From positions 1-64,000 of the forward strand of contig NZ_BAFC01000116.1 in the NCBI RefSeq assembly GCF_000248055.1: a DNA stretch of 64,000 bases, written 5' to 3'. Shown in pieces: positions 1-64,000 of the stretch. The notes under the pieces were generated by a model. The model saw only the letters and a program-made list of their open reading frames with translations. It was not told the DNA's origin and searched no databases. Source of the stretch: Gordonia sputi NBRC 100414 (GTDB lineage Bacteria > Actinomycetota > Actinomycetes > Mycobacteriales > Mycobacteriaceae). Each line of letters opens with the position of its first letter. Within the stretch, counting starts at the first letter, position 1. A program made the position numbers and the translations under genes.

Positions 1-237
1 CGGGAGAAGCTACGCGAGGACGAACTACGGGGACTCGACACGATGGTGCTCCGCTGGGTCTGGGCGACGCTCGAGCGACGGCAGCTCGCCGGCCTGCTGC
101 GCCCATGGCTGGTCACCTTCGAGATCATCCCGGCCGACCACGGTTCGCGCTCACGGGTTTACTTCCCGCTGATTGAATCCAATAAGCGGGAAGGAAACGA
201 GGGAGCGGGAGCGGGCGCGGCCGCGGGAGAAGGGTGA
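1..237 (+). CDS. C-terminal end of an unidentified protein (cut by window start)
   Basis: Frame 1 is open from the first base to a TGA at 235-237 and has strong G/C third-position bias, so it looks like the last 78 codons of a real gene. I do not recognise the family. The middle is hydrophobic and Trp-rich (VLRWVWATLERR). The last 25 or so residues are low complexity (Gly/Ala/Glu) and run through a short inverted repeat at 162-193, as if a repeat had extended the original C-terminus. It converges on the LysR gene that follows. Confidence 0.4.
   Translation, partial: REKLREDELRGLDTMVLRWVWATLERRQLAGLLRPWLVTFEIIPADHGSRSRVYFPLIESNKREGNEGAGAGAAAGEG
162..193. repeat. Inverted repeat inside a coding tail
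   Basis: CTTCCCGCT and AGCGGGAAG form a perfect 9-bp stem around a 14-nt loop. The left arm runs into CCGCTGATTGA, which also ends the second repeat family at 32.85-33.10 kb (CTCAATCAGCGG on the other strand), so this may be a degenerate member. It could form an RNA hairpin, but no T-run follows it. Confidence 0.5.
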
Positions 238-275
238 GGGGGAGCGGGCGCGCGGCCTCAGCAAGCCTGCGCGCC

Positions 276-1151
276 TCAGCCGTCGGCCGAACTCCCAGCG
301 AGCACGAAGTCTCGAAAGCGCGACGCGACGTCGCTCAGCGGCCGACCGCGAAACCACGTCAGCCTGATCTCGCGCGTTTCACCCGCGAGCGGAATGAGTT
401 CGACGCCGGGATGGCGCGCCGACTCCTCGACCGGCACCACTCCGACGCCGAGGCCCGCGGCGACGAGGCCGGATACGGTCGCGAGCTCCGACGATTCGAA
501 GGCGATCGCGGGCGTGAGATCGTGTGCGGCACAGATCTCGTCGAAGATCCGTCGCATGCCGTAGCCGTGTTGCATCACGATGAACTCCTCGTCGGCGGCC
601 TCGGCGAGGCCTATCGTCTCCCGGCCCGAGAAGCGATGCTCGCGGGGCACCACGAGCGCGAGTTCTTGTTCGGCGACGCGGGCCCACGCCATGTCGGTGC
701 GCATCGGGCGGGGCGCGACGATCGCGAGGTCGGCGTCGCCGTCGACGACATGCCCGACGACGGTCGCCGCCGCATCTTGGGTCAGCGTGAAACGCGCCGA
801 TGGGTTCTCCACCCGGAACCGGCTGATGAGGTCGGGCACCAACCCCAGCCCGAACGAGTGTAGGAACGCCAATCGCACTGCCCCGCGCGCCGGAGCGCGC
901 ATCTCCTCGATCTCCCGACGCCCGGCTTCCAACTGCGACGCCGCGCGACGCGCCCTGTCGAGGTAGGCGCGTCCGAACCGGTTCAGCACGAGGCGTCGAC
1001 CATCGCGGTCGAAGAGCGGCACCCCGAGGTCGCGTTCGAGACGGCCGAGGAAGCGCGAGAGCGTCGGCTGCGACGAATGGACCCGGTCTGCGGCCGTGGT
1101 GAGGTTCTCTGCCTCGGCGATGGCGATGAACCACCGCAGGTCGTCGTGCAT
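276..1151 (-). CDS. LysR family transcriptional regulator
   Basis: 291 aa, the usual LysR length. The N-terminal winged helix-turn-helix (about residues 3-60) contains AENLTTAADRVHSSQPTLSR, followed by the linker helix and a periplasmic-binding-like effector domain (about 90-285). GTG at 1154 is possible, but ATG 1151 gives the standard N-terminus MHDDLRWF. It is transcribed away from an MFS transporter gene whose start lies about 65 bp upstream. Such pairs usually have the regulator controlling the transporter and itself through the shared intergenic region; this is inference, and the effector is unknown. Confidence 0.93.
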   Translation of the reverse strand: MHDDLRWFIAIAEAENLTTAADRVHSSQPTLSRFLGRLERDLGVPLFDRDGRRLVLNRFGRAYLDRARRAASQLEAGRREIEEMRAPARGAVRLAFLHSFGLGLVPDLISRFRVENPSARFTLTQDAAATVVGHVVDGDADLAIVAPRPMRTDMAWARVAEQELALVVPREHRFSGRETIGLAEAADEEFIVMQHGYGMRRIFDEICAAHDLTPAIAFESSELATVSGLVAAGLGVGVVPVEESARHPGVELIPLAGETREIRLTWFRGRPLSDVASRFRDFVLAGSSADG

Positions 1152-1172
1152 CACGCCATTCTAGCTGTAGTT

Positions 1173-1186
1173 ATTCATTTTTGAAT
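1173..1186. promoter_or_regulatory. Candidate LysR operator between the divergent genes
   Basis: ATTCA-TTTT-TGAAT is a perfect inverted repeat centred in the short gap between the LysR and MFS genes, and it contains a T-N11-A spacing typical of LysR boxes. A half-site, ATTCATTT, recurs at about 1203. Its position suits co-regulation of both genes. No binding data. Confidence 0.5.
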
Positions 1187-1214
1187 GATGCATCAGCTAA
1201 ACATTCATTTCCTA

Positions 1215-2471
1215 ATGACGGCGGCGCAGCTCAGGATAGATGGAGTGACAGCAACCGTCCTCCCAGCGACCACCGACCTCGCGCCCGTCAAGCACTCACC
1301 CGGCTCGCCCGGGTATCGGCGTGCCACACTCTCGCTGTTCGCAGCCGGGATGACGACGTTCATGGCGCTGTATTACGTGCAGGGTCTGTTGCCCCAACTG
1401 TCGTCACACTTCGACGTCTCGCCGACGACGTCGGCTCTGGCGGTCTCGCTCACCACTGGCCTGCTCGCCGTCGCAATCATCCCGGCGAGCGCACTGTCGG
1501 AGCGGTATGGCCGGGTGCGCCTCATGGTCGGGTCCGCGGTTGCCGCCTCGGTCATCGGACTACTGCTTCCGTGGGCGCCGTCGATCGAGTTGCTCCTGGC
1601 CGGACGCGCCCTGCAGGGACTGCTCTGCGCCGGAGTGCCCGCCGTCGCCATGGCGTATCTGGCCGAGGAAGTCGACGGCATGTCGCTCGGCGGAGCGATG
1701 GGCCGCTATGTCGCGGGTACGACGATCGGCGGTCTGGTCGGACGGCTCATTCCTGGCTTTGCTGTCGACTTTGTGTCCTGGCAGTGGGCACTCGAGATCG
1801 CCGCGCTGGTGTCCCTGGTGTTCGCGATTGCGTTCTGGCGCATGGTGCCCGGCTCGCAGTTCTTCGAGCCACAGCCTGTCTCGCTACGCACGACCGGACG
1901 CAATCTGGTTGCGCACCTTCGTGATCCGGGTCTGCTGTCACTCTTCGCCCTGGCCTTCGTGCTGATGGGTGGCTTTGTCACCGTCTACAACTTCATCGGC
2001 TATCGGCTCCTGGGGGAGCCTTTCGGACTCCCGGTGGGAATCGTCGCAGCAATCTTCTTCATGTACCTGGCGGGCACGGTGTCGTCGGCGTGGGGCGGCA
2101 GGCTGGCCGACCGCCTGGGCCGACGCCGGGTTCTCGTGAGTGCGACGTCGATCATGCTCGTGGGATTGTTGATCACGATTCCGGACCATCTGTGGTCCGT
2201 GATCATCGGGCTGTTCCTCTTCACCGCAGGCTTTTTCGCCGCGCACTCGGTGGCGAGCGGTTGGGTCTCCGCACGGGCGACCGAGCATCGGGCCGAGGCG
2301 TCGTCGTTGTATCTCTTCCACTACTATCTCGGCAGTTCCGTGGTGGGTGCGCTCGGCGGTCTGACGTATTCGGCATTCGGCTGGGCGGGGGTCGCGGCGT
2401 ACGTCGGAACGCTCACTGCCGCAGGGGTTCTGCTCGCGGCGCTTCCGCGGCGTCGACGTTCGGCAGGGTAG
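1215..2471 (+). CDS. MFS transporter (drug/metabolite exporter type)
   Basis: About 418 aa with twelve predicted membrane segments, beginning at RRATLSLFAAGMTTFMALYY. The conserved MFS loop-2/3 motif appears as ERYGRVRL and its mirror in loop 8/9 as GRLADRLGRRRVLV. ATG 1215 (MTAAQLR) is preferred; the frame is open back to ATG 1185, but that would run into the LysR promoter. It is a proton-driven efflux-type permease in the inner membrane, close to the YnfM-like group often found beside a LysR gene. Substrate unknown. Confidence 0.9.
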   Translation: MTAAQLRIDGVTATVLPATTDLAPVKHSPGSPGYRRATLSLFAAGMTTFMALYYVQGLLPQLSSHFDVSPTTSALAVSLTTGLLAVAIIPASALSERYGRVRLMVGSAVAASVIGLLLPWAPSIELLLAGRALQGLLCAGVPAVAMAYLAEEVDGMSLGGAMGRYVAGTTIGGLVGRLIPGFAVDFVSWQWALEIAALVSLVFAIAFWRMVPGSQFFEPQPVSLRTTGRNLVAHLRDPGLLSLFALAFVLMGGFVTVYNFIGYRLLGEPFGLPVGIVAAIFFMYLAGTVSSAWGGRLADRLGRRRVLVSATSIMLVGLLITIPDHLWSVIIGLFLFTAGFFAAHSVASGWVSARATEHRAEASSLYLFHYYLGSSVVGALGGLTYSAFGWAGVAAYVGTLTAAGVLLAALPRRRRSAG

Positions 2472-2476
2472 CCCGC

Positions 2477-3361
2477 TCAGGCGCCATACCGGGCAGCTGC
2501 AGCGGCGAGGGCGTCGACCACCGATGTCACCGCTCGACGCGGCCGCGGTCTGGTCAACGCCTCGTAGACGCGCGCTGCTCGAACACCCTGCAATTCAAGC
2601 GGTTTCACCCCCGGATGACGGGACGCGTGACGCGGCATCAGTGCGATTCCGTGACCAGCCGCGACGAGCGCCTCGATCGTCGTGAAGTCGAGCATTCGCT
2701 GCGTCACCCTCGGTGCGACACCTGTGATGGCCGAGATCGACAGCAGCACATCGTCGACCGGGAACCCGCCCTCGACACTGATCCAATCATGGTCGGCCAG
2801 CTCGGTGACCGACACCGAATCACGCTCTGCAAGAGTTGAATTGCGTGATACGACGACGTCGAGTGGCTCACGCATCAGTTCGGTGACGCGCACACGTGGC
2901 GAACTGACAGGTGGCGTCCGCTCGTCGCGGTGCGTCACCACGACGTCGAAGTCGGCGAGGGCCGGCGGAGCGTCGGGATAGCCGACGTCGAGGTGCGACG
3001 CGTCGATCTCGATCGCTTCGGAGGCAGCGCGATCGAGGACCGTCGGCAGGAGGAGTGTCGCTCCGGATGGGAACATTGCGAGCCGGACCCGTGATCGCCC
3101 GGAGCGGTACGCGGCCATCTCTTCCTGCGCCCGCTCGACCGCGGCGATCACCTCGTCGGCGCGCAGCACAAGAGCCTGCCCAGCCGAAGTCAGTCGCACC
3201 CGCCGACCGTCGGCCTCCAGCAGTTCGACGCCCGCCTCCTTGGTGAGCACCTTGAACTGCTGCGAGACGGCCGACGGCGTCATGTGCATCGCGTCGGCGA
3301 CCGCCCCCACGGAGCCCCGGTCGGCGAACTCCCTCAGCAGCCGCAGGCGCTTCACGTCCAT
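2477..3361 (-). CDS. LysR family transcriptional regulator
   Basis: 294 aa. The N-terminal helix-turn-helix reads GSVGAVADAMHMTPSAVSQQ, followed by a LysR substrate-binding domain. It starts at ATG 3361 (MDVKRLRLLREFADRG). It ends 5 bp from the MFS gene stop (convergent) and is divergent from the luciferase-like oxidoreductase, which is its likely target. It is only distantly similar to the LysR at 276-1151, so the two are not a recent duplication. Confidence 0.92.
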   Translation of the reverse strand: MDVKRLRLLREFADRGSVGAVADAMHMTPSAVSQQFKVLTKEAGVELLEADGRRVRLTSAGQALVLRADEVIAAVERAQEEMAAYRSGRSRVRLAMFPSGATLLLPTVLDRAASEAIEIDASHLDVGYPDAPPALADFDVVVTHRDERTPPVSSPRVRVTELMREPLDVVVSRNSTLAERDSVSVTELADHDWISVEGGFPVDDVLLSISAITGVAPRVTQRMLDFTTIEALVAAGHGIALMPRHASRHPGVKPLELQGVRAARVYEALTRPRPRRAVTSVVDALAAAAARYGA

Positions 3362-3459
3362 GAAGCGATGCTACGACGACGCGTGGTCGTGCGGCCTTGA
3401 TGCTTAACTATCCCGCGACACGCAGCACCACAGTTCCAACCCTCCACCGCGGAATAAAT

Positions 3460-3471
3460 GGACCACGGTCC
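3460..3471. promoter_or_regulatory. Palindrome upstream of the luciferase-like oxidoreductase
   Basis: GGACCACGGTCC is a perfect 12-bp palindrome 14 bp before the oxidoreductase start. The form resembles short operators used by actinobacterial TetR regulators more than a LysR box. It may be a second control input, or chance in GC-rich DNA. Confidence 0.35.
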
Positions 3472-3484
3472 GGTTATATCTCAC

Positions 3485-4507
3485 ATGACCAAGAAAATCG
3501 GCTTCCTGTCCTTTGGACACTGGTCGGCGTCTCCGGGTTCGCAAGCCCAGACGGCGTCAGATGTCTTGCATCAATCCATCGACCTCGCCGTTGCCGCCGA
3601 AGAGCTCGGCGCGGACGGCGCCTACTTCCGCGTGCATCACTTTGCCCGTCAGCTCGGCTCGCCATTTCCGCTGCTCGCGGCGGTCGGCGCAAAGACCAAC
3701 AGCATTGAGATCGGCACCGGCGTGATCGACATGCGCTACGAGAATCCCATGTACATGGCTGAGGACGCGGGTGCGGCCGACCTCATCTCCGACGGTCGAC
3801 TCCAGCTCGGCATCAGCAGGGGATCCCCCGAGCAGGTGATCGAGGGGTACAAGTACTTCGGGTACGTCCCGGCCGAGGGTGAAACCGACGCCGACATGGC
3901 ACGCCAGCACACCGAGGTGTTCTTGAAGGTGATCGAGGGCGCGGAGTTCGCGCAGCCAAACCCGCGACCGATGTTCCCGAACCCGCCGGGCATGCTGCGC
4001 ATCGAGCCCTATTCAGAGGGCCTGCGCGACCGCATCTGGTGGGGTGCCGGCAGTCGGGCAACCGCCGAGTGGACTGCCGAGAAGGGCATGAACCTCATGA
4101 GTTCGACGCTGCTGACCGAGGACACGGGCATCCCATTCCACAAGTTGCAGGCCGAGCAGATCGAGCGCTTCCGCGATGCGTGGGAAAAGGCCGGCCACTC
4201 TCGCGAGCCGCGAGTCTCGGTGAGCCGCAGCATCTTCCCGCTGACCACCGACATGGACCGCGCCTACTTCGGACGCGATCGCAACGACCAGGATCAGGTC
4301 GGCCACCTCGAAGGCGGGCTTGCACGGTTCGGGCGTAGCTACGCCGCAGAGCCCGACAAGCTCATCGAGGAGCTGCGCGAAGACGAGGCCATCGCGGCCG
4401 CCGACACGCTGCTGCTGACGATCCCCAACCAGCTCGGCGTCGAATACAACGCCCACGTGATGGAGTCGATTCTCAACGACGTCGCTCCCGCACTCGGCTG
4501 GCGGTAA
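3485..4507 (+). CDS. LLM class flavin-dependent oxidoreductase
   Basis: About 340 aa, a bacterial-luciferase-fold TIM barrel. The start is ATG 3485 (MTKKIGFLSFGHW); a longer frame from 3458 lacks support. Family features are the N-terminal beta strand, IEIGTGVIDMRYENP, and the SDGRLQLGISRGSPEQV segment that follows the flavin-contacting strand. Such enzymes use FMNH2 or F420 with a class-specific substrate; the substrate cannot be read from sequence. The gene is divergent from a LysR gene and followed by a strong hairpin, so it is probably a single-gene transcript. Confidence 0.9.
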   Translation: MTKKIGFLSFGHWSASPGSQAQTASDVLHQSIDLAVAAEELGADGAYFRVHHFARQLGSPFPLLAAVGAKTNSIEIGTGVIDMRYENPMYMAEDAGAADLISDGRLQLGISRGSPEQVIEGYKYFGYVPAEGETDADMARQHTEVFLKVIEGAEFAQPNPRPMFPNPPGMLRIEPYSEGLRDRIWWGAGSRATAEWTAEKGMNLMSSTLLTEDTGIPFHKLQAEQIERFRDAWEKAGHSREPRVSVSRSIFPLTTDMDRAYFGRDRNDQDQVGHLEGGLARFGRSYAAEPDKLIEELREDEAIAAADTLLLTIPNQLGVEYNAHVMESILNDVAPALGWR

Positions 4508-4520
4508 CACCTTCTAGCCC

Positions 4521-4557
4521 AACGCCGACGGCACCGACTTGCGGTGCCGTCGGCGTT
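4521..4557 (+). terminator. Hairpin terminator after the oxidoreductase
   Basis: AACGCCGACGGCACCG and CGGTGCCGTCGGCGTT pair perfectly over 16 bp around a 5-nt loop, 13 bp after the stop codon. Only a weak T-rich tail (GTTGTCGTGT) follows, as is common in actinobacteria. Confidence 0.75.
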
Positions 4558-4735
4558 GTCGTGTCGGTGGGGATGTTGGGTCGGTGTTGGTCGGCGGTGT
4601 GTGGTGCCCTGGGCAGTTCGTCTGCACCCGGTGGCCGGCTCGGCGCAGCCGACATGGCTTTCATGAAGCATTACTACATCTTCTATGCACTTTATTTCGA
4701 TTGTGCTTCACTCCCAGAGCCCTGACCATGACTAC

Positions 4736-5728
4736 ATGACAACGCGCGACCGCATGCTGGCACTGACCGTCGTCGTCCTATGGGGTCTGAACTTCATCGC
4801 GATTCGCCTCGGCCTCGACCACTTCCCGCCGTTCTTCTTCGCCGCGCTCCGCTTCGCCGTGATGGCGGTTCCGGTGGTGCTGTTCGTCCGTTTCCCCCAG
4901 ATGCAGATCAAGTGGTTCCTGTTGTACGCGTTCGGTTTCGGCGTCGGGCAGTTCGCGTTTCTCTTCCTCGCGATGAACATCGGCATGCCAACCGGCCTGG
5001 CATCGCTCGTGCTCCAGATATCGGCACCGTTCACGGTGCTGCTCGGCGTCGTGTTCCTGCGGGAGCGACTCGTGCCGGCTCAGGTCGTCGGAATCGCAGT
5101 CGCAGTGGGCGGAATCGTTCTGATCGGAGTCGACCGCGCGGGCCACAGTTCGCTCGGTGTCGGCGTCGTGGTGCCGATCCTGCTCACCGTTCTGGCGGGA
5201 CTGTCCTGGGCATTCGGCAATATCGGCAACCGCCTCGCATTGCCCCCGAACTCCGGTGACGCACTGCGGATGACGCTGTGGATGTCGGTGGTGCCGCCGA
5301 TCCCGCTGTACCTGCTGAGCCTCGCTGTCGACGGACCGTCGGCAGGTTTCCACGCCATGGCCACGCTCGGCTCGACCTCAGGCCTGATCGCGCTGGCCGG
5401 ACTGGCGTATGTGGTGCTGCTCGGAACCATCGCAGGATCTGGTTTGTGGACGTCACTGATGCAGCGCTACCCGGCCAGCCGAGTCGCGCCGATGTCGCTC
5501 TTGGTTCCCGTCGTCGGGATCACCGCTGCCTGGCTCTTCCTCGGCGAGCAACCCACCTACGTCGAGATCGGCGGAGCCGCGCTGGTGATCGCCGGATGCG
5601 CAGCAGGAGTACTCGCCGCGCCACGCTCGCGGGCCCGCACCACACCGTCTCCCGATTTCAGTCATTCGAGCGCCGAGCCCACCACAAAAGCCCAGGTCGG
5701 CGCTGGCAGCGCCGCCGAAAATGACTGA
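4736..5728 (+). CDS. EamA (DMT) family transporter
   Basis: About 330 aa with ten predicted membrane helices arranged as two EamA repeats, starting at MTTRDRMLALTVVVLWGLNF. ATG 4736 is preferred because the first helix begins directly after it; in-frame ATG 4685 would add a polar stretch. It resembles O-acetylserine/cysteine or amino-acid exporters, but the substrate is unproven. The last 26 codons and the stop codon lie inside an 85-bp palindromic-ended repeat (5651-5735), so the hydrophilic C-terminal tail is repeat-derived rather than family sequence. Confidence 0.88.
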   Translation: MTTRDRMLALTVVVLWGLNFIAIRLGLDHFPPFFFAALRFAVMAVPVVLFVRFPQMQIKWFLLYAFGFGVGQFAFLFLAMNIGMPTGLASLVLQISAPFTVLLGVVFLRERLVPAQVVGIAVAVGGIVLIGVDRAGHSSLGVGVVVPILLTVLAGLSWAFGNIGNRLALPPNSGDALRMTLWMSVVPPIPLYLLSLAVDGPSAGFHAMATLGSTSGLIALAGLAYVVLLGTIAGSGLWTSLMQRYPASRVAPMSLLVPVVGITAAWLFLGEQPTYVEIGGAALVIAGCAAGVLAAPRSRARTTPSPDFSHSSAEPTTKAQVGAGSAAEND

Positions 5729-5735
5729 AAACGGG
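5651..5735. repeat. 85-bp palindromic-ended repeat, copy A
   Basis: One of two copies in the window (the other is 43299-43383). Both are 85 bp, start with CCCG(A/TT)TTTCAGTCA, end with AAATGACTGAAAACGGG and share an AAAAGCCCAGGTCGGC core, while the spacers differ. The ends are inverted repeats of each other. It resembles a small non-autonomous element or structured repeat. This copy overlaps the 3' end of the DMT transporter gene. Confidence 0.8.
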
Positions 5736-5935
5736 ATACGGCAACAATCTGCCAATCCGAAATGCTCGTCGCGATCGATAAGTCGCCATCGATAGACCAT
5801 CCGTACTGCTCAACGAGTCGTCGGAGGGCGTCGCCACGACCTCTACTGTTAGACGCCCTAGTATTCAGGGTCGAACCAGCATCAGGGTTGGGTGCGATAG
5901 GCCCACCTGGGGCACACGAGGGGATGATCAACGAG

Positions 5936-7774
5936 ATGTCGCACGCCGAAGGCTCGCAGCCGTCATCGTGGCCGAAATCGGATGGCCGCGAGGACGACGA
6001 GGGTCGGATCGACACGTCGTTCGGTGCGGGCCAGCCCCCGTCGGACGCTCCCCAACCGCCGCAACCCTCGCCCGCACAGTTCGCCCCGCCGCCCGTGGCG
6101 CAGGTCAACTGGTACACGGGTAAGTCGGGCGAGGCGCCGCAAACACCCGAGATTCAGGTCGCTGCGTACCTCCCGAACGATCAGCATCCCGCACCGCAGC
6201 CGCCAGCTGGTTATCCGGCCGATCCCCACCAGGTAGCTCCCGGCGCGCCCTACCCGCCTGCGCCTATGCAGCAACCAGGACCTCCCTGGCCTCACTACCC
6301 CGAGCCGAACTTCCCCGACCCCACTTATTACGGCGGCCCCTACGAGGGGGGACCACAACAGCCGGGAATGCAGCCAGGTGCCCAAGTCCCCGGAGCTCCC
6401 GGTGCCGCGAACCCGAATCAGCAACCGGCGACACCGTTTTCGGCGCGCGGAGCCGGGTGGCGGCGAGCACTGCGCACCGTGTCGGGCGGTCTGATCAATC
6501 TGGGCGAGAGCAAGTCGCAACAACAACTCGACGAGATGATCGCACGCATCCGTCGGCCGATCGCCGGCGATTTCCGTCTGGCAGTGCTCTCCCTCAAGGG
6601 TGGCGTCGGAAAGACCACGACGACAATCGGACTCGGATCCGCGTTCGCATCGCTACGCGGGGACCGGGTGATCGCGGTCGATGCAAACCCAGACTTCGGA
6701 ACACTCGGCCGCCGTGTCCCGCAGCAAACCGGCTCGACGGTGCGCTCGCTGCTCAACGACCCGAACGTCACGCGGTACGCCGACGTTCGACGCCACACGT
6801 CCCAATCCGCGAGCCATCTGGAAGTACTTGCATCCGAACGTGATCCAGCGATATCAGAATCCTTCAGCGCCGACGACTACCTTGACGTCATCGGAATCCT
6901 GGAGAACTACTACAACATCATCATGACCGACTGCGGTACCGGTCTCTTGCATTCGGCGATGGAGGGCGTCCTGAGTTCGGCAACCGCTATCGTCCTCGTC
7001 ACGTCACCGGCCGTCGACGGCGCCGAAAGTGCCGCAGCGACACTGGATTGGCTCAACGCTCACGGCTATCAGCGACTGGTACAGCAGGCCGTCGTGGTGA
7101 TCTCAGCGTCAAAGCCGGGAGGTGCGCCGATCGATCTGGACATGCTGACCGAGCATTTCCTCGGTCGGACACGGGCGGTGCAAATCATCCCATTCGATGA
7201 CCATCTCGCGACTGGCGCGCAGATCGACCTCGATCACATGAACCGCGACACCCGCAATGCATTCCTGGAACTTGCTGCGACAGTGTCGGATTCATTCAAT
7301 CCGGGAATGCCGGACTCAGGTGCCGGCGTGCAAGGACTCCAAGGGCCGCTCGGCGTACCCGGGTTCCAAGGACCTCCGCCCGGATTCCAGGGTCCGCCGA
7401 CCGGGTACCAAGGTCCTCAACCCGGGTTCCAGGCGCCGGCGCCCGAGTACCAAGCACCTGCGCCTGGCTACCAGGTGCCGCCGGCTGGCTACCAGGGTCC
7501 GCCGCCCGGGTTCCAACCCCCACCCGGCTACCAGGGCCCTCCGCCTGGGTACCAGGCACCTCCGCCTGGCTACCAGGCACCTTCGGTGGGGCACGAAGCA
7601 CCTCCGGTCGGGTATCAGGGGCCACCGCCGGGTTACCAGGGCACTCCGACGGGCGCTCAGGGGTATCCGACCGGACAGTCCGACACCCCGCCGCAGTCGT
7701 ATCCGGCTGCGCCGCAAAGCCATTACGAACCAGCGGCACAGGAATCGATCCCCCCAGCCGACGAGAGGTTCTGA
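5936..7774 (+). CDS. Pro-rich MinD/ParA-like ATPase (EspI-like)
   Basis: About 612 aa. Residues 1-190 or so are Pro/Gln/Gly-rich and disordered. A SIMIBI ATPase domain follows with a deviant Walker A, LKGGVGKTTTTIGLG, and a downstream TDCGTGLLHSAMEG segment. The last 170 residues are tandem 6-8 residue repeats of the type PPPGYQ(G/A). A long Pro-rich N-terminus with a MinD-like domain matches EspI-type proteins linked to type VII (ESX) secretion in mycobacteria; no other ESX gene lies nearby, so that role is inferred. ATG 5936 is preferred for its spacing from a GAGGGG; ATG 5924 is possible. Confidence 0.85.
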   Translation: MSHAEGSQPSSWPKSDGREDDEGRIDTSFGAGQPPSDAPQPPQPSPAQFAPPPVAQVNWYTGKSGEAPQTPEIQVAAYLPNDQHPAPQPPAGYPADPHQVAPGAPYPPAPMQQPGPPWPHYPEPNFPDPTYYGGPYEGGPQQPGMQPGAQVPGAPGAANPNQQPATPFSARGAGWRRALRTVSGGLINLGESKSQQQLDEMIARIRRPIAGDFRLAVLSLKGGVGKTTTTIGLGSAFASLRGDRVIAVDANPDFGTLGRRVPQQTGSTVRSLLNDPNVTRYADVRRHTSQSASHLEVLASERDPAISESFSADDYLDVIGILENYYNIIMTDCGTGLLHSAMEGVLSSATAIVLVTSPAVDGAESAAATLDWLNAHGYQRLVQQAVVVISASKPGGAPIDLDMLTEHFLGRTRAVQIIPFDDHLATGAQIDLDHMNRDTRNAFLELAATVSDSFNPGMPDSGAGVQGLQGPLGVPGFQGPPPGFQGPPTGYQGPQPGFQAPAPEYQAPAPGYQVPPAGYQGPPPGFQPPPGYQGPPPGYQAPPPGYQAPSVGHEAPPVGYQGPPPGYQGTPTGAQGYPTGQSDTPPQSYPAAPQSHYEPAAQESIPPADERF

Positions 7775-7780
7775 GCGACT

Positions 7781-8185
7781 CTACGACTGGGCGCCGCTGA
7801 GCTTTCCGAGTTCATCGGGACAGTAGCTCTGCGCCGCGAGGCCGAGGACCTGACCGGACTCGGCCTCGTTGAGTCCGTTCCCCACCTTGCGGATGGCGTC
7901 GAGAAGTCCGTCGCCCGCCTTGAGATTCGCGCACACCTGCTTGCCCGCCGTCACCGCGGCCGAATCGTCGGGAAAGTGGATGTTGAGTTGTTTGAGCCCT
8001 TGCAGATAGAACTGATCACCCTGCTGCGGTAGCGCTTTCGCGGCGTCAGGTGTCGAAGAAGCCGAAGTCGGCTGCGCCGAATCGCTGTCGCCGCCGCCAC
8101 ATCCAGCAAGCCCGACAACCACCACGGCCATCGCCGGGACCATCATCGCCCTGACGATCGAGCGTCTACTTTTCGGCATCGTCAT
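7781..8185 (-). CDS. DUF732-type lipoprotein
   Basis: About 134 aa. ATG 8185 is chosen because GGGGGAG lies 6 bp upstream; the longer frame to 8314 has no such site. The N-terminus is a lipoprotein signal (MPKSRRSIVRAMMVPAMAVV) with lipobox LAGC. A Thr/Ser linker leads to a small domain with paired Cys (QVCANL and SYCPDEL), the pattern of DUF732 proteins, secreted helical proteins of mycobacteria and relatives whose function is unknown. It converges with the ATPase gene, 6 bp apart. Confidence 0.85.
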   Translation of the reverse strand: MTMPKSRRSIVRAMMVPAMAVVVVGLAGCGGGDSDSAQPTSASSTPDAAKALPQQGDQFYLQGLKQLNIHFPDDSAAVTAGKQVCANLKAGDGLLDAIRKVGNGLNEAESGQVLGLAAQSYCPDELGKLSGAQS

Positions 8186-8258
8186 GCCACTCCCCCATGT
8201 GTAGAAAGGTCTGATCAAGCCCCGAACCGTCGACCACTCTACTGATGCGCGACGCCAG

Positions 8259-9317
8259 TCAGCGCAGGGCGTCGGACACCACGTCGGTGAACCGCGAGAT
8301 TGCTTGATCCGCAACGGAACTGAACGCCGCCATGTTGGCGAAACCGTGGATCAGCGACCCCTCTCGCTGCAACGTGACAGGCACTCCAGCGGCACCGAGG
8401 GCATCGGCGTATGCGATCCCTTCGTCACGCAGGGGATCGAAGCCGGCGACCACGACGTGTGCGGGAGGTAGGCCTGAAAGGTCCTGTGCGAGTAGCGGAG
8501 AGACGCGCGGATCGGCTCGCTGGGCAGGATCGGGCACGTACGCGTCTGTGAAATCAGCGATGCGTTCGCGGGTCAAGAAGTAGCCCTTCGCGAACTCGTG
8601 GGCCGAGCCGTGTTCGCCGACGGAATCGGTCTTGGGATAGATCAAGAGCTGCAGCATCGGAGTGATTGGCTCACCACGGACCTCCTGCGCGACGACCGCT
8701 GCGAGATTGCCGCCAGCACTGTCGCCTGCCACGACGATCCGGTCGCTCGGGATACCCCAGCCCGCGGCGGAGTCGACCGCACCGCGCCAGGCCGCGAGGG
8801 CGTCGTCGACCGCTGCCGGGAAGGGGTTCTCCGGCGCGAGTCGATACTCGACGGACACGACGTCGGCGCCGGTGTCGACGGCGAGCCTGCGCGCCAGCGG
8901 GTCGTGACTCCTGCGACTGCCCGTGGTGAAACCGCCGCCATGGAAGAACAGGATCAACCCACGGCTCTCGACGCCCGCGCGATAGCGCGTCACCGGGATA
9001 GGGCCTGCCGGGCCGTCGAACTCGAGGTCCTCCTCGACGGCCAGCACCGGGAGTTTCTCTGCGGTGAGCGCGGTGATCCGCGCGAGTCCACTGCGCGCCT
9101 TGCCGATCGTCGGCCCGCCCATGTCGGCGTTCGGGAGAACTGCTGTCACAGCCGCGGCGGCCAGCATCTCAACGCTGACGTGGTCGCCGTCTGCGTTGAC
9201 CGGACACCACCGCGACACTGCACCGAATACCTGCGGTGGCACGTGGCCGATGACTCGCAAGAGCGAGCGGACGGGTCGTAGCGGCGGGGACAGCGTGGGG
9301 TTGGTGGCGCGGCTCAC
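8259..9317 (-). CDS. Alpha/beta hydrolase, hormone-sensitive-lipase family esterase
   Basis: About 352 aa. Family motifs are the oxyanion-hole HGGG (FFHGGGF), the nucleophile elbow GDSAGG, Asp in GFDPLRDEG and His in GSLIHGF. These mark HSL-type (family IV) carboxylesterases acting on short to medium acyl esters. GTG 9317 (VSRATNPT) gives a normal length. The frame stays open far upstream to 10220, but that part is antisense to murT and not this gene. Divergent from murT, with a tandem repeat between. Confidence 0.88.
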   Translation of the reverse strand: MSRATNPTLSPPLRPVRSLLRVIGHVPPQVFGAVSRWCPVNADGDHVSVEMLAAAAVTAVLPNADMGGPTIGKARSGLARITALTAEKLPVLAVEEDLEFDGPAGPIPVTRYRAGVESRGLILFFHGGGFTTGSRRSHDPLARRLAVDTGADVVSVEYRLAPENPFPAAVDDALAAWRGAVDSAAGWGIPSDRIVVAGDSAGGNLAAVVAQEVRGEPITPMLQLLIYPKTDSVGEHGSAHEFAKGYFLTRERIADFTDAYVPDPAQRADPRVSPLLAQDLSGLPPAHVVVAGFDPLRDEGIAYADALGAAGVPVTLQREGSLIHGFANMAAFSSVADQAISRFTDVVSDALR

Positions 9318-9345
9318 GGCCGCGAGAGTACCCGGCGCAGGGACG

Positions 9346-9480
9346 TGGTCTCGACAAGCTCGACCAGCGGGGGCGGCTCGACCAGCGAGGTGGTCTCGAC
9401 AAGCTCGACCAGCGAGGGCGGCTCGACCAGCGAGGTGGTCTCGACAAGCTCGACCAGCGAGGGCGGCTCGACCAGCGAGG
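9346..9480. repeat. 45-bp tandem repeat, three units
   Basis: Three head-to-tail 45-bp units start at 9346, 9391 and 9436 and differ by one base at most. Each contains GGTCTCGACAAGCTCGACCA followed by a shortened second copy, CTCGACCAGCG. The unit belongs to the dispersed GGTCGAGC/GTCGAGACC family also seen at 11.6, 20.8-21.2 and 32.9-33.2 kb. It occupies most of the intergenic space between the esterase and murT and may affect their promoters. Confidence 0.9.
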
Positions 9481-9549
9481 GGCCAGCGCGACCCCGCCGC
9501 GCGCTGCGCCCCGACGGCGGGCCGTGGGGCGCTGTGACAGACTCTCCCC

Positions 9550-10872
9550 ATGCCCGACCGCGTCCCCGCTCCGGGTGGCTCGACCACCCGTGTCCCCGTT
9601 CGTACGTCGCTAGCCCTCGGAGCTGCGTCGGCTGCCCGCTGGGCGTCGCGCACCGCGGGGCGCGGCAAGGGATCGATGATCGGCGGCCTGGTCGCCGAGA
9701 AGATCGACCCGAACATCATGGGCCGTCTCGCCGCCGGAAAGCGGACCGCGCTGATCACCGGGACGAACGGAAAGTCGACGACCACGCGCATGACCGCCGC
9801 CGCCCTGGCCGAACTCGGCGAGGTCGCCACCCAGGCCGACGGCGCCAACATGGACGCGGGCATCATCGCGACGCTCAGCCTGCAGCGGTCGGCGCCGGTC
9901 GCGGCACTCGAGGTCGACGAGTTGCACGTTCCGCATGTGAGCGACGCCGTCGACCCCGAGGTCGTGGTGATGCTCAACCTCTCACGGGACCAACTCGACC
10001 GCGTCGGCGAGATCAACATGATCGAACGACGGCTCCGCGAGGGCCTCGCGCGACACCCCGATACGACCGTGATCGCCAATTGCGACGACGTCCTGATCAC
10101 CTCGGCCGCGTTCGACGCTCCGAAGGTCGTGTGGGTCGCTGCGGGCGCGAGTTGGGTCGGCGACTCGGTGAGCTGCCCGCGCACCGGCGAGCCGATCGCG
10201 CGCACCTCCGGCGACCCCACCGACCCGTCGATTCAGAGCGGCGTCGACTGGTATTCCACCGGCGATCCGACGTTCCGTCGTCCAACGCCCCAGTGGTGGG
10301 TCGACGACGAAAAGATCTATGGCCCTGACGGATTCGAGGCGTCCATGACGTTGAGCGTGCCCGGCCGCGCCAACCGTGGCAACGCCGCGCAGGCCATTGC
10401 CGCTGCCGTCGCGATGGGTGCCGATCCCGCGAAGGCTGTTGCCGCCGTCAGCACCGTCGGCGAGGTGGCCGGACGCTACGGTATCCACCAGGTGGGCAAC
10501 CATTCCGTGCGCACGCTGCTCGCCAAGAACCCCGCGGGGTGGCAGGAAGCGCTCTCGATGATCGATCAGGACGCCGACGGCCTGGTCATCGCCGTCAACG
10601 GTCAGGTCCCCGACGGCGAGGATCTCTCGTGGCTCTGGGACGTGCGGTTCGAGGCGTTCGAGACGATGCAGGTGGTCGCGGCCGGCGAACGCGCCGCCGA
10701 CTTGTCGGTCCGACTCCTCTACGCAGGCGCCGAGCACACCACCATCCCCGACACCATGGAAGCCATCGCCTCCTGCCCGCCCGGACGCGTCGAGGTACTG
10801 GCCAACTACACCGCGTTCCGCGATCTCGGCGTCGCAATCGAACGCGCCGAGCGCGCACGGAAGGGACAGTGA
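9550..10872 (+). CDS. murT: Lipid II isoglutaminyl synthase, MurT subunit
   Basis: 440 aa, Mur-ligase fold. The ATP loop is ITGTNGKSTTTRM; EVDELHV and LNLSRDQLDR are typical of MurT, and a DUF1727 domain (about 320-430) contacts GatD. MurT activates the D-Glu carboxylate of lipid II and GatD supplies ammonia, giving D-isoglutamine in peptidoglycan. The position where other MurTs have a four-Cys zinc ribbon here has a single Cys (SCPRTGEP). The stop overlaps the gatD start (ATGA), so the two are translationally coupled. Confidence 0.93.
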   Translation: MPDRVPAPGGSTTRVPVRTSLALGAASAARWASRTAGRGKGSMIGGLVAEKIDPNIMGRLAAGKRTALITGTNGKSTTTRMTAAALAELGEVATQADGANMDAGIIATLSLQRSAPVAALEVDELHVPHVSDAVDPEVVVMLNLSRDQLDRVGEINMIERRLREGLARHPDTTVIANCDDVLITSAAFDAPKVVWVAAGASWVGDSVSCPRTGEPIARTSGDPTDPSIQSGVDWYSTGDPTFRRPTPQWWVDDEKIYGPDGFEASMTLSVPGRANRGNAAQAIAAAVAMGADPAKAVAAVSTVGEVAGRYGIHQVGNHSVRTLLAKNPAGWQEALSMIDQDADGLVIAVNGQVPDGEDLSWLWDVRFEAFETMQVVAAGERAADLSVRLLYAGAEHTTIPDTMEAIASCPPGRVEVLANYTAFRDLGVAIERAERARKGQ

Positions 10873-11594
10873 TGAGTACTTCGACGCTGCGCATCGGCCT
10901 TGTTCTGCCCGACGTCATGGGCACCTACGGCGACGGCGGCAACGCATTGATCCTGCGTCAGCGGGCGCGCATGCGTGGTGTCGACGCCGAGATCGTGCAG
11001 ATCACCCTCGACGACGAGGTGCCCGACTCGCTCGACGTCTACACCCTCGGCGGCGCTGAAGACTACGCGCAGCGGCTGGCCACACGGCATCTCACGCGGT
11101 ACCCCGGTCTGCAGCGGGCCGCGGCCGCCGGACGTCCCGTGCTCGCCATCTGCGCCGCAATCCAGGTACTCGGCCACTGGTACGAGACATCGGCAGGCGA
11201 ACGCGTCGACGGCATCTCACTCTTCGACCTCACCACATCCCCGCAGGCCACACGCAGTATCGGCGAGGTGGTCACCGACCCGGTGATGCCCGGACTGACC
11301 GATCAGCTCACCGGATTCGAGAACCACCGCGGGGGTACAACGCTGGGGTCCGACGCCGCGCCGCTCGCGAAGGTGCGCCACGGCGTCGGCAACGGTGTCG
11401 GCGACGGAACCGAGGGCGTGGTGCAGGGCTCGGTGCTCGGGACGTACATGCACGGTCCGGCGCTGGCTAGGAATCCGCAGCTCGCCGACCTGCTCCTGGC
11501 GCGCGCGATGGGCGTCGAATCGCTCGCGCCGCTGGACCTGCCCGAAGTGGACCGGCTGCGCCGCGAACGGCTCGCCGCCGGGCGTCGAGGCTGA
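10872..11594 (+). CDS. gatD: Lipid II isoglutaminyl synthase, glutaminase subunit GatD
   Basis: 240 aa, CobB/CobQ-like class I glutamine amidotransferase. The catalytic Cys is in VLAICAAIQVLG and the partner His in GTYMHGP near the C-terminus. The ATG shares ATGA with the murT stop. The complex amidates D-Glu at position 2 of the stem peptide, needed for efficient cross-linking. A cluster of GGTCGAGC repeats begins about 15 bp after the stop. Confidence 0.93.
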   Translation: MSTSTLRIGLVLPDVMGTYGDGGNALILRQRARMRGVDAEIVQITLDDEVPDSLDVYTLGGAEDYAQRLATRHLTRYPGLQRAAAAGRPVLAICAAIQVLGHWYETSAGERVDGISLFDLTTSPQATRSIGEVVTDPVMPGLTDQLTGFENHRGGTTLGSDAAPLAKVRHGVGNGVGDGTEGVVQGSVLGTYMHGPALARNPQLADLLLARAMGVESLAPLDLPEVDRLRRERLAAGRRG

Positions 11595-11608
11595 GCTCTA
11601 CCTTCGCC

Positions 11609-11790
11609 GGTCGAGCGTCTACTCCGCTGGTCGAGCTTGTCGAGACCACCGCCGGCCGAGCGCCCACCCCGCTGGTCGAGCCCGTCGAGACCACCCGCCG
11701 GTCGAGCGCCTACCCCGCCGGTCGAGCGTGTCGAGACCACCCGCCGGTCGAGCGGCTTACTCCGTTGGTCGAGCCTGTCGAGACCACCAC
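11609..11790. repeat. Cluster of GGTCGAGC...GTCGAGACC repeats
   Basis: At least three full units of form GGTCGAGCNNGTCGAGACC plus several half units (CCGGTCGAGCG) lie in tandem in the roughly 160 bp after gatD. Each full unit can fold as a hairpin (GGTC...GACC with CGAGCNNGTCG). The cluster runs into the 3' end of the small zinc-protein gene on the minus strand. Confidence 0.85.
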
Positions 11791-11936
11791 GCCCGCCGGA
11801 AACGCGAGCACTTCTCCGGCCCGCAGATGGCGCAGTCGGTGCCCGATCGGAAGTGCTCATGCGCTGTGCGGGGATGACCGCAGCGGCACGTCGGGTCGGG
11901 ATCGCGCCCTGCGAGCCGTCGCATCTTCTCGCTCAT
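11757..11936 (-). CDS. Small Cys/His-rich (zinc-binding) protein
   Basis: About 59 aa. The pattern CRCGHPRTAHEH...DCAICGPEKC gives five Cys plus three His, suggesting a small zinc-binding domain; similar conserved hypothetical proteins occur across actinobacteria. ATG 11936 (MSEKMRRL) is preferred to ATG 11966. The C-terminus (WWSRQARPTE) is read from a unit of the dispersed repeat, so the native end was replaced or extended by repeat DNA. Function unknown. Confidence 0.6.
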   Translation of the reverse strand: MSEKMRRLAGRDPDPTCRCGHPRTAHEHFRSGTDCAICGPEKCSRFRRAWWSRQARPTE

Positions 11937-12054
11937 GGACGCCGTCAATTCCGTTCTGCTGCACACCGCTACGACGCGGACACCGTTATCAGGCAGATCG
12001 TATCCACTCCATCGCCGGCTCCGATATGAAGGTTCACCTCAGCGGCTCGATCAG

Positions 12055-12780
12055 TCACGCGCCCGCGTCGTCGACCACAGGTAACCCCGCGTGGCGGCCG
12101 GCGGCGCGCAGGACCCCGCGCAGCATCGCGGGCGTCAGGCGTCCGGTGAACGTATTGTGTTGGCTCACGTGATAACTCGCGAAAAGCGTGAGTTCGCGGT
12201 CGCCGCGTCGGATCACGGTCTGCGCACCGTGACCGAACTTCGGTCTTGGCCGCGCAACCTCCCACCCGAGACCGGCGAACCCGGTCAGCGCCGCTTGCCA
12301 ACCGAATGCGCCGAGCACGAACACCGATCGCAAAGTCGGTGCGAGAAGGTCGATTTCGTTGTGTAGCCAGTGCGCGCACTGATCTCGCTCGGCCGGCGTC
12401 GGCTTGTTCTGCGGAGGCGCGCAATGCACGGGCGCGGTGATCCGCACACCGGTCAGTTCCAAGCCGTCGTCGATGGAGACCGCAGTCGGCTTGTTGGCCA
12501 GCCCTACGTCGTAGAGAGCACGGTAGAGCACGTCGCCGCTCTGGTCGCCGGTGAACATTCGGCCGGTCCGGTTGGCGCCGTGCGCCGCGGGTGCCAGCCC
12601 GAGGATGAGCATGGCGGCGTCGGCCGGACCGAATCCGGGAATCGGCCTACCCCAGTATGATTGGTCGGCAAATGCTGCGCGCTTCTCGCGCGCAACCTGT
12701 TCGCGCCAGGCCACCAGCCTTGGGCACGCGCGGCACTCGATCAGTGCGGCATCGAGGGCTGCGATGCTGCGGTAAGCCAT
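12055..12780 (-). CDS. udgB: Uracil-DNA glycosylase, family 5 (UdgB-like)
   Basis: 241 aa. Motif GLAPAAHGANRTGRMFTGD is the family-5 (UDGb) active site, and Cys residues (ECRACPRL, VHCAPP) fit the iron-sulfur cluster of family 4/5 enzymes. SYHVSQHN near the C-terminus is the second conserved motif. It removes uracil and related damaged bases to start base excision repair, which matters in a high-GC genome prone to cytosine deamination. ATG 12780 (MAYRSIAAL) is chosen; the open frame to 12936 is not supported. Confidence 0.92.
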   Translation of the reverse strand: MAYRSIAALDAALIECRACPRLVAWREQVAREKRAAFADQSYWGRPIPGFGPADAAMLILGLAPAAHGANRTGRMFTGDQSGDVLYRALYDVGLANKPTAVSIDDGLELTGVRITAPVHCAPPQNKPTPAERDQCAHWLHNEIDLLAPTLRSVFVLGAFGWQAALTGFAGLGWEVARPRPKFGHGAQTVIRRGDRELTLFASYHVSQHNTFTGRLTPAMLRGVLRAAGRHAGLPVVDDAGA

Positions 12781-12869
12781 GGGTTCACCGTACGCCGCGA
12801 CTACCTTCGACAGCGTTCTGTTATCCTGCCGAAAGACCAGGCAGGGATCGATGTGCAAGGAGCATAAAG

Positions 12870-12923
12870 GTGGCACTTTCCGCCCGACAGCTCCCGCTAC
12901 CACCCCTTGCAACCAACCGATGA
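12870..12923 (+). CDS. Possible 17-codon leader peptide coupled to the next gene
   Basis: A GTG with an excellent ribosome site (AAGGAG, 7 bp upstream) opens a 17-codon frame, VALSARQLPLPPLATNR, whose TGA overlaps the ATG of the downstream gene at 12920 (ATGA). That downstream ATG has no good site of its own, so ribosomes may reach it by reinitiation. It could be chance; only the arrangement is visible. Confidence 0.3.
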   Translation: MALSARQLPLPPLATNR

Positions 12924-13640
12924 ATCGCACCCGCACCTACCTCGCCGCTGCCGTCGCACTCATCGTCGTCGCGGCGATCATCGTGGTCATCGCCATCACC
13001 TTCAAGCCTGGGAACGCGGCCAATCCGACAACCTCCCCCAGCACACCAACCAATCCCGACCAGCCACTCCTGTTGACCCTCAGCGATTTTCCCGACGGTT
13101 ACGTCGAGGGCAGTGCGGGTACGACATGGGAGATTGCAAAAGCCCTGCGCTCCGAACCCTGGTACACGGATGAGCCAGCGGCATGCACTCCGGTTCTGGA
13201 CGCAAGGGCAGACAGAACCGATCACACCACACGCGTTGGGTTTGCTGCCGAAAGCCCGGATGCGAAAACGGCCTACACTCAGTACCTCATCCGTAACGAC
13301 TACGGTCCTGCGCAGATGCGTGATGCTGTTCTCTACCCGCAATGCTTGACGCGCACAATCGACGCCCACAAGAGCGGCTTCTACACGATCCACACCACTG
13401 AACTGCCGGTGCCCGGCGCGCTATCCGGGACCGAGGCATTTGATCGTCAAATCGGTTAGCGATATCGCCAACCCACCCGCGAATACGACCGACCACCGCG
13501 AAGTCGTCAACGGATACGCTTGGCTCCCAGATCGTCTGCTCGTGTCCCTCAACGCAGAGACCGATGGCCGCGGCAACACCGTCGACATGAACCAGTTCGA
13601 CGACCTACTCGTCAAAGCCACCAAGAAGGCCTCACGCTGA
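12920..13640 (+). pseudogene. Frameshifted membrane-anchored secreted protein
   Basis: The first frame (12920-13459) encodes an N-terminal membrane anchor (TYLAAAVALIVVAAIIVVIA), a Thr/Pro linker and an extracellular domain with Cys (AACTPV, YPQCLT), then stops at 13457. A different frame takes over from about 13435 (IVKSVSDIANPP...) and runs to a stop at 13640, giving the end expected of a roughly 235-240 aa sensor/DUF5642-like domain. One indel near 13430-13456 joins them. Either a recent pseudogene or a sequencing error. I cannot name the family with confidence. Confidence 0.65.
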
Positions 13641-13658
13641 CTACGGTTGCCGTACAAC

Positions 13659-14210
13659 CTAATCCAGCACCCGGCACCGCTCGCGGGTCCGGTCGACGGC
13701 GAACCAGCCACGCTCGAACTGCTGCCACTTCTCGAGGTGGACCCGCGACGACTCGCCATCGCGCGCTACCGCGCGTTCGAGTCGCTCATCGGGTGCGCCG
13801 CCGTCGAGCCACAGCGAATAGGTCAAGCGGTCGGCGATCCGACGCCGCGCCGCCGACACCCCTTCGATGATGAGTAGCGGCTCCCAGCGGTACCAGACCC
13901 TCTTGCCGACGCGCGGCTCGCCGTCGACCCACTCGCGTGGGCGATATCGGTAGTCGCGGCGTCGGACAAAGGCATGCAACACATCGGATTCCATCTCTGG
14001 CCACCATGCAACGGGATCGTCCCAGGTGGCGAAGTGGTCGGTACGCACCAGCACCACGCCGGTACCGCGGGCGTGAAGTTTGTCCACCAGGGTGTCGGCG
14101 ACGGTCGTCTTGCCCGATCCGGACGGCCCGTCGATGGCGACGATCCCCGACACCATCTCCGCGGCCAGCTCGTCGAGTTGGGCATCGAGCTCAGGCGAGA
14201 GCGAGCCCAT
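13659..14210 (-). CDS. P-loop nucleoside/uridine-kinase-like protein
   Basis: About 183 aa. Walker A is AIDGPSGSGKTT, and DHFATWDDP and LIIEGVSAARR match the phosphoribulokinase/uridine kinase group. The C-terminus (EKWQQFERGWFAVD) is typical of actinobacterial small uridine-kinase homologues. ATG 14210 (MGSLSPEL) avoids overlapping recR; upstream codons are open but read the recR 3' end. Probably co-transcribed with recR. The true substrate is unproven. Confidence 0.8.
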   Translation of the reverse strand: MGSLSPELDAQLDELAAEMVSGIVAIDGPSGSGKTTVADTLVDKLHARGTGVVLVRTDHFATWDDPVAWWPEMESDVLHAFVRRRDYRYRPREWVDGEPRVGKRVWYRWEPLLIIEGVSAARRRIADRLTYSLWLDGGAPDERLERAVARDGESSRVHLEKWQQFERGWFAVDRTRERCRVLD

Positions 14211-14244
14211 CGAGCGTGCACCGTCTCCCACCAGCGCGCTGGTG

Positions 14245-14856
14245 TCAGGCAAGGACCCGCCGCCCCGACAACGCCCGGCCGAGTGTGAGTTCGTCGGCGA
14301 ATTCAAGGTCGCCACCCATCGGGAGGCCCGACGCCAGGCGAGTCACCGACAGCCCCGGGAAGTCTTTGAGCATGCGCAGGAGGTAGGTCGCGGTGGCCTC
14401 ACCCTCGGTGTTGGGGTCGGTTGCGACGATGATCTCGCTGACGTCGACCCCGTCGGGCTGATTGGCGAGGCGTCGAAGCAGCTCACGGATGCGCAGTTGA
14501 TCGGGTCCGATCCCCGACAGCGGATCGAGCGCACCGCCGAGCACGTGATAGCGGCCGTGGAACTCCTTGGTCCGCTCGATCGCGTGGACGTCCTTGGGTT
14601 CTTCGACGACGCAGATCTTGGTGGCGTCGCGACGCGCGTCGGAGCAGATACGGCAGAGCCGATCCGCGGAGACATTTCCGCACTCCGCGCAGAAGGTGAC
14701 ATCGTCGCGGACGTGGCCGAGGGCAGCGATGAGTCGGTCGATGTCGGACTTCTCACCGGCGAGCAGGTGGAAGGCGATCCGCTGCGCACCCTTGGGGCCG
14801 AGCCCTGGCTGTTTGGCCAGCTCGTCGATCAGATCCTGGATGGGGCCCTCGTACAT
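14245..14856 (-). CDS. recR: Recombination mediator RecR
   Basis: 203 aa, full length. Helix-hairpin-helix ([20 protein letters not shown]), four-Cys zinc finger (CAECGN...CRIC), Toprim domain ([15 protein letters not shown] and [12 protein letters not shown]) and C-terminal Walker-like [10 protein letters not shown]. RecR acts with RecO/RecF to load RecA on gapped DNA. It follows ybaB by 6 bp, the usual dnaX-ybaB-recR linkage, although here dnaX is 5 kb away with other genes between. Confidence 0.96.
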
Positions 14857-14862
14857 GAAGTG

Positions 14863-15258
14863 TCAGCCGAGGCCGGGAAGTCCGCCGCCGAGTCCGCCGG
14901 CGAGCGGTCCCATCTTCGCGCTCGTCAGCTCGTCACGCTTGGACGCGAGATCCGACAGCGCACCGAGGACCAGATCTTGCAGCGTCTCGACGTCGTCTGC
15001 GTCGACGACCTTGGGATCGATGGTCACCGCGGTGACCTCGCCGGTACCCGTTCCGGTCACGGTGACCAGCCCGTTGCCCGCCGAACCGGTGACCTCGGTT
15101 GCCGCAATCTCCTCCTGCGCCGCGAGCAACTTCTCCTGCATCTGCTGCGCCTGGGCGAGCAGGCCCGCCATCGGATTCTCGCCGCCGTCACCGCCGCCGA
15201 ACAGGGAACTAGGGTCAAAAGGTTGAGTCACGTTCACCAGGGTAGTCGGTGCGCTCAC
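14863..15258 (-). CDS. ybaB: YbaB/EbfC family nucleoid-associated protein
   Basis: About 131 aa. Core motif [21 protein letters not shown] (split here by coiled-coil heptads) and [18 protein letters not shown] are diagnostic. It binds DNA non-specifically as a dimer. The N-terminus is about 28 residues longer than typical. The GTG at 15258 overlaps the stop of the upstream gene (GTGA), suggesting coupling; GTG 15231 is an alternative. Confidence 0.92.
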
Positions 15259-15596
15259 CGCAGCAGTCGCTCGACATGCTCGATGATCTCGTCGACGCTC
15301 TCGTCACCGACCGGCGTGATCTGGAACGAGAGCACGTTGTCGCCGAAAAGCCTGCCTGCCTTCGGTGTGAGCGCGAACTCGATCCTGTCGTCGTCGACGC
15401 GCCGCCACTCGACCACCCCGCCGTAGACGGGCGCGCTGGCTCCCGTGGTGACGCAATAGCCTTCACGGCCACCCGCTTTGGCGTCACTGACCAGGTCGCG
15501 CTGAATCTGGAAGCAACCCATCGATTCGTCGTCGATGAAGACGACGGCCTCGCACCCGAGATCGGGGTGTCGCTCGTAGGAGGCGTGGATGGTCAC
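15255..15596 (-). CDS. Conserved hypothetical protein, possibly Imm10-like
   Basis: About 113 aa from GTG 15596 ([12 protein letters not shown]). Contains [20 protein letters not shown] and a beta-rich core, with no membrane segment or signal. It resembles, from memory, the Imm10/immunity-like hypothetical proteins; that link is weak. The stop overlaps the ybaB start by four bases, so it is the first gene of a ybaB-recR-kinase transcript. Confidence 0.6.
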
Positions 15597-15737
15597 AAAT
15601 CTCAGCCTAGCGATGCATTCGCGGCCGATCGAGCCCAAGTCCGACCGCCGCTACGTACACAACTCGTACCTGAGCGAGGGGCCGCGACAATAATTTCGAT
15701 GGCTCCTCGCTGACGTCACGATTGTGTACGCACTCGC

Positions 15738-16718
15738 TCACTCGCTCGGAACGGGCGAGTGTTCCGGCTGCCGACCGCTGACGAATCTGCGCGGTTCGCC
15801 GGTGAGCGGGTCATCGAACTCCAGGCTGTGTGCGAGTAAGCGCAGCGGCCGGGTGAAGTCGCCTCGATCGGGCAGTTCGGCGAGGTCGGGGCGTACGTCG
15901 GGGTACAGCGGATCGTCCACGATGGGCACCCCGAGCAACGCCATATGCAGGCGGAGTTGGTGGGTGCGTCCGGTGTGCGGGCGCAAGCGGTAGAGGCCGT
16001 GGCCAGGCCCGGCTTCCTCGATCAGAGTGATCTCGCTGACCGCGTTGACCTCGCCGTCGACGACCAACGCCCGCAGGTCACCGGCCGTCTTCTCGATGCG
16101 ATTGCGCACGGTTGCCGGGGTGCGCAGCGCGTCGTCGAGCGGTGCCAGCGCACGGTATTCCTTGCGTGCGAGTCGTCGGGCGAACAGACCCTGATACGCC
16201 GCGCGGACCTGCGGGCGGGCAGTGAACAAAAGCACCCCCGACGTCAGGCGGTCGAGCCGGTGAGCGGGTGCAAGTGCGTCGTTGCCGAGTTCACGCCGCA
16301 GCCGCACCAACGCGGTCTGGGTGACGTGCCGCCCGCGCGGCATGGTCGCGAAAAACGGCGGTTTGTCGACGACGACGATGTTCTCGTCGCGGTACAGGAT
16401 CGGCAGGTCGAAGGGGATCTCGATCTCGTCGGGCAGATCCCGATACAGGTAATACGACGTATTGGCCCGGGCAGGAGCGTCGAGGTCGGCGCGGTTGCCG
16501 TCTGCGTCGACGACGTCACCGGCGGCTGTCCGCTCCCGCAGGTCGTCGAGGGTCAGGTCGGCCAGTGACGGGCTGGCCAGCAGCGACTCCCCGACCGTCA
16601 GCTCCTCGCCGTGGCGCACCACGACGCGCGTCGCGTCGACGCCGTCACGCACCGGCAGTGGCGAGGGCCGAGCGCGGCCGCGACGTCGAGGTGTCCGGGT
16701 ATCGTCCTGCGGACTCAT
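15738..16718 (-). CDS. RluA-family pseudouridine synthase
   Basis: 326 aa from ATG 16718 (MSPQDDTRT). The catalytic motif is HRLDRLTSGVLLF with the conserved Asp; RPHTGRTHQLRLH follows in the expected place. An N-terminal basic stretch (TPRRRGRARPSP) may aid RNA binding. These enzymes isomerise uridine in rRNA or tRNA; the target site is not predictable here. It sits between the ybaB group and the SRPBCC gene on the same strand. Confidence 0.9.
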   Translation of the reverse strand: MSPQDDTRTPRRRGRARPSPLPVRDGVDATRVVVRHGEELTVGESLLASPSLADLTLDDLRERTAAGDVVDADGNRADLDAPARANTSYYLYRDLPDEIEIPFDLPILYRDENIVVVDKPPFFATMPRGRHVTQTALVRLRRELGNDALAPAHRLDRLTSGVLLFTARPQVRAAYQGLFARRLARKEYRALAPLDDALRTPATVRNRIEKTAGDLRALVVDGEVNAVSEITLIEEAGPGHGLYRLRPHTGRTHQLRLHMALLGVPIVDDPLYPDVRPDLAELPDRGDFTRPLRLLAHSLEFDDPLTGEPRRFVSGRQPEHSPVPSE

Positions 16719-16744
16719 AGTGCGAACCGGTCCGCAGAAGTGGG

Positions 16745-17194
16745 CTACTTCTCGACCCGCGCCTTGAGATTCGCGAGCAGCTGAGCCTGGATCTTCGCGA
16801 GACCCTTGGGCGCGAACGTCTTCTCGAAGAAGCCGCCGATGCCGCTGGCGTTGGAGTTCCACGTGGTGGTCGTGGTGACCTTGGAACCGCTACCGGCCGG
16901 GGTGACCTTGTAGGTGGTCACCATCGACGAGTTCTCATCGCGTTCGGTGATGGTGTCCGGCACGACGCTGACTGTCGCCTTCACGTCGCGCTGACGCTTG
17001 GAGGTCGCCTGCAGAATCCAGTGCACCACCGTTCCGTCGCCCTGGCCGCCGCTGATGACCTTGTAGTCGCGGTACTGCTCGGGAAGGATCGCCGGACGTG
17101 CGTCGACGTAGTCGGCGAGCACCCCGATCACCTGGTCGGGACTTGCGGCGATGTCGATCGTTTGACTGGCGGAAATCTCACCCACGACGGGCAC
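16745..17194 (-). CDS. SRPBCC family (START-like) protein
   Basis: 149 aa. It begins SASQTIDIAASPDQVIGVLADYV, the usual first strand and helices of the polyketide cyclase/START-like fold, and ends in a long amphipathic C-terminal helix. It likely binds a hydrophobic ligand. It is divergent from the FAD oxidoreductase, the same arrangement as Rv3718c/Rv3719 in M. tuberculosis, so a role in lipid metabolism is plausible but unproven. Confidence 0.85.
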   Translation of the reverse strand: MPVVGEISASQTIDIAASPDQVIGVLADYVDARPAILPEQYRDYKVISGGQGDGTVVHWILQATSKRQRDVKATVSVVPDTITERDENSSMVTTYKVTPAGSGSKVTTTTTWNSNASGIGGFFEKTFAPKGLAKIQAQLLANLKARVEK

Positions 17195-17244
17195 TCCTTC
17201 ATGGCAGATTGGCGGGCGTGCTGATCAGGTCCTAGGCTAGCCAA

Positions 17245-18657
17245 GTGACTTCTGGACGGTTGGAGATGGGGGCACAGGCTTTCGACGACGGGGTTGCCAC
17301 CCTTCTGGCCAGCTATCGGGCGATTCCGCCAGGAGCAACGGTCCGTCTCGCGAAAAAGACGTCGAACCTGTTTCGTGCGCGCGCCAAGAATCCGCATCCC
17401 GGCCTCGATGTATCGGGTCTCGATCGGGTGATCTCCGTCGATCCTGTTGCCAAGACCGCCGACGTCGCGGGAATGTGCACCTACGAGAATCTGGTCGCCG
17501 CAACGCTGCCCTACGGACTGGCGCCGCTGGTGGTGCCGCAGCTCAAGACCATCACCCTCGGCGGTGCGGTGACTGGCCTTGGTATCGAGAGCACCTCGTT
17601 CCGTAACGGCCTGCCGCACGAGTCGGTGCTCGAGATCGACATTCTGACCGGCGACGGCTCCATCGTCACCGCGACGCCGACCAACGAGAACTCCGACCTC
17701 TTCTTCGGTTTCCCCAATTCGTATGGGACGCTGGGATATTCGGTCAGACTGAAGATCGAACTCGAATCAGTGCAGCCGTACGTTGCGTTGCGCCACATAC
17801 GTTTTCACGATCTTGCGACACTGCAGTCGACGATGAACACCATCGCCGACGAGCGTACCTACGACGGCGAGCGCGTCGACTACCTCGACGGTGTGGTCTT
17901 CACCGCCGACGAGGCGTACCTGACCGTCGGCCGCCAAACCGACGACGCCGGTCCGGTCAGCGACTACACCGGGATGGACATCTACTACCGGTCCATCCAG
18001 CACGATTCCGGAATCAAGCGCGACCGCCTGACCATCCACGACTACCTCTGGCGCTGGGACACCGACTGGTTCTGGTGTTCACGAGCCTTCGGTGCCCAGA
18101 ACCCGAAGATTCGACGCCTCTGGCCAAAGAAGTTGCTGCGCAGCAGCTTCTACTGGAAGTTGATCGGCTACGACCAGCGCTTCGACATCGCCGACAGGCT
18201 CAACAAGCGCAAGGGTTTGCCCGCCAATGAGCGGGTGGTGCAAGACATCGAGGTTCCGATCGAGAACACCACCGCGTACCTCGAGTGGTTCCTCGAGAAC
18301 ATTCCGATCGAGCCGGTGTGGTTGTGCCCGTTGCGTTTACGTGAGCCGGCACTACCAGTTGCCGACGCCGCGCGGCCGTGGCCGCTCTACCCGCTCGAGC
18401 CCAAGCGCACCTACGTCAACGTCGGGTTCTGGTCGGCAGTGCCGGTGACTCCCGGCGATCCCGGCCACGCCAACAAGCTCATCGAGCGCGAGGTGGCCGA
18501 TCTCGACGGCCACAAGTCCCTGTATTCGGAATCCTTCTACTCCCCCGAAGAGTTCGACGAACTCTACGGTGGCGAACACTATCGACTCCTGAAGAAGCGG
18601 TACGACCCTCGCGGCCGGCTTCTCGACCTCTATGCGAAAGCGGTGAAACGGCAATGA
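17245..18657 (+). CDS. FAD-linked oxidoreductase paired with a fatty-acid methyltransferase
   Basis: 470 aa. N-terminal FAD_binding_4 domain (GLDRVISVDPVAKTADVAGM, then TLGGAVTGLGIESTS), followed by a C-terminal domain like that of DHCR24/TmsA-type reductases. In tuberculostearate synthesis such a reductase reduces a 10-methylene fatty acid made by a CFA-synthase-like partner. The partner follows immediately with an ATGA overlap. Start GTG 17245 or ATG 17266. Orthologue by position of Rv3719, whose own substrate I cannot state. Confidence 0.85.
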   Translation: MTSGRLEMGAQAFDDGVATLLASYRAIPPGATVRLAKKTSNLFRARAKNPHPGLDVSGLDRVISVDPVAKTADVAGMCTYENLVAATLPYGLAPLVVPQLKTITLGGAVTGLGIESTSFRNGLPHESVLEIDILTGDGSIVTATPTNENSDLFFGFPNSYGTLGYSVRLKIELESVQPYVALRHIRFHDLATLQSTMNTIADERTYDGERVDYLDGVVFTADEAYLTVGRQTDDAGPVSDYTGMDIYYRSIQHDSGIKRDRLTIHDYLWRWDTDWFWCSRAFGAQNPKIRRLWPKKLLRSSFYWKLIGYDQRFDIADRLNKRKGLPANERVVQDIEVPIENTTAYLEWFLENIPIEPVWLCPLRLREPALPVADAARPWPLYPLEPKRTYVNVGFWSAVPVTPGDPGHANKLIEREVADLDGHKSLYSESFYSPEEFDELYGGEHYRLLKKRYDPRGRLLDLYAKAVKRQ

Positions 18658-19979
18658 CGACGTTCCAGGACAACGGACCCGCATCTCCCCCGGAAGCCTC
18701 GCCGGGTAAGATGACGCTGGCGCAGATCTTCGAGTCGCTCGTCGGCGGCAATCTCAGCATCAGGATCACCGCGTACGACGGCAGCTCGGCAGGCCCCGCC
18801 GACGCCGAGTATGGGCTGAACCTCAAGAACTCTCGTGGCACAACGTATCTCGTCACCGCACCCGGCGACCTCGGACTGGCGCGCGCGTACGTGTCTGGCG
18901 ACCTCGAGTTGATCGGGGCCCACCCCGGCGACCCCTACGAGGCGCTGCGCGCTCTTGCCGCCGACCTCGAATTCAAGCGTCCGTCTCCCTTGACGTTGGC
19001 GAATGTGGCCCGCTCGCTGGGCATCGAGCATTTCAAGCCGATCGCGCCGCCGCCCCAGGAAGCGCTGCCACGCTGGCGTCGCTTCGCAGAAGGATTGCGG
19101 CACAGCAAAACCCGCGACGCCGAGGTGATTCATCATCACTACGACGTGTCGAACACCTTCTACGAGTGGGTTCTCGGACCGTCGATGACCTACACCTGCG
19201 CCGTCTACCCCGACCTCGAGGCGTCGCTGGAGACGGCCCAGGAGAACAAGTACCGCCTGATCTTCGACAAGCTGCGACTCAAGCCTGGCGATCGTCTCCT
19301 CGACATCGGTTGCGGCTGGGGCGGAATGGTGCGCTACGCAGCGTCTCGCGGAGTCAAGGTACTCGGTGTCACGCTCTCCGCGGAGCAGGCCGAGTGGGCG
19401 CAGAAGAAGATCGTCGACGAGGGGCTCAGCGACCTCGCCGAGGTGCGCTTCAGCGACTACCGCGACGTGACCGAGAGCGACTTCGACGCCGTCTCGTCGA
19501 TCGGACTGACCGAGCACATCGGCGTCCACAACTATCCGGCGTACTTCTCGTTCATCCGCGACAAGCTGCGGGGCGGCGGAATGATGTTGAACCACTGCAT
19601 CACTCGACCTGACAACTTCAAGAACGCACGCGCCGGATCGTTCATCGACCGCTACGTCTTCCCCGACGGGGAGCTCACCGGCTCCGGCAAGATCATCTCG
19701 AAGATCCAGGACATCGGCGGACTCGAGGTGCTGCACGAGGAGAACTTCCGTCCGCACTACGCCATGACGCTGCGTGACTGGAACCGCAACCTCGTCGAGC
19801 ATTGGGACGAGGCCGTCGAAGAGGTCACCGAGGGCACCGCGAGGCTGTGGGGCCTGTACATGGCCGGATGCCGAATCGGCTTCGAGCGCAACATCGTTCA
19901 GCTTCACCACGTCCTGGCGACCAAGCTCGACGACTACGGCCAGAGCGATCTCCCACTACGCCCGTGGTGGGACGCATAG
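18654..19979 (+). CDS. Cyclopropane-fatty-acid-synthase family methyltransferase
   Basis: 441 aa. The SAM site is LLDIGCGWGGMVRYA; EVIHHHYDVSNTFYEW, CTYPDLEA-like CAVYPDLEASLE and SIGLTEHIG are CFA-synthase motifs; GMMLNHCITRP follows. It transfers a methyl(ene) group to a double bond of a phospholipid acyl chain. Coupled to the FAD reductase upstream, it fits a two-step route to mid-chain methyl-branched acids (10-methylstearate type). It could instead make a cyclopropane, but the reductase partner favours methylation. Confidence 0.88.
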   Translation: MTTFQDNGPASPPEASPGKMTLAQIFESLVGGNLSIRITAYDGSSAGPADAEYGLNLKNSRGTTYLVTAPGDLGLARAYVSGDLELIGAHPGDPYEALRALAADLEFKRPSPLTLANVARSLGIEHFKPIAPPPQEALPRWRRFAEGLRHSKTRDAEVIHHHYDVSNTFYEWVLGPSMTYTCAVYPDLEASLETAQENKYRLIFDKLRLKPGDRLLDIGCGWGGMVRYAASRGVKVLGVTLSAEQAEWAQKKIVDEGLSDLAEVRFSDYRDVTESDFDAVSSIGLTEHIGVHNYPAYFSFIRDKLRGGGMMLNHCITRPDNFKNARAGSFIDRYVFPDGELTGSGKIISKIQDIGGLEVLHEENFRPHYAMTLRDWNRNLVEHWDEAVEEVTEGTARLWGLYMAGCRIGFERNIVQLHHVLATKLDDYGQSDLPLRPWWDA

Positions 19980-20018
19980 CGGCGACTCGGACCCGCTGGT
20001 AGCGGCGCGCGGTGCGCG

Positions 20019-22514
20019 CTACTCCAGCGGCCGGGCGCCCAGCTCGGTCTGTAGCAGTTCCATCGCGACCTTGTTCGGGTCGAAGCGACCCTCGGGAGCC
20101 GCGTTCTGCACCTCGGCGACCATCTCCGCACGCTCAGCGTCGGGGATGTCGTCGTCTTGGCGCGGCGGTTCAGGCTCCTCGGGCTCGGCGGGAGCCTCCG
20201 GTGCTGCGGCGGCGTCGGATTGCTCGCCCGAGGTGCCTCGAGCGCGGCTCGGCCGCGAGAAGGTCTGAGCACGACGCTGCTGCCGATCTGGTTGTCCCGC
20301 TGCGTTTTTCGTAGGCGCGGTCACGTCGACGACCTTATGGATGGTCTGCACGTCGAGTTCGGTTCCGAAGACCTCGTGCAGCGCCTCGCGCATGATGTTG
20401 ACCGCATGCGGCGCCGACAATCTGCCGACCAACACTTCAACGGGATGCGCCAGGATCACGACGTTGTCGCGGATCTCGTCGACGACGGCGTTCGACAGCA
20501 TCGGTTCGAGACTCTTCGACCGCTCACGGACCGCGGCGCGGACTTCCTGGAAGCGCTTGCGCGCGGTCTCGACGTCGAGGCCGGCCTGCGGTTCGGGTTC
20601 TGGTTCTGGTTGCGGTTCGGGTTCGACGCTGCGTGGCGTGGACGGTCTGCCGTCGTCGGGGACGGGCGCGTCGTAGTCGTCGACGGGCTCGTCGGGTAGC
20701 GGGATGTCGTCGTCTGCGGCAACTACTGCGGCCGGTTCCGGTGTCGGGGCAGGTTCGGGCGTCGGTGGTGCGGCGGGCTTCGCAGGCGCCACCGGCATCG
20801 GGCGCGTGGGCTCGGCGGGCGTGGTGGTCTCGGCGGGGGTGGTCTCGACACGACCTCCGCTAGCGCTCCGGTCTGCTCGACCAGCGGTGGGATCGCCTGC
20901 GCTAGCGCTCCGGTCTGCTCGACCAGCGGAGGGATCGCCTGCGGGCGCGGCAGCGGAGGAATCGCCCGCAGGCGCGGCAGCAGGAGCATCGCCGCGCGTG
21001 GGATCGGGCGGGGTGGTCTCGACACGACCTCCGCTGGCGCTCCGGTCTGCTCGACCAGCGGTGGGATCGCCTCCGCTGGCGCTCCGGTCTGCTCGACCAG
21101 CGGAAGACTCACCTCCGCTGGCGCTCCGGTCTGCTCGACCAGCGGGGGGATCGCCGGCGCTAGCGCTCCGGTCTGCTCGACCAGCGGAGGAATCGCCGGC
21201 GCTGGCCGCCGAGGCGACGGCTGGCGGCTCGTCCGTCTTGCGCTGCGAGGGGCGGACGTACTTGGGCGGGTCGACGGGCGGCGGGGCGGGGGCCGCGGTG
21301 GGAGCACCCTCGGCGCGCGCGGAAGGCGAGGGCGTTGCACCGCCGGCGTTCCCTCCGGCCGGAGCGACGCCTGACTCGAGTCGTTCGAGACGCTGGAGCA
21401 GCGCGGCGTCGGCGGCGGAGACCGATGGCAGCAGCATCCGCGCGCACATCACCTCGAGCAGCAGGCGCGGCGACGTGGTGCCGCGCATCTCGCCGAGCGC
21501 TTCGTGCACGATCTCGGCGAAGCGGGTGAGTCCGCCCGGTCCGAGATGCTCGATCTGACCTTGCATGCGCGCGAGTTGATCGCCAGGCGCTTCGACGAGT
21601 CCACGTTCGGCAGCGTCCGGAACTGCTTGCAGCAGAATGAGATCGCGCAACCGCTCGAGAAGGTCGACGGCGAAACGTCGAGGATCATGCCCGGCGTCGA
21701 CGACCTTCTCGACCGTCGCGAACAGCGCTGCGCCGTCGGAGGCGGCAAGGGCGTCGATGGCGTCGTCGATGAGTGCGATGTCGGTGACGCCGAGCAGCGC
21801 GAGGGCGCGGTCGTAGGTGACGCCCTCGTCGGACGCACCCGCGAGTAGCTGGTCGAGGATCGACAGCGAGTCGCGGGGCGAGCCGCCGCCGGCGCGGATG
21901 ACCAACGGGTAGACATCCGGTGCCACGACGACGCCCTCTTTGGCGCAGATGTTCTCGAGCAGCCCGCGCATGACCGGCGGCGCGAGGAGGCGGAACGGGT
22001 AGTGGTGCGTGCGCGAGCGGATGGTCGGCAAGACCTTCTCGGGCTCGGTGGTGGCGAAGACGAAGATGAGGTGCTCCGGCGGCTCCTCGACGATCTTCAG
22101 CAACGCATTGAACCCCGCGTTGGTGACCATGTGCGCCTCGTCGACGATGAACACCCGATACCGCGACTCCGACGGCGCGTAGAAGGCGCGGTCGCGCAGT
22201 TCACGTGTGTCGTCGACGCCTCCGTGGCTGGCGGCGTCGAGTTCGATCACGTCGAGGTTGCCCGGCCCGCCCGGCGCGAGGGCTACGCACGACGAGCAGA
22301 CGCCGCACGGGGTCGACGTCGGGCCCTGCTCGCAGTTCAGTGAACGCGCGAGGATGCGGGCCGACGACGTCTTGCCACACCCACGCGGCCCGGAGAACAG
22401 GTACGCGTGATTGATGCGGTTTCCGTCGAGGGCGCGGCTGAGCGGATCGGTGACGTGCTCCTGACCGACGACTTCGGCGAACGTTGCCGGACGATAGGTG
22501 CGATACAGAGCCAC
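20019..22514 (-). CDS. dnaX: DNA polymerase III subunits gamma/tau, with repeat-expanded linker
   Basis: 831 aa. AAA+ clamp-loader core (residues 1-370) with Walker A GPRGCGKTS, zinc Cys (CEQGP...CGVCSSC), VDEAHMVTN and sensor 2 GGGSPRDSLS. Residues about 385-620 are a low-complexity linker with six copies of a 14-residue unit (AGRADRSASGGD type) encoded by 42-bp repeats related to the dispersed GGTCGAGC family. A folded C-terminal domain follows. M. tuberculosis DnaX is near 580 aa, so the excess is linker. It loads the beta clamp and couples the polymerase to helicase. Confidence 0.95.
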   Translation of the reverse strand: MALYRTYRPATFAEVVGQEHVTDPLSRALDGNRINHAYLFSGPRGCGKTSSARILARSLNCEQGPTSTPCGVCSSCVALAPGGPGNLDVIELDAASHGGVDDTRELRDRAFYAPSESRYRVFIVDEAHMVTNAGFNALLKIVEEPPEHLIFVFATTEPEKVLPTIRSRTHHYPFRLLAPPVMRGLLENICAKEGVVVAPDVYPLVIRAGGGSPRDSLSILDQLLAGASDEGVTYDRALALLGVTDIALIDDAIDALAASDGAALFATVEKVVDAGHDPRRFAVDLLERLRDLILLQAVPDAAERGLVEAPGDQLARMQGQIEHLGPGGLTRFAEIVHEALGEMRGTTSPRLLLEVMCARMLLPSVSAADAALLQRLERLESGVAPAGGNAGGATPSPSARAEGAPTAAPAPPPVDPPKYVRPSQRKTDEPPAVASAASAGDSSAGRADRSASAGDPPAGRADRSASGGESSAGRADRSASGGDPTAGRADRSASGGRVETTPPDPTRGDAPAAAPAGDSSAAAPAGDPSAGRADRSASAGDPTAGRADRSASGGRVETTPAETTTPAEPTRPMPVAPAKPAAPPTPEPAPTPEPAAVVAADDDIPLPDEPVDDYDAPVPDDGRPSTPRSVEPEPQPEPEPEPQAGLDVETARKRFQEVRAAVRERSKSLEPMLSNAVVDEIRDNVVILAHPVEVLVGRLSAPHAVNIMREALHEVFGTELDVQTIHKVVDVTAPTKNAAGQPDRQQRRAQTFSRPSRARGTSGEQSDAAAAPEAPAEPEEPEPPRQDDDIPDAERAEMVAEVQNAAPEGRFDPNKVAMELLQTELGARPLE
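20839..21200. repeat. 42-bp repeats inside the dnaX linker
   Basis: CGCTCCGGTCTGCTCGACCA recurs at about 20864, 20906, 21037, 21079, 21121 and 21163, all spaced by 42 bp within two groups of two and four. Each group is preceded by GGTGGTCTCGACACGACCTC. The unit keeps frame (14 codons). It is a variant of the intergenic repeat family, here inserted and amplified in a coding region. Confidence 0.9.
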
Positions 22515-22590
22515 GCGTCGAGACTACCGGCGATCACCGACAGCGCAGCCGCCTGCCCTACGGCTGTGCACAGCGACCTTCCCCGGCAGG

Positions 22591-24159
22591 TCAGACCGCC
22601 GGGCTCGCGGCGGGAGCTTCCGCACCGAACCGGTCGCGCAGCGCGAACTTGAGCACCTTGCCGGACGGATTGCGCGGCAGCGCGTCAATGAACTCCAGAC
22701 GCAGCGGGAGCTTGTAGCGGGCAAGGCGGTCGGCCGCGAATTCGCGCAGTTCTTTCAGGGTCACGGTCTCGCCGGGCGCCGTCGCGACGACCGCCGTGAC
22801 GGCCTCTCCCCACTTCGCATCGGGGAGTCCGACGATCGCGACCTCGGCGACCGCGGGGTGGCTGTAGAGCACGCTCTCGACCTCGGCGGGATAGACGTTC
22901 TCGCCGCCGCTGATGACCATGTCCTTCACGCGGTCGATGACGTAGACATATCCCTCGTCGTCCTCACGTCCGACGTCGCCGGTGTGGAACCACCCGTCGT
23001 CGTCGATCGCGGCGTCGGTGGCGCCGGGATTGTCCCAGTAGCCCACCATCACCTGGGGTCCACGCACACAGATCTCGCCCGGCTGCCCCGGCGCCACCTC
23101 GGCGTTGGTGGCGTCGACGAGTCGCACGTCCGAGAGCGGCAACACCCTGTTCCCCGCGGCTCCGATCTTCTTCTCCGACTCGTCGATGCCCATGACGAGT
23201 GCGAGCGGAGCTGTTTCGGTGAGGCCGTAGCCCTGCGCGAACGTGACTCCGCGGTCGGCGTAGGTGCGCATCAACGGCTCGGGCACTGGGGCGCCGCCGC
23301 AGATGAGGTATCGCAGCGAAGAGAGGTCTGCGGTGGCGAAAGCAGGAACCTGGCTCATGAACAGAAACATCGCGGGGACGCCGAACATCGTTGTGACACG
23401 GTATTTTTCGATGTCGGCCAGTGTCTGTGTCGGATCGAACGCACCCGACAGGATCACGTGGCCACCCTTCTGGAGCGTGACGAGAGTGGTGACGTTGAGG
23501 CCGCCGATGTGGAACAGCGGCGCCGCGGTGTAGGTGATGTCGGTGGAGACGGTGTCGAAGCTGAGCAGCGCATTGATGTTGTTCCAGAACAGGTTTCCGT
23601 GCGTGAGCATGGCGCCTTTGGGACGACCGGTGGTCCCCGAGGTGTACATGATGACCGCGACGTCCTCGGCGTCGGCGAACACCGGACCGGCGATCGGCTC
23701 ACCGGCGGCCAGCACGTCGTCGAAGTTCTCCCAACCGTCGGCGCCGCCGACCGCGATGAACCGTTGCACGTCGATGTCTGCGCGCACGTCGTCGACGACA
23801 CCGGTCAGCGTGGCGTCGGCGATGAGAGTTGTTGCGCCGCAGTCACCGAGGATGTACGCGAGCTCTGGTCCGGTGAGCCGGAAGTTGAGCGGGACGAATG
23901 TCGCGCCCGCTCGCGCGCAGGCGAACAGCGCGACCAGGAATGCCGAGTGATTCGGTCCGAGATAGGCAACGCGATCGCCCTGCGCGACTCCGCCGTCGAC
24001 CAGTCGCTCGGCCAGCAGGTCAATTCGACGCTGGAGCTCGGCGAACGTCAGCGTCTCGCCGTCGAAGGTCAGTGCCGGGTGATCCGGGATGATCGCTGCA
24101 CGCCGCGCAATCCACGAACCGAGATCCATCGAATCGGGTACCACCACTCGTCCTGCCAT
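22591..24159 (-). CDS. Acyl-CoA synthetase (FadD-like AMP-forming ligase)
   Basis: 522 aa from ATG 24159 (MAGRVVVPDSM). ATP motif YTSGTTGRPKGAM, GYGLTETAP, TGD (WFHTGDVG), hinge VKDMVISGGENVYP and the C-terminal catalytic Lys in PRNPSGKVLK. It activates a carboxylic acid, probably a medium- or long-chain fatty acid, to acyl-CoA by way of an acyl-adenylate. Substrate chain length is not readable. It lies 76 bp upstream of dnaX on the same strand. Confidence 0.92.
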   Translation of the reverse strand: MAGRVVVPDSMDLGSWIARRAAIIPDHPALTFDGETLTFAELQRRIDLLAERLVDGGVAQGDRVAYLGPNHSAFLVALFACARAGATFVPLNFRLTGPELAYILGDCGATTLIADATLTGVVDDVRADIDVQRFIAVGGADGWENFDDVLAAGEPIAGPVFADAEDVAVIMYTSGTTGRPKGAMLTHGNLFWNNINALLSFDTVSTDITYTAAPLFHIGGLNVTTLVTLQKGGHVILSGAFDPTQTLADIEKYRVTTMFGVPAMFLFMSQVPAFATADLSSLRYLICGGAPVPEPLMRTYADRGVTFAQGYGLTETAPLALVMGIDESEKKIGAAGNRVLPLSDVRLVDATNAEVAPGQPGEICVRGPQVMVGYWDNPGATDAAIDDDGWFHTGDVGREDDEGYVYVIDRVKDMVISGGENVYPAEVESVLYSHPAVAEVAIVGLPDAKWGEAVTAVVATAPGETVTLKELREFAADRLARYKLPLRLEFIDALPRNPSGKVLKFALRDRFGAEAPAASPAV

Positions 24160-24270
24160 CACTGACTCCCGCCATCGAGGGCGGAGCATGCTCGAGACTC
24201 CGCCGAAGTTGGCGACAGCTTATTGCCCACCCGTGTCCGAGTTCAGTGAATTGTCAATAACCGAGTAGTG

Positions 24271-24732
24271 CTACTGCAGATCGGTGACGCCGGAGCATTC
24301 GGGTGCGCGCAGCGTCAGCAGTCCGCGGTTGACGGCATTGATCGTGATCTTCACCTTGCCGCGGCCCGGGATGTCGTCGATCCGATAGCCGCTGTCGTCG
24401 GCGATCGTGTGGACCCAGTGCGTGTTGTAGGTGTGCGTCGCTCCATTGGAGAGTTGGGTTACGACGACTCTCGTGTCGGAGTAATAGCGAAAGAAGCTCT
24501 TGCTGTCGCCCCACAAGGTGAATGTGTTGTCGCCCTCTCGCCGCTGGACGTGTATGCCCGCATACGAGGGAATATCGATGATGTTGGGGTTGAGGCTGGA
24601 ACACCCCATACCGACCTCGCCGTAGACCGATTGATCAGCCGCTGCGTGACCGGCTCCGATCGTGGCTGCGGCTACCGCGCAGGCACCGACGAGCCCTGTG
24701 GTCATTTTGCGTGCCATCGAACGTCGAATCAT
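24271..24732 (-). CDS. Secreted protein of unknown function
   Basis: 153 aa from ATG 24732, preceded by a very good ribosome site (GAGGAGG). The N-terminus is a signal peptide (MARKMTTGLVGACAVAAATI, cleaved near AGHAAADQ). The mature part is about 120 residues, beta-rich, with two Cys (GMGCSSLN and PECSGV) that could form a disulfide. I do not recognise a family. It is transcribed after the mannosyltransferase gene. Confidence 0.7.
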   Translation of the reverse strand: MIRRSMARKMTTGLVGACAVAAATIGAGHAAADQSVYGEVGMGCSSLNPNIIDIPSYAGIHVQRREGDNTFTLWGDSKSFFRYYSDTRVVVTQLSNGATHTYNTHWVHTIADDSGYRIDDIPGRGKVKITINAVNRGLLTLRAPECSGVTDLQ

Positions 24733-24817
24733 GGTGCGCCTCCTCGAGAATGCGGGGCCGTGGACGTCGGCCCCGTCATGATTCACGTCGAATTGCAGCG
24801 ACAACTCGTTAGCGCGA

Positions 24818-26119
24818 CTAGCCGACCGTGTCGCGAACGTTATCGGCGCCGGTCACAGCCGCGGCATTCGATGTCCGATAGACGACGATTGTCGCGATTG
24901 CCGTGCCGAGGAACACCGCGTTGTAGGGATATACCGTGAACCATTCGAGCCAACTGATTCCATGTTTGAAAAACAGTCCGATGAGATAGGCGTCGGGAAC
25001 TGTCTTGTTGACAAACCAGATCGGATGCGCGAGATAGGTGCGCCACGAGAACGACACCAGAATCAGACTTACGCAGGCCACGCCCGCCAATGTTCGACGC
25101 AGCGGCGACAGATCAACGCGCAACACCAGATTCACGCAGATCACCAGGATCGGCACGAACCACACCCAGTGATGTCCCCACGACATGGGCGAGATCGCGC
25201 ATGCCGTCATGCCGACGAGGCTCAGCGCCAGCAGTTCCTGACCGTGGCGGTGCGCGAGTACGGCCGCGTACATACCCAACGCGAGCGCCGCGAGGGCAAG
25301 GACACCCCATAGCAACGAGTTCGGCGCGTCGGTGTGGATGAGGTTGGCCAACCACCCGCGGATCGACTGGTTACCAACGGTTTGCGGTGCGCCGACTCGG
25401 TTGGAGTCGAAGAGCTTGTCGGTCCAGTAGGCCCAGGATTCGCTTGGCAGCACGATGAATCCGACGACGATGGTGCCGACGAAGCCAGCGATGACCCCGA
25501 ACATCGCGCGCCAGCGCCGCAGAATTGCCAGGTACAGGATGAAGATCAACGGGGTCAGTTTGATACCCGCGGCGATTCCGGTGCCGATGCCCATACCGCG
25601 GCTGTTGTCGCCCTTGGGTCTGTCGACACGCAGCAGGTCGGCCAGGATGATGAGCAACAGAAAAACGTTGATCTGGCCGTACCAGACCGTCGTGCGGACC
25701 GGTTCGAGCAGCAGCGCGACGGCAATCAGCGAGAGCGCGATGATCCGCAGCGGCCACGTCGCCTGTCTGCCGAGCGAGCGGAAGCACAACATGATCACCA
25801 GGTACAGCGCGATGAAAATGCCTGCGGTCCAGACGATTCGGGCCACTTCGAACGACATCAGCGCGAACGGGATGAAGATGATCGCCGAGATGGGCGCGTA
25901 CGTGTAGTCCATCTGGCCGAGTAGTTTGGCGTCGTACAGGCTGCCACCGTCGAGCACGGTTTGCGTTCCGGCGCGGTACACGTCGAGGTCGAGTTGGTTG
26001 TCGAAGAGTCCCCAGAACGGCGTCGTGAAGGGAACGATCACATCCTGCAACCACACGGCCACGGCGGCGACGAGCAGGAAGCCGACAGCCACGACCCAAC
26101 GTCGTGAGGCCCTCACCAT
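24818..26119 (-). CDS. GT87 family polyprenol-phosphate-mannose mannosyltransferase
   Basis: 433 aa, about ten membrane helices. It starts at ATG 26119 (MVRASRRWVVAVGFLLVAAV). The conserved Asp of GT-C enzymes lies in the first extracytoplasmic loop (NQLDLDVYRAG), and DYTYAP follows as in PimE/Rv2181-like enzymes (DUF2029). These add alpha-1,2-mannose to PIM, lipomannan or related cell-envelope glycans. Which linkage cannot be told. The gene ends 85 bp before the secreted protein gene and lies 29 bp after the aminotransferase stop. Confidence 0.85.
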   Translation of the reverse strand: MVRASRRWVVAVGFLLVAAVAVWLQDVIVPFTTPFWGLFDNQLDLDVYRAGTQTVLDGGSLYDAKLLGQMDYTYAPISAIIFIPFALMSFEVARIVWTAGIFIALYLVIMLCFRSLGRQATWPLRIIALSLIAVALLLEPVRTTVWYGQINVFLLLIILADLLRVDRPKGDNSRGMGIGTGIAAGIKLTPLIFILYLAILRRWRAMFGVIAGFVGTIVVGFIVLPSESWAYWTDKLFDSNRVGAPQTVGNQSIRGWLANLIHTDAPNSLLWGVLALAALALGMYAAVLAHRHGQELLALSLVGMTACAISPMSWGHHWVWFVPILVICVNLVLRVDLSPLRRTLAGVACVSLILVSFSWRTYLAHPIWFVNKTVPDAYLIGLFFKHGISWLEWFTVYPYNAVFLGTAIATIVVYRTSNAAAVTGADNVRDTVG

Positions 26120-26148
26120 TGCCGGACTGTCACACGTGTGCCGTCTCG

Positions 26149-27598
<1,450 letters not shown>

Positions 27599-27666
27599 TC
27601 GTCAATTGTAGCGAGCCTTTGTCGCGATGCGTCAGGGGGTCGGCGTGGTTGTCGCCCGGAGGTCGA

Positions 27667-28389
27667 TCAGCGCAGGAGTCGCGGGAGCAGAGCGAGTCGG
27701 GCCGCGTAGTCGCGTGGCAGGTAGGCGGAGCGGCTGCGGGTCCAGTCCTGCCCGGAGAGTGGGTCGTAGGTCGACGGCATCGCGATGCCCGCGGGCGCAT
27801 AGGCGTCGAGTCCGTTGGCGCGCGTCGTGTAGACCGCGCGCCATTGATGGTCGGAGAACGCGATGATCCCGGCGACGTCGACGCGTGCCGACGGTCCGCG
27901 TAGTTGTGCGACCTTGGCGGCGACACCGTCGGTGGAGAGGTAGACGAGCGTGCCGTCGGGCTTGCGATTCGGCGGGATCTCGACGACGCCCGCGGCATGG
28001 AACTTCGCATGCAATACGCGGGCGATCTCGGTCTGGGCGTAGATCGGGATGGTGCGGTTGCCGCGCGTGCGGATTGCGGACTCGGCCAGCGCTTCGTTGA
28101 CCGGACCCGGTTCGCCGACCGTGCGGGTGGCGTCGACGCCGGGCGCGATGCGGTTCCCGAAGCTATATGCGATGAGCAGACTGAAGTCCTTCGCGGCACG
28201 CGTCGGAATGTGCACGGGGTCAACTCCGCGCTGCGGCGACGCATGCGCTGGGGCGAAAGCGGCCAACGACGCCATCAGGGCCAGTGCGATCGTCGACGCC
28301 GCGAGGGCCAACCGGCGACTCGGCTGCAGCGGGCGTGCCGGCCGCGGACGATGCGGATGAGGACGGTTGGTCGCTCTGCACGCTGCCAT
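27667..28389 (-). CDS. Secreted hypothetical protein
   Basis: About 240 aa from ATG 28389 (MAACRATNR). A basic, His/Pro-rich start leads to a signal peptide (LALAASTIALALMASLAAFA, cleavage near AHASPQ). The mature part contains DFSLLIAYSFGNRIAPG and repeated short charged segments; no catalytic motif seen. The frame extends upstream to 28641, but that part reads through the tRNA-Ser gene. Function unknown. Confidence 0.65.
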   Translation of the reverse strand: MAACRATNRPHPHRPRPARPLQPSRRLALAASTIALALMASLAAFAPAHASPQRGVDPVHIPTRAAKDFSLLIAYSFGNRIAPGVDATRTVGEPGPVNEALAESAIRTRGNRTIPIYAQTEIARVLHAKFHAAGVVEIPPNRKPDGTLVYLSTDGVAAKVAQLRGPSARVDVAGIIAFSDHQWRAVYTTRANGLDAYAPAGIAMPSTYDPLSGQDWTRSRSAYLPRDYAARLALLPRLLR

Positions 28390-28531
28390 CGTGTCGCTCC
28401 TGCCGTGGACGGGGTGGGGTACGTTCGACCTCCGCCGCGAGCAGCGTTCCGGCTGAACGCGCGTAACCATCCCAGGCGCAGGTGTCCTCGGAGTGAACGA
28501 CAGCCGGTTCAGGGCAGTGACCTGCGGAAAC

Positions 28532-28571
28532 GAAACGAGCCCGACGCTCACATACGCGTCGGGCTCGTTTC
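28532..28571 (-). terminator. Terminator of tRNA-Ser(GGA)
   Basis: GAAACGAGCCCGACGC pairs perfectly with GCGTCGGGCTCGTTTC (16 bp, 8-nt loop), 6 bp past the tRNA 3' end. The palindrome has AAA on one side and TTT on the other, as expected of an intrinsic terminator. Confidence 0.85.
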
Positions 28572-28576
28572 TGCTG

Positions 28577-28662
28577 CGGAGGATAGGAGATTCGAACTCC
28601 TGAGGGCTATTAACCCAACCCGCGTTCCAGGCGAGCGCCATAGGCCACTAGGCGAATCCTCC
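28577..28662 (-). tRNA. tRNA-Ser, anticodon GGA
   Basis: The minus strand folds as a class II tRNA: acceptor GGAGGAT with ATCCTCC, anticodon stem CTCGC/GCGGG around loop CTGGAAC (anticodon GGA, reading UCC/UCU), long variable arm, T-arm AGGAG-TTCGAAT-CTCCT, discriminator G. CCA is not encoded. Followed at once by a strong terminator. Confidence 0.95.
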
Positions 28663-28774
28663 AGGCTTGGCGATAATAACGGCCAATCCACCCCAGACCC
28701 AAATTCGTGCGGTCGGCACCGGGCGTCGATCGGTAGCGTCGAAGGTGCTCCCCCGCCACGGAAAGGTCGACGCC

Positions 28775-29623
28775 ATGCCCACATCCGAATCTCCCTACGT
28801 CGTTCTCGGCGCGACCGGTAATCAGGGCGGCGTGGTGTTGCACGCGCTGCGTGACGCTGGAAAACCCGTGCGCGGCGTCGTACGGTTTCTCGATTCGGAC
28901 AGGTCGCTGGAGCTCGCGGACCGCAGCATCCCGCTGGCCGTCGCCGACATCGCGACCGGAAATGGCCTTGCCGACGCCTTCGCCGGGGCCGCCGGGGTCT
29001 TCGCGCTGACGACGCCGTTCGAGTCGGGAGCCGACGCCGAGGTCGGGCAGGGCGAGAACATCATCGCGGCGGCCGAAGCCGCATCCGTGCCGTATCTGGT
29101 GTTCTCGTCGGTCGCCGATGCCGATCACAACACCGGTATCTCGCACTTCGATTCGAAGTACGAGGTGGAGAAGAAGCTCGCGGCGTCGAGCATCCCGCAC
29201 ACGATCGTCGGCCCGACCTACTTCTACGACAACCTGCTCGGCAGCCTCGACGCACTCAAAGCCGGCGTGATGCCGCTCGCCCTGCCCGCGGAGAAGGCGC
29301 TGCAACAACTCTCGCGTCGGGACTTCGGCCGATTCGTCGCGATGCTGTTCGATGCCCCTGCCGACTTCACGGGCCGACGCATCGACCTGGCCTCAGACGA
29401 GATCACCCCGAACGCGATGGCCGCCGCGCTGACTGCCGCGACCGGCCAGGAGGTGCACGCGGAATCGTATGACCCCGAACGTATTTCGTCGCCGGATATG
29501 CAGGCGATGTTCACGTTCCTGGCGACCAAGGGGTACAGCGTCGACGTCGCAGCGCTGCACGCGGCCTACCCGCAGATCGAGTGGGAGTCGTTCGCGGACT
29601 GGGCGCAGCACGCTCTCGGCTGA
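28775..29623 (+). CDS. NmrA-like NAD(P)-binding protein
   Basis: 282 aa from ATG 28775 (MPTSESPYVVLGATGNQGG). The Rossmann motif GATGNQGG is the NmrA/atypical short-chain-dehydrogenase form; VFSSVADADHNTGISHFDSK occupies the region where classic enzymes have YxxxK, without the Tyr. NmrA-like proteins sense NAD(P) or act as quinone/isoflavone-type reductases. No partner gene suggests which. A long inverted repeat follows the stop. Confidence 0.85.
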   Translation: MPTSESPYVVLGATGNQGGVVLHALRDAGKPVRGVVRFLDSDRSLELADRSIPLAVADIATGNGLADAFAGAAGVFALTTPFESGADAEVGQGENIIAAAEAASVPYLVFSSVADADHNTGISHFDSKYEVEKKLAASSIPHTIVGPTYFYDNLLGSLDALKAGVMPLALPAEKALQQLSRRDFGRFVAMLFDAPADFTGRRIDLASDEITPNAMAAALTAATGQEVHAESYDPERISSPDMQAMFTFLATKGYSVDVAALHAAYPQIEWESFADWAQHALG

Positions 29624-29628
29624 CCGGA

Positions 29629-29694
29629 GAATGTGTGTCGTATCGAAGGATGTGGGCGCTGCAACACACACATCCTTCGATACGACACACATTC
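29629..29694. terminator. 26-bp perfect inverted repeat between convergent genes
   Basis: The 26 bases 29629-29654 pair perfectly with 29669-29694 (GAATGTGTGTCGTATCGAAG begins the left arm), leaving a 14-nt loop. It fills the space between two convergent stop codons, so a bidirectional terminator is the simple reading. The stem is unusually long and AT-richer than its surroundings, so it may also be a repeat element. Confidence 0.7.
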
Positions 29695-29699
29695 ACTTT

Positions 29700-30593
29700 C
29701 TACGGCCACTCCCCCAGACTGGATTCGACGTCGAACGTCGACTGCAGGAACTCCCGAAGGCTTGCGTCTGAGTCGTCGGCGGTTCGAACGGCGGTGTAGG
29801 GCAGCAGGAATTCGCCGAGCGTCGTGTCGTACGACGCCGCCGCCGGGTGCACCTTCGCGTCGGGGTAGCCCTCGTAGACGGGATACGAATAGGAGTAGAA
29901 GGCCCCCTCGTCGGCGCCACCGGGCCAGAACCCGGCGCTGGAGACCTCCTCGCAATAGGATTCGACCATCACTCGCTCCGGACAGTTCGGCACGACGCCG
30001 GAGAACAGCGGAGCGGGACGGCCGGAGAATCTGGTGACCGCGAGATCGAATGAGCCCCAGAAGAAGTGAACGGGGCTGCACTTGCCGCGCCACTTTCCAC
30101 GGAACTCCGCGAAAACGCGCTGCGCGCTGACCAATTGGTGCCAGAAGAGCTTCACGGCGTCGGCGTCGTACGAGGCGTGCGTCGTGTCCTGCGCGAACGG
30201 GATCGACTCGGCCACTTCGACGGGGCGGTCGTAGATGGGCACGCTGATGCCGAGCGATTCCAGCTGTGCCAGATAATCCGCGTAGAAGTCGGCGGTGGTG
30301 CGTGGCTCGAGACGCACCTGTCGCCGTTCGCCTTTCGTCGTGGTGATGTCGAGGACGTGGTCGGCGAAGTCGAAGACGATCTCGACGCCGTAGCCGTCGT
30401 AGGGCATCAACGAGGTCGTGAGGCCCACCGAGTTCACATACAGCGCGACCTGCCACCAATGATTCTCATTCGGGGCCAACGCCATTCGGGTCTTTCCGAC
30501 GATCTGACTCCACATGTGCACCGTGTCGCGGGTCTGCTCCCAGTCGGACACACGGAGCTCCGGCCATGATTCGAACGTTGCGGTTGTGGTCAT
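29700..30593 (-). CDS. DUF5996 family protein
   Basis: 297 aa starting MTTTATFESWPELRVSDW. The opening WPxL...DW...T...WSQIVGK, the FDF...L segment and the C-terminal EFLLPY are, from memory, the DUF5996 pattern: soluble proteins of unknown function common in actinobacteria and proteobacteria. No signal or membrane segment. Single gene between an inverted repeat and the LigD-like gene. Confidence 0.8.
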   Translation of the reverse strand: MTTTATFESWPELRVSDWEQTRDTVHMWSQIVGKTRMALAPNENHWWQVALYVNSVGLTTSLMPYDGYGVEIVFDFADHVLDITTTKGERRQVRLEPRTTADFYADYLAQLESLGISVPIYDRPVEVAESIPFAQDTTHASYDADAVKLFWHQLVSAQRVFAEFRGKWRGKCSPVHFFWGSFDLAVTRFSGRPAPLFSGVVPNCPERVMVESYCEEVSSAGFWPGGADEGAFYSYSYPVYEGYPDAKVHPAAASYDTTLGEFLLPYTAVRTADDSDASLREFLQSTFDVESSLGEWP

Positions 30594-30651
30594 TCGCTAC
30601 TCATTCCCTTGTGCGACGACGTGTTTCGACTGCACGACGCCGATTCGACGC

Positions 30652-31737
30652 TCAGTTCGGACCGATCCTGTTTCCTTCCTCATCCCAGTGGGCACCCACC
30701 TTCTTGCTCGGCTGCACGCGCGGAGGCTCACCCGGCATCTTCGGGTAGCTCGGCGGGTAGGGCATGTCGCCGAGACCTTGCGCGTCGTCGCGCTCGACCA
30801 TCTCCAGCAGTGGTTCGAGGCCACGACGATGCGTCGAGATGTCGGCCATCGGATCACCCCGTTGCGCAACGAGTTCCGGAACGCTACGCATGGTGCAGTC
30901 GTCGGGATCGACGTCGGCGAGCTCGGCCCAGGTCACGGGAGTCGACACGCGCGCGATTGCGTTGCGTCGCACCGAATACGGCGCAGCCATGGTCCGGTCA
31001 CGCGCATTCTGGTTGAAGTCGATGAAGATCCGCTCGCCGCGATCCTCTTTCCACCACGAGGTGGTCACGGCGTCAGGGTCTCGACGCTCCAATTCGCGGG
31101 CGAGCGCGATGCCACAGCGTCGGGTCGCGATGAAGTCCCACCGCGGCTCGATGGGAATGAACACGTGAATCCCCCTGCCGCCGGACGTCTTTAGATATCC
31201 GACGTAGCCGAGCTCGTCGAGGAGCGGCGCGAGGAGGTCGACGGCGACGCGTCGAACGTCGTCGAAGTCGGTGCCGGGCTGTGGGTCGAGATCGATGCGC
31301 AGTTGATCGGGATGCTCGTTGTCGGCCGCGACCGTCGGCCAGGTATGGAAGGTGACGGTCCCGAGGTTGGCCGCCCAGACGATCGACGCCGGGCTCGTCG
31401 GACGGAGTGCATCCCCGGTTCTGCCCGAGGGGAACGTGATGCGCGTCGAGTCGATGAAGTCGGGTCGCTTCTTCGGTAGGTGCTTCTGGTAGATCTCGTC
31501 GCCGTCGATGCCGTCGGGGAAGCGCTGCAGGAATGTCGGGCGATCGCGGAGGGCGACGAGGAACGGGCCGTCGGCGCCGTCGTCGCGCGCCTGCGCCATG
31601 CGCTGGTAGTAGCCGACGAGATCTCTTTTGCGACCACCGTTTTCACCGAGCTCGGGGAAATAGATCTTGTCGGGGTTGCTCATTCGGACGGCAACACCCT
31701 CGACGTCGAGTTCCTCAGCAGGCGAGCGGGATGCCAT
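30652..31737 (-). CDS. LigD-type polymerase/primase domain protein (NHEJ/BER)
   Basis: 361 aa from ATG 31737 (MASRSPAEELDVEG), with AAGG just upstream. It is an archaeo-eukaryotic primase-type polymerase: LRIDLDPQPGTD carries the metal-binding Asp pair and SGGRGIHVFIPI the conserved SGGRG motif. Stand-alone PolDom proteins paired with LigC (Rv3730c/Rv3731) add ribonucleotides to short gaps in excision repair. The preceding ligC stop lies 1 bp before this start, so they form one operon. Confidence 0.9.
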   Translation of the reverse strand: MASRSPAEELDVEGVAVRMSNPDKIYFPELGENGGRKRDLVGYYQRMAQARDDGADGPFLVALRDRPTFLQRFPDGIDGDEIYQKHLPKKRPDFIDSTRITFPSGRTGDALRPTSPASIVWAANLGTVTFHTWPTVAADNEHPDQLRIDLDPQPGTDFDDVRRVAVDLLAPLLDELGYVGYLKTSGGRGIHVFIPIEPRWDFIATRRCGIALARELERRDPDAVTTSWWKEDRGERIFIDFNQNARDRTMAAPYSVRRNAIARVSTPVTWAELADVDPDDCTMRSVPELVAQRGDPMADISTHRRGLEPLLEMVERDDAQGLGDMPYPPSYPKMPGEPPRVQPSKKVGAHWDEEGNRIGPN

Positions 31738-31738
31738 G

Positions 31739-32797
31739 TCAGCCTTCCCCTTCCAGCACATCGTGGAGGTCGTAGGTCAGCGGGACGTCGAGTTGGTCGT
31801 AGCCGCAGCTCTCGGGATCGCGGTCGGGACGCCACCGTAGGAACTTGACGGTGTGCCGGAATCGGTGATTCTCCATCTGGTCGTAGGCGACCTCGGCGAC
31901 CAGTTCCGGCCTGATCGGAATCCACTCCCCCGACTTCTCCGATCGCCACCGCGTCGGCTCGCCCGGTGCGGGCTTGTCGGGATCGGTGCGCATCGGCGCA
32001 AACATCTCTTCGAGTTCGATTCGCTTCTTGTCGGTGAATGCTCCTGCGCCGCCGACCATGTGGAGATCTCCCGAATCGGTGTAGAGGCCCAACAACATCG
32101 AACCCAGACCGGTTCCGCTCTTGTGCACTCGGTAGCCGATGACCACACAGTCGGCCGTGCGCTTGTGTTTGACCTTCAGCATCTCGCGCTTGCCCTCGAC
32201 GTACGGCGAGCCGATCCGCTTGGCGACCACGCCGTCGAGGCCCGCGCCCTCGAATGCGGAGAACCAGGTGCGCGCGGTGTCGGCGTCGGCGGTGACGCGA
32301 CTGACGTTGAACCGCCTGCCGGTCTCGTGTGGGCCCACCGCCTTCACGAGCGTGTCGCGACGTACGGCGAAGGGTTCGTCGACGACGCTGAGGTCGCCGA
32401 GTGCGAGCGCGTCGAATCCGATGAAGATCGCGGGCGTCTTCTCGGCGAGCATCCGCACGCGTGAGTCGGCGGGGTGAATCCGCTGCGCGAGCGAGTCCCA
32501 GTCGAGGCGGTGCACGCCGTCGATGACGGACGGGACGCCGATCTCGCCGTCGAGGACCACCTTGTCGGGGAGTTCGGCGCGCGCGGCGTCGACGATTTCG
32601 GGGAAGTAGCGCGCCAGGTCTTTGCCTCCGCGAGAACCGATGTAGACCTCGTCGCCGTCGCGAAAGACCAACGCACGAAAGCCATCCCACTTGGGTTCGT
32701 AGGACCACGACGGCTCGCCGTCTGGTTGTTCCGGCACCGCTGAGACAGCCTTGGCGAGCATCGGCGCGACGGGAGGCATGACCGGTAGGTCCACCAC
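31739..32797 (-). CDS. ligC: ATP-dependent DNA ligase, LigC type
   Basis: 352 aa. The adenylated Lys is in EPKWDGFRAL (motif I); GSRGGKD, VVLDGEIGV, FIGFDALALG, GLDGVVAKRIGSPY and MLKVKHKR are motifs III-V; an OB domain follows. GTG 32797 has GGGGAG 6 bp upstream. With the adjacent polymerase-domain protein it likely seals repaired nicks; no Ku gene is near. Upstream lies a 370-bp repeat-filled gap. Confidence 0.92.
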   Translation of the reverse strand: MVDLPVMPPVAPMLAKAVSAVPEQPDGEPSWSYEPKWDGFRALVFRDGDEVYIGSRGGKDLARYFPEIVDAARAELPDKVVLDGEIGVPSVIDGVHRLDWDSLAQRIHPADSRVRMLAEKTPAIFIGFDALALGDLSVVDEPFAVRRDTLVKAVGPHETGRRFNVSRVTADADTARTWFSAFEGAGLDGVVAKRIGSPYVEGKREMLKVKHKRTADCVVIGYRVHKSGTGLGSMLLGLYTDSGDLHMVGGAGAFTDKKRIELEEMFAPMRTDPDKPAPGEPTRWRSEKSGEWIPIRPELVAEVAYDQMENHRFRHTVKFLRWRPDRDPESCGYDQLDVPLTYDLHDVLEGEG

Positions 32798-32847
32798 CCC
32801 ATACTCCCCATTGCACGACGATCCCGCAATGAGCCGCGCGGTCGGCC

Positions 32848-33152
32848 GCTGGTCGAGCGTCCCCCGCTGGTGATTTCGACTCGGCAGCTCGCTGCGCTCG
32901 CGGCCGGCTCAATCAGCGGAAAAGGCGCCACCCCTGGTCGAGCCTCCCCCCGCTGGTCAAGCGCCCACCGCTGGTCGAGCCTGTCGAGACCACCCCAAGT
33001 GATTTCGACTCGGCAACTCGCTCCGCTCGCGGCCGGCTCAATCAGCGGTAGGGTTCGGCAGCTCGCTGCGCTCGCGGCCGCTCAATCAGCGGAAAGGGCC
33101 CACCCGCTTGGCGAGCCTCCCCCGCTGGTCGAGCTTGTCGAGACCACCGGCG
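32848..33152. repeat. Two interleaved repeat families in a 370-bp gap
   Basis: Family 1: CGCTGGTCGAGC(C/T)TGTCGAGACC at about 32967 and 33127, plus partial units. Family 2: three copies (about 32870-32915, 33002-33047, 33058-33090) of a unit containing CGACTCGGC(A)ACTCGCT, CTCGCGGCCG and ending CTCAATCAGCGG. The ends CGCTGGTGATT and AATCAGCG make each family-2 unit roughly palindromic. No gene is seen between ligC (ends 32797) and gluQ (starts 33171); any promoter for either must lie in or beside these repeats. Confidence 0.85.
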
Positions 33153-33170
33153 GCGGTAGTGTCGTGACCG

Positions 33171-34106
33171 ATGTCCGCACACGAACCCGCTGCGCAGTCG
33201 GCGCTTCCTGCCGGGCGGTACGCGCCGTCGCCGTCGGGCGACCTGCACGTCGGCAACCTGCGCACGGCCGTGCTGGCGTGGCTCTTCGCCCGCACCTCGG
33301 GCCGCCGGTTTCTGCTGCGCATGGAGAACCTCGACCGCACCGCGGTGGGATCCGATCAGCGACAGATCGACGACCTGCACGCCCTCGGGATCGACTGGGA
33401 GCCGCCGGTCGTGTACCAGACCGACCGGCTCGATCGGTACCGCGCGCTGATCGACGACCTGACCAGGCGCGGCCGCACCTTCGAGTGCTTCTGCACCAGA
33501 CGCGAGATCCTCGAAGCCCCGTCGGCGCCGCACTCCCCACCGGGCGCGTACCCCGGGACGTGCCGACACCTCACCGCAGAGGAGCGCGAGAGTAAGCGCG
33601 CAGCCGGGCGTCCTCCCGCGATCCGGATCGTGTCGGACGTCGACGAGTTCAGCGTCGTCGACGTCCTGCACGGCGAATACACCGGAGCCGTCGACGATTT
33701 CGTCATCCAACGCGGCGACGGCACGCCCGCCTACAACCTCGCGGTGGTCATCGACGACGCCGAGCAGGGTATCGACCAGGTGGTCCGTGGCGACGACCTC
33801 CTGCCGTCGGCGCCACGCCAGTCATATCTGACGACGCTGCTCGGACACACACCGCCGGTCTACGCGCATGTCCCGATGGTGCTCAACGACAAGCAGATTC
33901 GTTTGTCGAAGCGCGACGGAGCAGTCACACTCGCCGACCTCGCCGCCCGCGGCGTCGACACCGCGACCGTTCTCGACCACATCGCGGCGTCGTTACGGCT
34001 GGCCGAGCCCGGCGAACATGTCACCCTCGCCGACCTCGCTCAACGATTCGATCCGACGAAGCTCCCGACGCAGCCGTGGATTCTCACCGACGACGAATGG
34101 ATCTGA
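33171..34106 (+). CDS. gluQ: Glutamyl-Q tRNA(Asp) synthetase
   Basis: 311 aa, a truncated GluRS with no anticodon-binding domain. RYAPSPSGDLHVGN is the HIGH-type motif and IRLSKRDGA the KMSKS-type motif; the zinc site is CFCTRRE...YPGTC. It attaches glutamate to queuosine-34 of tRNA-Asp. Its presence implies the cell carries Q-modified tRNA; a Tgt gene lies 4 kb away. ATG 33171 opens at MSAHEPAAQ. Confidence 0.93.
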   Translation: MSAHEPAAQSALPAGRYAPSPSGDLHVGNLRTAVLAWLFARTSGRRFLLRMENLDRTAVGSDQRQIDDLHALGIDWEPPVVYQTDRLDRYRALIDDLTRRGRTFECFCTRREILEAPSAPHSPPGAYPGTCRHLTAEERESKRAAGRPPAIRIVSDVDEFSVVDVLHGEYTGAVDDFVIQRGDGTPAYNLAVVIDDAEQGIDQVVRGDDLLPSAPRQSYLTTLLGHTPPVYAHVPMVLNDKQIRLSKRDGAVTLADLAARGVDTATVLDHIAASLRLAEPGEHVTLADLAQRFDPTKLPTQPWILTDDEWI

Positions 34107-34121
34107 GGCAGTCGCATCCGC

Positions 34122-35147
34122 TCAGGACGCGGTGGTCAGCAGTCTGTCGAGCAGATCGTCGAGCGTCAGCACGCCGAGAATCTCATCACCGGCGGAGACC
34201 AGCGCGATATGTGCACGCTGGTCTCGCATGCGCGCCATACCTTCGTACGCGGGTAGTTCGGCAGGCAGGATCAACACATCTCGGGCAAGGTCGGCAGCCG
34301 TGACATCGGCTGCGGCATTGAGACTGTCGCGGACGTGCACCACGCCGATCACCGAGTCGCGGGTGAGGTTCTCATCAGCCCCACCGCGCACGACGAGCAA
34401 CCGAGAGTGCCCCGTCTGACGCGAAACCTCTTGAATCCCAGCGGGAGAAGCATCCGCGGGAACACCGTCGAGTGCGCCGTCGCCGACGACGTCGCCCACC
34501 GCGAGCGCCTCCGTGGCCAACGCCGCGCTGAGCCTGTGGTGATACTCGTCGTCGAGCACTCCGGTCTCGGCGGAGTGGTCGACCAACTGTCGCAAAGTCG
34601 CCGAATCCTGCCCGGACGACACCTGATCGACGGGTTGCACACCAACGCGACGCAGGCACCAGTTGGCGAGTTGGTTGAGCACGACGAGCACCGGGCGCAC
34701 CACCCACATGAAGGCGCGCATCGGAATCGCCAGCAGCACAGCCGATCTCTCCGGGTGGGCTATCGCCCACGACTTGGGTGCCATCTCGCCGACCACCAGG
34801 TGAAGGAATGTCACGATGATCAGCGCGAGTATGAATCCCACGACGTCGGCGATCCACAGCGGCGCGCCGAGTGCTTCGATTCCCGGCGTGATCCAGTGAT
34901 GCACAGCGGGTTTGGTCACCGCGCCGAGCGCAAGCGTGCACACGGTGATACCCAACTGCGAACCGGCAAGCAGCACAGACAGTTCCGACGAACTGCGTAG
35001 CGCGGCCCGCGCGGCACGACTGGTCTGTGCGGCATCCTCGATACGGTGGCGACGAGCCGCGATCAACGCGAATTCGACGGCGACGAAAAACGCGCTCGCC
35101 GCGATCAACACGACCGTGACCGCGAGCACAACCCACGGGTTACTCAT
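34122..35147 (-). CDS. CNNM/HlyC-CorC family membrane protein with CBS domains
   Basis: 341 aa. An N-terminal DUF21/CNNM membrane domain (helices from VVLAVTVVLIAASAFFVAVE, containing the conserved FFVAVEFALIAARR and VGEMAPKSWAI) is followed by a CBS pair (VIGVVHVRD...EILGVLTLDDLLD). The C-terminal CorC_HlyC domain is absent, unlike in its upstream neighbour. Linked to Mg2+ (or other divalent) homeostasis. The start overlaps the neighbour's stop by 8 bp. Confidence 0.9.
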   Translation of the reverse strand: MSNPWVVLAVTVVLIAASAFFVAVEFALIAARRHRIEDAAQTSRAARAALRSSSELSVLLAGSQLGITVCTLALGAVTKPAVHHWITPGIEALGAPLWIADVVGFILALIIVTFLHLVVGEMAPKSWAIAHPERSAVLLAIPMRAFMWVVRPVLVVLNQLANWCLRRVGVQPVDQVSSGQDSATLRQLVDHSAETGVLDDEYHHRLSAALATEALAVGDVVGDGALDGVPADASPAGIQEVSRQTGHSRLLVVRGGADENLTRDSVIGVVHVRDSLNAAADVTAADLARDVLILPAELPAYEGMARMRDQRAHIALVSAGDEILGVLTLDDLLDRLLTTAS

Positions 35148-36489
35148 CGGCGTCTCCCGACTCGGTGATGACGAGATGGACGGTTGCGGGCACGCGGCGT
35201 CTGACCTGCGTCACCGTTGCGGTCACCGTTGGAGCGGCGACGCCGAAAGCGCCGTCGGCAAGCGGCAATTCGACGCTGTCTCCGACCTGGGGCAGTCCGC
35301 CCGACGTCGAAATCACAAGTCCGCTCAGGGTTTCGTAGTCGCCTTCGGCCACGTCGTGCCCGATGACGCGTGACACTTCGTCGAGGTGTGTGTCGCCGCG
35401 GGCGAGCCAGCCGTCGTCGGTCAGTTCGATCGGTTCGGACGATGTCGTATCGTGCTCGTCGTCGATCTCGCCGGTGATCTCCTCGGCGATGTCTTCGACG
35501 GTGATGATGCCTGCGATTCCGCCGTATTCGTCGATCACGACAGCCATCTCGTCGTCAGAGGTGGTGTCGAGTCGTTCGAGTACCGCCGGAAGCGGCAGCG
35601 TGGTGGGCACGATCGCGGCGGGTCGCGCGAGATCAGCTGCGGTGAGGCTGGTTTCGTCGAGACGTTCGAGCAGATCGTGCAGATGCACGATCCCGACGAC
35701 GTCGTCGGGGTTGGCTCCGACCACGGGATATCGCGTATGCCCCACGGCCATCAGGTCGCGAACCTCCGACAGCGACGTATCGGCTGCGACGAAGTCGACG
35801 AGTGGCCGGGGCACCATCGCGTGCTCTGCTGTACGAGTGGGAAAGTCGAGGACACGATCGAGAAGCGTCGACAGTTCGGCGGGCAACTCCCCGACCTCCC
35901 GCGACTCGGCGACGATGTGTTCGAGGTCGCGCGGTGACGCGGAGTGCTCGACGTCGTGCACCGGCTCGATCCGCAGCGCTTTGAGCAGAAGGTTCGACGC
36001 GGCGTCGAACAGCGAGATGACCGGACCGAACACCTTGAGGTAGATCGACGTCGAGAGCGCGAGTCGACGCGCGACGGGCTCGGGGCGTGCGATCGAGAGG
36101 TTCTTGGGAAACAGTTCGCCGAACACCATCTGGACGACCGTCGAGAACAAGACGGCCAGCACGGTGCCGATGGCCACGCCGACGGCGACGGGGATGCCGA
36201 CGTCGCCCAACAGTTCGCCGACGCCACTGCCGATCAATGGCTCGGCGACGTAGCCGACGAGCAGGCCGGTCACGGTGATGCCGAGCTGGGCGCCCGAGAG
36301 CATGAACGACGTTCTGCGTGTCACCGAGAGTGCGCGGGCAGCCGCGGCATCACCGTCGGCTGCGCGGGCTTTGAGTCGCGACCGGTCGACGGCCATGAAC
36401 GCGAACTCCTGCGCTACGAAGTAGCCGGTCAACGCGGTGATGGCGAAGACGACGAGGATTCCGATCACGATTCCGAGGAGCATCATCAT
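35140..36489 (-). CDS. CNNM/HlyC-CorC family membrane protein, full length
   Basis: 449 aa. CNNM domain (FVAQEFAFMAVDRSRLK, FGELFPKNLSIARPE), CBS pair (VDFVAADTSLSEVRDLMAVG...MAVVIDEYGGIAGIITVEDI) and a C-terminal CorC_HlyC domain (GLVISTSGGLPQVGDSVELP). It forms a two-gene operon with the shorter paralogue, an arrangement common in actinobacteria and likely a heteromeric ion transporter or efflux regulator. It begins MMMLLGIVIG at 36489. Confidence 0.92.
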   Translation of the reverse strand: MMMLLGIVIGILVVFAITALTGYFVAQEFAFMAVDRSRLKARAADGDAAAARALSVTRRTSFMLSGAQLGITVTGLLVGYVAEPLIGSGVGELLGDVGIPVAVGVAIGTVLAVLFSTVVQMVFGELFPKNLSIARPEPVARRLALSTSIYLKVFGPVISLFDAASNLLLKALRIEPVHDVEHSASPRDLEHIVAESREVGELPAELSTLLDRVLDFPTRTAEHAMVPRPLVDFVAADTSLSEVRDLMAVGHTRYPVVGANPDDVVGIVHLHDLLERLDETSLTAADLARPAAIVPTTLPLPAVLERLDTTSDDEMAVVIDEYGGIAGIITVEDIAEEITGEIDDEHDTTSSEPIELTDDGWLARGDTHLDEVSRVIGHDVAEGDYETLSGLVISTSGGLPQVGDSVELPLADGAFGVAAPTVTATVTQVRRRVPATVHLVITESGDADE

Positions 36490-36906
36490 GCGATCACCTC
36501 GTCGCGGACCGTCGGAACAAATGCCGACGGGTCAGAAGTTGTGAATGCCCCCGAGTGGGGGCCGGATCGTCGAGGTTTCCGTTTTTTGCGCCGAGCGCGG
36601 TTCATCGTGTCTTTCTGTCGCGGGTGGGGATGTGGAATATCGGACTCCAGGATACGTGAAAGTCAACGAAACGGACATTGCGTTGGTTCCCGGAGAGTGC
36701 GGACCGCAGTAGGGGCGGATCCTCGTCGGCCTACCTGGTGGCGCAGGCAGTATGCCCGTTTGGTCCACGATCGGTGACATGGCTTGGTGATTTGCATTGG
36801 CGGACAGTCGAATCCGATGATTTCAGGACCATTGGCTCACCACAAAGAGGTGCGACGAGGGTAGCTTCAACTCTGAAGGCATCCCAGCGAATCCAAGAAG
36901 GACATC
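36490..36906. other. 417-bp intergenic region
   Basis: No convincing gene. It contains a small hairpin (GCCCCC-GAGT-GGGGGC near 36548) and a T-rich stretch, CGTTTTTTGCG, near 36583. It must hold the promoter of the leftward CNNM operon and of the rightward small-protein gene. I looked for a magnesium-type riboswitch before the CNNM genes and could not make a convincing fold by eye. Confidence 0.5.
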
Positions 36907-37110
36907 ATGAGTCCGAATCGAATTGTCATCGCTGCTGTGGGTATCGCACTCGTGGTCGCCGCGGTAGTTTTCAACAGCAAGCGACGCACAGTTGATGCGA
37001 CCACTGCCGAGGTCGAGAACGCCATCGGCGCGCTCGACCCGGTGTCGCGAGCAGCAGTGATCGCCCGGCTGGCCGCCGACGAGAAGACAAAGCTCGACGA
37101 TAAGAAGTAG
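36907..37110 (+). CDS. Small membrane-anchored protein
   Basis: 67 aa with a clear ribosome site (AAGGA, 5 bp upstream of the ATG). One N-terminal helix (RIVIAAVGIALVVAAVVF), then a basic hinge (NSKRRT) and a charged cytoplasmic helix ending DEKTKLDDKK. No known family. Its stop codon begins a 17-bp direct repeat. It may be co-transcribed with the membrane protein gene 67 bp downstream. Confidence 0.6.
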   Translation: MSPNRIVIAAVGIALVVAAVVFNSKRRTVDATTAEVENAIGALDPVSRAAVIARLAADEKTKLDDKK

Positions 37111-37149
37111 CGACCAACGAGTAGTAGCGACCAACGAGAAGTAGCGACT
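37108..37149. repeat. 17-bp direct repeat, two and a half units
   Basis: TAGCGACCAACGAG(T/A)AG occurs at 37108 and 37125, with a partial third copy (TAGCGACT) at 37142. The first unit starts exactly at the stop codon of the small membrane protein. Function not evident. Confidence 0.7.
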
Positions 37150-37177
37150 GCGTTCGGAGTGATTTCGATATGCACCA

Positions 37178-38095
37178 ATGAGTGAACAGCGCGAGCGTAT
37201 CGATCCGGAGAGTCGATTCGCGGAGCGTCGTCGTCGACTGCATGAGGCCCGGTCGGGTCGGATCACGACCGCGATCGCTGATCGGTTCACCGAGATCGAC
37301 GGCGGCACCGCGGGCACTCTCGTGTCAGTCGAGCTGTTCACCACGGTGATTCCGTTGATCATCCTCGGATTCGGATACTTTTCCGGGTTCGCCTCCAACG
37401 CGAGCCCGGGAACGGTGTTCATCCGGGAAACCGGGCTCCACCACCCGCTCGACGACCAGGTACGCGAGGCCTTCGGCAACTCCGCAGGATTGCGATCGAG
37501 CTGGACCATATTCGGCGTTGCGGGCTTCCTAGTCTGGGGAATCCCCATGTCGATCACCATCGCCGCCATCTTCGGAAAGGCGTGGCGTCGGGAACAGTTC
37601 GGGCTCGGCCAACGTCTCCTCCGCGGCGCCATCTGGTTCCTGCTGTACCTCGTGATGCTGGCTACGCGAGAATGGCTGACCTACACCGTCGGCGCCACCT
37701 CGACCACACACGCGCTGATGTTCGTCGTCGGGCTGATACCGGTGTGGATCTTCTGGTCACTGACCCCACCGCTCTTGGTCCGCGACGGCGGTCGAGGTCT
37801 GCGCTATCTTCTTCTGGCCGGCTTGGCCGGGGTCGCGGTCGATGGTGTCGTCCTGCCACTCGCCTCGCGAGTAGCATTTCCGGCGCTGCTTTCCGGCTGG
37901 AACGGGTTCGGGCCGATCGGGGTGGCCATGACGCTGATCCTGTGGTGCGGGGTGATCGGCGTCGGATGGGTGGTCATCGCCTGCGTCGGCGCAGTCTTCT
38001 GGGAACGCATCACGCCGGAACACACGGTTCTCGAGTCGCAAACGGCCCGATCACCCGGCCATTGCGTGGCTCAGTCGTTGCGATTGCCCGCGTAG
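37178..38095 (+). CDS. YihY/YhjD-like integral membrane protein
   Basis: 305 aa with about six membrane helices. SGRITTAIADRFTEIDGGTAG precedes helix 1, resembling the start of YhjD/YihY (virulence factor BrkB-like) proteins of mycobacteria. The last 25 bp overlap the tgt 3' end on the other strand, and the soluble C-terminus (LESQTARSPGHC) may not be native. Function unknown. Confidence 0.65.
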   Translation: MSEQRERIDPESRFAERRRRLHEARSGRITTAIADRFTEIDGGTAGTLVSVELFTTVIPLIILGFGYFSGFASNASPGTVFIRETGLHHPLDDQVREAFGNSAGLRSSWTIFGVAGFLVWGIPMSITIAAIFGKAWRREQFGLGQRLLRGAIWFLLYLVMLATREWLTYTVGATSTTHALMFVVGLIPVWIFWSLTPPLLVRDGGRGLRYLLLAGLAGVAVDGVVLPLASRVAFPALLSGWNGFGPIGVAMTLILWCGVIGVGWVVIACVGAVFWERITPEHTVLESQTARSPGHCVAQSLRLPA

Positions 38096-39369
38096 TACCG
38101 GCCGAGGAACTCTTCGCGGTAGGCGTAGTAGTCGCCGGACTCGATGGCTCTGCGCGCGCCGTCGACCATCTGCACGACGAAGGCGACGTTGTGCAGTGTT
38201 GCCAGCGTCGCACCGAGTCCTTCCTTCGCCTTGAACAGGTGATGCAGGTAGGCGCGCGAGTACTGCGAGGTGTAGTTGGTGATCTCGGGATCAAGTGAGC
38301 GGAAGTCGGTGCGGTATCGCGCGTTGGTGATGTTGTAGCGGCCGTCGAGCGAGTAGATGGCGCCATTGCGCGCGACGCGGGTCGGCGAGACGCAGTCGAA
38401 GGTGTCTGCGCCGTTCTCGATCGCGGTGAAGATGTCGTCGGGCTCGCTGATACCCAACAGATGTTTCGGCTTGTCTTCTGGCAGTTCGGAATTCACCCAG
38501 CCGACGATCGTGCCGAGGTTGGCCTTCTCCAGGGCGCCGCCGATTCCGAAGCCGCCGAAGCCCTTTCCACCGGAATCCTGGTCGCGACGCGAGAGCTCGG
38601 TCAGGTCACGGGCAGCTTTGCGTCGTAGATCCTCGTACTGCGCGCCCTGCAGGACTCCCCACAGCGACTGCTGGGGTCGATGTCCACGCTCGACGGAAAG
38701 CCGATTGTGTTCTGCCAGACAGCGAATCGCCCACTGCCGGGTGCGTTCGAGCGAATTCTCCTGGTAGCCACGGGTGTTCATCAGCGTGGTCAGCTCGTCG
38801 AACGCGAAGATGATGTCGGCGCCGAGTTGGTGCTGGATCTGCATCGACAGCTCGGGCGTGAACCGATGCGACGACCCGTCGAGATGCGATTTGAAGGTGA
38901 CGCCGTCGTCGTCGACACGGGAAAGTCGTTCGCGCCCTTCGGCAATCTTCTCGTCGTCCTGCTCGCCGGTCACGTCCATCGAGATGACCTTCTTGAAACC
39001 CGTGCCGAGCGACATGACCTGAAACCCGCCGCTGTCGGTGTAGGTCGGACCCGACCAGTTCATGAAGGCGCCGAGGCCGCCCGCGGCGTCGACGATCTCG
39101 GGTCCCGGCTGCAGATACAGGTGATAGGCGTTGGCGAGCACGGCCTGCGCGCCGAGCGCGGCGACCGCCTCGGGCAGGACCGTCTTGACCGTCGCCTTGG
39201 TTCCGACCGGAACGAAGGCGGGTGTGTGGATCTCGCCGTGCGGCGTCGTGATGACCCCTGTGCGGCCGAGCGAACCGTCGAGCCGCGTGCCCACCGCGTA
39301 CGAATGTTCGGGATGCAGGTGCAGACCGGTCGGGTTGGTGTCGGGAGCGTCGATGTCGGGCGGGGTCAC
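38071..39369 (-). CDS. tgt: tRNA-guanine transglycosylase lacking the zinc-site cysteines
   Basis: About 432 aa from GTG 39369 (the frame is open to 39405). Catalytic features are kept: YTDSGGFQVMSLG, VLQGAQYEDLR and the nucleophile region DTFDCVSPTRVARNG. In bacterial Tgt a CxCxxC zinc site follows, just before (N)YSRAYLHHL. Here the stretch is ITNYTSQYSRAYLHHL with all three Cys replaced, while the fourth ligand, His in ATLHN, is kept. It should exchange guanine-34 for a queuine-type base. GluQRS lies nearby. Confidence 0.88.
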   Translation of the reverse strand: MTPPDIDAPDTNPTGLHLHPEHSYAVGTRLDGSLGRTGVITTPHGEIHTPAFVPVGTKATVKTVLPEAVAALGAQAVLANAYHLYLQPGPEIVDAAGGLGAFMNWSGPTYTDSGGFQVMSLGTGFKKVISMDVTGEQDDEKIAEGRERLSRVDDDGVTFKSHLDGSSHRFTPELSMQIQHQLGADIIFAFDELTTLMNTRGYQENSLERTRQWAIRCLAEHNRLSVERGHRPQQSLWGVLQGAQYEDLRRKAARDLTELSRRDQDSGGKGFGGFGIGGALEKANLGTIVGWVNSELPEDKPKHLLGISEPDDIFTAIENGADTFDCVSPTRVARNGAIYSLDGRYNITNARYRTDFRSLDPEITNYTSQYSRAYLHHLFKAKEGLGATLATLHNVAFVVQMVDGARRAIESGDYYAYREEFLGRYYAGNRND

Positions 39370-39460
39370 CGACCGATCTTCGCAGGTCGAGCGCCCTGAG
39401 CTCAAACCAGCTCCCGACGAGGTCCGCGGACCCGAAGCGTCGATTCGCTACGGTGAGTCC

Positions 39461-39913
39461 ATGACGCGCGGAACGAACCTCAAGGTACCCACCCGGATCG
39501 TGCTGGCCTGCTGCGGAGCCCTCGCGGCCACGTCCCTGGCGCTGACCGGCTGTGGCTCCGACCAGCAATCAGACACGTCGAGCTCTGCGACGACGCAGGT
39601 GAGCGATTCGACGAGCCCCGCCGTGGTCGGCGGCCCCCGACCGGGAACACCGACCACCTCGGTACCGCCCGAGACCGCCGCGGGCACCAAGTCGTGCGAC
39701 CAGATCTCCGGGCCCGACGGCGCGCTGACCGTACAGATTCTGGCCGGCGACGTGAGTTGTGCCGACGCCATGACACTGGCGAAGTCGTACGGACCGAAGA
39801 TCTCGAGTGGTGAGCCGCAGGATGTCGACGGCTGGTCGTGCGCCCCGGCCACCGGACACGGCCTGCTCGCGGCGTGCGAGAAGGGCTCGGACAGAGTTGG
39901 CTTCGCGCCGTAG
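39461..39913 (+). CDS. Lipoprotein of unknown function
   Basis: 150 aa. Signal sequence (IVLACCGALAATSLALTGCG) with lipobox LTGC, a Thr/Ser/Pro linker, then a compact domain with four Cys (KSCDQI, VSCADAM, WSCAPA, AACEKG) likely paired in two disulfides. This layout is common among small mycobacterial-type secreted lipoproteins. It is divergent from tgt. No role is readable. Confidence 0.75.
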   Translation: MTRGTNLKVPTRIVLACCGALAATSLALTGCGSDQQSDTSSSATTQVSDSTSPAVVGGPRPGTPTTSVPPETAAGTKSCDQISGPDGALTVQILAGDVSCADAMTLAKSYGPKISSGEPQDVDGWSCAPATGHGLLAACEKGSDRVGFAP

Positions 39914-39964
39914 TGCATTCGCCGACTTGACCCTCACGCGACGTCAGGCAGCAAGGTCATCGGT

Positions 39965-40762
39965 GTGAGCGAAGGAAATGCCCCGTCGTCGGGCGACCTC
40001 ACCGTCGGTGCGGTCGCTGGCCTCGTCGGCGTCAGTGTGCGGACGCTGCACCATTACGACCAGATCGGTGTGGTCATCCCGACGGGCCGAACACCCGCGG
40101 GATACCGCGTGTACGACGACGCCGACGTCGAGCGCCTCCACCAGGTGCTGACCTACCGGGAGTTGGGCTTTCCGCTCGAGCAGATCGCGACCCTGCTCGA
40201 CGATCCGCACGCAGATGCGCTGGGCCACTTGACCACCCAGCGCGATCTGCTCAATGAGCGGATCGCTCGCTTGCACCGGATGGTCGCAGCAGTGGAGGAC
40301 ATGATGGACGCGAAGAAGTCAGGAATTCAGTTGTCGGCCGCCGAGCAGAGCGAGATCTTCGGCGACGAGTGGCTACCCGAGGAGTACTCAGCCGAGGCGC
40401 AGCAGCGCTGGGGTGACACCGACGAGTGGAAGCAGAGCCAGCAGCGAACGGCCCAGTTCAGCAAGGACGACTGGCGCCAGATCAAAGCCGACGCCGACGC
40501 CTTCGAGGCACGACTCGCCGACGCGTTGCGGCGCGGCGTCGAACCGAGTTCTGCCGAGGCAAACGATCTCGCCGAGCAACATCGGGCGAGCATCGAGAAG
40601 TTCTACGACTGCGGCTACGAGATGCAGGTCTGTCTCGGCGACATGTACGTCGCCGATCCGCGATTCGCCAAGCACTACGACGCCGTCGCGCCCGGCCTCG
40701 CGGTGTTCCTGCGCGACGTGATCCGCGCCAACGCAGAAGGTAAGGACACAGACGGGAAGTGA
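39965..40762 (+). CDS. TipA-like MerR family regulator
   Basis: 265 aa. MerR helix-turn-helix (TVGAVAGLVGVSVRTLHHYD, then AGYRVYDDAD), a dimerisation coiled coil, and a C-terminal TipAS domain (about 140-255: WGDTDEWKQSQQRT, EFYDCGYEMQVCLGDMYVAD-like). TipAS domains in Streptomyces capture thiopeptide antibiotics and switch on transcription. Start GTG 39965. No obvious target operon beside it; autoregulation is likely. Confidence 0.9.
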   Translation: MSEGNAPSSGDLTVGAVAGLVGVSVRTLHHYDQIGVVIPTGRTPAGYRVYDDADVERLHQVLTYRELGFPLEQIATLLDDPHADALGHLTTQRDLLNERIARLHRMVAAVEDMMDAKKSGIQLSAAEQSEIFGDEWLPEEYSAEAQQRWGDTDEWKQSQQRTAQFSKDDWRQIKADADAFEARLADALRRGVEPSSAEANDLAEQHRASIEKFYDCGYEMQVCLGDMYVADPRFAKHYDAVAPGLAVFLRDVIRANAEGKDTDGK

Positions 40763-40763
40763 G

Positions 40764-42080
40764 TCAGCCCAGCTTTTCGGCGACCCGCTCGAGCGCTGCG
40801 ACGCGGCTGCCCTTGACCAGGACCGCGTCGCCGCGCTCGAGTCCGTCGAGTGCTGCGACGGCGGCGTCGATGTCGGCGACGTGGGTGGCCGTCGAGCCGT
40901 AGCTGGGCTCGTCGACGGCGATCACCGTGACGCCGAGTGAGTCGGCCTGGGTCGCGATCGCCTCGTGCTCGGCGGCTGAATCGTGTCCGAGTTCTGCCAT
41001 CGTTCCCAGCACGGCGAAGCGTCGTCGAGCATCGAGGGCCGCCAGGGAGCGCAGCGCGGCCGACATCGACGTCGGGTTGGCGTTGTAGGCGTCGTTGAGC
41101 ACGACGACGCCGTCGGCCGTGGTGGAGAGCTCCATGCGCAGACCCGACAGCGCGGCGTCGAGGAACCCGGCGGGCATCGACTCGACGGGTACGCCGAGCC
41201 CGCCCGCTGCCGCCGCGGCGGCGAGCGCGTTGGACACCTGATGCTCGCCGCGCGCCGCGAGCGACACCTGCGTGCTGCCCCACGGCGTGTGCAGGCGGAA
41301 CGATGCACGGAGCTGATCGTCGACGACGATGTCGGTGGCCACGACGTCTGCCGAGGGGGTGAGGCCGTAGGTCAGCACCTGCGCGGACGTGCGGGATGCC
41401 ATTGCCGCGACGCGCTCGTGGTCGGCGTTGAGCACGGCGATGCCGTCGGCCGGAAGTGCCTCGACCAGTTCACCTTTCGCACGCGCGACGGCCTCGATGC
41501 TGCCGAAGAGTTCGAGGTGCACGCCCTCGACCCGGGTGATGATGCCGACGGTCGGGTGGGCGATCGAACACAGCAACTCGATATGCCCGACCCCGCGCGC
41601 ACCCATCTCGACGACCGCGGCCTCGGTGTCGTCGGGGGCGTTGAACAGGGTGAGCGGTAGGCCGAGTTCGTTGTTGAACGACTTCTCGCTCGCGGCCGTG
41701 CGGAACGTCGTGGAGAGCAGTCCGGCCAGCAGATCCTTGGTCGACGTCTTGCCCACCGACCCGGTGATCCCAACCACCCGTTCGGGAAGTCGACGCCGCG
41801 CTGCGCGGCCGAGGTCGGCGAGTGCGAGCGCGGTGTCGACGACGGTGATGGCCGGGGCCTCGACGCCCTCGACAGGGCCGGTCGAGGTGAGGTAGGCGCC
41901 CGCTCCCGCCGACACCGCGCCCTCGATGAAGTCGTGTCCGTCGCGAGCAGCGACGACCGGGACAAACAGCTGTCCGGACCGCACCGCGCGCGAGTCGATC
42001 GTCGCGCCGTCGACCGTCACGTCGTTTCCGACGAGTTGACCGCCAACCGCGTCCGCCACCTCATTTGCCTGCATGTGCAC
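40764..42080 (-). CDS. murF: UDP-MurNAc-tripeptide--D-Ala-D-Ala ligase
   Basis: 438 aa. Mur ligase domains in order: N-terminal UDP-binding (ATIDSRAVRSGQLFVPV), ATP loop GITGSVGKTSTKD, KSFNNELGLPLTL, and a C-terminal domain starting DAYNANPTS. It adds D-Ala-D-Ala to the cytoplasmic precursor. It is divergent from ddl, which makes that dipeptide, and away from any division/cell-wall cluster, so it could be a second murF copy; the rest of the genome would tell. Start GTG 42080 or ATG 42074. Confidence 0.92.
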   Translation of the reverse strand: MHMQANEVADAVGGQLVGNDVTVDGATIDSRAVRSGQLFVPVVAARDGHDFIEGAVSAGAGAYLTSTGPVEGVEAPAITVVDTALALADLGRAARRRLPERVVGITGSVGKTSTKDLLAGLLSTTFRTAASEKSFNNELGLPLTLFNAPDDTEAAVVEMGARGVGHIELLCSIAHPTVGIITRVEGVHLELFGSIEAVARAKGELVEALPADGIAVLNADHERVAAMASRTSAQVLTYGLTPSADVVATDIVVDDQLRASFRLHTPWGSTQVSLAARGEHQVSNALAAAAAAGGLGVPVESMPAGFLDAALSGLRMELSTTADGVVVLNDAYNANPTSMSAALRSLAALDARRRFAVLGTMAELGHDSAAEHEAIATQADSLGVTVIAVDEPSYGSTATHVADIDAAVAALDGLERGDAVLVKGSRVAALERVAEKLG

Positions 42081-42159
42081 GACTCAACGCTAGAGGAAGG
42101 AGCAAAACGCCCCGCACGCCGGGGAGAGCGCGGCGAGGCGTCGACGTATCGTGTGACCC

Positions 42160-43236
42160 ATGTCGACTCCCCTGCTTCGCCTGGTTGTTCTCTACGGCGG
42201 CGTGTCCGCCGAGCACGATGTGTCGCGCGTGACCGCGGCGCACGTGCTGGCAGCAGCCGATCCGGCCAAGTACAGCGTCGTCCCGATCGGTATCGCGAAG
42301 AACGGGACCTGGGTCCGCAACGACAAGGTGATCGCCTCACTGGCCGACAAGACACCGCTGCCCGATGCACTCGACATCGCGGGCACCGTCGTCGACCCGC
42401 TGCGCGAGCTACAGGCCGATTCCGACGGAGCGATCACCGTTGTGCTGCCGCTGCTGCACGGCCCGCACGGCGAGGACGGCACGATCCAGGGAATGCTCGA
42501 GCTGTTCAAGCTGCCCTACGTCGGCGCCGGTGTGCTCAGCTCCGCAGCGTGTATGGACAAGGGCATGGCCAAGGTCATCGCCGCGCAGGCGGGAATCCCG
42601 CAGTGCCGGTGGATCGAATACCGCGACGGCGTCGACGACCCGCGCACCGTCGCGTTCCGCGCCATCGAGGAGCTGGGCCTGCCGCTGTTCGTCAAGCCGG
42701 CCAACCTCGGGTCGTCGGTGGGAATCACCAAGGCGCACAACGCAACCGAACTCGACGACGCGATCAACCTGGCACTGCGCTACGACGACGTCGTGGTGAT
42801 CGAGGAGTTCGTGTCCGGGCGCGAGGTCGAGATTGCGGTGCTCGGCAACGAGAACCCCGAGACGTCGGTGCCAGGCGAGATCATCTCCGGGAGCGAGTTC
42901 TACGACTACGAGGACAAATACATCACCGGCGCAGCCCAGCTGGTGATCCCGGCACCGCTGAGCGATGAGGCGGTACGCGAGGTCCGCGAGCTCGCGGCGA
43001 AGACATTCCTCGCGATGCGGTGCGCGGGCATGGCGCGCGTCGACTTCTTCTACGAGGAGCCGGGCCGCGGCTGGCTGCTCAACGAGGTCAACACGATCCC
43101 CGGATTCACCCCCGGCTCGATGTACCCGAAGCTGTGGGGCGCCACCGGCATCGCCTACCCCGACCTGATCGACCGCCTCGTCACGCTTGCGCTGGAAGCG
43201 CACCGTCGGCGCGCGGGGTTCTCGACGGAGCACTGA
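42160..43236 (+). CDS. ddl: D-alanine--D-alanine ligase
   Basis: 358 aa. ATP-grasp enzyme: VVLYGGVSAEHDVS, LPLLHGPHGEDGT, PLFVKPANLGSSVGI and LNEVNTIPGFTPGSMYP. The omega loop EFYDYEDKY carries the Tyr expected of D-Ala-D-Ala (not D-Ala-D-Lac) ligases, so no vancomycin-type specificity change. Divergent from murF with a 79-bp gap that must hold both promoters. Confidence 0.95.
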   Translation: MSTPLLRLVVLYGGVSAEHDVSRVTAAHVLAAADPAKYSVVPIGIAKNGTWVRNDKVIASLADKTPLPDALDIAGTVVDPLRELQADSDGAITVVLPLLHGPHGEDGTIQGMLELFKLPYVGAGVLSSAACMDKGMAKVIAAQAGIPQCRWIEYRDGVDDPRTVAFRAIEELGLPLFVKPANLGSSVGITKAHNATELDDAINLALRYDDVVVIEEFVSGREVEIAVLGNENPETSVPGEIISGSEFYDYEDKYITGAAQLVIPAPLSDEAVREVRELAAKTFLAMRCAGMARVDFFYEEPGRGWLLNEVNTIPGFTPGSMYPKLWGATGIAYPDLIDRLVTLALEAHRRRAGFSTEH

Positions 43237-43298
43237 CGCCGTCGCCCCGCCTGGCACGGCAGGTGGACGTGCTCCGTCCGAAGACGTTCCGGGCCGCT

Positions 43299-43383
43299 CC
43301 CGTTTTCAGTCAATTTCAGAGATGCCCGGCGGCAAAAGCCCAGGTCGGCTCGTCGGGACCCTTCAGAAATGACTGAAAACGGG
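43299..43383. repeat. 85-bp palindromic-ended repeat, copy B
   Basis: Second copy of the element at 5651-5735, same length. The ends CCCGTTTTCAGTCA and TGACTGAAAACGGG are perfect inverted repeats, and the core AAAAGCCCAGGTCGGC is identical. Here it lies between ddl and the tRNA-Ser terminator, outside any gene and just outside the mobile element. Confidence 0.85.
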
Positions 43384-43407
43384 AGAGCCAACTAACCCCC
43401 AGACAGC

Positions 43408-43445
43408 GAAACACCCCCTCATCTGCGTAGATGAGGGGGTGTTTC
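43408..43445 (-). terminator. Original terminator of tRNA-Ser(CGA), displaced by the element
   Basis: GAAACACCCCCTCATCT pairs perfectly with AGATGAGGGGGTGTTTC (17 bp, 4-nt loop GCGT). It abuts the left 31-bp attachment repeat, in the position where the tRNA 3' end would lie without the insertion. So it was the chromosomal tRNA terminator, now 19.5 kb away from its tRNA. It may still stop transcription leaving the element. Confidence 0.85.
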
Positions 43446-43472
43446 TGGCGGTGGCGGAGGGATTTGAACCCT
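43442..43472. repeat. Left attachment site with tRNA-Ser 3' remnant
   Basis: A 31-bp sequence beginning TTTCTGGCGGTGGCGGAGGG and ending GAACCCT is identical to 62908-62938. It holds the acceptor 3' strand and T-arm of tRNA-Ser(CGA) on the minus strand but no more of the tRNA, so it is the truncated target copy. Confidence 0.93.
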
Positions 43473-43563
43473 AATCGGACCTCCTGGCCCGGTGCCGATA
43501 TGCCCTCTCACCTGCGGTTTGAGGTCATCTGACATCACATCAGATCAGTCGATTTCATGGACA

Positions 43564-43584
43564 AGTGTGGGCAGAATGTGGGCA
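43564..43584. promoter_or_regulatory. Putative integrase arm-type sites, left
   Basis: AGTGTGGGCA at 43564 and AATGTGGGCA at 43575 are direct repeats with an 11-bp period, about 90 bp inside the left attachment site. The same pair with the same spacing and orientation is at 62821-62841, inside the right end. Placement and helical phasing fit arm-binding sites for the integrase N-terminal domain. Confidence 0.55.
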
Positions 43585-43624
43585 CCATGGGTAGGAACGA
43601 TCGCTGCGCACGCGGGCAGGCAGA

Positions 43625-44806
43625 TTACTGTCGGTTGAGTACCCGCATTACGTGATCGCACCTGTACCGCTTAGCATCCCCGGGATAAAGCGGCTGCATC
43701 TCGCGGAGAATCCCCAGGTCCACGAGCATCAAGATCGCCTTCTTCGCCGGAGGGTACGTAACATCGTGCAGCTCGGCCGCCTGGGGAATCGTAATGATCG
43801 GATATCCAAGCAGACTGTCCGCGATGTTGTTGACAACACCACGAGCCTTGGCGGTTGCTAGTCGTTCCTTGAGGTCGATTTGGAACTCAAGTAGCTCCTC
43901 GATTCGCTGGACCCCATCTTCTGCTTGGTGATGTACCGCCTCACAGAAGAATTTCACCCACGAATCAAAGTCGCCAGTCTTACTGATGCCCAAGAGAAGG
44001 TCCATGTATCGGTCCTTGCGCTCTTCCAGCCACGGAGAGAGGTTGAGCACTGGGTAGGTCAAGGCGCCAGCCGTTACCAACTGAAGTGTGACGATCAGGC
44101 GCCCCAGCCGACCGTTGCCATCTGAAAACGGATGGAGCGTTTCGAACTGATAGTGAGCCATGGCGATTTTGACCAGGAGCGGGTAGTCGTCGTCCCGATG
44201 AATCCACTTCTCCCACTCGGAAATGCCTGCTACCAACTCATCCCCGCTTGGGGGTGGAACAAACCGTGAGGACTCTATCCCCTTGGTTCGCTCGCCGATG
44301 TAGACATTCGTTTCGCGCAGCTTCCCCCTGTCCCAGTTGTCTCCCCTTGTTCCTTGAACTAGAACCGCCTGGAGCGGTGCGATGACGTTGAGGCAGATGG
44401 GTTTGATCTTTATCAGCCTCAGGGCTTCCTCTGCTGCGCGTACATAGTTCATGACTTCTCGAACCTCTGCTCGACGATTTTGCTCGTCCACGAGGTCTGC
44501 CTCTAGCACCTCTTCCAGGGTGGCGTATGTGCCTTCCAGTGCGGATGTACTTTGAGCTTCACGACGGAGCGCAGGACGTACCAGCAGAGCTGGATTCGGC
44601 AGACGCTTGACAGCGAAGTCGAGGCGACCAACAGACATGCTTGCCTCATCAGCGAGCTTATGGGCCTTCAAGCTAAGACCGACCTCCGCAGGGAGGGGAT
44701 CAGGGACGTATGCGTAGTGCCGGTAGTCCTTGCCCAAGTAAGCGTCGTGACCCGAGATGGGCGTCAGGCGCCCTACTGGCGAGTCCCGGAAGTCTTCAAG
44801 CTGCAC
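43625..44806 (-). CDS. Fic domain protein with N-terminal inhibitory motif
   Basis: 393 aa. The Fic active site HPFSDGNGRLGR (about residues 225-236) transfers AMP (or another nucleotide moiety) to target hydroxyls. An inhibitory helix motif, S-x-x-x-E-G (STSALEGT, about residue 87), marks the class II self-inhibited type. A winged-helix-like domain occupies the C-terminal 100 residues (IITIPQAAELHDVTYPPAKK). No separate antitoxin is next to it. Upstream are repeated GTTATAGC sites. Lower GC than the chromosome. Role in defence, toxicity or regulation unproven. Confidence 0.88.
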   Translation of the reverse strand: MQLEDFRDSPVGRLTPISGHDAYLGKDYRHYAYVPDPLPAEVGLSLKAHKLADEASMSVGRLDFAVKRLPNPALLVRPALRREAQSTSALEGTYATLEEVLEADLVDEQNRRAEVREVMNYVRAAEEALRLIKIKPICLNVIAPLQAVLVQGTRGDNWDRGKLRETNVYIGERTKGIESSRFVPPPSGDELVAGISEWEKWIHRDDDYPLLVKIAMAHYQFETLHPFSDGNGRLGRLIVTLQLVTAGALTYPVLNLSPWLEERKDRYMDLLLGISKTGDFDSWVKFFCEAVHHQAEDGVQRIEELLEFQIDLKERLATAKARGVVNNIADSLLGYPIITIPQAAELHDVTYPPAKKAILMLVDLGILREMQPLYPGDAKRYRCDHVMRVLNRQ

Positions 44807-44848
44807 CGTTATACCTTCAGTCGCATTCGTTTAACGAGGCAGGGACTT

Positions 44849-44907
44849 GTTATAGCCTCGTCTACAAGACCCTGATAGGGTTATAGCATATCGGGAAAAG
44901 CTATAAC
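44849..44907. promoter_or_regulatory. GTTATAGC operator array upstream of the Fic gene
   Basis: GTTATAGC occurs at 44849 and 44880, and its inverse GCTATAAC at 44900, the last two forming an inverted repeat with a 12-bp spacer. The sites lie in an AT-rich stretch 43-100 bp before the Fic start and probably flank its promoter. The Fic protein itself, through its C-terminal winged-helix-like part, is a candidate binder. Confidence 0.55.
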
Positions 44908-45103
44908 TAACACTTGTGTGACTATACCCACGACTAGGCACGATGCGACAACATTGCTGACGTCAAGTGACCTGAGACACACTCCCTCTCACCCAACGGC
45001 CTCGATCTTGCGGAGGGTTCGCGATCCGGGCGGCAGACCGGAGGGGTGATGCTCGACGGGGCGTTCTCGCATGAGCGAGATCCCGCAGCGGCGCCATCTT
45101 TCC

Positions 45104-45385
45104 CTAACGTTTCAGAACCCGAGGCGACCGTGGGGACATCCCTGACGCCAAGAGTGGCGCCAAGGGTGACTCCACAGCACACAGCGCTTCCTCCATCAAC
45201 CCATACCGCATACGTTCCAGGAGGCGGGCAATATCGTCATCGGTGAACACCCAACGGTTGCCAACCTTGCGCGCACAACCTGCGTACTTGCGGCCAGGGC
45301 GCAGATTCTCCATCAGCGTTCTACGAGTGATGAACTCCCGACCAATCACTTCGTCGACCACGAAGTCTAATGAACGCAGGGGCAC
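45104..45385 (-). CDS. Small helix-turn-helix (excisionase-like) protein
   Basis: About 93 aa from GTG 45385 (VPLRSLDFVVDEVIG). EFITRRTLMENLRPGRKYAGCARKVGNRW followed by FTDDDIARLLE is the MerR/excisionase helix-turn-helix plus wing pattern (given here in two parts around GRKYAG). The GTG lies 5 bp after the stop of the zinc-ribbon gene, so they are co-transcribed. It may bind DNA near the left attachment site or regulate cargo. Confidence 0.6.
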   Translation of the reverse strand: MPLRSLDFVVDEVIGREFITRRTLMENLRPGRKYAGCARKVGNRWVFTDDDIARLLERMRYGLMEEALCAVESPLAPLLASGMSPRSPRVLKR

Positions 45386-45390
45386 AGGGT

Positions 45391-45792
45391 TCAGTCCTGC
45401 ACTTTGCGTATTGGCTTCTTCACCTCGAGGAACTTGCCCTCCATCTTCGACGCCTCCGTTGACGGACGATGCCGAACAGGCTGCGAGCGCTGCCAAGCAA
45501 GACGCTCAGCTCGATCAGCGATCGACTGATCAACCGGAGCCGCAGGCTTCACCCGCGAGGCCGGCGCCGCATACGGCTGAGCATTGCCCATCTTGCTGTA
45601 CTCACCGCACCCTTGGCAGTAGAGCCGCTTCTTCGCAACCAACGGGGCCGCAGCGCCAGCAACACCGACCGTCGCGACACCCGCAGTCAACCCGATGATC
45701 TTCGCCCGACGAGTCCGCTTCTCCGAAAAGTTTCGACCACCACAGCTCCAGCAGCGGAAGTTCCCATCGGCATCAACCTGGATGTCCTTCAT
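45391..45792 (-). CDS. Zinc-ribbon protein with a hydrophobic segment
   Basis: 133 aa from ATG 45792 (MKDIQVDADGNF). Two CxxC knuckles, CWSCGGRNF and CQGCGEYSK, flank a basic patch (EKRTRRAK) and a hydrophobic stretch (LTAGVATVGVAGAAAPLVA) that may be one membrane helix. The rest is Ala/Pro/Lys-rich. No family recognised. First gene of a two-gene unit with the helix-turn-helix protein. Confidence 0.55.
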   Translation of the reverse strand: MKDIQVDADGNFRCWSCGGRNFSEKRTRRAKIIGLTAGVATVGVAGAAAPLVAKKRLYCQGCGEYSKMGNAQPYAAPASRVKPAAPVDQSIADRAERLAWQRSQPVRHRPSTEASKMEGKFLEVKKPIRKVQD

Positions 45793-45971
45793 CACTCGAC
45801 GATAGAGCGCAGCAGCGCCAGAAACTGCACAGACAATCCGATCTTCGACCGATCAGACGACGAAGCGGCCTCTGACAAGCAGCCGGTGACCTCAGTAACG
45901 CTTAGGTCGGCAGGCGTTCCATTTGGAACACTCAATCGAGGCATACCTGAACTATGAAAGGCGCAGCCTCA

Positions 45972-46769
45972 ATGACTGATGTGACTGACGATCAACGTCG
46001 CCTTGCCGAGACGCTAGATCGAATGAGTGACACCTGAGAGCGATTCCTTGAACGATCAGACAACCTACAAAGGCCGCGATCATCCGGTCAGGAAGCGATC
46101 GTTCCCTGCCTCATCGGACTCGCCTCACACACTGTCGATCTGGCAGAGGCCGCAAGGGACTTGACCTCAAGCAGCAGTCATTCAAGTGGCCTTGTGGCGA
46201 TGCCTCTGGTCAGAGCGGCCTTTGAAGGGGCGATCACAGCGCAATGGCTTGTCCATGTGCCTGACGCCATTGAGGCTTGGGTGAACGAGCATTCCCGGCT
46301 CACAACAAATCTCGTAAAAGGGCTGAGTGAGTCCAGCAGCGCCGACTTTCGAGACGCGGCCGGTGACGTGGAGAGAAATCGAGTTCTCAACAGCCTTCCT
46401 ACAACGTCCACGACACAAGCCCGCAAGTTCAACGAAATGTGTGAAGACCTCCAGATGCCCATTGATGCTTACACCTACTTCCGGCTGGTAAGCCAGTATG
46501 CTCACCCGTCGGTTGAATGCGTTGACCTGTACATGGACAGGTCAAGCAGTGCGCCTGACGCAATACTGCTTCGTCGCCACGCGCGGGTCGACTTCAGCGG
46601 GTGGCTACATCTGCTGGCACTCTCGGTCCTCTGGGCCATTGCGGCAGCAAGCACCTGTGACAAAGCTCGACGCACTCGGTCTGAGATACAGGCGTACGGA
46701 CGCGCACTTAGTGTCGAACCTTGGCTGAAACTCTCTGACCAAGCTTGGTGCCGCCTGCATGCCAACTGA
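45972..46769 (+). pseudogene. Gene interrupted by an in-frame TGA
   Basis: A frame opens at ATG 45972 (MTDVTDDQRRLAETLDRMSD), meets TGA at 46035-46037, and continues in the same frame with coding-like sequence (ERFLERSDNL...) to a stop at 46769, for about 265 codons. A one-base change (TGG to TGA) would explain it. The remainder resembles DUF5677-type helical proteins (MPLVRAAFEGAITAQWLVHV). Restart from TTG 46161 or ATG 46200 could give a shorter product. The only rightward gene in the cargo zone besides 48127. Confidence 0.7.
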
Positions 46770-46840
46770 CGACGAAACGCTGCTCGTCGCCGGATCGTCA
46801 TGCACGACGTAACCAGCATTTTTGCGGGAGCCATCAAGAT

Positions 46841-47758
46841 CTAGGACACCAAACCCGCTGCCCTGAAATTCCCAGACCCGTAGCCGGTCCGAACGGCTAT
46901 GCCCAACGGGAGCCAGCTATTCACTCTGACCTCGAAGGATTTGAAGAGATCCATCATGTCTCGTTCGGGTTTCGAAGGCAGAAGCACGGCCTTGCGCTCG
47001 CTGTTGACATACCGGTGATAGTCGAGCACCTGCCCCAGCGCCAACCTCAGTGTGTTGCGGTCAGTGCTTGCCTTGACCTCAATCAACTCGTCTGCGGTGA
47101 CATCGAACAGATCCGTTGCAAGATCCGAGCCTTCATCTCGCGGAATCCGGTGCCGCATGACCGTATGCGCGGCATCGCGCAGGAAGTCGCAGTAACGCTG
47201 CTGCAGGGCAGCTTCCCGCCGACGGCGCTCCTGAGGTTCCGAAACGACTGCGTCCACCTCGAACGATTCCGCGACGTTCGACTCTGGAGGGACGAGTACA
47301 GCACCAGAAGTCTTCTTGCCCCCAGTTTCAGACTCTGCGCTAGTGGTCGCAGCCCCGTCGAGATACCAGCCGAACCTCTCAACGAGCCTGTCGAAGACCA
47401 GCTCGTTGCTCACTCTGGTGAATCCGCGGAACGCATGCGGATTGCCGTACTGGTCCAACCCGTAGACGTCAGACCACACTGATTCGGTTGACACTTCCTC
47501 AGCCGTTCCTCGCAGGTCACGAGCATCTTGCAGAGAATAGACTTTGTCGTAAGTATTGCCTTGGTACCAAATGAGATTCGCGAACTCCTGGTTCTCGAAC
47601 ACAGTCCCCACCCGGCCGACGAAGTAGAGCGTTCCGTCGCCTTGGAACAAGATGAGATCCCCTCGCTCGGGGTGCACAGTGTCCTTGGCATAGCCAAAGA
47701 ACCGCGAGTTCCCTGACGGATTGAGCGAGAGGCGTGACGCCCGTTCACCTTCAGTCAA
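46841..47758 (-). CDS. Putative PD-(D/E)xK restriction endonuclease, 5' end uncertain
   Basis: 305 aa as read from TTG 47758. The C-terminal half has a nuclease core: DLFDVTADELIEVKAST (acidic residues then ExK) followed by ALGQVLDYHRYV, the Q-x-x-x-Y helix of RecB/restriction-type nucleases. The N-terminal half (GDLILFQGDGTLYFVGRVG) may be a PUA/EVE-like base-reading domain; that is a guess from pattern. The frame stays open upstream to about 47877 without a start, and an ATG-led frame (47865) runs alongside, so a frameshift near 47820-47850 is likely. Confidence 0.65.
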   Translation of the reverse strand: MTEGERASRLSLNPSGNSRFFGYAKDTVHPERGDLILFQGDGTLYFVGRVGTVFENQEFANLIWYQGNTYDKVYSLQDARDLRGTAEEVSTESVWSDVYGLDQYGNPHAFRGFTRVSNELVFDRLVERFGWYLDGAATTSAESETGGKKTSGAVLVPPESNVAESFEVDAVVSEPQERRRREAALQQRYCDFLRDAAHTVMRHRIPRDEGSDLATDLFDVTADELIEVKASTDRNTLRLALGQVLDYHRYVNSERKAVLLPSKPERDMMDLFKSFEVRVNSWLPLGIAVRTGYGSGNFRAAGLVS

Positions 47759-47865
47759 CGCCTCTCGAAACGGCGCGGACTCGAAGTTAATCGGAGACTC
47801 GACAGTCTGCTCAAAGTTGTGACGCTTGGCGCGTAGGGGCGCAGAGGCTGCACGAAGATCTCCAT

Positions 47866-48126
47866 GTGAGGATTATTACCGAGCCCTGTGACAGCCCCAG
47901 GCCGCATGCCCCCACTCCCACCACCCACGGCGCCCTCAGGGCATAGCGCCGCTTTCACACACAGAGCCCTCAGGGGGCCAGGATGCGCTCTGACGTCTGG
48001 GTTCAGGGACGCAGATGCCCCTGGGAGGGTGACCCCCTGCCAGGAGGGTCAGCCACCTCAAGGCATATGGCTTCTCTCCCCCCGGACACCCCCTCCCCCC
48101 GGTGGGATTCAAGCTAGCCTTCTGCC
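47866..48126. other. GC-rich gap containing the left long inverted-repeat arm
   Basis: No gene seen between the nuclease gene and the small gene at 48127. The stretch is rich in C-runs and short hairpins (for example GGCGC...GCGCC near 47925). Positions 48031-48084 match, in inverted orientation, 48431-48485. Candidate packaging or regulatory region. Confidence 0.6.
48031..48084 (+). repeat. Long inverted repeat, left arm
   Basis: Shares with the right arm, in order, GACCCCCT, GGTCAG, CCACC, GGCATATGGCT and TCTCCCCCCG, over about 54 bp with a few mismatches and one indel. Points inward toward the 92-aa gene. Confidence 0.8.
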
Positions 48127-48405
48127 ATGGCGTCCCCCGGACAAGCGAAATTCATTGCGAACCGACAGCGCGAGCTGGCCAAACTGCACCAGTTTGCGAA
48201 GGGTATCGACGAAGACCTACCCGAGTACCAACCACTGTTCGACGAGGCTCTAGACCTGTCGTCCGGGCAGGCAACGGCGAAGATCGAGTCACTGTACGAC
48301 GAGATCGTGGCGTTTCGGCGCCAGCACCGGATCACGAGGTGGATCGGCAAGGACGGCAGATACGAGCTAGAACCGCGAGCGTGGCCAGACGACCCCCACC
48401 ATTGA
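48127..48405 (+). CDS. 92-aa protein between inverted repeats
   Basis: Starts MASPGQAKFIANRQRELAKL and contains LSSGQATAKIESLYDEIVAF, an AT/SxxQ..FI...L plus LS..(E/Q)A...I..L pattern seen in small phage and plasmid proteins (DUF3072-like, from memory). No signal or membrane segment; highly charged, helical. Encoded opposite to the main operon and framed by 55-bp inverted repeats. Function unknown. Confidence 0.65.
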   Translation: MASPGQAKFIANRQRELAKLHQFAKGIDEDLPEYQPLFDEALDLSSGQATAKIESLYDEIVAFRRQHRITRWIGKDGRYELEPRAWPDDPHH

Positions 48406-48430
48406 CTTAGATCCGCCCGCGGAAAAAAGG

Positions 48431-48485
48431 CGGGGGGAGAACAGCCATATGCCCTGGGGTGGCCTGACCTGGGGGTGAGGGGGTC
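48431..48485 (-). repeat. Long inverted repeat, right arm
   Basis: Inverted partner of 48031-48084. On this side the C-run is followed, reading the minus strand, by GCCTTTTTTCC, giving it an intrinsic-terminator look for the leftward operon or for the small gene. The right arm ends 16 bp before the HNH gene stop. Confidence 0.8.
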
Positions 48486-48500
48486 CCTGCCCCACCACGT

Positions 48501-48935
48501 CTACCACCACCGACGGTTGGTCTCGTAGACGCGGCCGCCGTTCTCGTAGTAGGTGCTGCCGTGATCGTCGGTGAGTGGACGGTCTTCGGTGGGGATGCTG
48601 CCGTCGGGGTGGAGTTGCCACGAGCCTTTGGGCAGTGCGCTGTCGGGCTCGTGGCTGTACGTCCGGGTCGGTCGTTTGTCGCCGGCCTGGCGGTTGCAGT
48701 GGCGGTGAGCTGCGGCCAGATTGGAGAGCTCGAAGGGTGCGCCGCCTTGGCTGAGGGGCACGATGTGGTCGATGGTGAGTTCGCCGGGGTCGAGATGTGG
48801 TGCGTCGGGGTTGATGGGTTGGCTGCAGAATGCGCAGTCGAGTCCGTCTCGGCGGGCCCGGTTGATGAATCGGTCTCGGATGCGTCGTCGTTTGCTTGCT
48901 TGTCGTGACCATTCGGTCTGGGCGGTGTTCGGCAC
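48501..48935 (-). CDS. HNH endonuclease
   Basis: 144 aa. Zinc knuckles CAFCSQPI and HRHCNRQ flank the HNH core ELTIDHIVPLSQGG...ELSNLAAAH. Many long-tailed phages place an HNH protein beside terminase and cos, where it aids DNA packaging; here there is no terminase, but a repeat-rich non-coding region lies immediately downstream. It may serve packaging by a helper phage or be a homing-type nuclease. ATG 48935 (MPNTAQTEW). Confidence 0.88.
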   Translation of the reverse strand: MPNTAQTEWSRQASKRRRIRDRFINRARRDGLDCAFCSQPINPDAPHLDPGELTIDHIVPLSQGGAPFELSNLAAAHRHCNRQAGDKRPTRTYSHEPDSALPKGSWQLHPDGSIPTEDRPLTDDHGSTYYENGGRVYETNRRWW

Positions 48936-48938
48936 GGC

Positions 48939-49652
48939 CTAGTCCTGTGCTGTGACGATCTGTGGGGCCTCGGTGGATGTGCGCTCGCGGACGCGCCGGT
49001 CTACTTCGGTGATGATGCTGTCTGCGTAGGCGCGGTCGCGGTGTCGGTTGTCGATCATTGCTTGGTGGATGGTCTCGGCGATCTCTTCACCTCGTAGCGC
49101 GCATTCGGTGGGTGAGAGTTCGTTGGTCTCGATGCCGACGATCCCGGCGATGGCGTGGGTGGGATCGGGCAGGGTGACGTATGTGCGGCTCAATGCGTGC
49201 TGGGCTTGGCGTCGGTCGTAGGCATCGCGCACTGGTTCCCAGTGGTGGGCGAGTAGTTGCCGGTTGGTTGCCGGTGCATCGGAGCTGAGGTTGTTGACGA
49301 GCTGCGCGAGTTGGCTGGCGTCGGCGTAGCTCACCTTGTTGGGGTCGGTGGGCAGCGAGCTCAGCCATGCGAGATCTGCGGGGGTAAGTTCTTTCTGTCG
49401 CTGCTGGCTGGCCGGGACTGGGCGGACGTCGGCTGCGGGGTGGCGGTAGCTCTTGGCTACGTCGGCAACCGACAGGCCACGCGCTACGGCCTCAGCGTAG
49501 TCACGGGTGACGGCCGGCACGTCTGGCTGGGCGGCGTAGTAGCGGAGTCTGCCTGCCGCGAGGCCAGGGCTGGCGTCGATACCGATGAGGGTGTCGGCGA
49601 GTTGGCGGCTGGTGAGTGTGACGCTGGTGGCGGGTTCTGCTGTCGAGAGCAT
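48939..49652 (-). CDS. Unknown element protein
   Basis: 237 aa. No recognised family, no signal or membrane segment. Mostly helical with a short conserved-looking centre (LTPADLAWLSSLPTDPNKVS) and an acidic C-terminal helix. It sits 3 bp upstream of the HNH gene and 29 bp after the coiled-coil gene, in the tape-measure operon, so a structural or assembly role is possible but not shown. Confidence 0.6.
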   Translation of the reverse strand: MLSTAEPATSVTLTSRQLADTLIGIDASPGLAAGRLRYYAAQPDVPAVTRDYAEAVARGLSVADVAKSYRHPAADVRPVPASQQRQKELTPADLAWLSSLPTDPNKVSYADASQLAQLVNNLSSDAPATNRQLLAHHWEPVRDAYDRRQAQHALSRTYVTLPDPTHAIAGIVGIETNELSPTECALRGEEIAETIHQAMIDNRHRDRAYADSIITEVDRRVRERTSTEAPQIVTAQD

Positions 49653-49681
49653 CGGTTGTCCTATCTGTCGGGTGGTGGTGG

Positions 49682-50218
49682 TTAGAGCGCGTAGGCGAGG
49701 TCTCTGAACAGCTTGGCTTTGATGTCGTCACCGTTCTGTGCGTTGTGGGTGACGAGTGACCAGAGTTCTTCTGCGTCGTCGTAGTCGTAGCTCTTGGCTG
49801 CGGTGTAGGTGTTGATGACGCCGGCCCAGGCGCGGTCGTATCCAGCACGCAGGATGGTGCGGATGAGGGGGCCGTCTGAGTTGTCGAGCGCCTGGTTGAG
49901 CAGGGTGATCGCCTGCTCTTCGGTCTCGAGGCTGGCGACCCGGTCGGCGGCGTCGCGCCAAGAGATCTCGTTCGAAGTGTCCACGCTGGGCCTGCCGACG
50001 AGCCGGCGCCGCAGCACGCTGATGCGGTCTTCCCGTGCTCGGTCTTCACGAACGCGGATGTCGGCGAGCTTGCGTTCGGTGGCTTCGCGCGCTTCGGCGA
50101 TCATGCGCTGCTTGGCATCGACGGTGTAGTCGGCGCTCGCCTCAATGGACTGCGAGGTCTGGCGGTATTCGCCGCGTGCCTGCTCTGCTTCGTCGCGGAA
50201 TGTGTTGCTGTCGAACAT
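49682..50218 (-). CDS. Coiled-coil element protein downstream of the tape measure gene
   Basis: 178 aa with a good ribosome site (AAGGAG, 9 bp before ATG 50218). Residues 1-90 are a heptad-like, charged coiled coil (REATERKLADIRVREDRARE); the rest is helical with YTAAKSYDYDDAEELW. No family recognised. It lies directly after the tape measure gene, so it could be a chaperone or partner for it; phage tail chaperones usually precede the tape measure gene instead. Confidence 0.6.
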   Translation of the reverse strand: MFDSNTFRDEAEQARGEYRQTSQSIEASADYTVDAKQRMIAEAREATERKLADIRVREDRAREDRISVLRRRLVGRPSVDTSNEISWRDAADRVASLETEEQAITLLNQALDNSDGPLIRTILRAGYDRAWAGVINTYTAAKSYDYDDAEELWSLVTHNAQNGDDIKAKLFRDLAYAL

Positions 50219-50262
50219 GATTGGTTCTCCTTCTCTATGTGTGGTTGGTTCTGTGGTGCGGA

Positions 50263-53200
50263 TCAGAAACCTGATAGCGCCGCACGCTGACGGGCCTCGG
50301 CGAAGCGGGCCTGACCGCTATCGGAGCGGGCAGCGGGCAGCGATCGGGAGTGCTTCAAGAGTTGCTTGTTCAGTTCGATGAGTTGGTCGAGCCTGTCGAC
50401 GAGTTGGCCTGTGTCGCCGCCACCCTCAAAATCGCGGTCGACCATCTTCTCGAACGCAGCAGTCTGCCGCGGCGACAGCACCCGCTCCGGCGTGATCACG
50501 TTCTTCGCCATCAACCCCGTACCGATCGCCTGGCCGCCCTGGTCGTACCAGTTGTTCGCCTCCCAATGAGCGCGAGCACCCATCGGCGTCTGGTAGCGGT
50601 CACCTACGTACTTGTCGTAGACCTCGCCCTGGTCCTTGGGATTCTCAGTCGTTGGCGATTTCCCGGCTGCGGCATATACCTCGGGGCCTGCCTGTGGGAG
50701 TCCCCAGTATTTTCCGTTTCGCGCCAGTGGGTTCCAGCTCGATTCCTTCGTGATAATCCAGTCCGTGTCCGTCCACGGCTGACCGTCACGCCACGCCTCA
50801 CGAAGACCGGACTTGAACTCGTCCTTCACCGACCCCGACGACGAACTCTTCTTCGTATCGACACCTGTGTCCTCGCCCACCTTCGGACGATTCACACCCG
50901 GATCAGTCGGCTTGAACGACCCCCGCTTGTACGTGTTGGGCTGATACTGATCGGACGGCGCGAACTGGCGCTGCGACTTGTCGAACTCCGACTTCATCTG
51001 AGACTTGTTGCCCTCGTAGCGGGCTTTCATCCCAGACACATCAGAGTCGTACTTTGTCTTCAGCTCGCGCGAGCGGCGCTCGTACTCCGACTCCGAGATG
51101 GCGTGCGAATCCCGCAACGAATCCAACGACCGCTGATCCCGATTGAGTTGGGCCTCACGCGCAAACTTGTCGGCCTCCAACTGCTGACCGGCCTTCAAAT
51201 CATTCGACTCGTACCGTTGCTTCAACGACAGCGACCGCTCAGTGTCACCCTTGATCTGCCCGTACTTCTTACCGAGTGTGATCACCGAGTTCTCGTAGTC
51301 GTGACGCTTCCCCAACTCGTCCTGCTCGTAGGTGTCACGCAAAGACAACAGGCGAACATCTCGTTCGTCGGCAGAGATGCGCTTCGCCTGATAGTCATCC
51401 TCGATCGACGTCTTCGCGTCCTCAAGATCCGACTTCCGCGCATCAGCGGCATCCTTGTAATCCTGATCGAGCTTCTTCTTCTCCGCGTCGTAGTTCTTCT
51501 TCGCGTTCTCCGAATGTTGCTTCTCATACTCGGTGAGCGCCGCCAACCAACCAGGCGAATCATTCGTCGACAACACATCGAACAGGCTCGAAATCTGGCC
51601 TTTGACGAATGCGGCGACCACGTTGCCGGCACGCCCCGAAATGCTTGTGTCGCCGGCTTGCTCGGCGTCCTGGGTGATCGGGTCGAAGCTGTAACCGGAG
51701 TCGATGGACGAATCGATCGATGATCCCGACGCCACCGAATCATCCGATGACGAATCGGAACCCTTTCCGGCGTATTTGGTTTCGTCCTTGACGGGCATCC
51801 AGGCGCGGTTCGTGAACTGTGGATCATCGGCGCCGACGTTGCCGCCGACCATGCCGCCACCGTAGGAGCCACCCATCTCGACGTTCGTTCCGTCAGGCAG
51901 GGTGCCCGCGGTGTGACCACCACCAGGACCACCATTGACCCAGCCGAAACGCATCGACCCGGCAGGCCCTGTACCCGACTTCGCGCCCAGTTTCGCCAAC
52001 TGGTCAGCCTCAGCCGCCGTCGAGAACCGGCCACCAAACGGCGACAGGCCCGCAGCCAACCGCGCAAACGCCGACATGGCACCGGAGCAGTCGCCCCAGT
52101 TCACGCCGCCCCACACGTACGGAGCGCCCGTTAATGGACGAGACGCACCCTTACCGTTCGCCAGGTCCCGCAACTGTTGGCCGGTGACAATGCCACCATC
52201 AGCGAACTTCCGAACCCCATCAAACCCGGACGCAATACCGCGGGTAGCGATACCGGCGAGCGCGCCAGCCCATCCCGACACACCCTCCGGCACCGAATCC
52301 TTCGGCATCACCACAAGCCCGAACATGTCAGCCACCGTCGCCAAAATGCTTTGCGAACGGGCACGCTTGTTCTTCCCCAACGGGATATACGCTTCGCCAC
52401 CCGTCTCCGGTTCAGCCCACTGCACCAAACCCGGACCCGGCATAGCCTTCTGAATCAGAGCCTGATCCGGCGTCTTCCCATTCGCATACGACTCGAGCGC
52501 CGCAATCCCACCATCCGCGTACTGGCGGATCGAACCGTTCGCGTTGCTCGGCGGACCAGCGAAGATCCCATTGCCCGGTGCCATCGGGTTGGTTCCCTGC
52601 TGAAGATTGCGGACAATGATGTCTTTGTATTCGGTCCTCGTCCAGTCCTGCTTCTTTCCCTGATAGTCGGAGTCGTTGGCGGTGACGAGGATGCTCTTAC
52701 CGTTGTTGGTGCGGACCTCCACGCCGATGGTGCGGAGCTTGTCGATCACATCCTGCGCCAATGGCGCGTCAACAGCGATGTTTTTGTTGTTGTCCGCGTG
52801 AACCTTTGCGCCCATTTCCCGCAGCAACCCGAGCACGTCGTTACCGCCAGGTGCGGATACGTTGATCGCCTTGCCCTTGGGCATGTTCTGCAATGTCTGC
52901 GTGACGATCGCGAGCTTCCCCGACGCGTTGTCAGCGGCACTGATCTCGATCGTCTTGCCATCCGGGGACTGCTCCCACTTGATGTGCAACTGATCAAGCA
53001 TGTCGAGGGTCTTCTGGGTGACATCCGACGACTGGATCGAAACGGTCTTTTGATCGGGCTGCTGCTCGAACGCGGCCTTGATCAGCCCAAGATCCTGCAC
53101 CGTCTCGGATGCCCCACTGAGCCGGACAGAGAGATCGACAGCCTTCCCGCCGAGTTCCCCGTAAAGTTCGCGGATCTTCTCAATCGGCTGTCCTGTTGCG

Positions 53201-55632
53201 GTGGCTAGTTGCTGGAACGCAGTCTCCATCGACTTTGCGCCCTGCGCGATCGCCGCCTGATCACCTGTCGCCACTAGCTGCGCCTGCTTGTCCGCGAGAT
53301 CAGCGAGCGTGCGCGACAGTGCAGCACCCGATTCGGTGGTGGCATCCAACTGGTCGCCCTTGAACGCATCAGCGGTGATACCTTGCGCAGCGTCGGCGAC
53401 CTTGCGGATCGCTTCGGCCTGCTGCGCGATCGCCTCGGTCTTGCTACGCGCAGGATTGAGCGCATCCATCGCCGTCTTCAACGCGTTGAGCTTGTCCGAC
53501 GACGACGAGCTCTTATCGCCCATGACTCGGAAAGCTTCGCCCAGCTCAGTGATCCCCGGAACTACTCGACGCCCGATGTCCTGCTGCGCAACAACCTTGT
53601 CGCGCAATCCCTGCATGTCCTGAGCGGCTTTCGCGCCGCCGTCACCCGCAGCACGTAGCTGTGCCGTGAATGTCTTCCAGTCGCCAGCAGATCCACCCAA
53701 CGCTCGAGCCATCTGCTGCGACGTCAAGCCCGTCTTATCCATCGCACGCTGAATGTTCTGATACGCGCCGGCCTGCTCGTCCATGCTGGCCGAGATGTCA
53801 TCAGATGACCCGCGCCACCCCATCACGACATCACCGATCATGTCGGAGGCGACGTTGGTCCACTTCGCATCGGCCTTCGCACCCGCATCAACCTTCGCGC
53901 GGTACTCATCGACCTGCTCACCCAACTTCGCGTACACCGAATCAGTGACGGCGCCGCGCGTCTGAATCAGCAACTGCCCGGTGACCTTTTGTGTCTCCGA
54001 CAGATCCTTCAACGCTGCCGCGTACGCCTCGGTCTCCTGCTTCTGCTTCGCCGCCGACGCCGCCCACGCAGTACCGGCAATCGCCGCACCCGTGAGCGCC
54101 AACCCGAGCGGGCCGCCGAACACGCCCGCAACCGCAGACCCCGCAGCCTTGAGTCCAGTGCCCGCAGCCGCAGCCACACCAGCCGTACGACCGAACCGTT
54201 GCGCACCATCCGACGCGCCAATGAACGCACCCTGCATCCGACCAACCACAGGAACGTGAGTCCCCAGAGTTGCCACAGCCGAACCGAACCGACCGATCTC
54301 CGTGCCACCCATCGCGGCAAGTTGCCGCTGCACAGCCATCTGATCAGAGAAGCCCCGCAAACTCGTGGTCGCAGAACGCAGACCCGTCGTCATCGGCGTG
54401 ATCGCACCCGTAACGCGTCCCAAGATCGAGGGAATCGTCTTGAATGCCAACCATGCTGCGACCAGCCCGGTCACGACACCCTGATTGTTCTTCATCAAGC
54501 CTGCTGTCGCCTCAAGCAGCGGGTTCAGCGCACTCAGCGCCGTTGTGCCAGCTTGAAGCGCAGTGAGAAACAGTTGCCAACCCGAAACACCCAGCGCCGC
54601 AGACGCCTGACCCAACGACGCCACAACCTGCCCGACAGCAGGAGCCGCAGCCTTCAACGCCTCGGAAAGCTGACGGAACGTCTCTTTTGTATCGCCAAGT
54701 ACGCCGGTGTCTTTGAGGGCTTCGAACGCCTCACGGACCTTAGGAGCCCACTCCCCAAACACCTTCGCGTCGAACGCCGACGCGAGCGCCTTCGCCTTCG
54801 GAGTCAACTCATCAATCCGAGTCGTCATCCCCGTCAGTGCGGTAGGCAGACGGTTGAACCCCGGCTCCATCGCCGCAGCACCCAGGCGACCCATCGCCGC
54901 TTTCAGATTCTCGAAGCCGCCCTTGACCGTCGACGACCCAATCGTCTTCGCCGCACCACCAACATTCGCCTCGATAGCCTTGAAGAACATCTCCGACGAA
55001 ATCTTGCCGTCGCCGGCCATCTTCTTCACTTCACCACCAGTGACACCCGCCTCCTTGGCGAGCCACTGATAGATCGGAATGCCTCGGTCCGCAAGCTGAT
55101 TCAGGTCATCGGTGTAGGCCATCTGCCCGGTCTGCACCTGGTTGAGGATGGCCCCCATGTCGCCGAGAGACGTCCCCGCAATGGCCGCGGTATCCGCAGT
55201 CATCGTCAAATACTTGGTGAGATCCTTGCCAGGCTTGACCCCAGCAGCCATCGCGGATGCCGAGATGGTCGCCGCATCACCTAGCCCGTACGCGGTGCCC
55301 TTCACCGCAGCCAACGCCGAATCCATCACCTTCGCCGTGGTCTGCGTCGACGCACCGAGAGCGCTCAGCTTCCCCTTTGCCTGGTCGATCGCATCCAGAC
55401 GCTTGAAGCCAGCCTCGAACGCGGTACTAACCGCCGACATGCCCGCGCCGACAGCCTTCGACGCACCGATACCAAGCGCGGTACCCATCGCCGTAGACAT
55501 GGCGCCGCCCATCGACCGACCAGCACGAGTCGCCTCACGATCAGCCTGACCAAGCGCCGAACGGATGCCGGGACCGAGGCGAGAAGTTTCCGCGACGATT
55601 GATAAATATGCGGTCCCGATTTCCGTGGCCAT
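50263..55632 (-). CDS. Tape measure protein with NlpC/P60-like and lytic transglycosylase modules
   Basis: 1789 aa. Residues about 20-260 are a tape measure domain (AGFKRLDAIDQAKGKLSALG, NQVQTGQMAYTDDLNQLADR). A long helical, Ala-rich region with hydrophobic segments follows. Residues about 865-985 hold repeated units of about 37 residues (KTVSIQSSD, KTIEISAAD, KAINVSAPG, KNIAVDAP, KSILVTAND). A Cys/His cell-wall peptidase module (WGDCSGAM near 1180, GGGHTAG near 1240), a charged coiled coil (about 1385-1570) and a transglycosylase-like module (KESSWNPLARNGKYWG near 1630) come next. In siphophages this protein sets tail length and helps DNA entry. No other tail gene is present. Confidence 0.93.
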   Translation of the reverse strand: MATEIGTAYLSIVAETSRLGPGIRSALGQADREATRAGRSMGGAMSTAMGTALGIGASKAVGAGMSAVSTAFEAGFKRLDAIDQAKGKLSALGASTQTTAKVMDSALAAVKGTAYGLGDAATISASAMAAGVKPGKDLTKYLTMTADTAAIAGTSLGDMGAILNQVQTGQMAYTDDLNQLADRGIPIYQWLAKEAGVTGGEVKKMAGDGKISSEMFFKAIEANVGGAAKTIGSSTVKGGFENLKAAMGRLGAAAMEPGFNRLPTALTGMTTRIDELTPKAKALASAFDAKVFGEWAPKVREAFEALKDTGVLGDTKETFRQLSEALKAAAPAVGQVVASLGQASAALGVSGWQLFLTALQAGTTALSALNPLLEATAGLMKNNQGVVTGLVAAWLAFKTIPSILGRVTGAITPMTTGLRSATTSLRGFSDQMAVQRQLAAMGGTEIGRFGSAVATLGTHVPVVGRMQGAFIGASDGAQRFGRTAGVAAAAGTGLKAAGSAVAGVFGGPLGLALTGAAIAGTAWAASAAKQKQETEAYAAALKDLSETQKVTGQLLIQTRGAVTDSVYAKLGEQVDEYRAKVDAGAKADAKWTNVASDMIGDVVMGWRGSSDDISASMDEQAGAYQNIQRAMDKTGLTSQQMARALGGSAGDWKTFTAQLRAAGDGGAKAAQDMQGLRDKVVAQQDIGRRVVPGITELGEAFRVMGDKSSSSSDKLNALKTAMDALNPARSKTEAIAQQAEAIRKVADAAQGITADAFKGDQLDATTESGAALSRTLADLADKQAQLVATGDQAAIAQGAKSMETAFQQLATATGQPIEKIRELYGELGGKAVDLSVRLSGASETVQDLGLIKAAFEQQPDQKTVSIQSSDVTQKTLDMLDQLHIKWEQSPDGKTIEISAADNASGKLAIVTQTLQNMPKGKAINVSAPGGNDVLGLLREMGAKVHADNNKNIAVDAPLAQDVIDKLRTIGVEVRTNNGKSILVTANDSDYQGKKQDWTRTEYKDIIVRNLQQGTNPMAPGNGIFAGPPSNANGSIRQYADGGIAALESYANGKTPDQALIQKAMPGPGLVQWAEPETGGEAYIPLGKNKRARSQSILATVADMFGLVVMPKDSVPEGVSGWAGALAGIATRGIASGFDGVRKFADGGIVTGQQLRDLANGKGASRPLTGAPYVWGGVNWGDCSGAMSAFARLAAGLSPFGGRFSTAAEADQLAKLGAKSGTGPAGSMRFGWVNGGPGGGHTAGTLPDGTNVEMGGSYGGGMVGGNVGADDPQFTNRAWMPVKDETKYAGKGSDSSSDDSVASGSSIDSSIDSGYSFDPITQDAEQAGDTSISGRAGNVVAAFVKGQISSLFDVLSTNDSPGWLAALTEYEKQHSENAKKNYDAEKKKLDQDYKDAADARKSDLEDAKTSIEDDYQAKRISADERDVRLLSLRDTYEQDELGKRHDYENSVITLGKKYGQIKGDTERSLSLKQRYESNDLKAGQQLEADKFAREAQLNRDQRSLDSLRDSHAISESEYERRSRELKTKYDSDVSGMKARYEGNKSQMKSEFDKSQRQFAPSDQYQPNTYKRGSFKPTDPGVNRPKVGEDTGVDTKKSSSSGSVKDEFKSGLREAWRDGQPWTDTDWIITKESSWNPLARNGKYWGLPQAGPEVYAAAGKSPTTENPKDQGEVYDKYVGDRYQTPMGARAHWEANNWYDQGGQAIGTGLMAKNVITPERVLSPRQTAAFEKMVDRDFEGGGDTGQLVDRLDQLIELNKQLLKHSRSLPAARSDSGQARFAEARQRAALSGF

Positions 55633-55653
55633 CGCATCCCCGATCAGTTTGTG

Positions 55654-56073
55654 TCAGGCCACTTTTCGCGCAGCCCGGTAATGTTCCAGGTCTTCTCGGG
55701 CGATCCGCCACGCGTTGCCGACTCGGGTCGCCGCAATCCTGCCCTCAGCGATCGCTTTCCGTACCGCTCGGTCAGAGATTCCGAGTAGTCCCGCGGCTTG
55801 CGTCGTGGTCACCCACGCTTCTGAGGTTGCCGCAGGTTCCGCAGATGCCGCCGTTTCGGTTCCGGTTGCGGCACTTCGCCACTCGAGCGCGGCAAGGTGT
55901 ACCGCCATCAGAACACTGTCCACCTCGCTATCGCAGCCACGCACCGAGATTCGTAGTTGGTTGAGGTTGCACCGCTTCTCCAGCCATGCCGCGACCCGAC
56001 CAGGGACAACCACTATTCGTCCGTGTTCGCCGTGAATGTATCCCTCAACGGGTCGTTGGAAACCATCAGTCAC
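55654..56073 (-). CDS. Helix-turn-helix protein upstream of the tape measure gene
   Basis: 139 aa from GTG 56073 (VTDGFQRPVEGYIHG). The C-terminal 50 residues are an excisionase-type helix-turn-helix (WVTTTQAAGLLGISDRAVRK then RVGNAWRIAREDLEHY). The N-terminal part (GRIVVVPGRVAAWLEKRCNL) resembles a small phage regulatory domain. The GTG overlaps the upstream stop by 8 bp; the tape measure start is only 21 bp downstream, so it is the immediate upstream partner in the operon. Confidence 0.7.
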   Translation of the reverse strand: MTDGFQRPVEGYIHGEHGRIVVVPGRVAAWLEKRCNLNQLRISVRGCDSEVDSVLMAVHLAALEWRSAATGTETAASAEPAATSEAWVTTTQAAGLLGISDRAVRKAIAEGRIAATRVGNAWRIAREDLEHYRAARKVA

Positions 56074-56401
56074 GATCGCCCCCGCTCCCCGAATCCAGCA
56101 GAGGGGATGCCGACGCGACCACCGTGATCGCCGTGGGGATTCCGAGTTGATCCGCCCAGTACCGCACGACCGACGATGCGGACTGGTCACCTGTATGCGC
56201 CGCAGCCTCCGACACTCGACGTCGCCCACGTCGCCGCCAGGCCGCGGGTAGCTCGGCGTGCCGGCCATGATCGGCCATGAAGCGCTCAGCATCACAGACA
56301 GGCACAGAGCACACGAGAGCGAGGCCGATAGCTGTGAGGCACTCTTCACCATCGACGAGGTATGTCAGCGCCACCGACCCGTCTGTATCCGGTCCGGTCA
56401 C
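56066..56401 (-). CDS. Small element protein of unknown function
   Basis: 111 aa. Begins VTGPDTDGSVALTYLVDGEE, contains two Cys (ALVCSVPVC) and an Arg-rich stretch (AWRRRGRRRVSEAAAH), then a helix (SSVVRYWADQLGI). No family recognised. Its start and stop overlap the neighbouring genes (ATGA-type overlaps), so it is translated with WhiB and the helix-turn-helix protein. Confidence 0.55.
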   Translation of the reverse strand: MTGPDTDGSVALTYLVDGEECLTAIGLALVCSVPVCDAERFMADHGRHAELPAAWRRRGRRRVSEAAAHTGDQSASSVVRYWADQLGIPTAITVVASASPLLDSGSGGDRD

Positions 56402-56706
56402 GCCGCCTCACCGCCCTTCCGCGGCCTGCCGGGTTGGCGCGGAACCCGGCCCGCCGTGACCGCATGCTCTTGATCAGCTCTCGAGTCCGCCCAAGAGCGG
56501 CACGCATCAATGACGGGGCACAAGCCACATATGCGTGCAGCTGCTGTGTGCCGGTACGCGGCATCGGCAACGTCCTCGTCTGCGTCGCGAGCGTCGAACA
56601 GGCCAGGCGAATCGACACATGCGGCACCCGAGAGATTCGCAGTGCCCTCGAGGATCGCCGCGAGAAGCGACACCTCACCACCTTCCCTGCGCGTTGCCGC
56701 CCTCAT
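56398..56706 (-). CDS. WhiB-family iron-sulfur regulator
   Basis: 102 aa. Four Cys in the WhiB arrangement: ACVDSPGLF, then ICGLCPVIDAC (CxxCxxxxxC), followed by a short loop and a basic C-terminus (RVPRQPGRPRKGG) that can contact DNA. WhiB proteins are confined to actinobacteria and their phages, where phage copies can block host WhiB function or superinfection. The ATG overlaps the AAA gene stop. Confidence 0.85.
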   Translation of the reverse strand: MRAATRREGGEVSLLAAILEGTANLSGAACVDSPGLFDARDADEDVADAAYRHTAAARICGLCPVIDACRSWADSRADQEHAVTAGRVPRQPGRPRKGGEAA

Positions 56707-58022
56707 CGGTCGCCTCCGTCGTCTGCTGCCGATGGATTGCGCGGGAACGGAACTACTGAGGCCCCTTCAGTGCCAGAGTGCTCCCTGACACTCTGAGGTC
56801 CGCCACGTTTGCCAACTTTGCCACCTTTTGTGGTCATCGACCTTTTGGGCGCGTCTCCTACCTGCGAACTTGGCAAAGGTGGCGAAGATGGCGCTTCTCG
56901 CGAGTAGAGCCCACCTGTTGCCAAGACGGTTCCTGCGAGGTCTTCACGCAACCAGTACCACCGCGCTCCTGTCCCACCGGACTTCACCGCTCGAACGACC
57001 AGAGACTCCTTGTTGATGCGGTCCTTCGAGCGACGCAACTGGTCCTTACTCCAGCCGTTGCCCGTGGCCTCGTCGACGATTGCCTCGTGCCAAACGGGGC
57101 CATCCTTGAGGAGATCAAGCAGCCAACCGTCGATCGGCTGATCTGAACTCTCCGCGGAACCTCGTGCAGCGTCACGGAGAACATCTCCAACTCTGCGATC
57201 TGAGTTACCCAGGATGACGAAACGCGCGACATCAGCCGACTTGCCCGAGGCTGTCGTCACGGTCTGCGAATCAATGCGGTAGCGCAGTGCGAGTGATTCG
57301 TCGCCGAGACTGTTTTTCTCCTGCGACAGAATCCGCTCGCCGTCCTCGGATTCTGGATCTTTCGCGAACCCAAAGACGGCGCGTGCGATCTCACCGAAAG
57401 CCGACGAACCATTGATGCCCGCAACAACGTCGCCGTTACTGGCCTTGTTCAGATGAGCCACACCGAGGACGATCCCGTTGATGGTCTCGGCCAAGGTGCG
57501 CCACGGATCAAGGATTGCCCGAACCTCGTTGTTACGGTTCACATCCGCTTTGGACCCCAACATCGCCATCAGCGGATCAACGACGACAGCGCACACCTCA
57601 GCCTCAAGCAGTTGCTTCGTGAGATCGTCAATATCTCGTGTGGCCACCGACGAGATCGAGGTCTTGTCGTCGAAGATCTCCTCCACTTCGGGAAAGAACA
57701 CCCGGTTGAGGTCAGCACCATGAGCTCGAAAGCTTGGTTTCACGACATACTCGACCGCTTCTTCGCGGGCGATATAGGCGATGTTGCGAGGCTTCCCGAG
57801 CCAACACCCATCGAGGGTGCCATTGGTGATCTGGGACGCCAACCACCTCGCGCCAGTCGATTTGCCAGCGCCTGGACGACCAGCAAAGAGTGCAGCAGTT
57901 CCAAGGGCCATTCGCCCCCTGCCCTCGTATTCCCATACCCAGGTCGGCACGTCGTCCTTGATGTCTGTTGCCCGCCGCAGGAGCACACGACGTTCGAATT
58001 TCGTCTCCGGCTTCCCGCTCAC
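56703..58022 (-). CDS. RepA-like AAA ATPase (replication initiation/helicase type)
   Basis: 439 aa from GTG 58022 (VSGKPETKFERRVLLRRATD). Walker A is LFAGRPGAGKST and Walker B VCAVVVDPLMAML, with a conserved VAHLNKASNGD (sensor His) as in AAA_25/RepA hexamers of plasmids and phages. A C-terminal winged helix (DGPVWHEAIVDEATGNGWSK) probably binds DNA. It likely allows the element to replicate on its own or with a helper. The start overlaps the companion gene stop (GTGA). Unstructured, basic last 70 residues. Confidence 0.85.
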   Translation of the reverse strand: MSGKPETKFERRVLLRRATDIKDDVPTWVWEYEGRGRMALGTAALFAGRPGAGKSTGARWLASQITNGTLDGCWLGKPRNIAYIAREEAVEYVVKPSFRAHGADLNRVFFPEVEEIFDDKTSISSVATRDIDDLTKQLLEAEVCAVVVDPLMAMLGSKADVNRNNEVRAILDPWRTLAETINGIVLGVAHLNKASNGDVVAGINGSSAFGEIARAVFGFAKDPESEDGERILSQEKNSLGDESLALRYRIDSQTVTTASGKSADVARFVILGNSDRRVGDVLRDAARGSAESSDQPIDGWLLDLLKDGPVWHEAIVDEATGNGWSKDQLRRSKDRINKESLVVRAVKSGGTGARWYWLREDLAGTVLATGGLYSREAPSSPPLPSSQVGDAPKRSMTTKGGKVGKRGGPQSVREHSGTEGASVVPFPRNPSAADDGGDR

Positions 58023-58501
58023 GCCGCAACCTCCCCACGCGCCGAGCAGAGCCGCTCCCACAACGAACGGACCGCGGCTCCCTCTCGAACGAACGTCCGC
58101 CAGGCGTCCGCCTCGGCGCCATCTCGAGCACGCTCCGCGATCGCATCCGCAGCCGAGAGCATCCGCGCCCGCACAAGTTGCGCGAGGATCACGCCCGCGA
58201 ACTCCCACAAACGTTCCGGCGCCGCGTCGGTGGTTACCGCGTCGAGCATCCGGTTCTTCGCGAGCTCACCATGATGGCCCGAATACGCCCCGCTCCTGAG
58301 CAATTCGTCGTTGAGTAGGACGGGTGCAGGTGCTCGCCCGTTCTTCGCCATCTCGAGAGCGGCGTCGAGGCAAGTGGCGGTGGGAGCGTCGAGAAGGCGC
58401 ACCTCGTCTGGCGTGACAACCGAGAGCGCCGACACCACAGAGGCCGCGGATGAGTGAAGTGTGGCAGCGAGCAAACATAGGGTGGCTGACGGATCGTTCA
58501 T
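58019..58501 (-). CDS. DnaB-N-like companion of the RepA-like ATPase
   Basis: 160 aa, helical. LLAATLHSSAASVVSALSVV and GELAKNRMLDAVTTDAAPER recall the N-terminal domain of DnaB-type helicases, here as a separate protein just before the ATPase, an order known for actinophage replication modules. Stop and start overlap the genes on both sides. It probably acts with the ATPase. Confidence 0.6.
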   Translation of the reverse strand: MNDPSATLCLLAATLHSSAASVVSALSVVTPDEVRLLDAPTATCLDAALEMAKNGRAPAPVLLNDELLRSGAYSGHHGELAKNRMLDAVTTDAAPERLWEFAGVILAQLVRARMLSAADAIAERARDGAEADAWRTFVREGAAVRSLWERLCSARGEVAA

Positions 58502-58731
58502 GCGGCGCCCTCCGTTCGCTGGCGACGGTCAGCTGCCTCGTTGCGCCGGCATATGGGGCCGGCACCGACCGCCTTGGATTTCGTTGCGGTGAGGGCCGCA
58601 CCGCAGCAGCGGCACCGAACGGCGAGGATGAGAGTTCCGTCGCGCAGCGCAGCCCGCAGCAGCTTGTCGGCGGGGTCGATGAAATGTTCCGAATACCCGG
58701 CAGGGGTATCGGTAGAATGTCGGTTAGACAT
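58498..58731 (-). CDS. DUF6011-like zinc protein
   Basis: 77 aa from ATG 58731 (MSNRHSTDTPAGYSEHFID). The core CRCCGAALTATKSKAVGAGP followed by ICRR matches the DUF6011 pattern (CxxC...S...GxGPxC), a small zinc-binding protein common in actinophages. Function unknown. First gene of the replication sub-operon, after a hairpin at 58750-58783. Confidence 0.75.
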   Translation of the reverse strand: MSNRHSTDTPAGYSEHFIDPADKLLRAALRDGTLILAVRCRCCGAALTATKSKAVGAGPICRRNEAADRRQRTEGAA

Positions 58732-58749
58732 TGTGATGAGTGTCCTTCC

Positions 58750-58783
58750 GGGCCCGACCTCGAACGCCGCCGAGGTCGGGCCC
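58750..58783. terminator. Hairpin dividing the element's leftward operon
   Basis: GGGCCCGACCTCG pairs perfectly with CGAGGTCGGGCCC (13 bp, 8-nt loop). It lies between the early small genes and the replication genes. No T-run follows; it may attenuate rather than fully stop transcription. Confidence 0.65.
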
Positions 58784-58854
58784 AATGGGTTTGCGTGGAG
58801 ACTTTGGTCAGGAGCCCACGCGAATCTGGTTCGCGCCCACCCAATTGAGGAAGG

Positions 58855-59487
58855 TCAGAATGCTGGGGTATCACCACCTTGATCTGTTTCCGGCGCGTCG
58901 CCCATCGAGCCGATACGCGTCGTCCAGGCGTTGCGTGCTGCGTCTGCCAGCCGGACCCGCATGTCGTAGTCGCCGCCCTGCCGTTCAACGGAATCGAGCA
59001 GAGGCTTGATGACGTGATCAGCCAGTGTGTCGATCGCCGCAGCGAAGACCAACATCAAATGGTCAGTGTCGGCGATGTCGGAGAAGTATTCGCACACAAC
59101 ATCATTCGCGGGCCGGGCAGAGGAAGCCACATCGAACGCGAGACGACAGCCCCACACTTCTTTCCCGGCGATCGACGGCATCGACATCATGCCGTGAAGC
59201 TCTGCCACGCCGTCGTTGTCGACGTAGCTTGGGATCGCGCCAACCGTGTCGAGCCACGGTTCCTCGACGCGGCAACGGTCACGTTCCTCCTCGGCCTCGT
59301 CGCGCATCTTGGCGAGGATGGCGGGCTGTTCGTCCCGCGCCCGTTCGAGATCCGCGAGGAGCTTTCGAGCTGCCGCGGCTCCCGACTCGATCAGCTCGAG
59401 GTCCGCGCGGTGCTGTGCTTCGATGCTCTGATCCACGATCTTCATCGCCTTCGCAACCAGTTCGTCGCCGCCGTCATTTGCATTCAT
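58855..59487 (-). CDS. Unknown early element protein
   Basis: 210 aa from ATG 59487 (MNANDGGDELVAKAMKIVDQ). The N-terminal 80 residues are a charged coiled coil (RKLLADLERARDEQPAILAK); a mixed domain with SYVDNDGVAELHGMMSMPS follows. No family recognised. Its ATG overlaps the stop of the 44-codon gene upstream. Confidence 0.6.
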   Translation of the reverse strand: MNANDGGDELVAKAMKIVDQSIEAQHRADLELIESGAAAARKLLADLERARDEQPAILAKMRDEAEEERDRCRVEEPWLDTVGAIPSYVDNDGVAELHGMMSMPSIAGKEVWGCRLAFDVASSARPANDVVCEYFSDIADTDHLMLVFAAAIDTLADHVIKPLLDSVERQGGDYDMRVRLADAARNAWTTRIGSMGDAPETDQGGDTPAF

Positions 59488-59618
59488 CGGTTCTTCACCT
59501 CGTTGTCGGTCAAATCTGCGTTCCACGAATCGAATTTCGCCTCGGCGCCATCCTCACGACCGACCAAGTAGGCCAATGTGATTCCCGTGATGAAGGCAAC
59601 TGCCACTACGGCACTCAT
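59484..59618 (-). CDS. 44-aa single-pass membrane protein
   Basis: MSAVVAVAFITGITLAYLVG opens a 44-codon frame with one membrane helix and an acidic tail (GREDGAEAKFDSWNADL). It is coupled on both sides: its ATG overlaps the stop of the gene before it (ATGA) and its TGA overlaps the ATG after it. That exact double overlap argues it is a real gene despite its size. Role unknown; superinfection exclusion is one possibility. Confidence 0.6.
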   Translation of the reverse strand: MSAVVAVAFITGITLAYLVGREDGAEAKFDSWNADLTDNEVKNR

Positions 59619-60322
59619 TTCGCGTCCTCCCCGTGGACGGCCCGGAGCGCGTCGATGAGTGCAGCCGAGTGATCGTCGTAGATTCCTGCGCGCGGAGGAT
59701 CGAGGAGTTCAGCGAGCGCAGTCGTCATCAACTCCGCCAGCTGCTTGCGACGACGTACAGCTTCGCCGTGGTTGTGCACGCGAAGGCAGTTGACGCACTC
59801 CATGATTCGCCACCCATCTGAATCGAACTCGCGTCGGTGTCGCGACTGGCCGTATGCGATTGGGTCCAGAGGAGTCTTCGGAACGCTGTTGGTTTCGTCG
59901 GCATTCGCAGGGGTAGGCACCAGTTCCCCGCACAATGTGCGCATCATCGGCGCGCCTGCGGCGATGGCCTTCTCCTCGACGGACGAGTACCAAATGTGGC
60001 TCAGCTGCGGGTTTCGCTTCATCCCGGCACGTGCACGATCCATGAACTCGGTTGAGTGGACGTTGCCGTAGTCGTCGGGCATGCCGTAGGCCAACGCCCA
60101 CGTACGCTCGTCATGGCTGCTCCCGTGAACCAGGGCGTGCCGTGTGACCGTGCCGCAGGCAGCGCACTTGAGGTCGCCGGTTTGGGTCGACCAATCCCGG
60201 TTGCGTGGCCGCTTAGCCTGCCGAGTCTGTGCGCAGACAGTGCAGATCGCCAGCAGCAGGTCGTATACGTGGCGACGTCGCTCTTCCAACAATTCAGCGA
60301 CAGTGGGTACAGTGGTAGTCAT
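59615..60322 (-). CDS. Zinc-knuckle element protein
   Basis: 235 aa. Cys pairs AICTVCAQ, LKCAACGTV and MECVNCLRV suggest one or two zinc sites; the N-terminus (LLEERRRHVYDLLLAI) is helical. No family recognised. Ends with an ATGA overlap onto the 44-aa gene and begins 4 bp inside the preceding gene's end. Confidence 0.55.
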   Translation of the reverse strand: MTTTVPTVAELLEERRRHVYDLLLAICTVCAQTRQAKRPRNRDWSTQTGDLKCAACGTVTRHALVHGSSHDERTWALAYGMPDDYGNVHSTEFMDRARAGMKRNPQLSHIWYSSVEEKAIAAGAPMMRTLCGELVPTPANADETNSVPKTPLDPIAYGQSRHRREFDSDGWRIMECVNCLRVHNHGEAVRRRKQLAELMTTALAELLDPPRAGIYDDHSAALIDALRAVHGEDAK

Positions 60323-60681
60323 CGATTCTCCTTCTGAGAGTTGGTTTCGCCCGAGGTGACGTTCTTGGCGGGATGCACCTCGGGCGCTGTCATTTCCGCG
60401 CCGATGAGGTCGGCGAGGTCTTTCACGGACTGCGCGAGATCACGTAGACGGTCGCGGTGCTGGTCATCCCGAGGGGTCTCGAGGACGACGTCGTGGAGCA
60501 GATCGGCGGCCCGGTCGAGCATCCGCAGGCGCACGCGAGGATCGAGGCAGTCGGCAACACCGTCTTCTGGAGGCGTTGTTGCGACGATCCGCTCGCACGG
60601 TCGGGTGAACCGGCGCGGACCTTCGAACTCGTCGGCGCCGAGCCCCGCGTCCTCCGCTTCAGTGAAGGGGTAGCGATTCAT
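60319..60681 (-). CDS. Small early element protein
   Basis: 120 aa from ATG 60681 (MNRYPFTEAEDAGLGADEFE), charged and helical (RDRLRDLAQSVKDLADLIGA). The ATG overlaps the excisionase-like stop (TGATG). No family recognised. Confidence 0.55.
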   Translation of the reverse strand: MNRYPFTEAEDAGLGADEFEGPRRFTRPCERIVATTPPEDGVADCLDPRVRLRMLDRAADLLHDVVLETPRDDQHRDRLRDLAQSVKDLADLIGAEMTAPEVHPAKNVTSGETNSQKENR

Positions 60682-60911
60682 CAGGCCGCCCCCGGGTTGA
60701 CAGTGTTGGCCTCCAGGTAGGCGTGGACGTCGGCCCAGCGGTAGAGCACTCGGCGGCCGTGCTTGATATAGGGGATACCTCGGCTGAGGTAGCGATCCTG
60801 CGCCAACGCGGCTGTAGTTGTGTGCATGAACTCGGCAACCTGATCTGGAGTTCCGATTTCGGAATGCGCCGAGTCGGCCGCAGCCTTCCCCAAATGCGGA
60901 GTTCTCGTCAT
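60681..60911 (-). CDS. AlpA/excisionase-type DNA-binding protein
   Basis: 76 aa from ATG 60911 (MTRTPHLGKAAADS). GTPDQVAEFMHTTTAALAQD, then YLSRGIPYIKHGRRVLYRWA and DVHAYLEAN form the helix-turn-helix-wing fold of excisionases. First gene of the leftward operon, divergent from the repressor: the usual place for a recombination directionality factor or lytic switch protein. Confidence 0.8.
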   Translation of the reverse strand: MTRTPHLGKAAADSAHSEIGTPDQVAEFMHTTTAALAQDRYLSRGIPYIKHGRRVLYRWADVHAYLEANTVNPGAA

Positions 60912-60952
60912 AGTCCCAATGCCTTCCCTTCTTCTCACGCGATCTCTGAGTA

Positions 60953-61018
60953 TCGCTTGAGATTTGAAGATAGGTGCCTGGGGGCGCGATGTCAAGCGAC
61001 ACTGGAGTATCGCCAGTG
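60953..61018. promoter_or_regulatory. Operator region between repressor and excisionase-like gene
   Basis: CACTGG-AGTATCG-CCAGTG (61000-61018) is a perfect inverted repeat ending 16 bp before the repressor start. TCGCTTGA (60953) and TCAAGCGA (60992) form a second inverted pair, and GAGTATCGC occurs twice. The 123-bp gap must hold both divergent promoters, so these are likely repressor operators. Confidence 0.6.
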
Positions 61019-61034
61019 ACATAGAATCAGAGTC

Positions 61035-61724
61035 ATGGCGAACCCCACCGCGCTATCAACACTGCTCGGACAGAACGTCCGACGCCTACGCGAAACCGCC
61101 GGCTTGACGACCGATGAACTCGCTAAACGCATGCAGCCGTTTGGATTTCGTTGGCAAGGAAGTAGCGTTCGAGCACTTGAATCCGGCAGGTCTACGGTCA
61201 CAGTTCACCTGCTGATTGCGCTGGCAAGCGCACTAGATGGCGCTTCTCTTGATGGGAACGAATCCATCAACGCGGTCGCTCTGCTAGCGGCACCTCGAGG
61301 CTCACTCATTGATGTTGGGAACCAAACCCCCCTACTCGCCGAGTATCTCCAGGAGTTCTTCAATGGAGCCCCCGGAAGCACTCTCAGGGTCGGATTTGCC
61401 GAGCTAGTGGACCAGGAAGCCCAAGCCCGCTCCCACGCCGCCAGCGACGGGCTGTCCGGCATCGAAGCCGGTCGGGCTCGCTATACCTCACAAAAGCAGC
61501 TGCACAGCTTCGGTGAGACCGAGCGGAGAGTGGTAGAAGATCTAGGAATTTCACTGCCCGAACTCGCGTACCTGTCACACAAACTGTGGCGACGAACCAT
61601 CACGGATGAACGTGACCAGCGCGCTGGCGGAGACAGCAATCCGCAGAAACGAGGGCGAGTAATGCGAGAACTCAAACAAGAACTCAGGGAAGAACTCTCA
61701 AGGGACCAAGATGGCGACGATTGA
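61035..61724 (+). CDS. XRE-type repressor
   Basis: 229 aa. N-terminal helix-turn-helix (LGQNVRRLRETAGLTTDELA, then SSVRALESGRSTVTV). The C-terminal part has no visible self-cleavage motif; it ends in a charged tail (MRELKQELREELSRD). It probably keeps the leftward operon silent. The last 14 bp overlap the integrase start, so repressor and integrase share one transcript, unlike the actinophages in which the attachment site lies in the repressor gene. Confidence 0.8.
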   Translation: MANPTALSTLLGQNVRRLRETAGLTTDELAKRMQPFGFRWQGSSVRALESGRSTVTVHLLIALASALDGASLDGNESINAVALLAAPRGSLIDVGNQTPLLAEYLQEFFNGAPGSTLRVGFAELVDQEAQARSHAASDGLSGIEAGRARYTSQKQLHSFGETERRVVEDLGISLPELAYLSHKLWRRTITDERDQRAGGDSNPQKRGRVMRELKQELREELSRDQDGDD

Positions 61725-62868
61725 GCGCTACTCAACGAAGTCGGGCGCGCGATACCGCGTTCGCTACCGCACTCCCGACCATCGCCAGACCGACAAGCGC
61801 GGCTTTCGAACTAAGCGTGACGCCGAGGCGTTTGCCGCCACCGTCGAGGTCGAGAAGCTGACAGGCTCGTACATCGCTCCGACACTTGGTCGGATCACGA
61901 TTGACGAACTAGCGCCAGACTGGTTGGCACGCAAGGAGTCCGACGTCGCGCCGTCGAACTACCGAACGCTCGAGAGTGCGTGGCGCACGCACGTCGAACC
62001 GCAGTGGGGCCGTCGACGAGTCTCGGACATCGAGCTCGGCGAGGTCGAGCGGTGGATCGCGGATCTTGGGCGCACCATCACCGACGCCAAGGGCGAAGTG
62101 GTGAAGAAGGGCGCCGGCGCGACGACGATCATCCGCGCCTACGGCGTACTCGCCGGCATCCTCGACGACGCGGTGAAGTCTCGGCGACTCGCAGTGAACC
62201 CAGCCCGTGGGGTCGAGAACTTGCCGAAGAAGGGCCGCAAGCGGCACGTCTACCTGTCAGCATCCGACGTCGAACGTCTCGCCGTCGAGTCGGGTGAGCA
62301 CCGCGCCCTAGTGCTCACCCTGGCCTACTGCGGTCTGCGCTGGGGCGAGCTGGTTGCCCTGCGGGTCCGCGATGTCGAGTTCCTGCGGAAGCGGCTCACT
62401 GTGCATGACAATGCGGTGCAGCTTGGTGTAGAGCACGCGGTTGGGCGCACGAAGTCACGCAAGACTCGATCGGTACCTGTCCCCCAGTTCATCCTTGATG
62501 AGCTCTCGGTGCAATGTCAGGGGAAGGATCTCGACGAGCTGGTGTTCCCGGGTCCGAACGGTCGGTACCTGCCGCGGCCGAAGTCCACTCGAGGGTGGTT
62601 CGCCGGAGCGGTGCAGCGGGCAGGAGTTCAGACGATCACGCCGCACGATCTGCGACACACGACAGCGAGCCTCGCGGTGTCGGCCGGCGTCAACGTCCTG
62701 GCGCTCGCACGGATGCTCGGGCACACCTCCGCGAAGGTCACCCTCGACGTCTACGCAGACCTGTTTGACGACGATCTAGATGCTGTCGCGGTCACCCTGA
62801 ATCAGCGCTACTCGCCGCAGAGTGTGGGCAAAGTGTGGGCAGAGGGAACCACCGACACCTCCCCGTAG
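61711..62868 (+). CDS. int: Tyrosine-type site-specific integrase
   Basis: 385 aa. N-terminal arm-binding domain (SGARYRVRYRTPDHRQTDKR), SAM-like core-binding domain, and catalytic domain with Arg in CGLRWGEL, Lys in GRTKSRKTRS, HDLRHT, GHTSAKVTLDVY (His then nucleophile Tyr). It recombines the 31-bp core in tRNA-Ser. The last codons contain the right pair of GTGTGGGCA repeats. The stop is 40 bp from the attachment site. Confidence 0.95.
   Translation: MATIERYSTKSGARYRVRYRTPDHRQTDKRGFRTKRDAEAFAATVEVEKLTGSYIAPTLGRITIDELAPDWLARKESDVAPSNYRTLESAWRTHVEPQWGRRRVSDIELGEVERWIADLGRTITDAKGEVVKKGAGATTIIRAYGVLAGILDDAVKSRRLAVNPARGVENLPKKGRKRHVYLSASDVERLAVESGEHRALVLTLAYCGLRWGELVALRVRDVEFLRKRLTVHDNAVQLGVEHAVGRTKSRKTRSVPVPQFILDELSVQCQGKDLDELVFPGPNGRYLPRPKSTRGWFAGAVQRAGVQTITPHDLRHTTASLAVSAGVNVLALARMLGHTSAKVTLDVYADLFDDDLDAVAVTLNQRYSPQSVGKVWAEGTTDTSP
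62821..62841. promoter_or_regulatory. Putative integrase arm-type sites, right
   Basis: AGTGTGGGCA at 62821 and 62832, 11 bp apart, inside the 3' end of int and about 70 bp from the attachment core. It mirrors the pair at 43564/43575. In the circular form both pairs would flank the core in the same orientation. Confidence 0.55.
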
Positions 62869-62874
62869 ACACCA

Positions 62875-62910
62875 AAATGGCCCCCTACCTGGGAAGATAG
62901 GAGGCCATTT
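62875..62910. terminator. Element-borne terminator behind tRNA-Ser and int
   Basis: AAATGGCC...GGCCATTT (8 bp) continues as CCTA...TAGG with one mismatch and a 10-nt loop. It stops int on one strand and tRNA-Ser(CGA) on the other, replacing the tRNA's own terminator left behind at 43408-43445. Confidence 0.75.
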
Positions 62911-62938
62911 CTGGCGGTGGCGGAGGGATTTGAACCCT
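62908..62938. repeat. Right attachment site within tRNA-Ser(CGA)
   Basis: Identical over 31 bp to 43442-43472. It covers the tRNA acceptor 3' strand, the T-arm and 7 bp downstream. Integration therefore rebuilds an intact tRNA gene on this side. Confidence 0.93.
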
Positions 62939-63002
62939 CGGTACGGGGTTACCGCACACAGCATTTCGAGTGCTGCACCTTCGGCCGCTCGGACACGCCA
63001 CC
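62915..63002 (-). tRNA. tRNA-Ser, anticodon CGA
   Basis: Class II tRNA on the minus strand: acceptor GGTGGCG with CGCCACC, anticodon loop with CTCGAAA (anticodon CGA, reading UCG), long variable arm, T-arm GAGGG-TTCAAAT-CCCTC, discriminator G. CCA not encoded. UCG is a major serine codon in this GC-rich genome, so the intact gene must be kept; the element's core restores it. Confidence 0.95.
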
Positions 63003-63085
63003 GCGGAAGACTGTACCGCAGCTGGCGTCTGACACTAAATCAGCAGGTCAGCGAGGTGCATGGCGAGCTCGCCACGCCGTATGGC

Positions 63086-63295
63086 TCAGTGGCCGGTGAG
63101 CTTGTCCTTGATGCTGTCGACGCCTTCTTTGACCTTGTCGGCAACCTCGGAGACCTTCTGCTTGCCTTCGGCTACAGCCTGGTCGCCCTTGCCCTCATTC
63201 TTGAGGTCGTCGTTGTTGGTCAGGCTTCCGACAGCTTCCTTGCCCCGACCCTTGAGCTCTTCTGCCTTGTTCTGTGCATCATCAGTGGTTGCCAT
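63086..63295 (-). CDS. CsbD-like stress protein
   Basis: 69 aa: DDAQNKAEELKGRGKEAVGS, then LKNEGKGDQAVAEGKQKV is the CsbD pattern (small, hydrophilic, general-stress induced). GGAGAG lies 6 bp before the ATG. Probably expressed under stress with the similar helical protein at 63457. Molecular role unknown. Confidence 0.9.
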   Translation of the reverse strand: MATTDDAQNKAEELKGRGKEAVGSLTNNDDLKNEGKGDQAVAEGKQKVSEVADKVKEGVDSIKDKLTGH

Positions 63296-63456
63296 AGAAC
63301 TCTCCTTCGCGTGTGCGAACCAGAGCGCGGTTTTCGCGTCTCCTGAAATCCACCGTACACATCGTCGAAGTGGCGCTGTTATATCGAAATCTGGCCGGGT
63401 CGAAGCCTTGGCGGGTCAGTCGTGCGCACCTTGCCTGCGGTCACGCGGGACCGGTC

Positions 63457-63726
63457 TCACTTCCCGAGGAGCTTGTCCTTGATCTCGCCGAACTTCTCCT
63501 TGGCCGTACCCACGGCGTCCTGCACCTTCTCGTTCTCGGTGAACTCGGTGATCTTCTCCTTCGCCGTGCCCACGGCGTCCTGCACCTTCTCGTTCTCCGT
63601 GAACTCGGTGAACTTCTCCTTCGCCGTGCCCACGGCGTCCTGGACCTTTTCGTTCTCCGTGAACTCGGTGATCTTGCCTTTGACCGATTCCACGGCCTCG
63701 TTGATCTTGTCGCTGGATTCACTCAT
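63457..63726 (-). CDS. Helical protein of three 22-residue repeats
   Basis: 89 aa from ATG 63726 (MSESSDKINEAVES). Three near-identical units of the form KFTEFTENEKVQDAVGTAKE, each 22 residues, give amphipathic helices like LEA or apolipoprotein repeats. The 66-bp DNA repeats are nearly identical (63493-63690), so copy number may vary between strains. Possibly a desiccation or membrane-stress protein beside the CsbD-like gene. Confidence 0.75.
   Translation of the reverse strand: MSESSDKINEAVESVKGKITEFTENEKVQDAVGTAKEKFTEFTENEKVQDAVGTAKEKITEFTENEKVQDAVGTAKEKFGEIKDKLLGK
63493..63690. repeat. 66-bp tandem repeat, three units, in-frame
   Basis: Three 66-bp units (22 codons each) with only a few differences between them, such as TTGGCCGTA against TTCGCCGTG. 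They encode the repeated helices of the 89-aa protein. Near identity points to recent duplication or gene conversion. Confidence 0.85.
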
Positions 63727-63847
63727 GGTGTCGACTCCTCGCCATGCGGAGCCCGATGCTCCGCGCTCGATTACCAACCTGCCACAACGGGGCGCCTGTG
63801 TCTTTGGGTGAGAACCCTGGTTTGTGCATACCTCGACACCCCTGCGA

Positions 63848-64000
63848 TCAGGTGGTAGCGCGCAGCACGTCGACGATGGCGTCGAGGTTGCGCTCGAATC
63901 GCTGCTCTCGATCGCCAAAAAGAATCCGACCGGCCTCCGCGACCAGCGGAACGTCGTCGCCGAGCATCTCGGTCCGATCCGACAGCGAGTAACGCGGCTC
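63848..64000 (-). CDS. C-terminal end of a probable TetR regulator (cut by window end)
   Basis: The minus-strand frame is open from the window end to TGA at 63848: 50 codons ending FGDREQRFERNLDAIVDVLR. The pattern (hydrophobic helix then F-x-x-G/N-L-D-A/x-I-V-D-V/G-L) is typical of TetR C-terminal helices, but only the tail is visible. Confidence 0.5.
   Translation of the reverse strand, partial: EPRYSLSDRTEMLGDDVPLVAEAGRILFGDREQRFERNLDAIVDVLRATT

Follow-up and report, generated by a model that had tools for sequence, protein, structure and literature searches.

Why does an integrated element without genes for a virus shell keep a complete gene for a phage tape measure protein (TMP)? The question is raised by a 19,497 bp element at positions 43442-62938 of the window, the 64,000-nucleotide stretch of Gordonia sputi NBRC 100414 contig NZ_BAFC01000116.1 analysed here, which a first-pass annotation had described as satellite-like. 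In this study we propose, with a probability of roughly 60%, that this integrated element is a phage satellite, belongs to a new family in Actinobacteria and forms chimeric tails around its own TMP. This reading rests on the mobility signature, the gene content, the family and the selection on TMPs described below, together with helper-like packaging signals in relatives; from these we infer induction and packaging of the G. sputi element and incorporation of the satellite TMP into particles.

The borders of the element are att repeats. A 31-bp direct repeat (TTTCTGGCGGTGGCGGAGGGATTTGAACCCT), part of a longer repeat D2, forms the common core of attL (43442-43472) and attR (62908-62938), neither with an assigned strand, and the right copy overlaps the 3' end of tRNA-Ser(CGA) (62912-63002). 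An empty attB is present in the related genome G028, where the two flanks meet at a single 31-bp core, and the GC content of the element is below that of its flanks. Thus the sharply bounded 19.5-kb element of the first-pass annotation is borne out. No full prophage was seen at this locus: the same attB in the relative G020 is occupied by a 10-kb element with a capsid and a cement gene, which, to judge from its sequence, is a capsid-carrying satellite-like element, and full prophages with related TMPs exist in Gordonia at other loci.

The left part of the element carries cargo, namely a Fic protein of the SoFic type as candidate anti-phage cargo (43625-44806, minus strand; Pfam Fic_N/Fic; PADLOC SoFic, E 6e-91), a DUF5677 protein (46161-46769, plus) and a 305-aa protein without Pfam, PHROG or PADLOC match (46841-47758, minus). 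Between 47934 and 48459 lie three candidate cos-like motifs CCYCARGGCATW at 47934(+), 48056(+) and 48459(-), followed by a minus-strand block of an HNH endonuclease (48501-48935; Pfam HNH), likely the packaging partner next to cos, a 237-aa protein which occupies the place of the relatives' TerS (48939-49652; role by position only), C0 (49682-50218), an all-helical protein and hallmark of the family described below, and the TMP (50263-55632). On the same strand follow an HTH_17 DNA-binding protein of family C3 (55654-56073; Pfam HTH_17, E 1e-12), with a probable GTG start at 56073 in a longest ORF extending to 56352, a WhiB-like regulator kept in four Gordonia relatives (56398-56706), an AAA_25 replicative helicase resembling the C-terminal part of phage primase/polymerase (56703-58208), a DUF6011 protein (58498-58785), a conserved protein without assigned function (59615-60322; identity 50% in G054 and 86% in G020) and an AlpA/excisionase-like HTH_17 protein (60681-61022; weak Pfam HTH_17, E 1.4e-3; 78% identical in G020). 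An HTH repressor (61035-61724, plus) and a tyrosine integrase (61711-62868, plus) complete the set; the integrase of the G020 element, which occupies this attB too, is 97% identical to the latter. Pfam-level annotation recovered the integrase, repressor, WhiB and HNH genes proposed earlier, and the proposed AlpA-type gene was retained on its weak match; the "RepA-like" gene is instead the AAA_25 helicase. The element therefore has regulator and replication genes of its own, in the form of the repressor, the AlpA-like HTH protein and the helicase.

When the main ORFs of the element were compared with Pfam and PHROG, the TMP was the sole virion gene. With 44 virion and packaging proteins from five related phages as tblastn queries, only the HNH gene was matched, whereas the same set matched 5-20 genes in most true prophages searched alongside as a control. 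In agreement with the earlier observation, none of the three approaches detected a gene for TerL, portal, capsid, tail tube, lysin or holin. A resident helper phage was looked for in the host genome and none was found, nor was a second TMP or a PF04860 portal anywhere in that genome.

C0, the small gene directly downstream of the TMP, was used as a family marker. We found it in 19 of 401 Mycobacteriaceae-family genomes from 7 genera, and 13 elements with mapped att ends, including that of G. sputi, span 14-19.5 kb. Portal, TerL and capsid were not detected in any of these 13 (tblastn; Pfam families among the matches listed), and 10 of them contain a TMP, so that TMPs are common within this capsid-less family. 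Among virion genes, the TMP is favoured over all others in the family; in G051 and G054 the genes for TMP and C0 also flank one for a tail assembly chaperone, and in G312 the TMP gene is followed by one for a minor tail protein. About one third of C0 elements have no TMP, indicating that it is not essential to the family. C3 family genes adjoin C0 or the TMP in 7 elements. We read the C0 elements as a family of small phage parasites, not described before, that lack shell genes of their own. C0 itself had no match in the phage, plasmid or family libraries, the G. sputi C0 protein had none in an IMG/VR scan, and its fold had no Foldseek match at E<0.1; C0 sequences differ so much across the family that their alignment did not yield a usable motif. 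With neither sequence nor fold match, we rejected the idea that C0 is a scaffold, chaperone or capsid-size protein of a known kind. One of 20 C0 members showed a weak PHROG match to a major head protein, which we did not count as evidence.

Elements with this gene set are also present in four more Gordonia and in further genera; they occupy different tRNA sites, and their integrases have diverged. Such recurrence argues for a satellite-like element rather than random decay, as first proposed. The alternative that a full prophage was cut down by deletion could draw on the homology of the TMP to phage TMPs and on the related TMPs in some Gordonia prophages. However, the element has kept its att sites, integrase and replication genes intact, elements of 14-17 kb at different sites in several genera have this reduced gene order too, C0 included, C0 occurs in none of 50,697 phage records (one family member as query), and the element shows neither the leftovers of several virion modules nor the irregular ends that mark a degraded prophage. 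Recurrence, att sites and gene content contradict a degraded prophage, which we consider very improbable and have rejected.

The satellite reading is further supported by packaging signals in relatives, where TerS genes of three PHROG families lie directly downstream of C0 and reach 72% identity with the TerS of Cheoctovirus. The cos of Lucky10 is matched in G047 (82% over 85 bp; score 98 versus a shuffle maximum of 33), that of Bradissa in G054 (score 71), that of Cornucopia in G130 (score 64), and that of Ecliptus in G051 (score 51) and G147 (score 45); G051 has the order cos-HNH-TerS, as at the left end of a phage. The G. sputi element itself has HNH and candidate cos-like motifs as its only packaging genes and signals, the clear TerS/HNH/cos modules being those of relatives. 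Its HNH protein is 40% identical to the cos-flanking HNH of Lucky10, its cos-like motif is in excess over shuffles, and the copy at 48459(-) lies 42 bp past the HNH stop, like the right ends of Lucky10, Birdsong and Bradissa; alignment of these motifs with five phage cos regions was not significant (best 35, shuffle maximum 37). Two candidates for TerS were rejected: the 48939-49652 protein had no match in PHROGs, phages or IMG/VR, and the weak PHROG_57 match of C3 spans only the HTH of a protein without phage relative. No recognisable TerS is thus present in the G. sputi element.

The TMP gene, proposed to be complete and more than a quarter of the element, is indeed a single open frame of 1789 aa and 27.5% of the element (5370/19497). 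It matches Pfam TMP_3 (E 3e-19), a PHROG tape measure profile almost end to end (1141 bits) and Gordonia phage TMPs at 95-98% coverage. A C-terminal stretch matches a transglycosylase PHROG, which might favour the suggestion of a cell-wall hydrolase that serves plasmid-like transfer. Transglycosylase-type domains are ordinary in phage TMPs, however, and we saw no relaxase or conjugation gene in the element and no C0 match among 72,556 plasmids; with recurrence, att sites and gene content also against it, this function is hardly credible and was rejected.

Satellite TMPs are under purifying selection (dN/dS 0.17-0.39), and intact frames of 1300-1880 aa are found in more than 12 elements. The TMP tree requires at least three label changes between phage and satellite, from which TMPs appear to have been swapped repeatedly between the two. 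Such exchange, along with the existence of elements without TMP, would also fit a passenger or recombination reservoir, acquired together with the late region and since retained although particles make no use of it, but open frames in so many elements, dN/dS well below 1 and the preference for the TMP over every other virion gene make this quite unlikely.

Taken as a satellite with chimeric tails, the element would be excised upon infection by a helper siphophage and replicated with its own helicase. The helper terminase would then package it at the cos-like site adjoining its HNH gene, packaging in the family being by cos and/or TerS/HNH, and the satellite TMP would take the place of the helper TMP in tail assembly. 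Since the element has no shell genes and its own tail-ruler gene, hybrid tails with the helper's other parts are suggested, and the product would be particles that combine the head, tail tube and tip of the helper with the satellite TMP. The first-pass annotation had proposed a reset of helper tail length; two satellite TMPs whose phage counterpart is clear match it in length (1802 versus 1798 aa; 1880 versus 1884 aa), which makes such a reset unlikely. The G047 TMP is 87-93% identical to that of Lucky10 at its ends and 26-40% in its centre. The likely gain would be not a new tail length but a TMP whose centre is unlike the helper's and whose ends still fit the helper tail machine. With such a centre, satellite tails could evade blocks directed against the TMP of the helper, could have altered DNA-entry properties, or could compete with helper tails.

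Alternatively, the satellite TMP may mainly interfere, contending with the helper TMP for access to chaperones and tail tip and poisoning helper tails in defence of satellite and host. Defences of prophages and satellites are known to act on tail assembly, as with Tab (PMC10884400) and Rta (PMC12987554), a Fic defence-like gene is also carried, and matching ends with a different centre are compatible with such a role. However, Rta has only 80 aa (PMC12987554), and complete frames that equal their counterparts in length and are held by purifying selection, together with the chaperone co-carried in two relatives, fit working tails better, so that we regard interference as unlikely.

To our knowledge, satellites were until 2026 known to remodel heads and packaging but not tails, and Vibrio PLEs are the only tested case. 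In the literature searched we found no actinobacterial satellite of the cos/TerS type that lacks a capsid and carries a TMP. If chimeric tails are confirmed, tail piracy would be common and independent of PLEs. The broader proposal is of a widespread capsid-less actinobacterial family with C0 and helper-matched TerS/cos, mostly with a TMP and in some cases a chaperone or tail-tip gene, in which TMPs with fitting ends and a replaced centre would give length-conserving chimeric tails that evade or outcompete those of the helper, making tail piracy general and independent of Vibrio PLEs; we consider it evenly balanced. As sequenced and isolated Gordonia siphophages of the helper type have cos sites matching the satellites, the chimeric-tail system is directly testable, including which part of the TMP must fit the tail machine, which part is swappable and what benefit the swap brings.

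The Gordonia siphophages Birdsong, Ecliptus, Lucky10, EMsquaredA and Bradissa have TMPs homologous to those of the satellites, and cos and HNH-TerS modules that match satellite relatives, but they have complete virion gene sets, and C0 was not found in the phage collection. Capsid-forming PICIs, the Mycobacterium candidate PICIs defined by integrase plus capsid (PMC10654092) and the Streptomyces Mulch/Flayer satellites (PMC10690885) are likewise actinobacterial satellites, some at tRNA genes. In contrast, they bring capsid genes, whereas the G. sputi element has no major capsid, portal or TerL of its own and brings a TMP. With PICIs and SaPIs of the cos and TerS types the family shares a size of 10-20 kb, an integrase, AlpA-like/HTH regulators, a replication gene of its own, candidate defence cargo, the lack of head genes and, in relatives of the G. 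sputi element, TerS or cos of helper type; the G. sputi element is likewise discrete, with its integrase between att repeats, an empty site in a relative and most virion genes absent. It differs in that the TMP is a quarter of its length and in that C0 has no match in the libraries searched.

The closest parallel in tail biology is provided by the TMP-bearing Vibrio satellites PLE1, 4 and 11, for which chimeric tails were shown experimentally (Mathur, Boyd et al. 2026; PMC12987554). The PLE TMP replaces that of ICP1 in virions, and tmp deletion lowers transduction by 96-99.9%; the same authors report putative tmp genes in PLE-like elements and some capsid-forming PICIs (PMC12987554, Extended Data Fig. 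10). Like PLEs, the G. sputi element carries a TMP and would use the capsid proteins of its helper; PLEs also have a tail assembly chaperone, a feature seen again in G051 and G054, and in some cases a tail-tip gene, as does G312. Unlike Gordonia, PLEs belong to Vibrio, a different phylum, and depend on the contractile-tailed ICP1; no shared genes are known from comparison by description, and the G. sputi TMP is related to those of Gordonia siphophages. Furthermore, the TMP of PLE11 shares only 20% with the helper TMP, and its tails are 10 nm shorter, whereas in the C0 family TMP lengths are kept and the ends match phage TMPs.

The element (43442-62938) lies between two 31-bp repeats, the right copy being the 3' end of tRNA-Ser(CGA), and an empty integration site was found in the Gordonia genome G028, where the joined flanks of the element are uninterrupted. 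Counted from attR, the first genes are an integrase and a repressor on the + strand. These are followed by a long co-directional run on the - strand, encoding an AlpA-like HTH protein, a conserved protein (59615), a DUF6011 protein, an AAA_25 helicase, WhiB, an HTH_17 protein of family C3, the tape measure protein (TMP), the small C0 protein, an uncharacterised 237-aa protein and an HNH protein. Beyond the HNH gene is a cargo region, including a SoFic-type Fic protein. A dispersed repeat with many copies across Gordonia genomes lies beside the attachment site (window 43260-43390), and just outside attR a protein with 60-nt tandem repeats (KITEFTENEKVQDAVGTAKE; window 63457-63918) adjoins a 69-aa CsbD-like ORF.

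Weak relatives of C0 (query, window 49682-50218) were found in four other Gordonia genomes, all four with the element gene order integrase, repressor, small genes, DUF6011, helicase, WhiB, HTH gene, TMP and C0. In a profile search, C0 was present in 19 of 401 genomes of Mycobacteriaceae, belonging to seven genera, with hosts including Mycolicibacterium wolinskyi, Mycolicibacter arupensis, Rhodococcus sp. EPR-157 and Gordonia sp. ABSL11-1. Genes in relatives were predicted by a simple ORF caller and contig ends cut some element boundaries; clear att repeats bound 13 C0 elements (the window element and 12 others) of 14-19.5 kb, mostly at tRNA genes (Leu, Lys, Met, Arg, Val, Pro, Ser). TMP is present in 10 of these 13, two of the ten (G312 and G296b) having a TMP of another family, and at 15 of all C0 loci read. 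The window element is a member of a family and not a one-off, and the gene set described in the first-pass annotation does recur elsewhere. Searches with C0 itself found no match among 50,697 phages, among 72,556 plasmids or in NCBIfam, and PHROG gave none that was consistent. Its predicted structure (mean pLDDT 80) begins with a helical hairpin and continues as a helical bundle, for which Foldseek returned nothing at E<0.1 in PDB or BFVD. No description of the C0 family was found among open-access papers; the definition of candidate PICIs in Mycobacterium required an integrase together with a capsid (PMC10654092), and would have missed capsid-less elements like these.

Portal, large terminase, capsid and tail tube families were absent among the Pfam matches listed for 212 in-element proteins (25 families per list), where weak single matches could be missed; the only structural match listed was a Gp37-like minor tail protein near C0 in G205 (L048/L049). 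When 44 virion and packaging proteins from five phages served as tblastn queries, satellites showed only HNH, terminase small subunit (TerS), chaperone and minor-tail genes, compared with 5-20 genes in most true prophages of the same run. The host genome contains no PF04860 portal and no second TMP. A tail assembly chaperone gene, 44-45% identical to that of Bradissa, lies between TMP and C0 in two relatives (G051 and G054), and a minor tail protein gene shortly after TMP in G312. Near C0 in Rhodococcus G361 (L052/L053) is a 510-aa protein, MuF-like in sequence as judged by eye only. In G056, eleven TMP matches on short contigs (C2, C7, C11, C15, C27, C31), some adjacent and in opposite orientation, adjoin duplicated tail tube and chaperone genes, which may be an assembly artefact or an amplified prophage.

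A prophage reduced by deletion had been proposed as an alternative, to be recognised by a full prophage at the same locus in relatives. The same attB in G020 is occupied by a 10-kb element (L141, G020:C8:18500-31500) and not by a full prophage. Its integrase is 97% identical to that of the window element and its AlpA and 59615 genes are related, and genes for a phage capsid and for a cement protein stand where the window element has TMP and C0. It resembles a satellite that carries a capsid, and has modules in common with the window element. Capsid-carrying and TMP-carrying elements thus draw on shared integration and replication genes, which supports the satellite reading.

C0 is in many relatives immediately followed by a TerS gene, of PHROG_4479, 1459 or 1496 depending on the element, and the identity of PHROG_4479 TerS to that of Cheoctovirus mycobacteriophages reaches 72%. 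Just upstream of satellite TerS is a copy of the phage cos region. In Gordonia, cos of Lucky10 matched G047 (82% over 85 bp, score 98 vs a maximum of 33 after shuffling by pairs of bases), that of Bradissa G054 (score 71) and that of Ecliptus G051 (score 51); outside Gordonia, cos of Cornucopia matched G130 (score 64) and that of Ecliptus G147 (score 45). The window alignment to phage cos was not significant (score 35 vs shuffle maximum 37). The window contains the cos core-type motif CCYCARGGCATW at 47934 (+), 48056 (+) and 48459 (-), and these six overlapping matches at three sites, vs 0.06 expected from shuffles, are suggestive only, because the motif was picked after data inspection. The motif at 48459 sits 42 bp past the HNH gene, and the right ends of Lucky10, Birdsong and Bradissa are arranged likewise. 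The HNH gene and cos-like motifs thus predict a likely, albeit unproven, packaging module. Such motifs tend toward inverted pairs, flanking a 92-aa ORF (48127-48405) in the window and a second HNH gene in G054 (18318(+)/18698(-), oriented element coordinates, as for G047, 18261(+)/20643(-), and G022, 19181(+)/19290(-)).

The window TMP is a single open frame of 1789 aa; alignments with Gordonia siphophage TMPs cover 95-98% of it at 38-44% identity. Purifying selection acts on satellite TMPs, with dN/dS of 0.17-0.39 vs 0.10-0.15 for two phage pairs, although the values are rough because several dS exceed 1. The N-terminal tree, unsure in detail owing to long branches, requires at least three satellite/phage changes and therefore repeated TMP exchange; the window TMP is sister to the Birdsong/Lucky10/G047 group, and other satellite TMPs form satellite-only branches. 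Compared with Lucky10, the G047 TMP is 87-93% identical at both ends and only 26-40% at residues 450-1050, and the G022 TMP shows a like pattern against EMsquaredA with a narrower diverged centre. Since the centre also varies among phages (52-66% between Birdsong and Lucky10), this pattern is stronger in satellites, not unique to them. Total length is conserved between satellite and phage (1802 vs 1798 aa; 1880 vs 1884 aa), which speaks against the earlier suggestion that the satellite TMP resets tail length.

The window element is most likely mobilised by a siphophage whose tail is of a related type. It would excise and replicate by its own genes, and the helper terminase would package its DNA at a helper-like cos. 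The tail would then be assembled around the satellite TMP, by analogy with Vibrio PLEs, whose TMP takes the place of the helper TMP in virions and whose TMP deletion lowers transduction by 96-99.9% (PMC12987554). The main rival to this reading is that the satellite TMP interferes with helper tails. Matched length, matched ends and a changed centre lead us to argue that the gain lies in a tail of unchanged length built on a different TMP. This may alter DNA entry, or it may allow escape from blocks aimed at the helper TMP; in the PLE system, substitutions escaping Rta, an 80-aa tail-assembly blocker, fall within a 73-residue stretch of the TMP of the helper ICP1 (PMC12987554).

Follow-up and report, generated by a model that had tools for sequence, protein, structure and literature searches.

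Two inverted arms in a satellite-like island of Gordonia sputi, within a 64,000-nucleotide stretch of DNA analysed as a whole (the window), closely resemble phage cos sites, and the evidence from comparison with phage genomes is strong that both are cos-like packaging sites. The favoured reading, held at a probability of roughly 0.65, is that these two complete cos-like sites form a dual-specificity packaging locus that widens the range of helper phages. The match of both arms to cos sequence is observed, and cutting of the arms by a terminase is inferred. The locus consists of the following features:

48031 to 48102, plus strand: arm 1, cos-like site of type C, core CTCAAGGCAT ending at 48066, cosB side rightward
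48127 to 48405, plus strand: 92-codon gene of unknown function, in the slot between the cos-like sites
48413 to 48485, minus strand: arm 2, cos-like site of type T, core CCCAGGGCAT ending at 48449, cosB side leftward
48501 to 48935, minus strand: HNH endonuclease, 144 aa (PF01844, E 7e-10; PHROG 338)

The repeat itself is real. The five sequence words that the initial annotation had named as shared are all present, in the order it gave, in 48031-48085 and in the reverse complement of 48431-48485. Alignment of the two arms gives 45 identical columns out of 56 and a score of 62, a value reached by none of 20,000 shuffled arm pairs (maximum score 39). The repeat core spans 33 nt, is 88% complementary, and has its halves 346 nt apart. 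Across the whole 4.95-Mb genome, neither arm has a relative at E <= 0.001 apart from its partner (E 6e-5). The setting that the annotation described also stands, with a single gene between the arms on the strand opposite to the HNH/tape-measure operon and an HNH nuclease gene beside the repeats. This HNH gene ends about 15 bases from arm 2, which occupies the usual place of a cos site after HNH.

Phage genome ends identify what the arms resemble. The genome end lies between HNH and terS in Lucky10, Morkie, and Birdsong, and when the ends are joined, CACTCAGGGCAT meets TGGC in Lucky10, CACTCAAGGCAT meets TGGC in Morkie, and GGCTCAAGGCAT meets TGGC in Ecliptus. Arm 1 has CTCAAGGCAT and arm 2 has CCCAGGGCAT at the place equivalent to these joined ends. 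PMC4929509 gives the measured 3' overhang of Lucky10 as CTCAGGGCAT, and the 10-base core of each arm matches it at 9 of 10 bases; the core of arm 1 is identical to the right end of phage Morkie. Similar sequence lies between HNH and terS in Lucky10, Morkie, G006, G001, G052, G020, G117, G239, and L081, and a different core occurs in Lton, Pitbull, and MooMoo. Two of the marks expected of a cos site are present, namely nearness to a measured cohesive end and a phage counterpart between HNH and terS. The annotation's proposal of a doubled cos/pac-like site that mimics a helper is supported, as both arms match phage or prophage cos junctions, adjoin HNH, and sit within satellite anatomy; the outcome that would have refuted it, a lack of likeness to any phage cos region, did not arise.

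Direct BLAST of each arm against phages returned nothing useful; the probable reasons are that linear records divide cos between their two ends and that the collection lacks the helper. In T and C helpers whose core is GGCAT the sequence reads GGCATWGGC, but both arms carry GGCATATGGC there, and this mismatch indicates that the exact helper remains unseen. A search of the island's own genome found no other strong T or C site. Phage Keelan was also considered as a helper; its record is circularly permuted and offers no comparable end.

The arms differ in cosB type, with arm 1 assigned to C and arm 2 to T, a distinction that the initial annotation did not see. Type T cosB has a C/T-rich run, usually followed by a T run and CC (Lucky10, Morkie, G006, Pitbull, Lton), and type C has CCGAACACCCCCC-like runs (prophages G001, G052, and G020). 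The two types are observed in a scan of both strands of the 64-kb window built from helper sequences alone: arm 1 is the best C match (62, next unrelated 37), and arm 2 is the best T match (46, next unrelated 40), the latter only modestly above background. Among 43 control stretches, non-self C scores go no higher than 41, and a non-self T score of at least 46 occurs once (46), at a Nocardia fusca site that adjoins a TerS gene. The T pattern run over IMG/VR retrieved one contig, with its site between HNH and terS. The strict C-type pattern had no matches, an empty result for a type in which spacing varies. One G009 candidate, with an E-type score of 44, did not look like cos on visual inspection and was set aside.

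Two further models, R1 for T and R2 for C, were derived purely from aligned sites that included both arms, so their matches on the building sites hold by construction. Outside its building set, R1 found two prophages, G117 and G239, in each of which HNH and a T-clade terS flank the site. The G239 site was found by R1 and not listed by R2; in the helper-only scan it has no T score of at least 38 and a C score of 40, despite its T-clade TerS. Small terminase subunits of the C group are 60-66% identical to one another and 30-38% identical to those of Lucky10, Morkie, and G006 in the T group, and they form one clade with support 1.000. Within the genus, T and C cos sequences go with different TerS clades, although the match is imperfect and exceptions occur outside the genus. 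LilSpotty departs from the match, with a T-like cos and a TerS that branches beside the C clade.

Two other readings of the repeats have far less behind them. Paired transcription terminators at a strand switch, suggested in the annotation, could account for an opposite-strand gene flanked by both arms, but 47800-48700 contains no terminator-like hairpins and the arm sequences match cos instead; a search of this interval found neither promoter-like nor intrinsic-terminator-like sites. This reading is rejected as very improbable. The annotation's further suggestion, that the arms bound a very small transposable element with the 92-codon gene as its cargo, draws on the simple picture of one gene flanked by inverted repeats and is scarcely tenable. 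No second copy of the roughly 470-bp unit was found in the island's own genome and no empty site was seen, so the mark of a miniature transposable unit, other copies or empty sites, is missing. In addition, 59 genomes of the genus contain a single occurrence of the exact arm-1 core, and the protein between the arms matches no family, with Pfam, PHROG, NCBIfam, and PADLOC all giving no match. This 92-aa protein has a single relative besides itself in 201 genomes (43% over 79 aa), and a search for phage relatives found none.

The observed anatomy of the surrounding island supports the packaging interpretation. Besides the four features above, it comprises:

43442 to 62938, no strand: satellite-like island of about 19.5 kb, defined by att repeats at both ends and by gene content
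43442 to 43472, plus strand: att repeat at the distal end, an exact 31-bp copy of 62908-62938
43625 to 44806, minus strand: Fic protein of the SoFic defence type (PF02661; PADLOC SoFic E 6e-91)
48939 to 49652, minus strand: 237-aa protein, unknown, no family match
49682 to 50218, minus strand: 178-aa protein, coiled-coil-looking, after the tape measure gene
50263 to 55632, minus strand: tape measure protein, 1789 aa (PHROG 10780, E 0)
55654 to 56352, minus strand: helix-turn-helix protein (PF12728)
56703 to 58208, minus strand: helicase/primase-like AAA protein (PHROG 10729, E 7e-87)
61035 to 61724, plus strand: HTH repressor (PF13560)
61711 to 62868, plus strand: tyrosine integrase (PF00589, PHROG 1)
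62908 to 62938, plus strand: att repeat in the 3' end of tRNA-Ser(cga), whose gene is 62912-63002, minus strand

The island looks like a phage satellite because it combines att repeats, an integrase, a repressor, a helicase, a lone tape measure gene, and HNH without terminase, portal, or capsid genes; its induction and transfer by a helper are inferred. The main island ORFs gave no match to a terminase, portal, or capsid family, although not every small ORF was covered, and the sole exception is a weak terminase-small-subunit match confined to the HTH part of 55654-56352. Three marks of a satellite are present: the element is an integrated island that has an integrase and att repeats, it lacks terminase, portal, and capsid genes of its own among the ORFs tested, and it carries a helper packaging site, the last on sequence evidence alone. 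The island does not qualify as a cf-PICI, which would have its own capsid and terminase genes; none were found. PICIs are marked by an Stl-like repressor that a phage protein lifts and by an AlpA-type activator; on this point the island shows an HTH repressor.

Several island genes have phage connections. DNA related to the HNH gene occurs near the right end of mycobacteriophages, and its relatives adjoin the genome end in Gordonia phages. The tape measure protein, the only tail gene found in the island, shares 44% identity with its counterpart in Gordonia phage Birdsong, from which Gordonia or a close relative is inferred as the probable host. By analogy with PLEs, chimeric tails are suggested by a satellite whose tape measure gene is full length and stands alone. 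Similar tape measure genes encoding 1392-1880 aa are present in the G012, G055, G057, and G058 islands, and by eye, ORFs resembling the 178-aa protein follow the tape measure gene in G012, G057, and G058; this protein is possibly an assembly or capsid factor. A 134-aa protein is encoded at 45391-45795, and in prophage G006 a 68% relative is encoded immediately upstream of the tape measure. Searches of viral contigs turned up no relative of either the 237-aa protein or the helicase.

The arrangement is observed to recur in other islands, which the initial annotation had no means of seeing. Nine islands have att repeats and at least one cos-like site: the window's island, G012, G043, G055, G057, G058, G202, G392, and L031 of Nocardia fusca. 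Two or three sites are present in six of the nine (the window, G012, G043, G055, G057, and G202), and the other three carry one only. T is paired with C in five of the six multi-site islands. The exception is G012, which combines a Lucky10-type site, by eye identical to Lucky10 over about 41 consecutive bases, with a second T-like site (scores 90 and 39). Three cos-like sites, of T, EMsquaredA, and C type, surround the HNH gene in G055 (L053:18333-18815). G202, from another genus, is a 9.5-kb island at tRNA-Met whose C and T sites form a tandem separated by about 80 bp (L124, about 13240-13320, minus strand), and the other five pairs are convergent. Spacing within pairs ranges from about 80 bp to 2.4 kb, with about 130 bp between cores in G057, and the intervening contents are variously the 92-codon gene, HNH, nothing, a 102-aa ORF, several genes, or about 80 bp. 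Such differing contents suggest repeated assembly. In G058, an Ecliptus-like site (35, next 30) is followed by an HNH-like ORF.

No second site was found in the scanned stretches of eight phages or prophages (two scanned whole, six over 15-40 kb), so that multiple sites occur in 6/9 islands against 0/8 phages or prophages (Fisher P = 0.009, computed post hoc and with relatedness ignored). These counts are biased toward cos-bearing islands, as the islands were chosen through shared genes or through cos models, the latter being how G202 and G392 were located. Thirteen other helicase-bearing loci in the genus, among 16 tabulated, have no T or C site scoring at least 46, which confines the design to a subset of islands rather than making it universal. 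In the scanned stretches of the G010 tape-measure island, no T or C site was found.

Further observations surround these searches. The tape measure region of G010 is apparently interrupted by a transposase-like insert, judged by eye. At L031:12942-13274 in Nocardia fusca, a T-like cos is followed by a TerS ORF, and no TerL was found with the panel used. Mixed T/C-like sites occur in G004 (L116, about 16525) and G045 (L118, about 13665), where the G045 site adjoins a capsid-like ORF by eye; these two elements are possibly capsid-forming satellites. Lone T-like cos sites in G019:C69 and G022:C34 (L113:6850 and L114:11510) have near-identical flanks, with no phage genes recognised nearby. L106-L108 of G009 and G017 are islands whose integrase is 97% identical to the window's, without a tape measure gene or known cos. 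Contigs C11 and C2 of G022 (L048 and L050) belong to a set of many small tape-measure-bearing contigs arranged head-to-head, which represent odd amplification or an assembly artefact.

In the proposed mechanism, arm 2 carries the cosB type of one helper TerS clade (T; Lucky10, Morkie, and prophage G006), and arm 1 that of a second clade (C; prophages G001, G052, and G020). Upon infection or induction, the island would excise and replicate as a concatemer. The helper TerS would then bind cosB of its own type and TerL would cut the adjacent cosN, so packaging would begin at arm 2 with a T helper and at arm 1 with a C helper. It would run in opposite directions in the two cases, given that the cosB sides are oriented towards one another. 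In lambda, cosQ is needed to end packaging, and cosN together with cosB to start it, according to PMC6092414; from these roles it can be inferred that a reversed site should be passed and not act as a stop. If the reversed cos is ignored, each packaged unit would be full length, at 19.5 kb compared with 42-55 kb for the helper. A facing pair would also be immune to loss by direct-repeat recombination, which may explain its commonness, again by inference. Cutting, dual use, direction, and read-through of the reversed site are all inferred, and no experiment shows either arm cut.

The pair could instead record a change of helper, in which one arm is active now and the other is a former helper's cos, retained after the island switched helpers by acquiring a new cos region. 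A single new site would suffice for such a switch, and the contrast within G012 between a nearly Lucky10-like cos and a weaker second site fits this history. Moreover, deletion of cos2 in EcCICFT073 raised transfer and did not lower it, as stated in PMC6092414. Yet most pairs retain both cores, the window's arms are still identical at 45 of 56 columns, and T with C in five of six multi-cos islands, around different spacers, is unexpected for a passing state. A retained former cos is therefore unlikely, but it cannot be dismissed.

More doubtful is the idea that the facing layout is itself functional, through two-sided terminase loading, bidirectional packaging by one helper, or a soaking up of TerS that restrains the helper. 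Convergence in five of six pairs and the closeness of the G057 cores favour it; the same two types stand in tandem in G202, however, so facing is unnecessary, and both the wide range of spacings and the difference between the two sites on the TerS-recognition side tell against it. A dual-specificity locus remains the preferred account. Its broader extension is an actinobacterial class of satellites with modular cos arrays that were assembled repeatedly and hold a separate site for each terminase type (T and C, with the EMsquaredA type added in one island), so that unrelated helpers could package one element, in opposite directions depending on which helper is at work. For this extension the chances are about even.

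Helper range governs the spread of a satellite and its cargo, here a SoFic-type defence gene, and a readable cos array would allow helper range to be predicted from sequence. The natural pairs of TerS clade and cosB type would also serve for studying DNA choice by small terminases. The literature searched, which mostly excluded subscription papers and bioRxiv, yielded no description of cos sites for different terminase types occurring as a pair, nor of satellites of this kind in Gordonia. Two cos sites per satellite and satellites with their own tape measure gene are already known.

The closest parallel lies among cos-packaged PICIs. Like the present island, EcCICFT073 is a terminase-less satellite with two helper-like cos sites, both shown to work, and SaPIbov4 is reported with two putative cos sites; these statements, like those that follow on EcCICFT073, rest on PMC6092414. 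In EcCICFT073, both cosN match the same phage, whose cosB the authors could not identify, whereas the island described here belongs to other bacteria and has cosB sides of two types tied to different TerS clades, and its kind of pair mostly faces inward. SaPIbov5 likewise uses helper cos and more than one helper, phi12 and phiSLT, but according to PMC5052747 these helpers share basically the same cos, unlike the different types standing side by side here. PLE satellites of Vibrio cholerae carry their own tape measure protein and form chimeric tails, according to PMC12987554; the likeness is limited to a satellite-borne tape measure gene, which here is of Gordonia phage type. Mobilizable plasmids with several oriTs, such as pEC156, widen their helper range through multiple transfer sites, as discussed in PMC11389934. 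That system concerns conjugation and the present island concerns packaging, in which the cos array would correspond to the several transfer origins of such plasmids.
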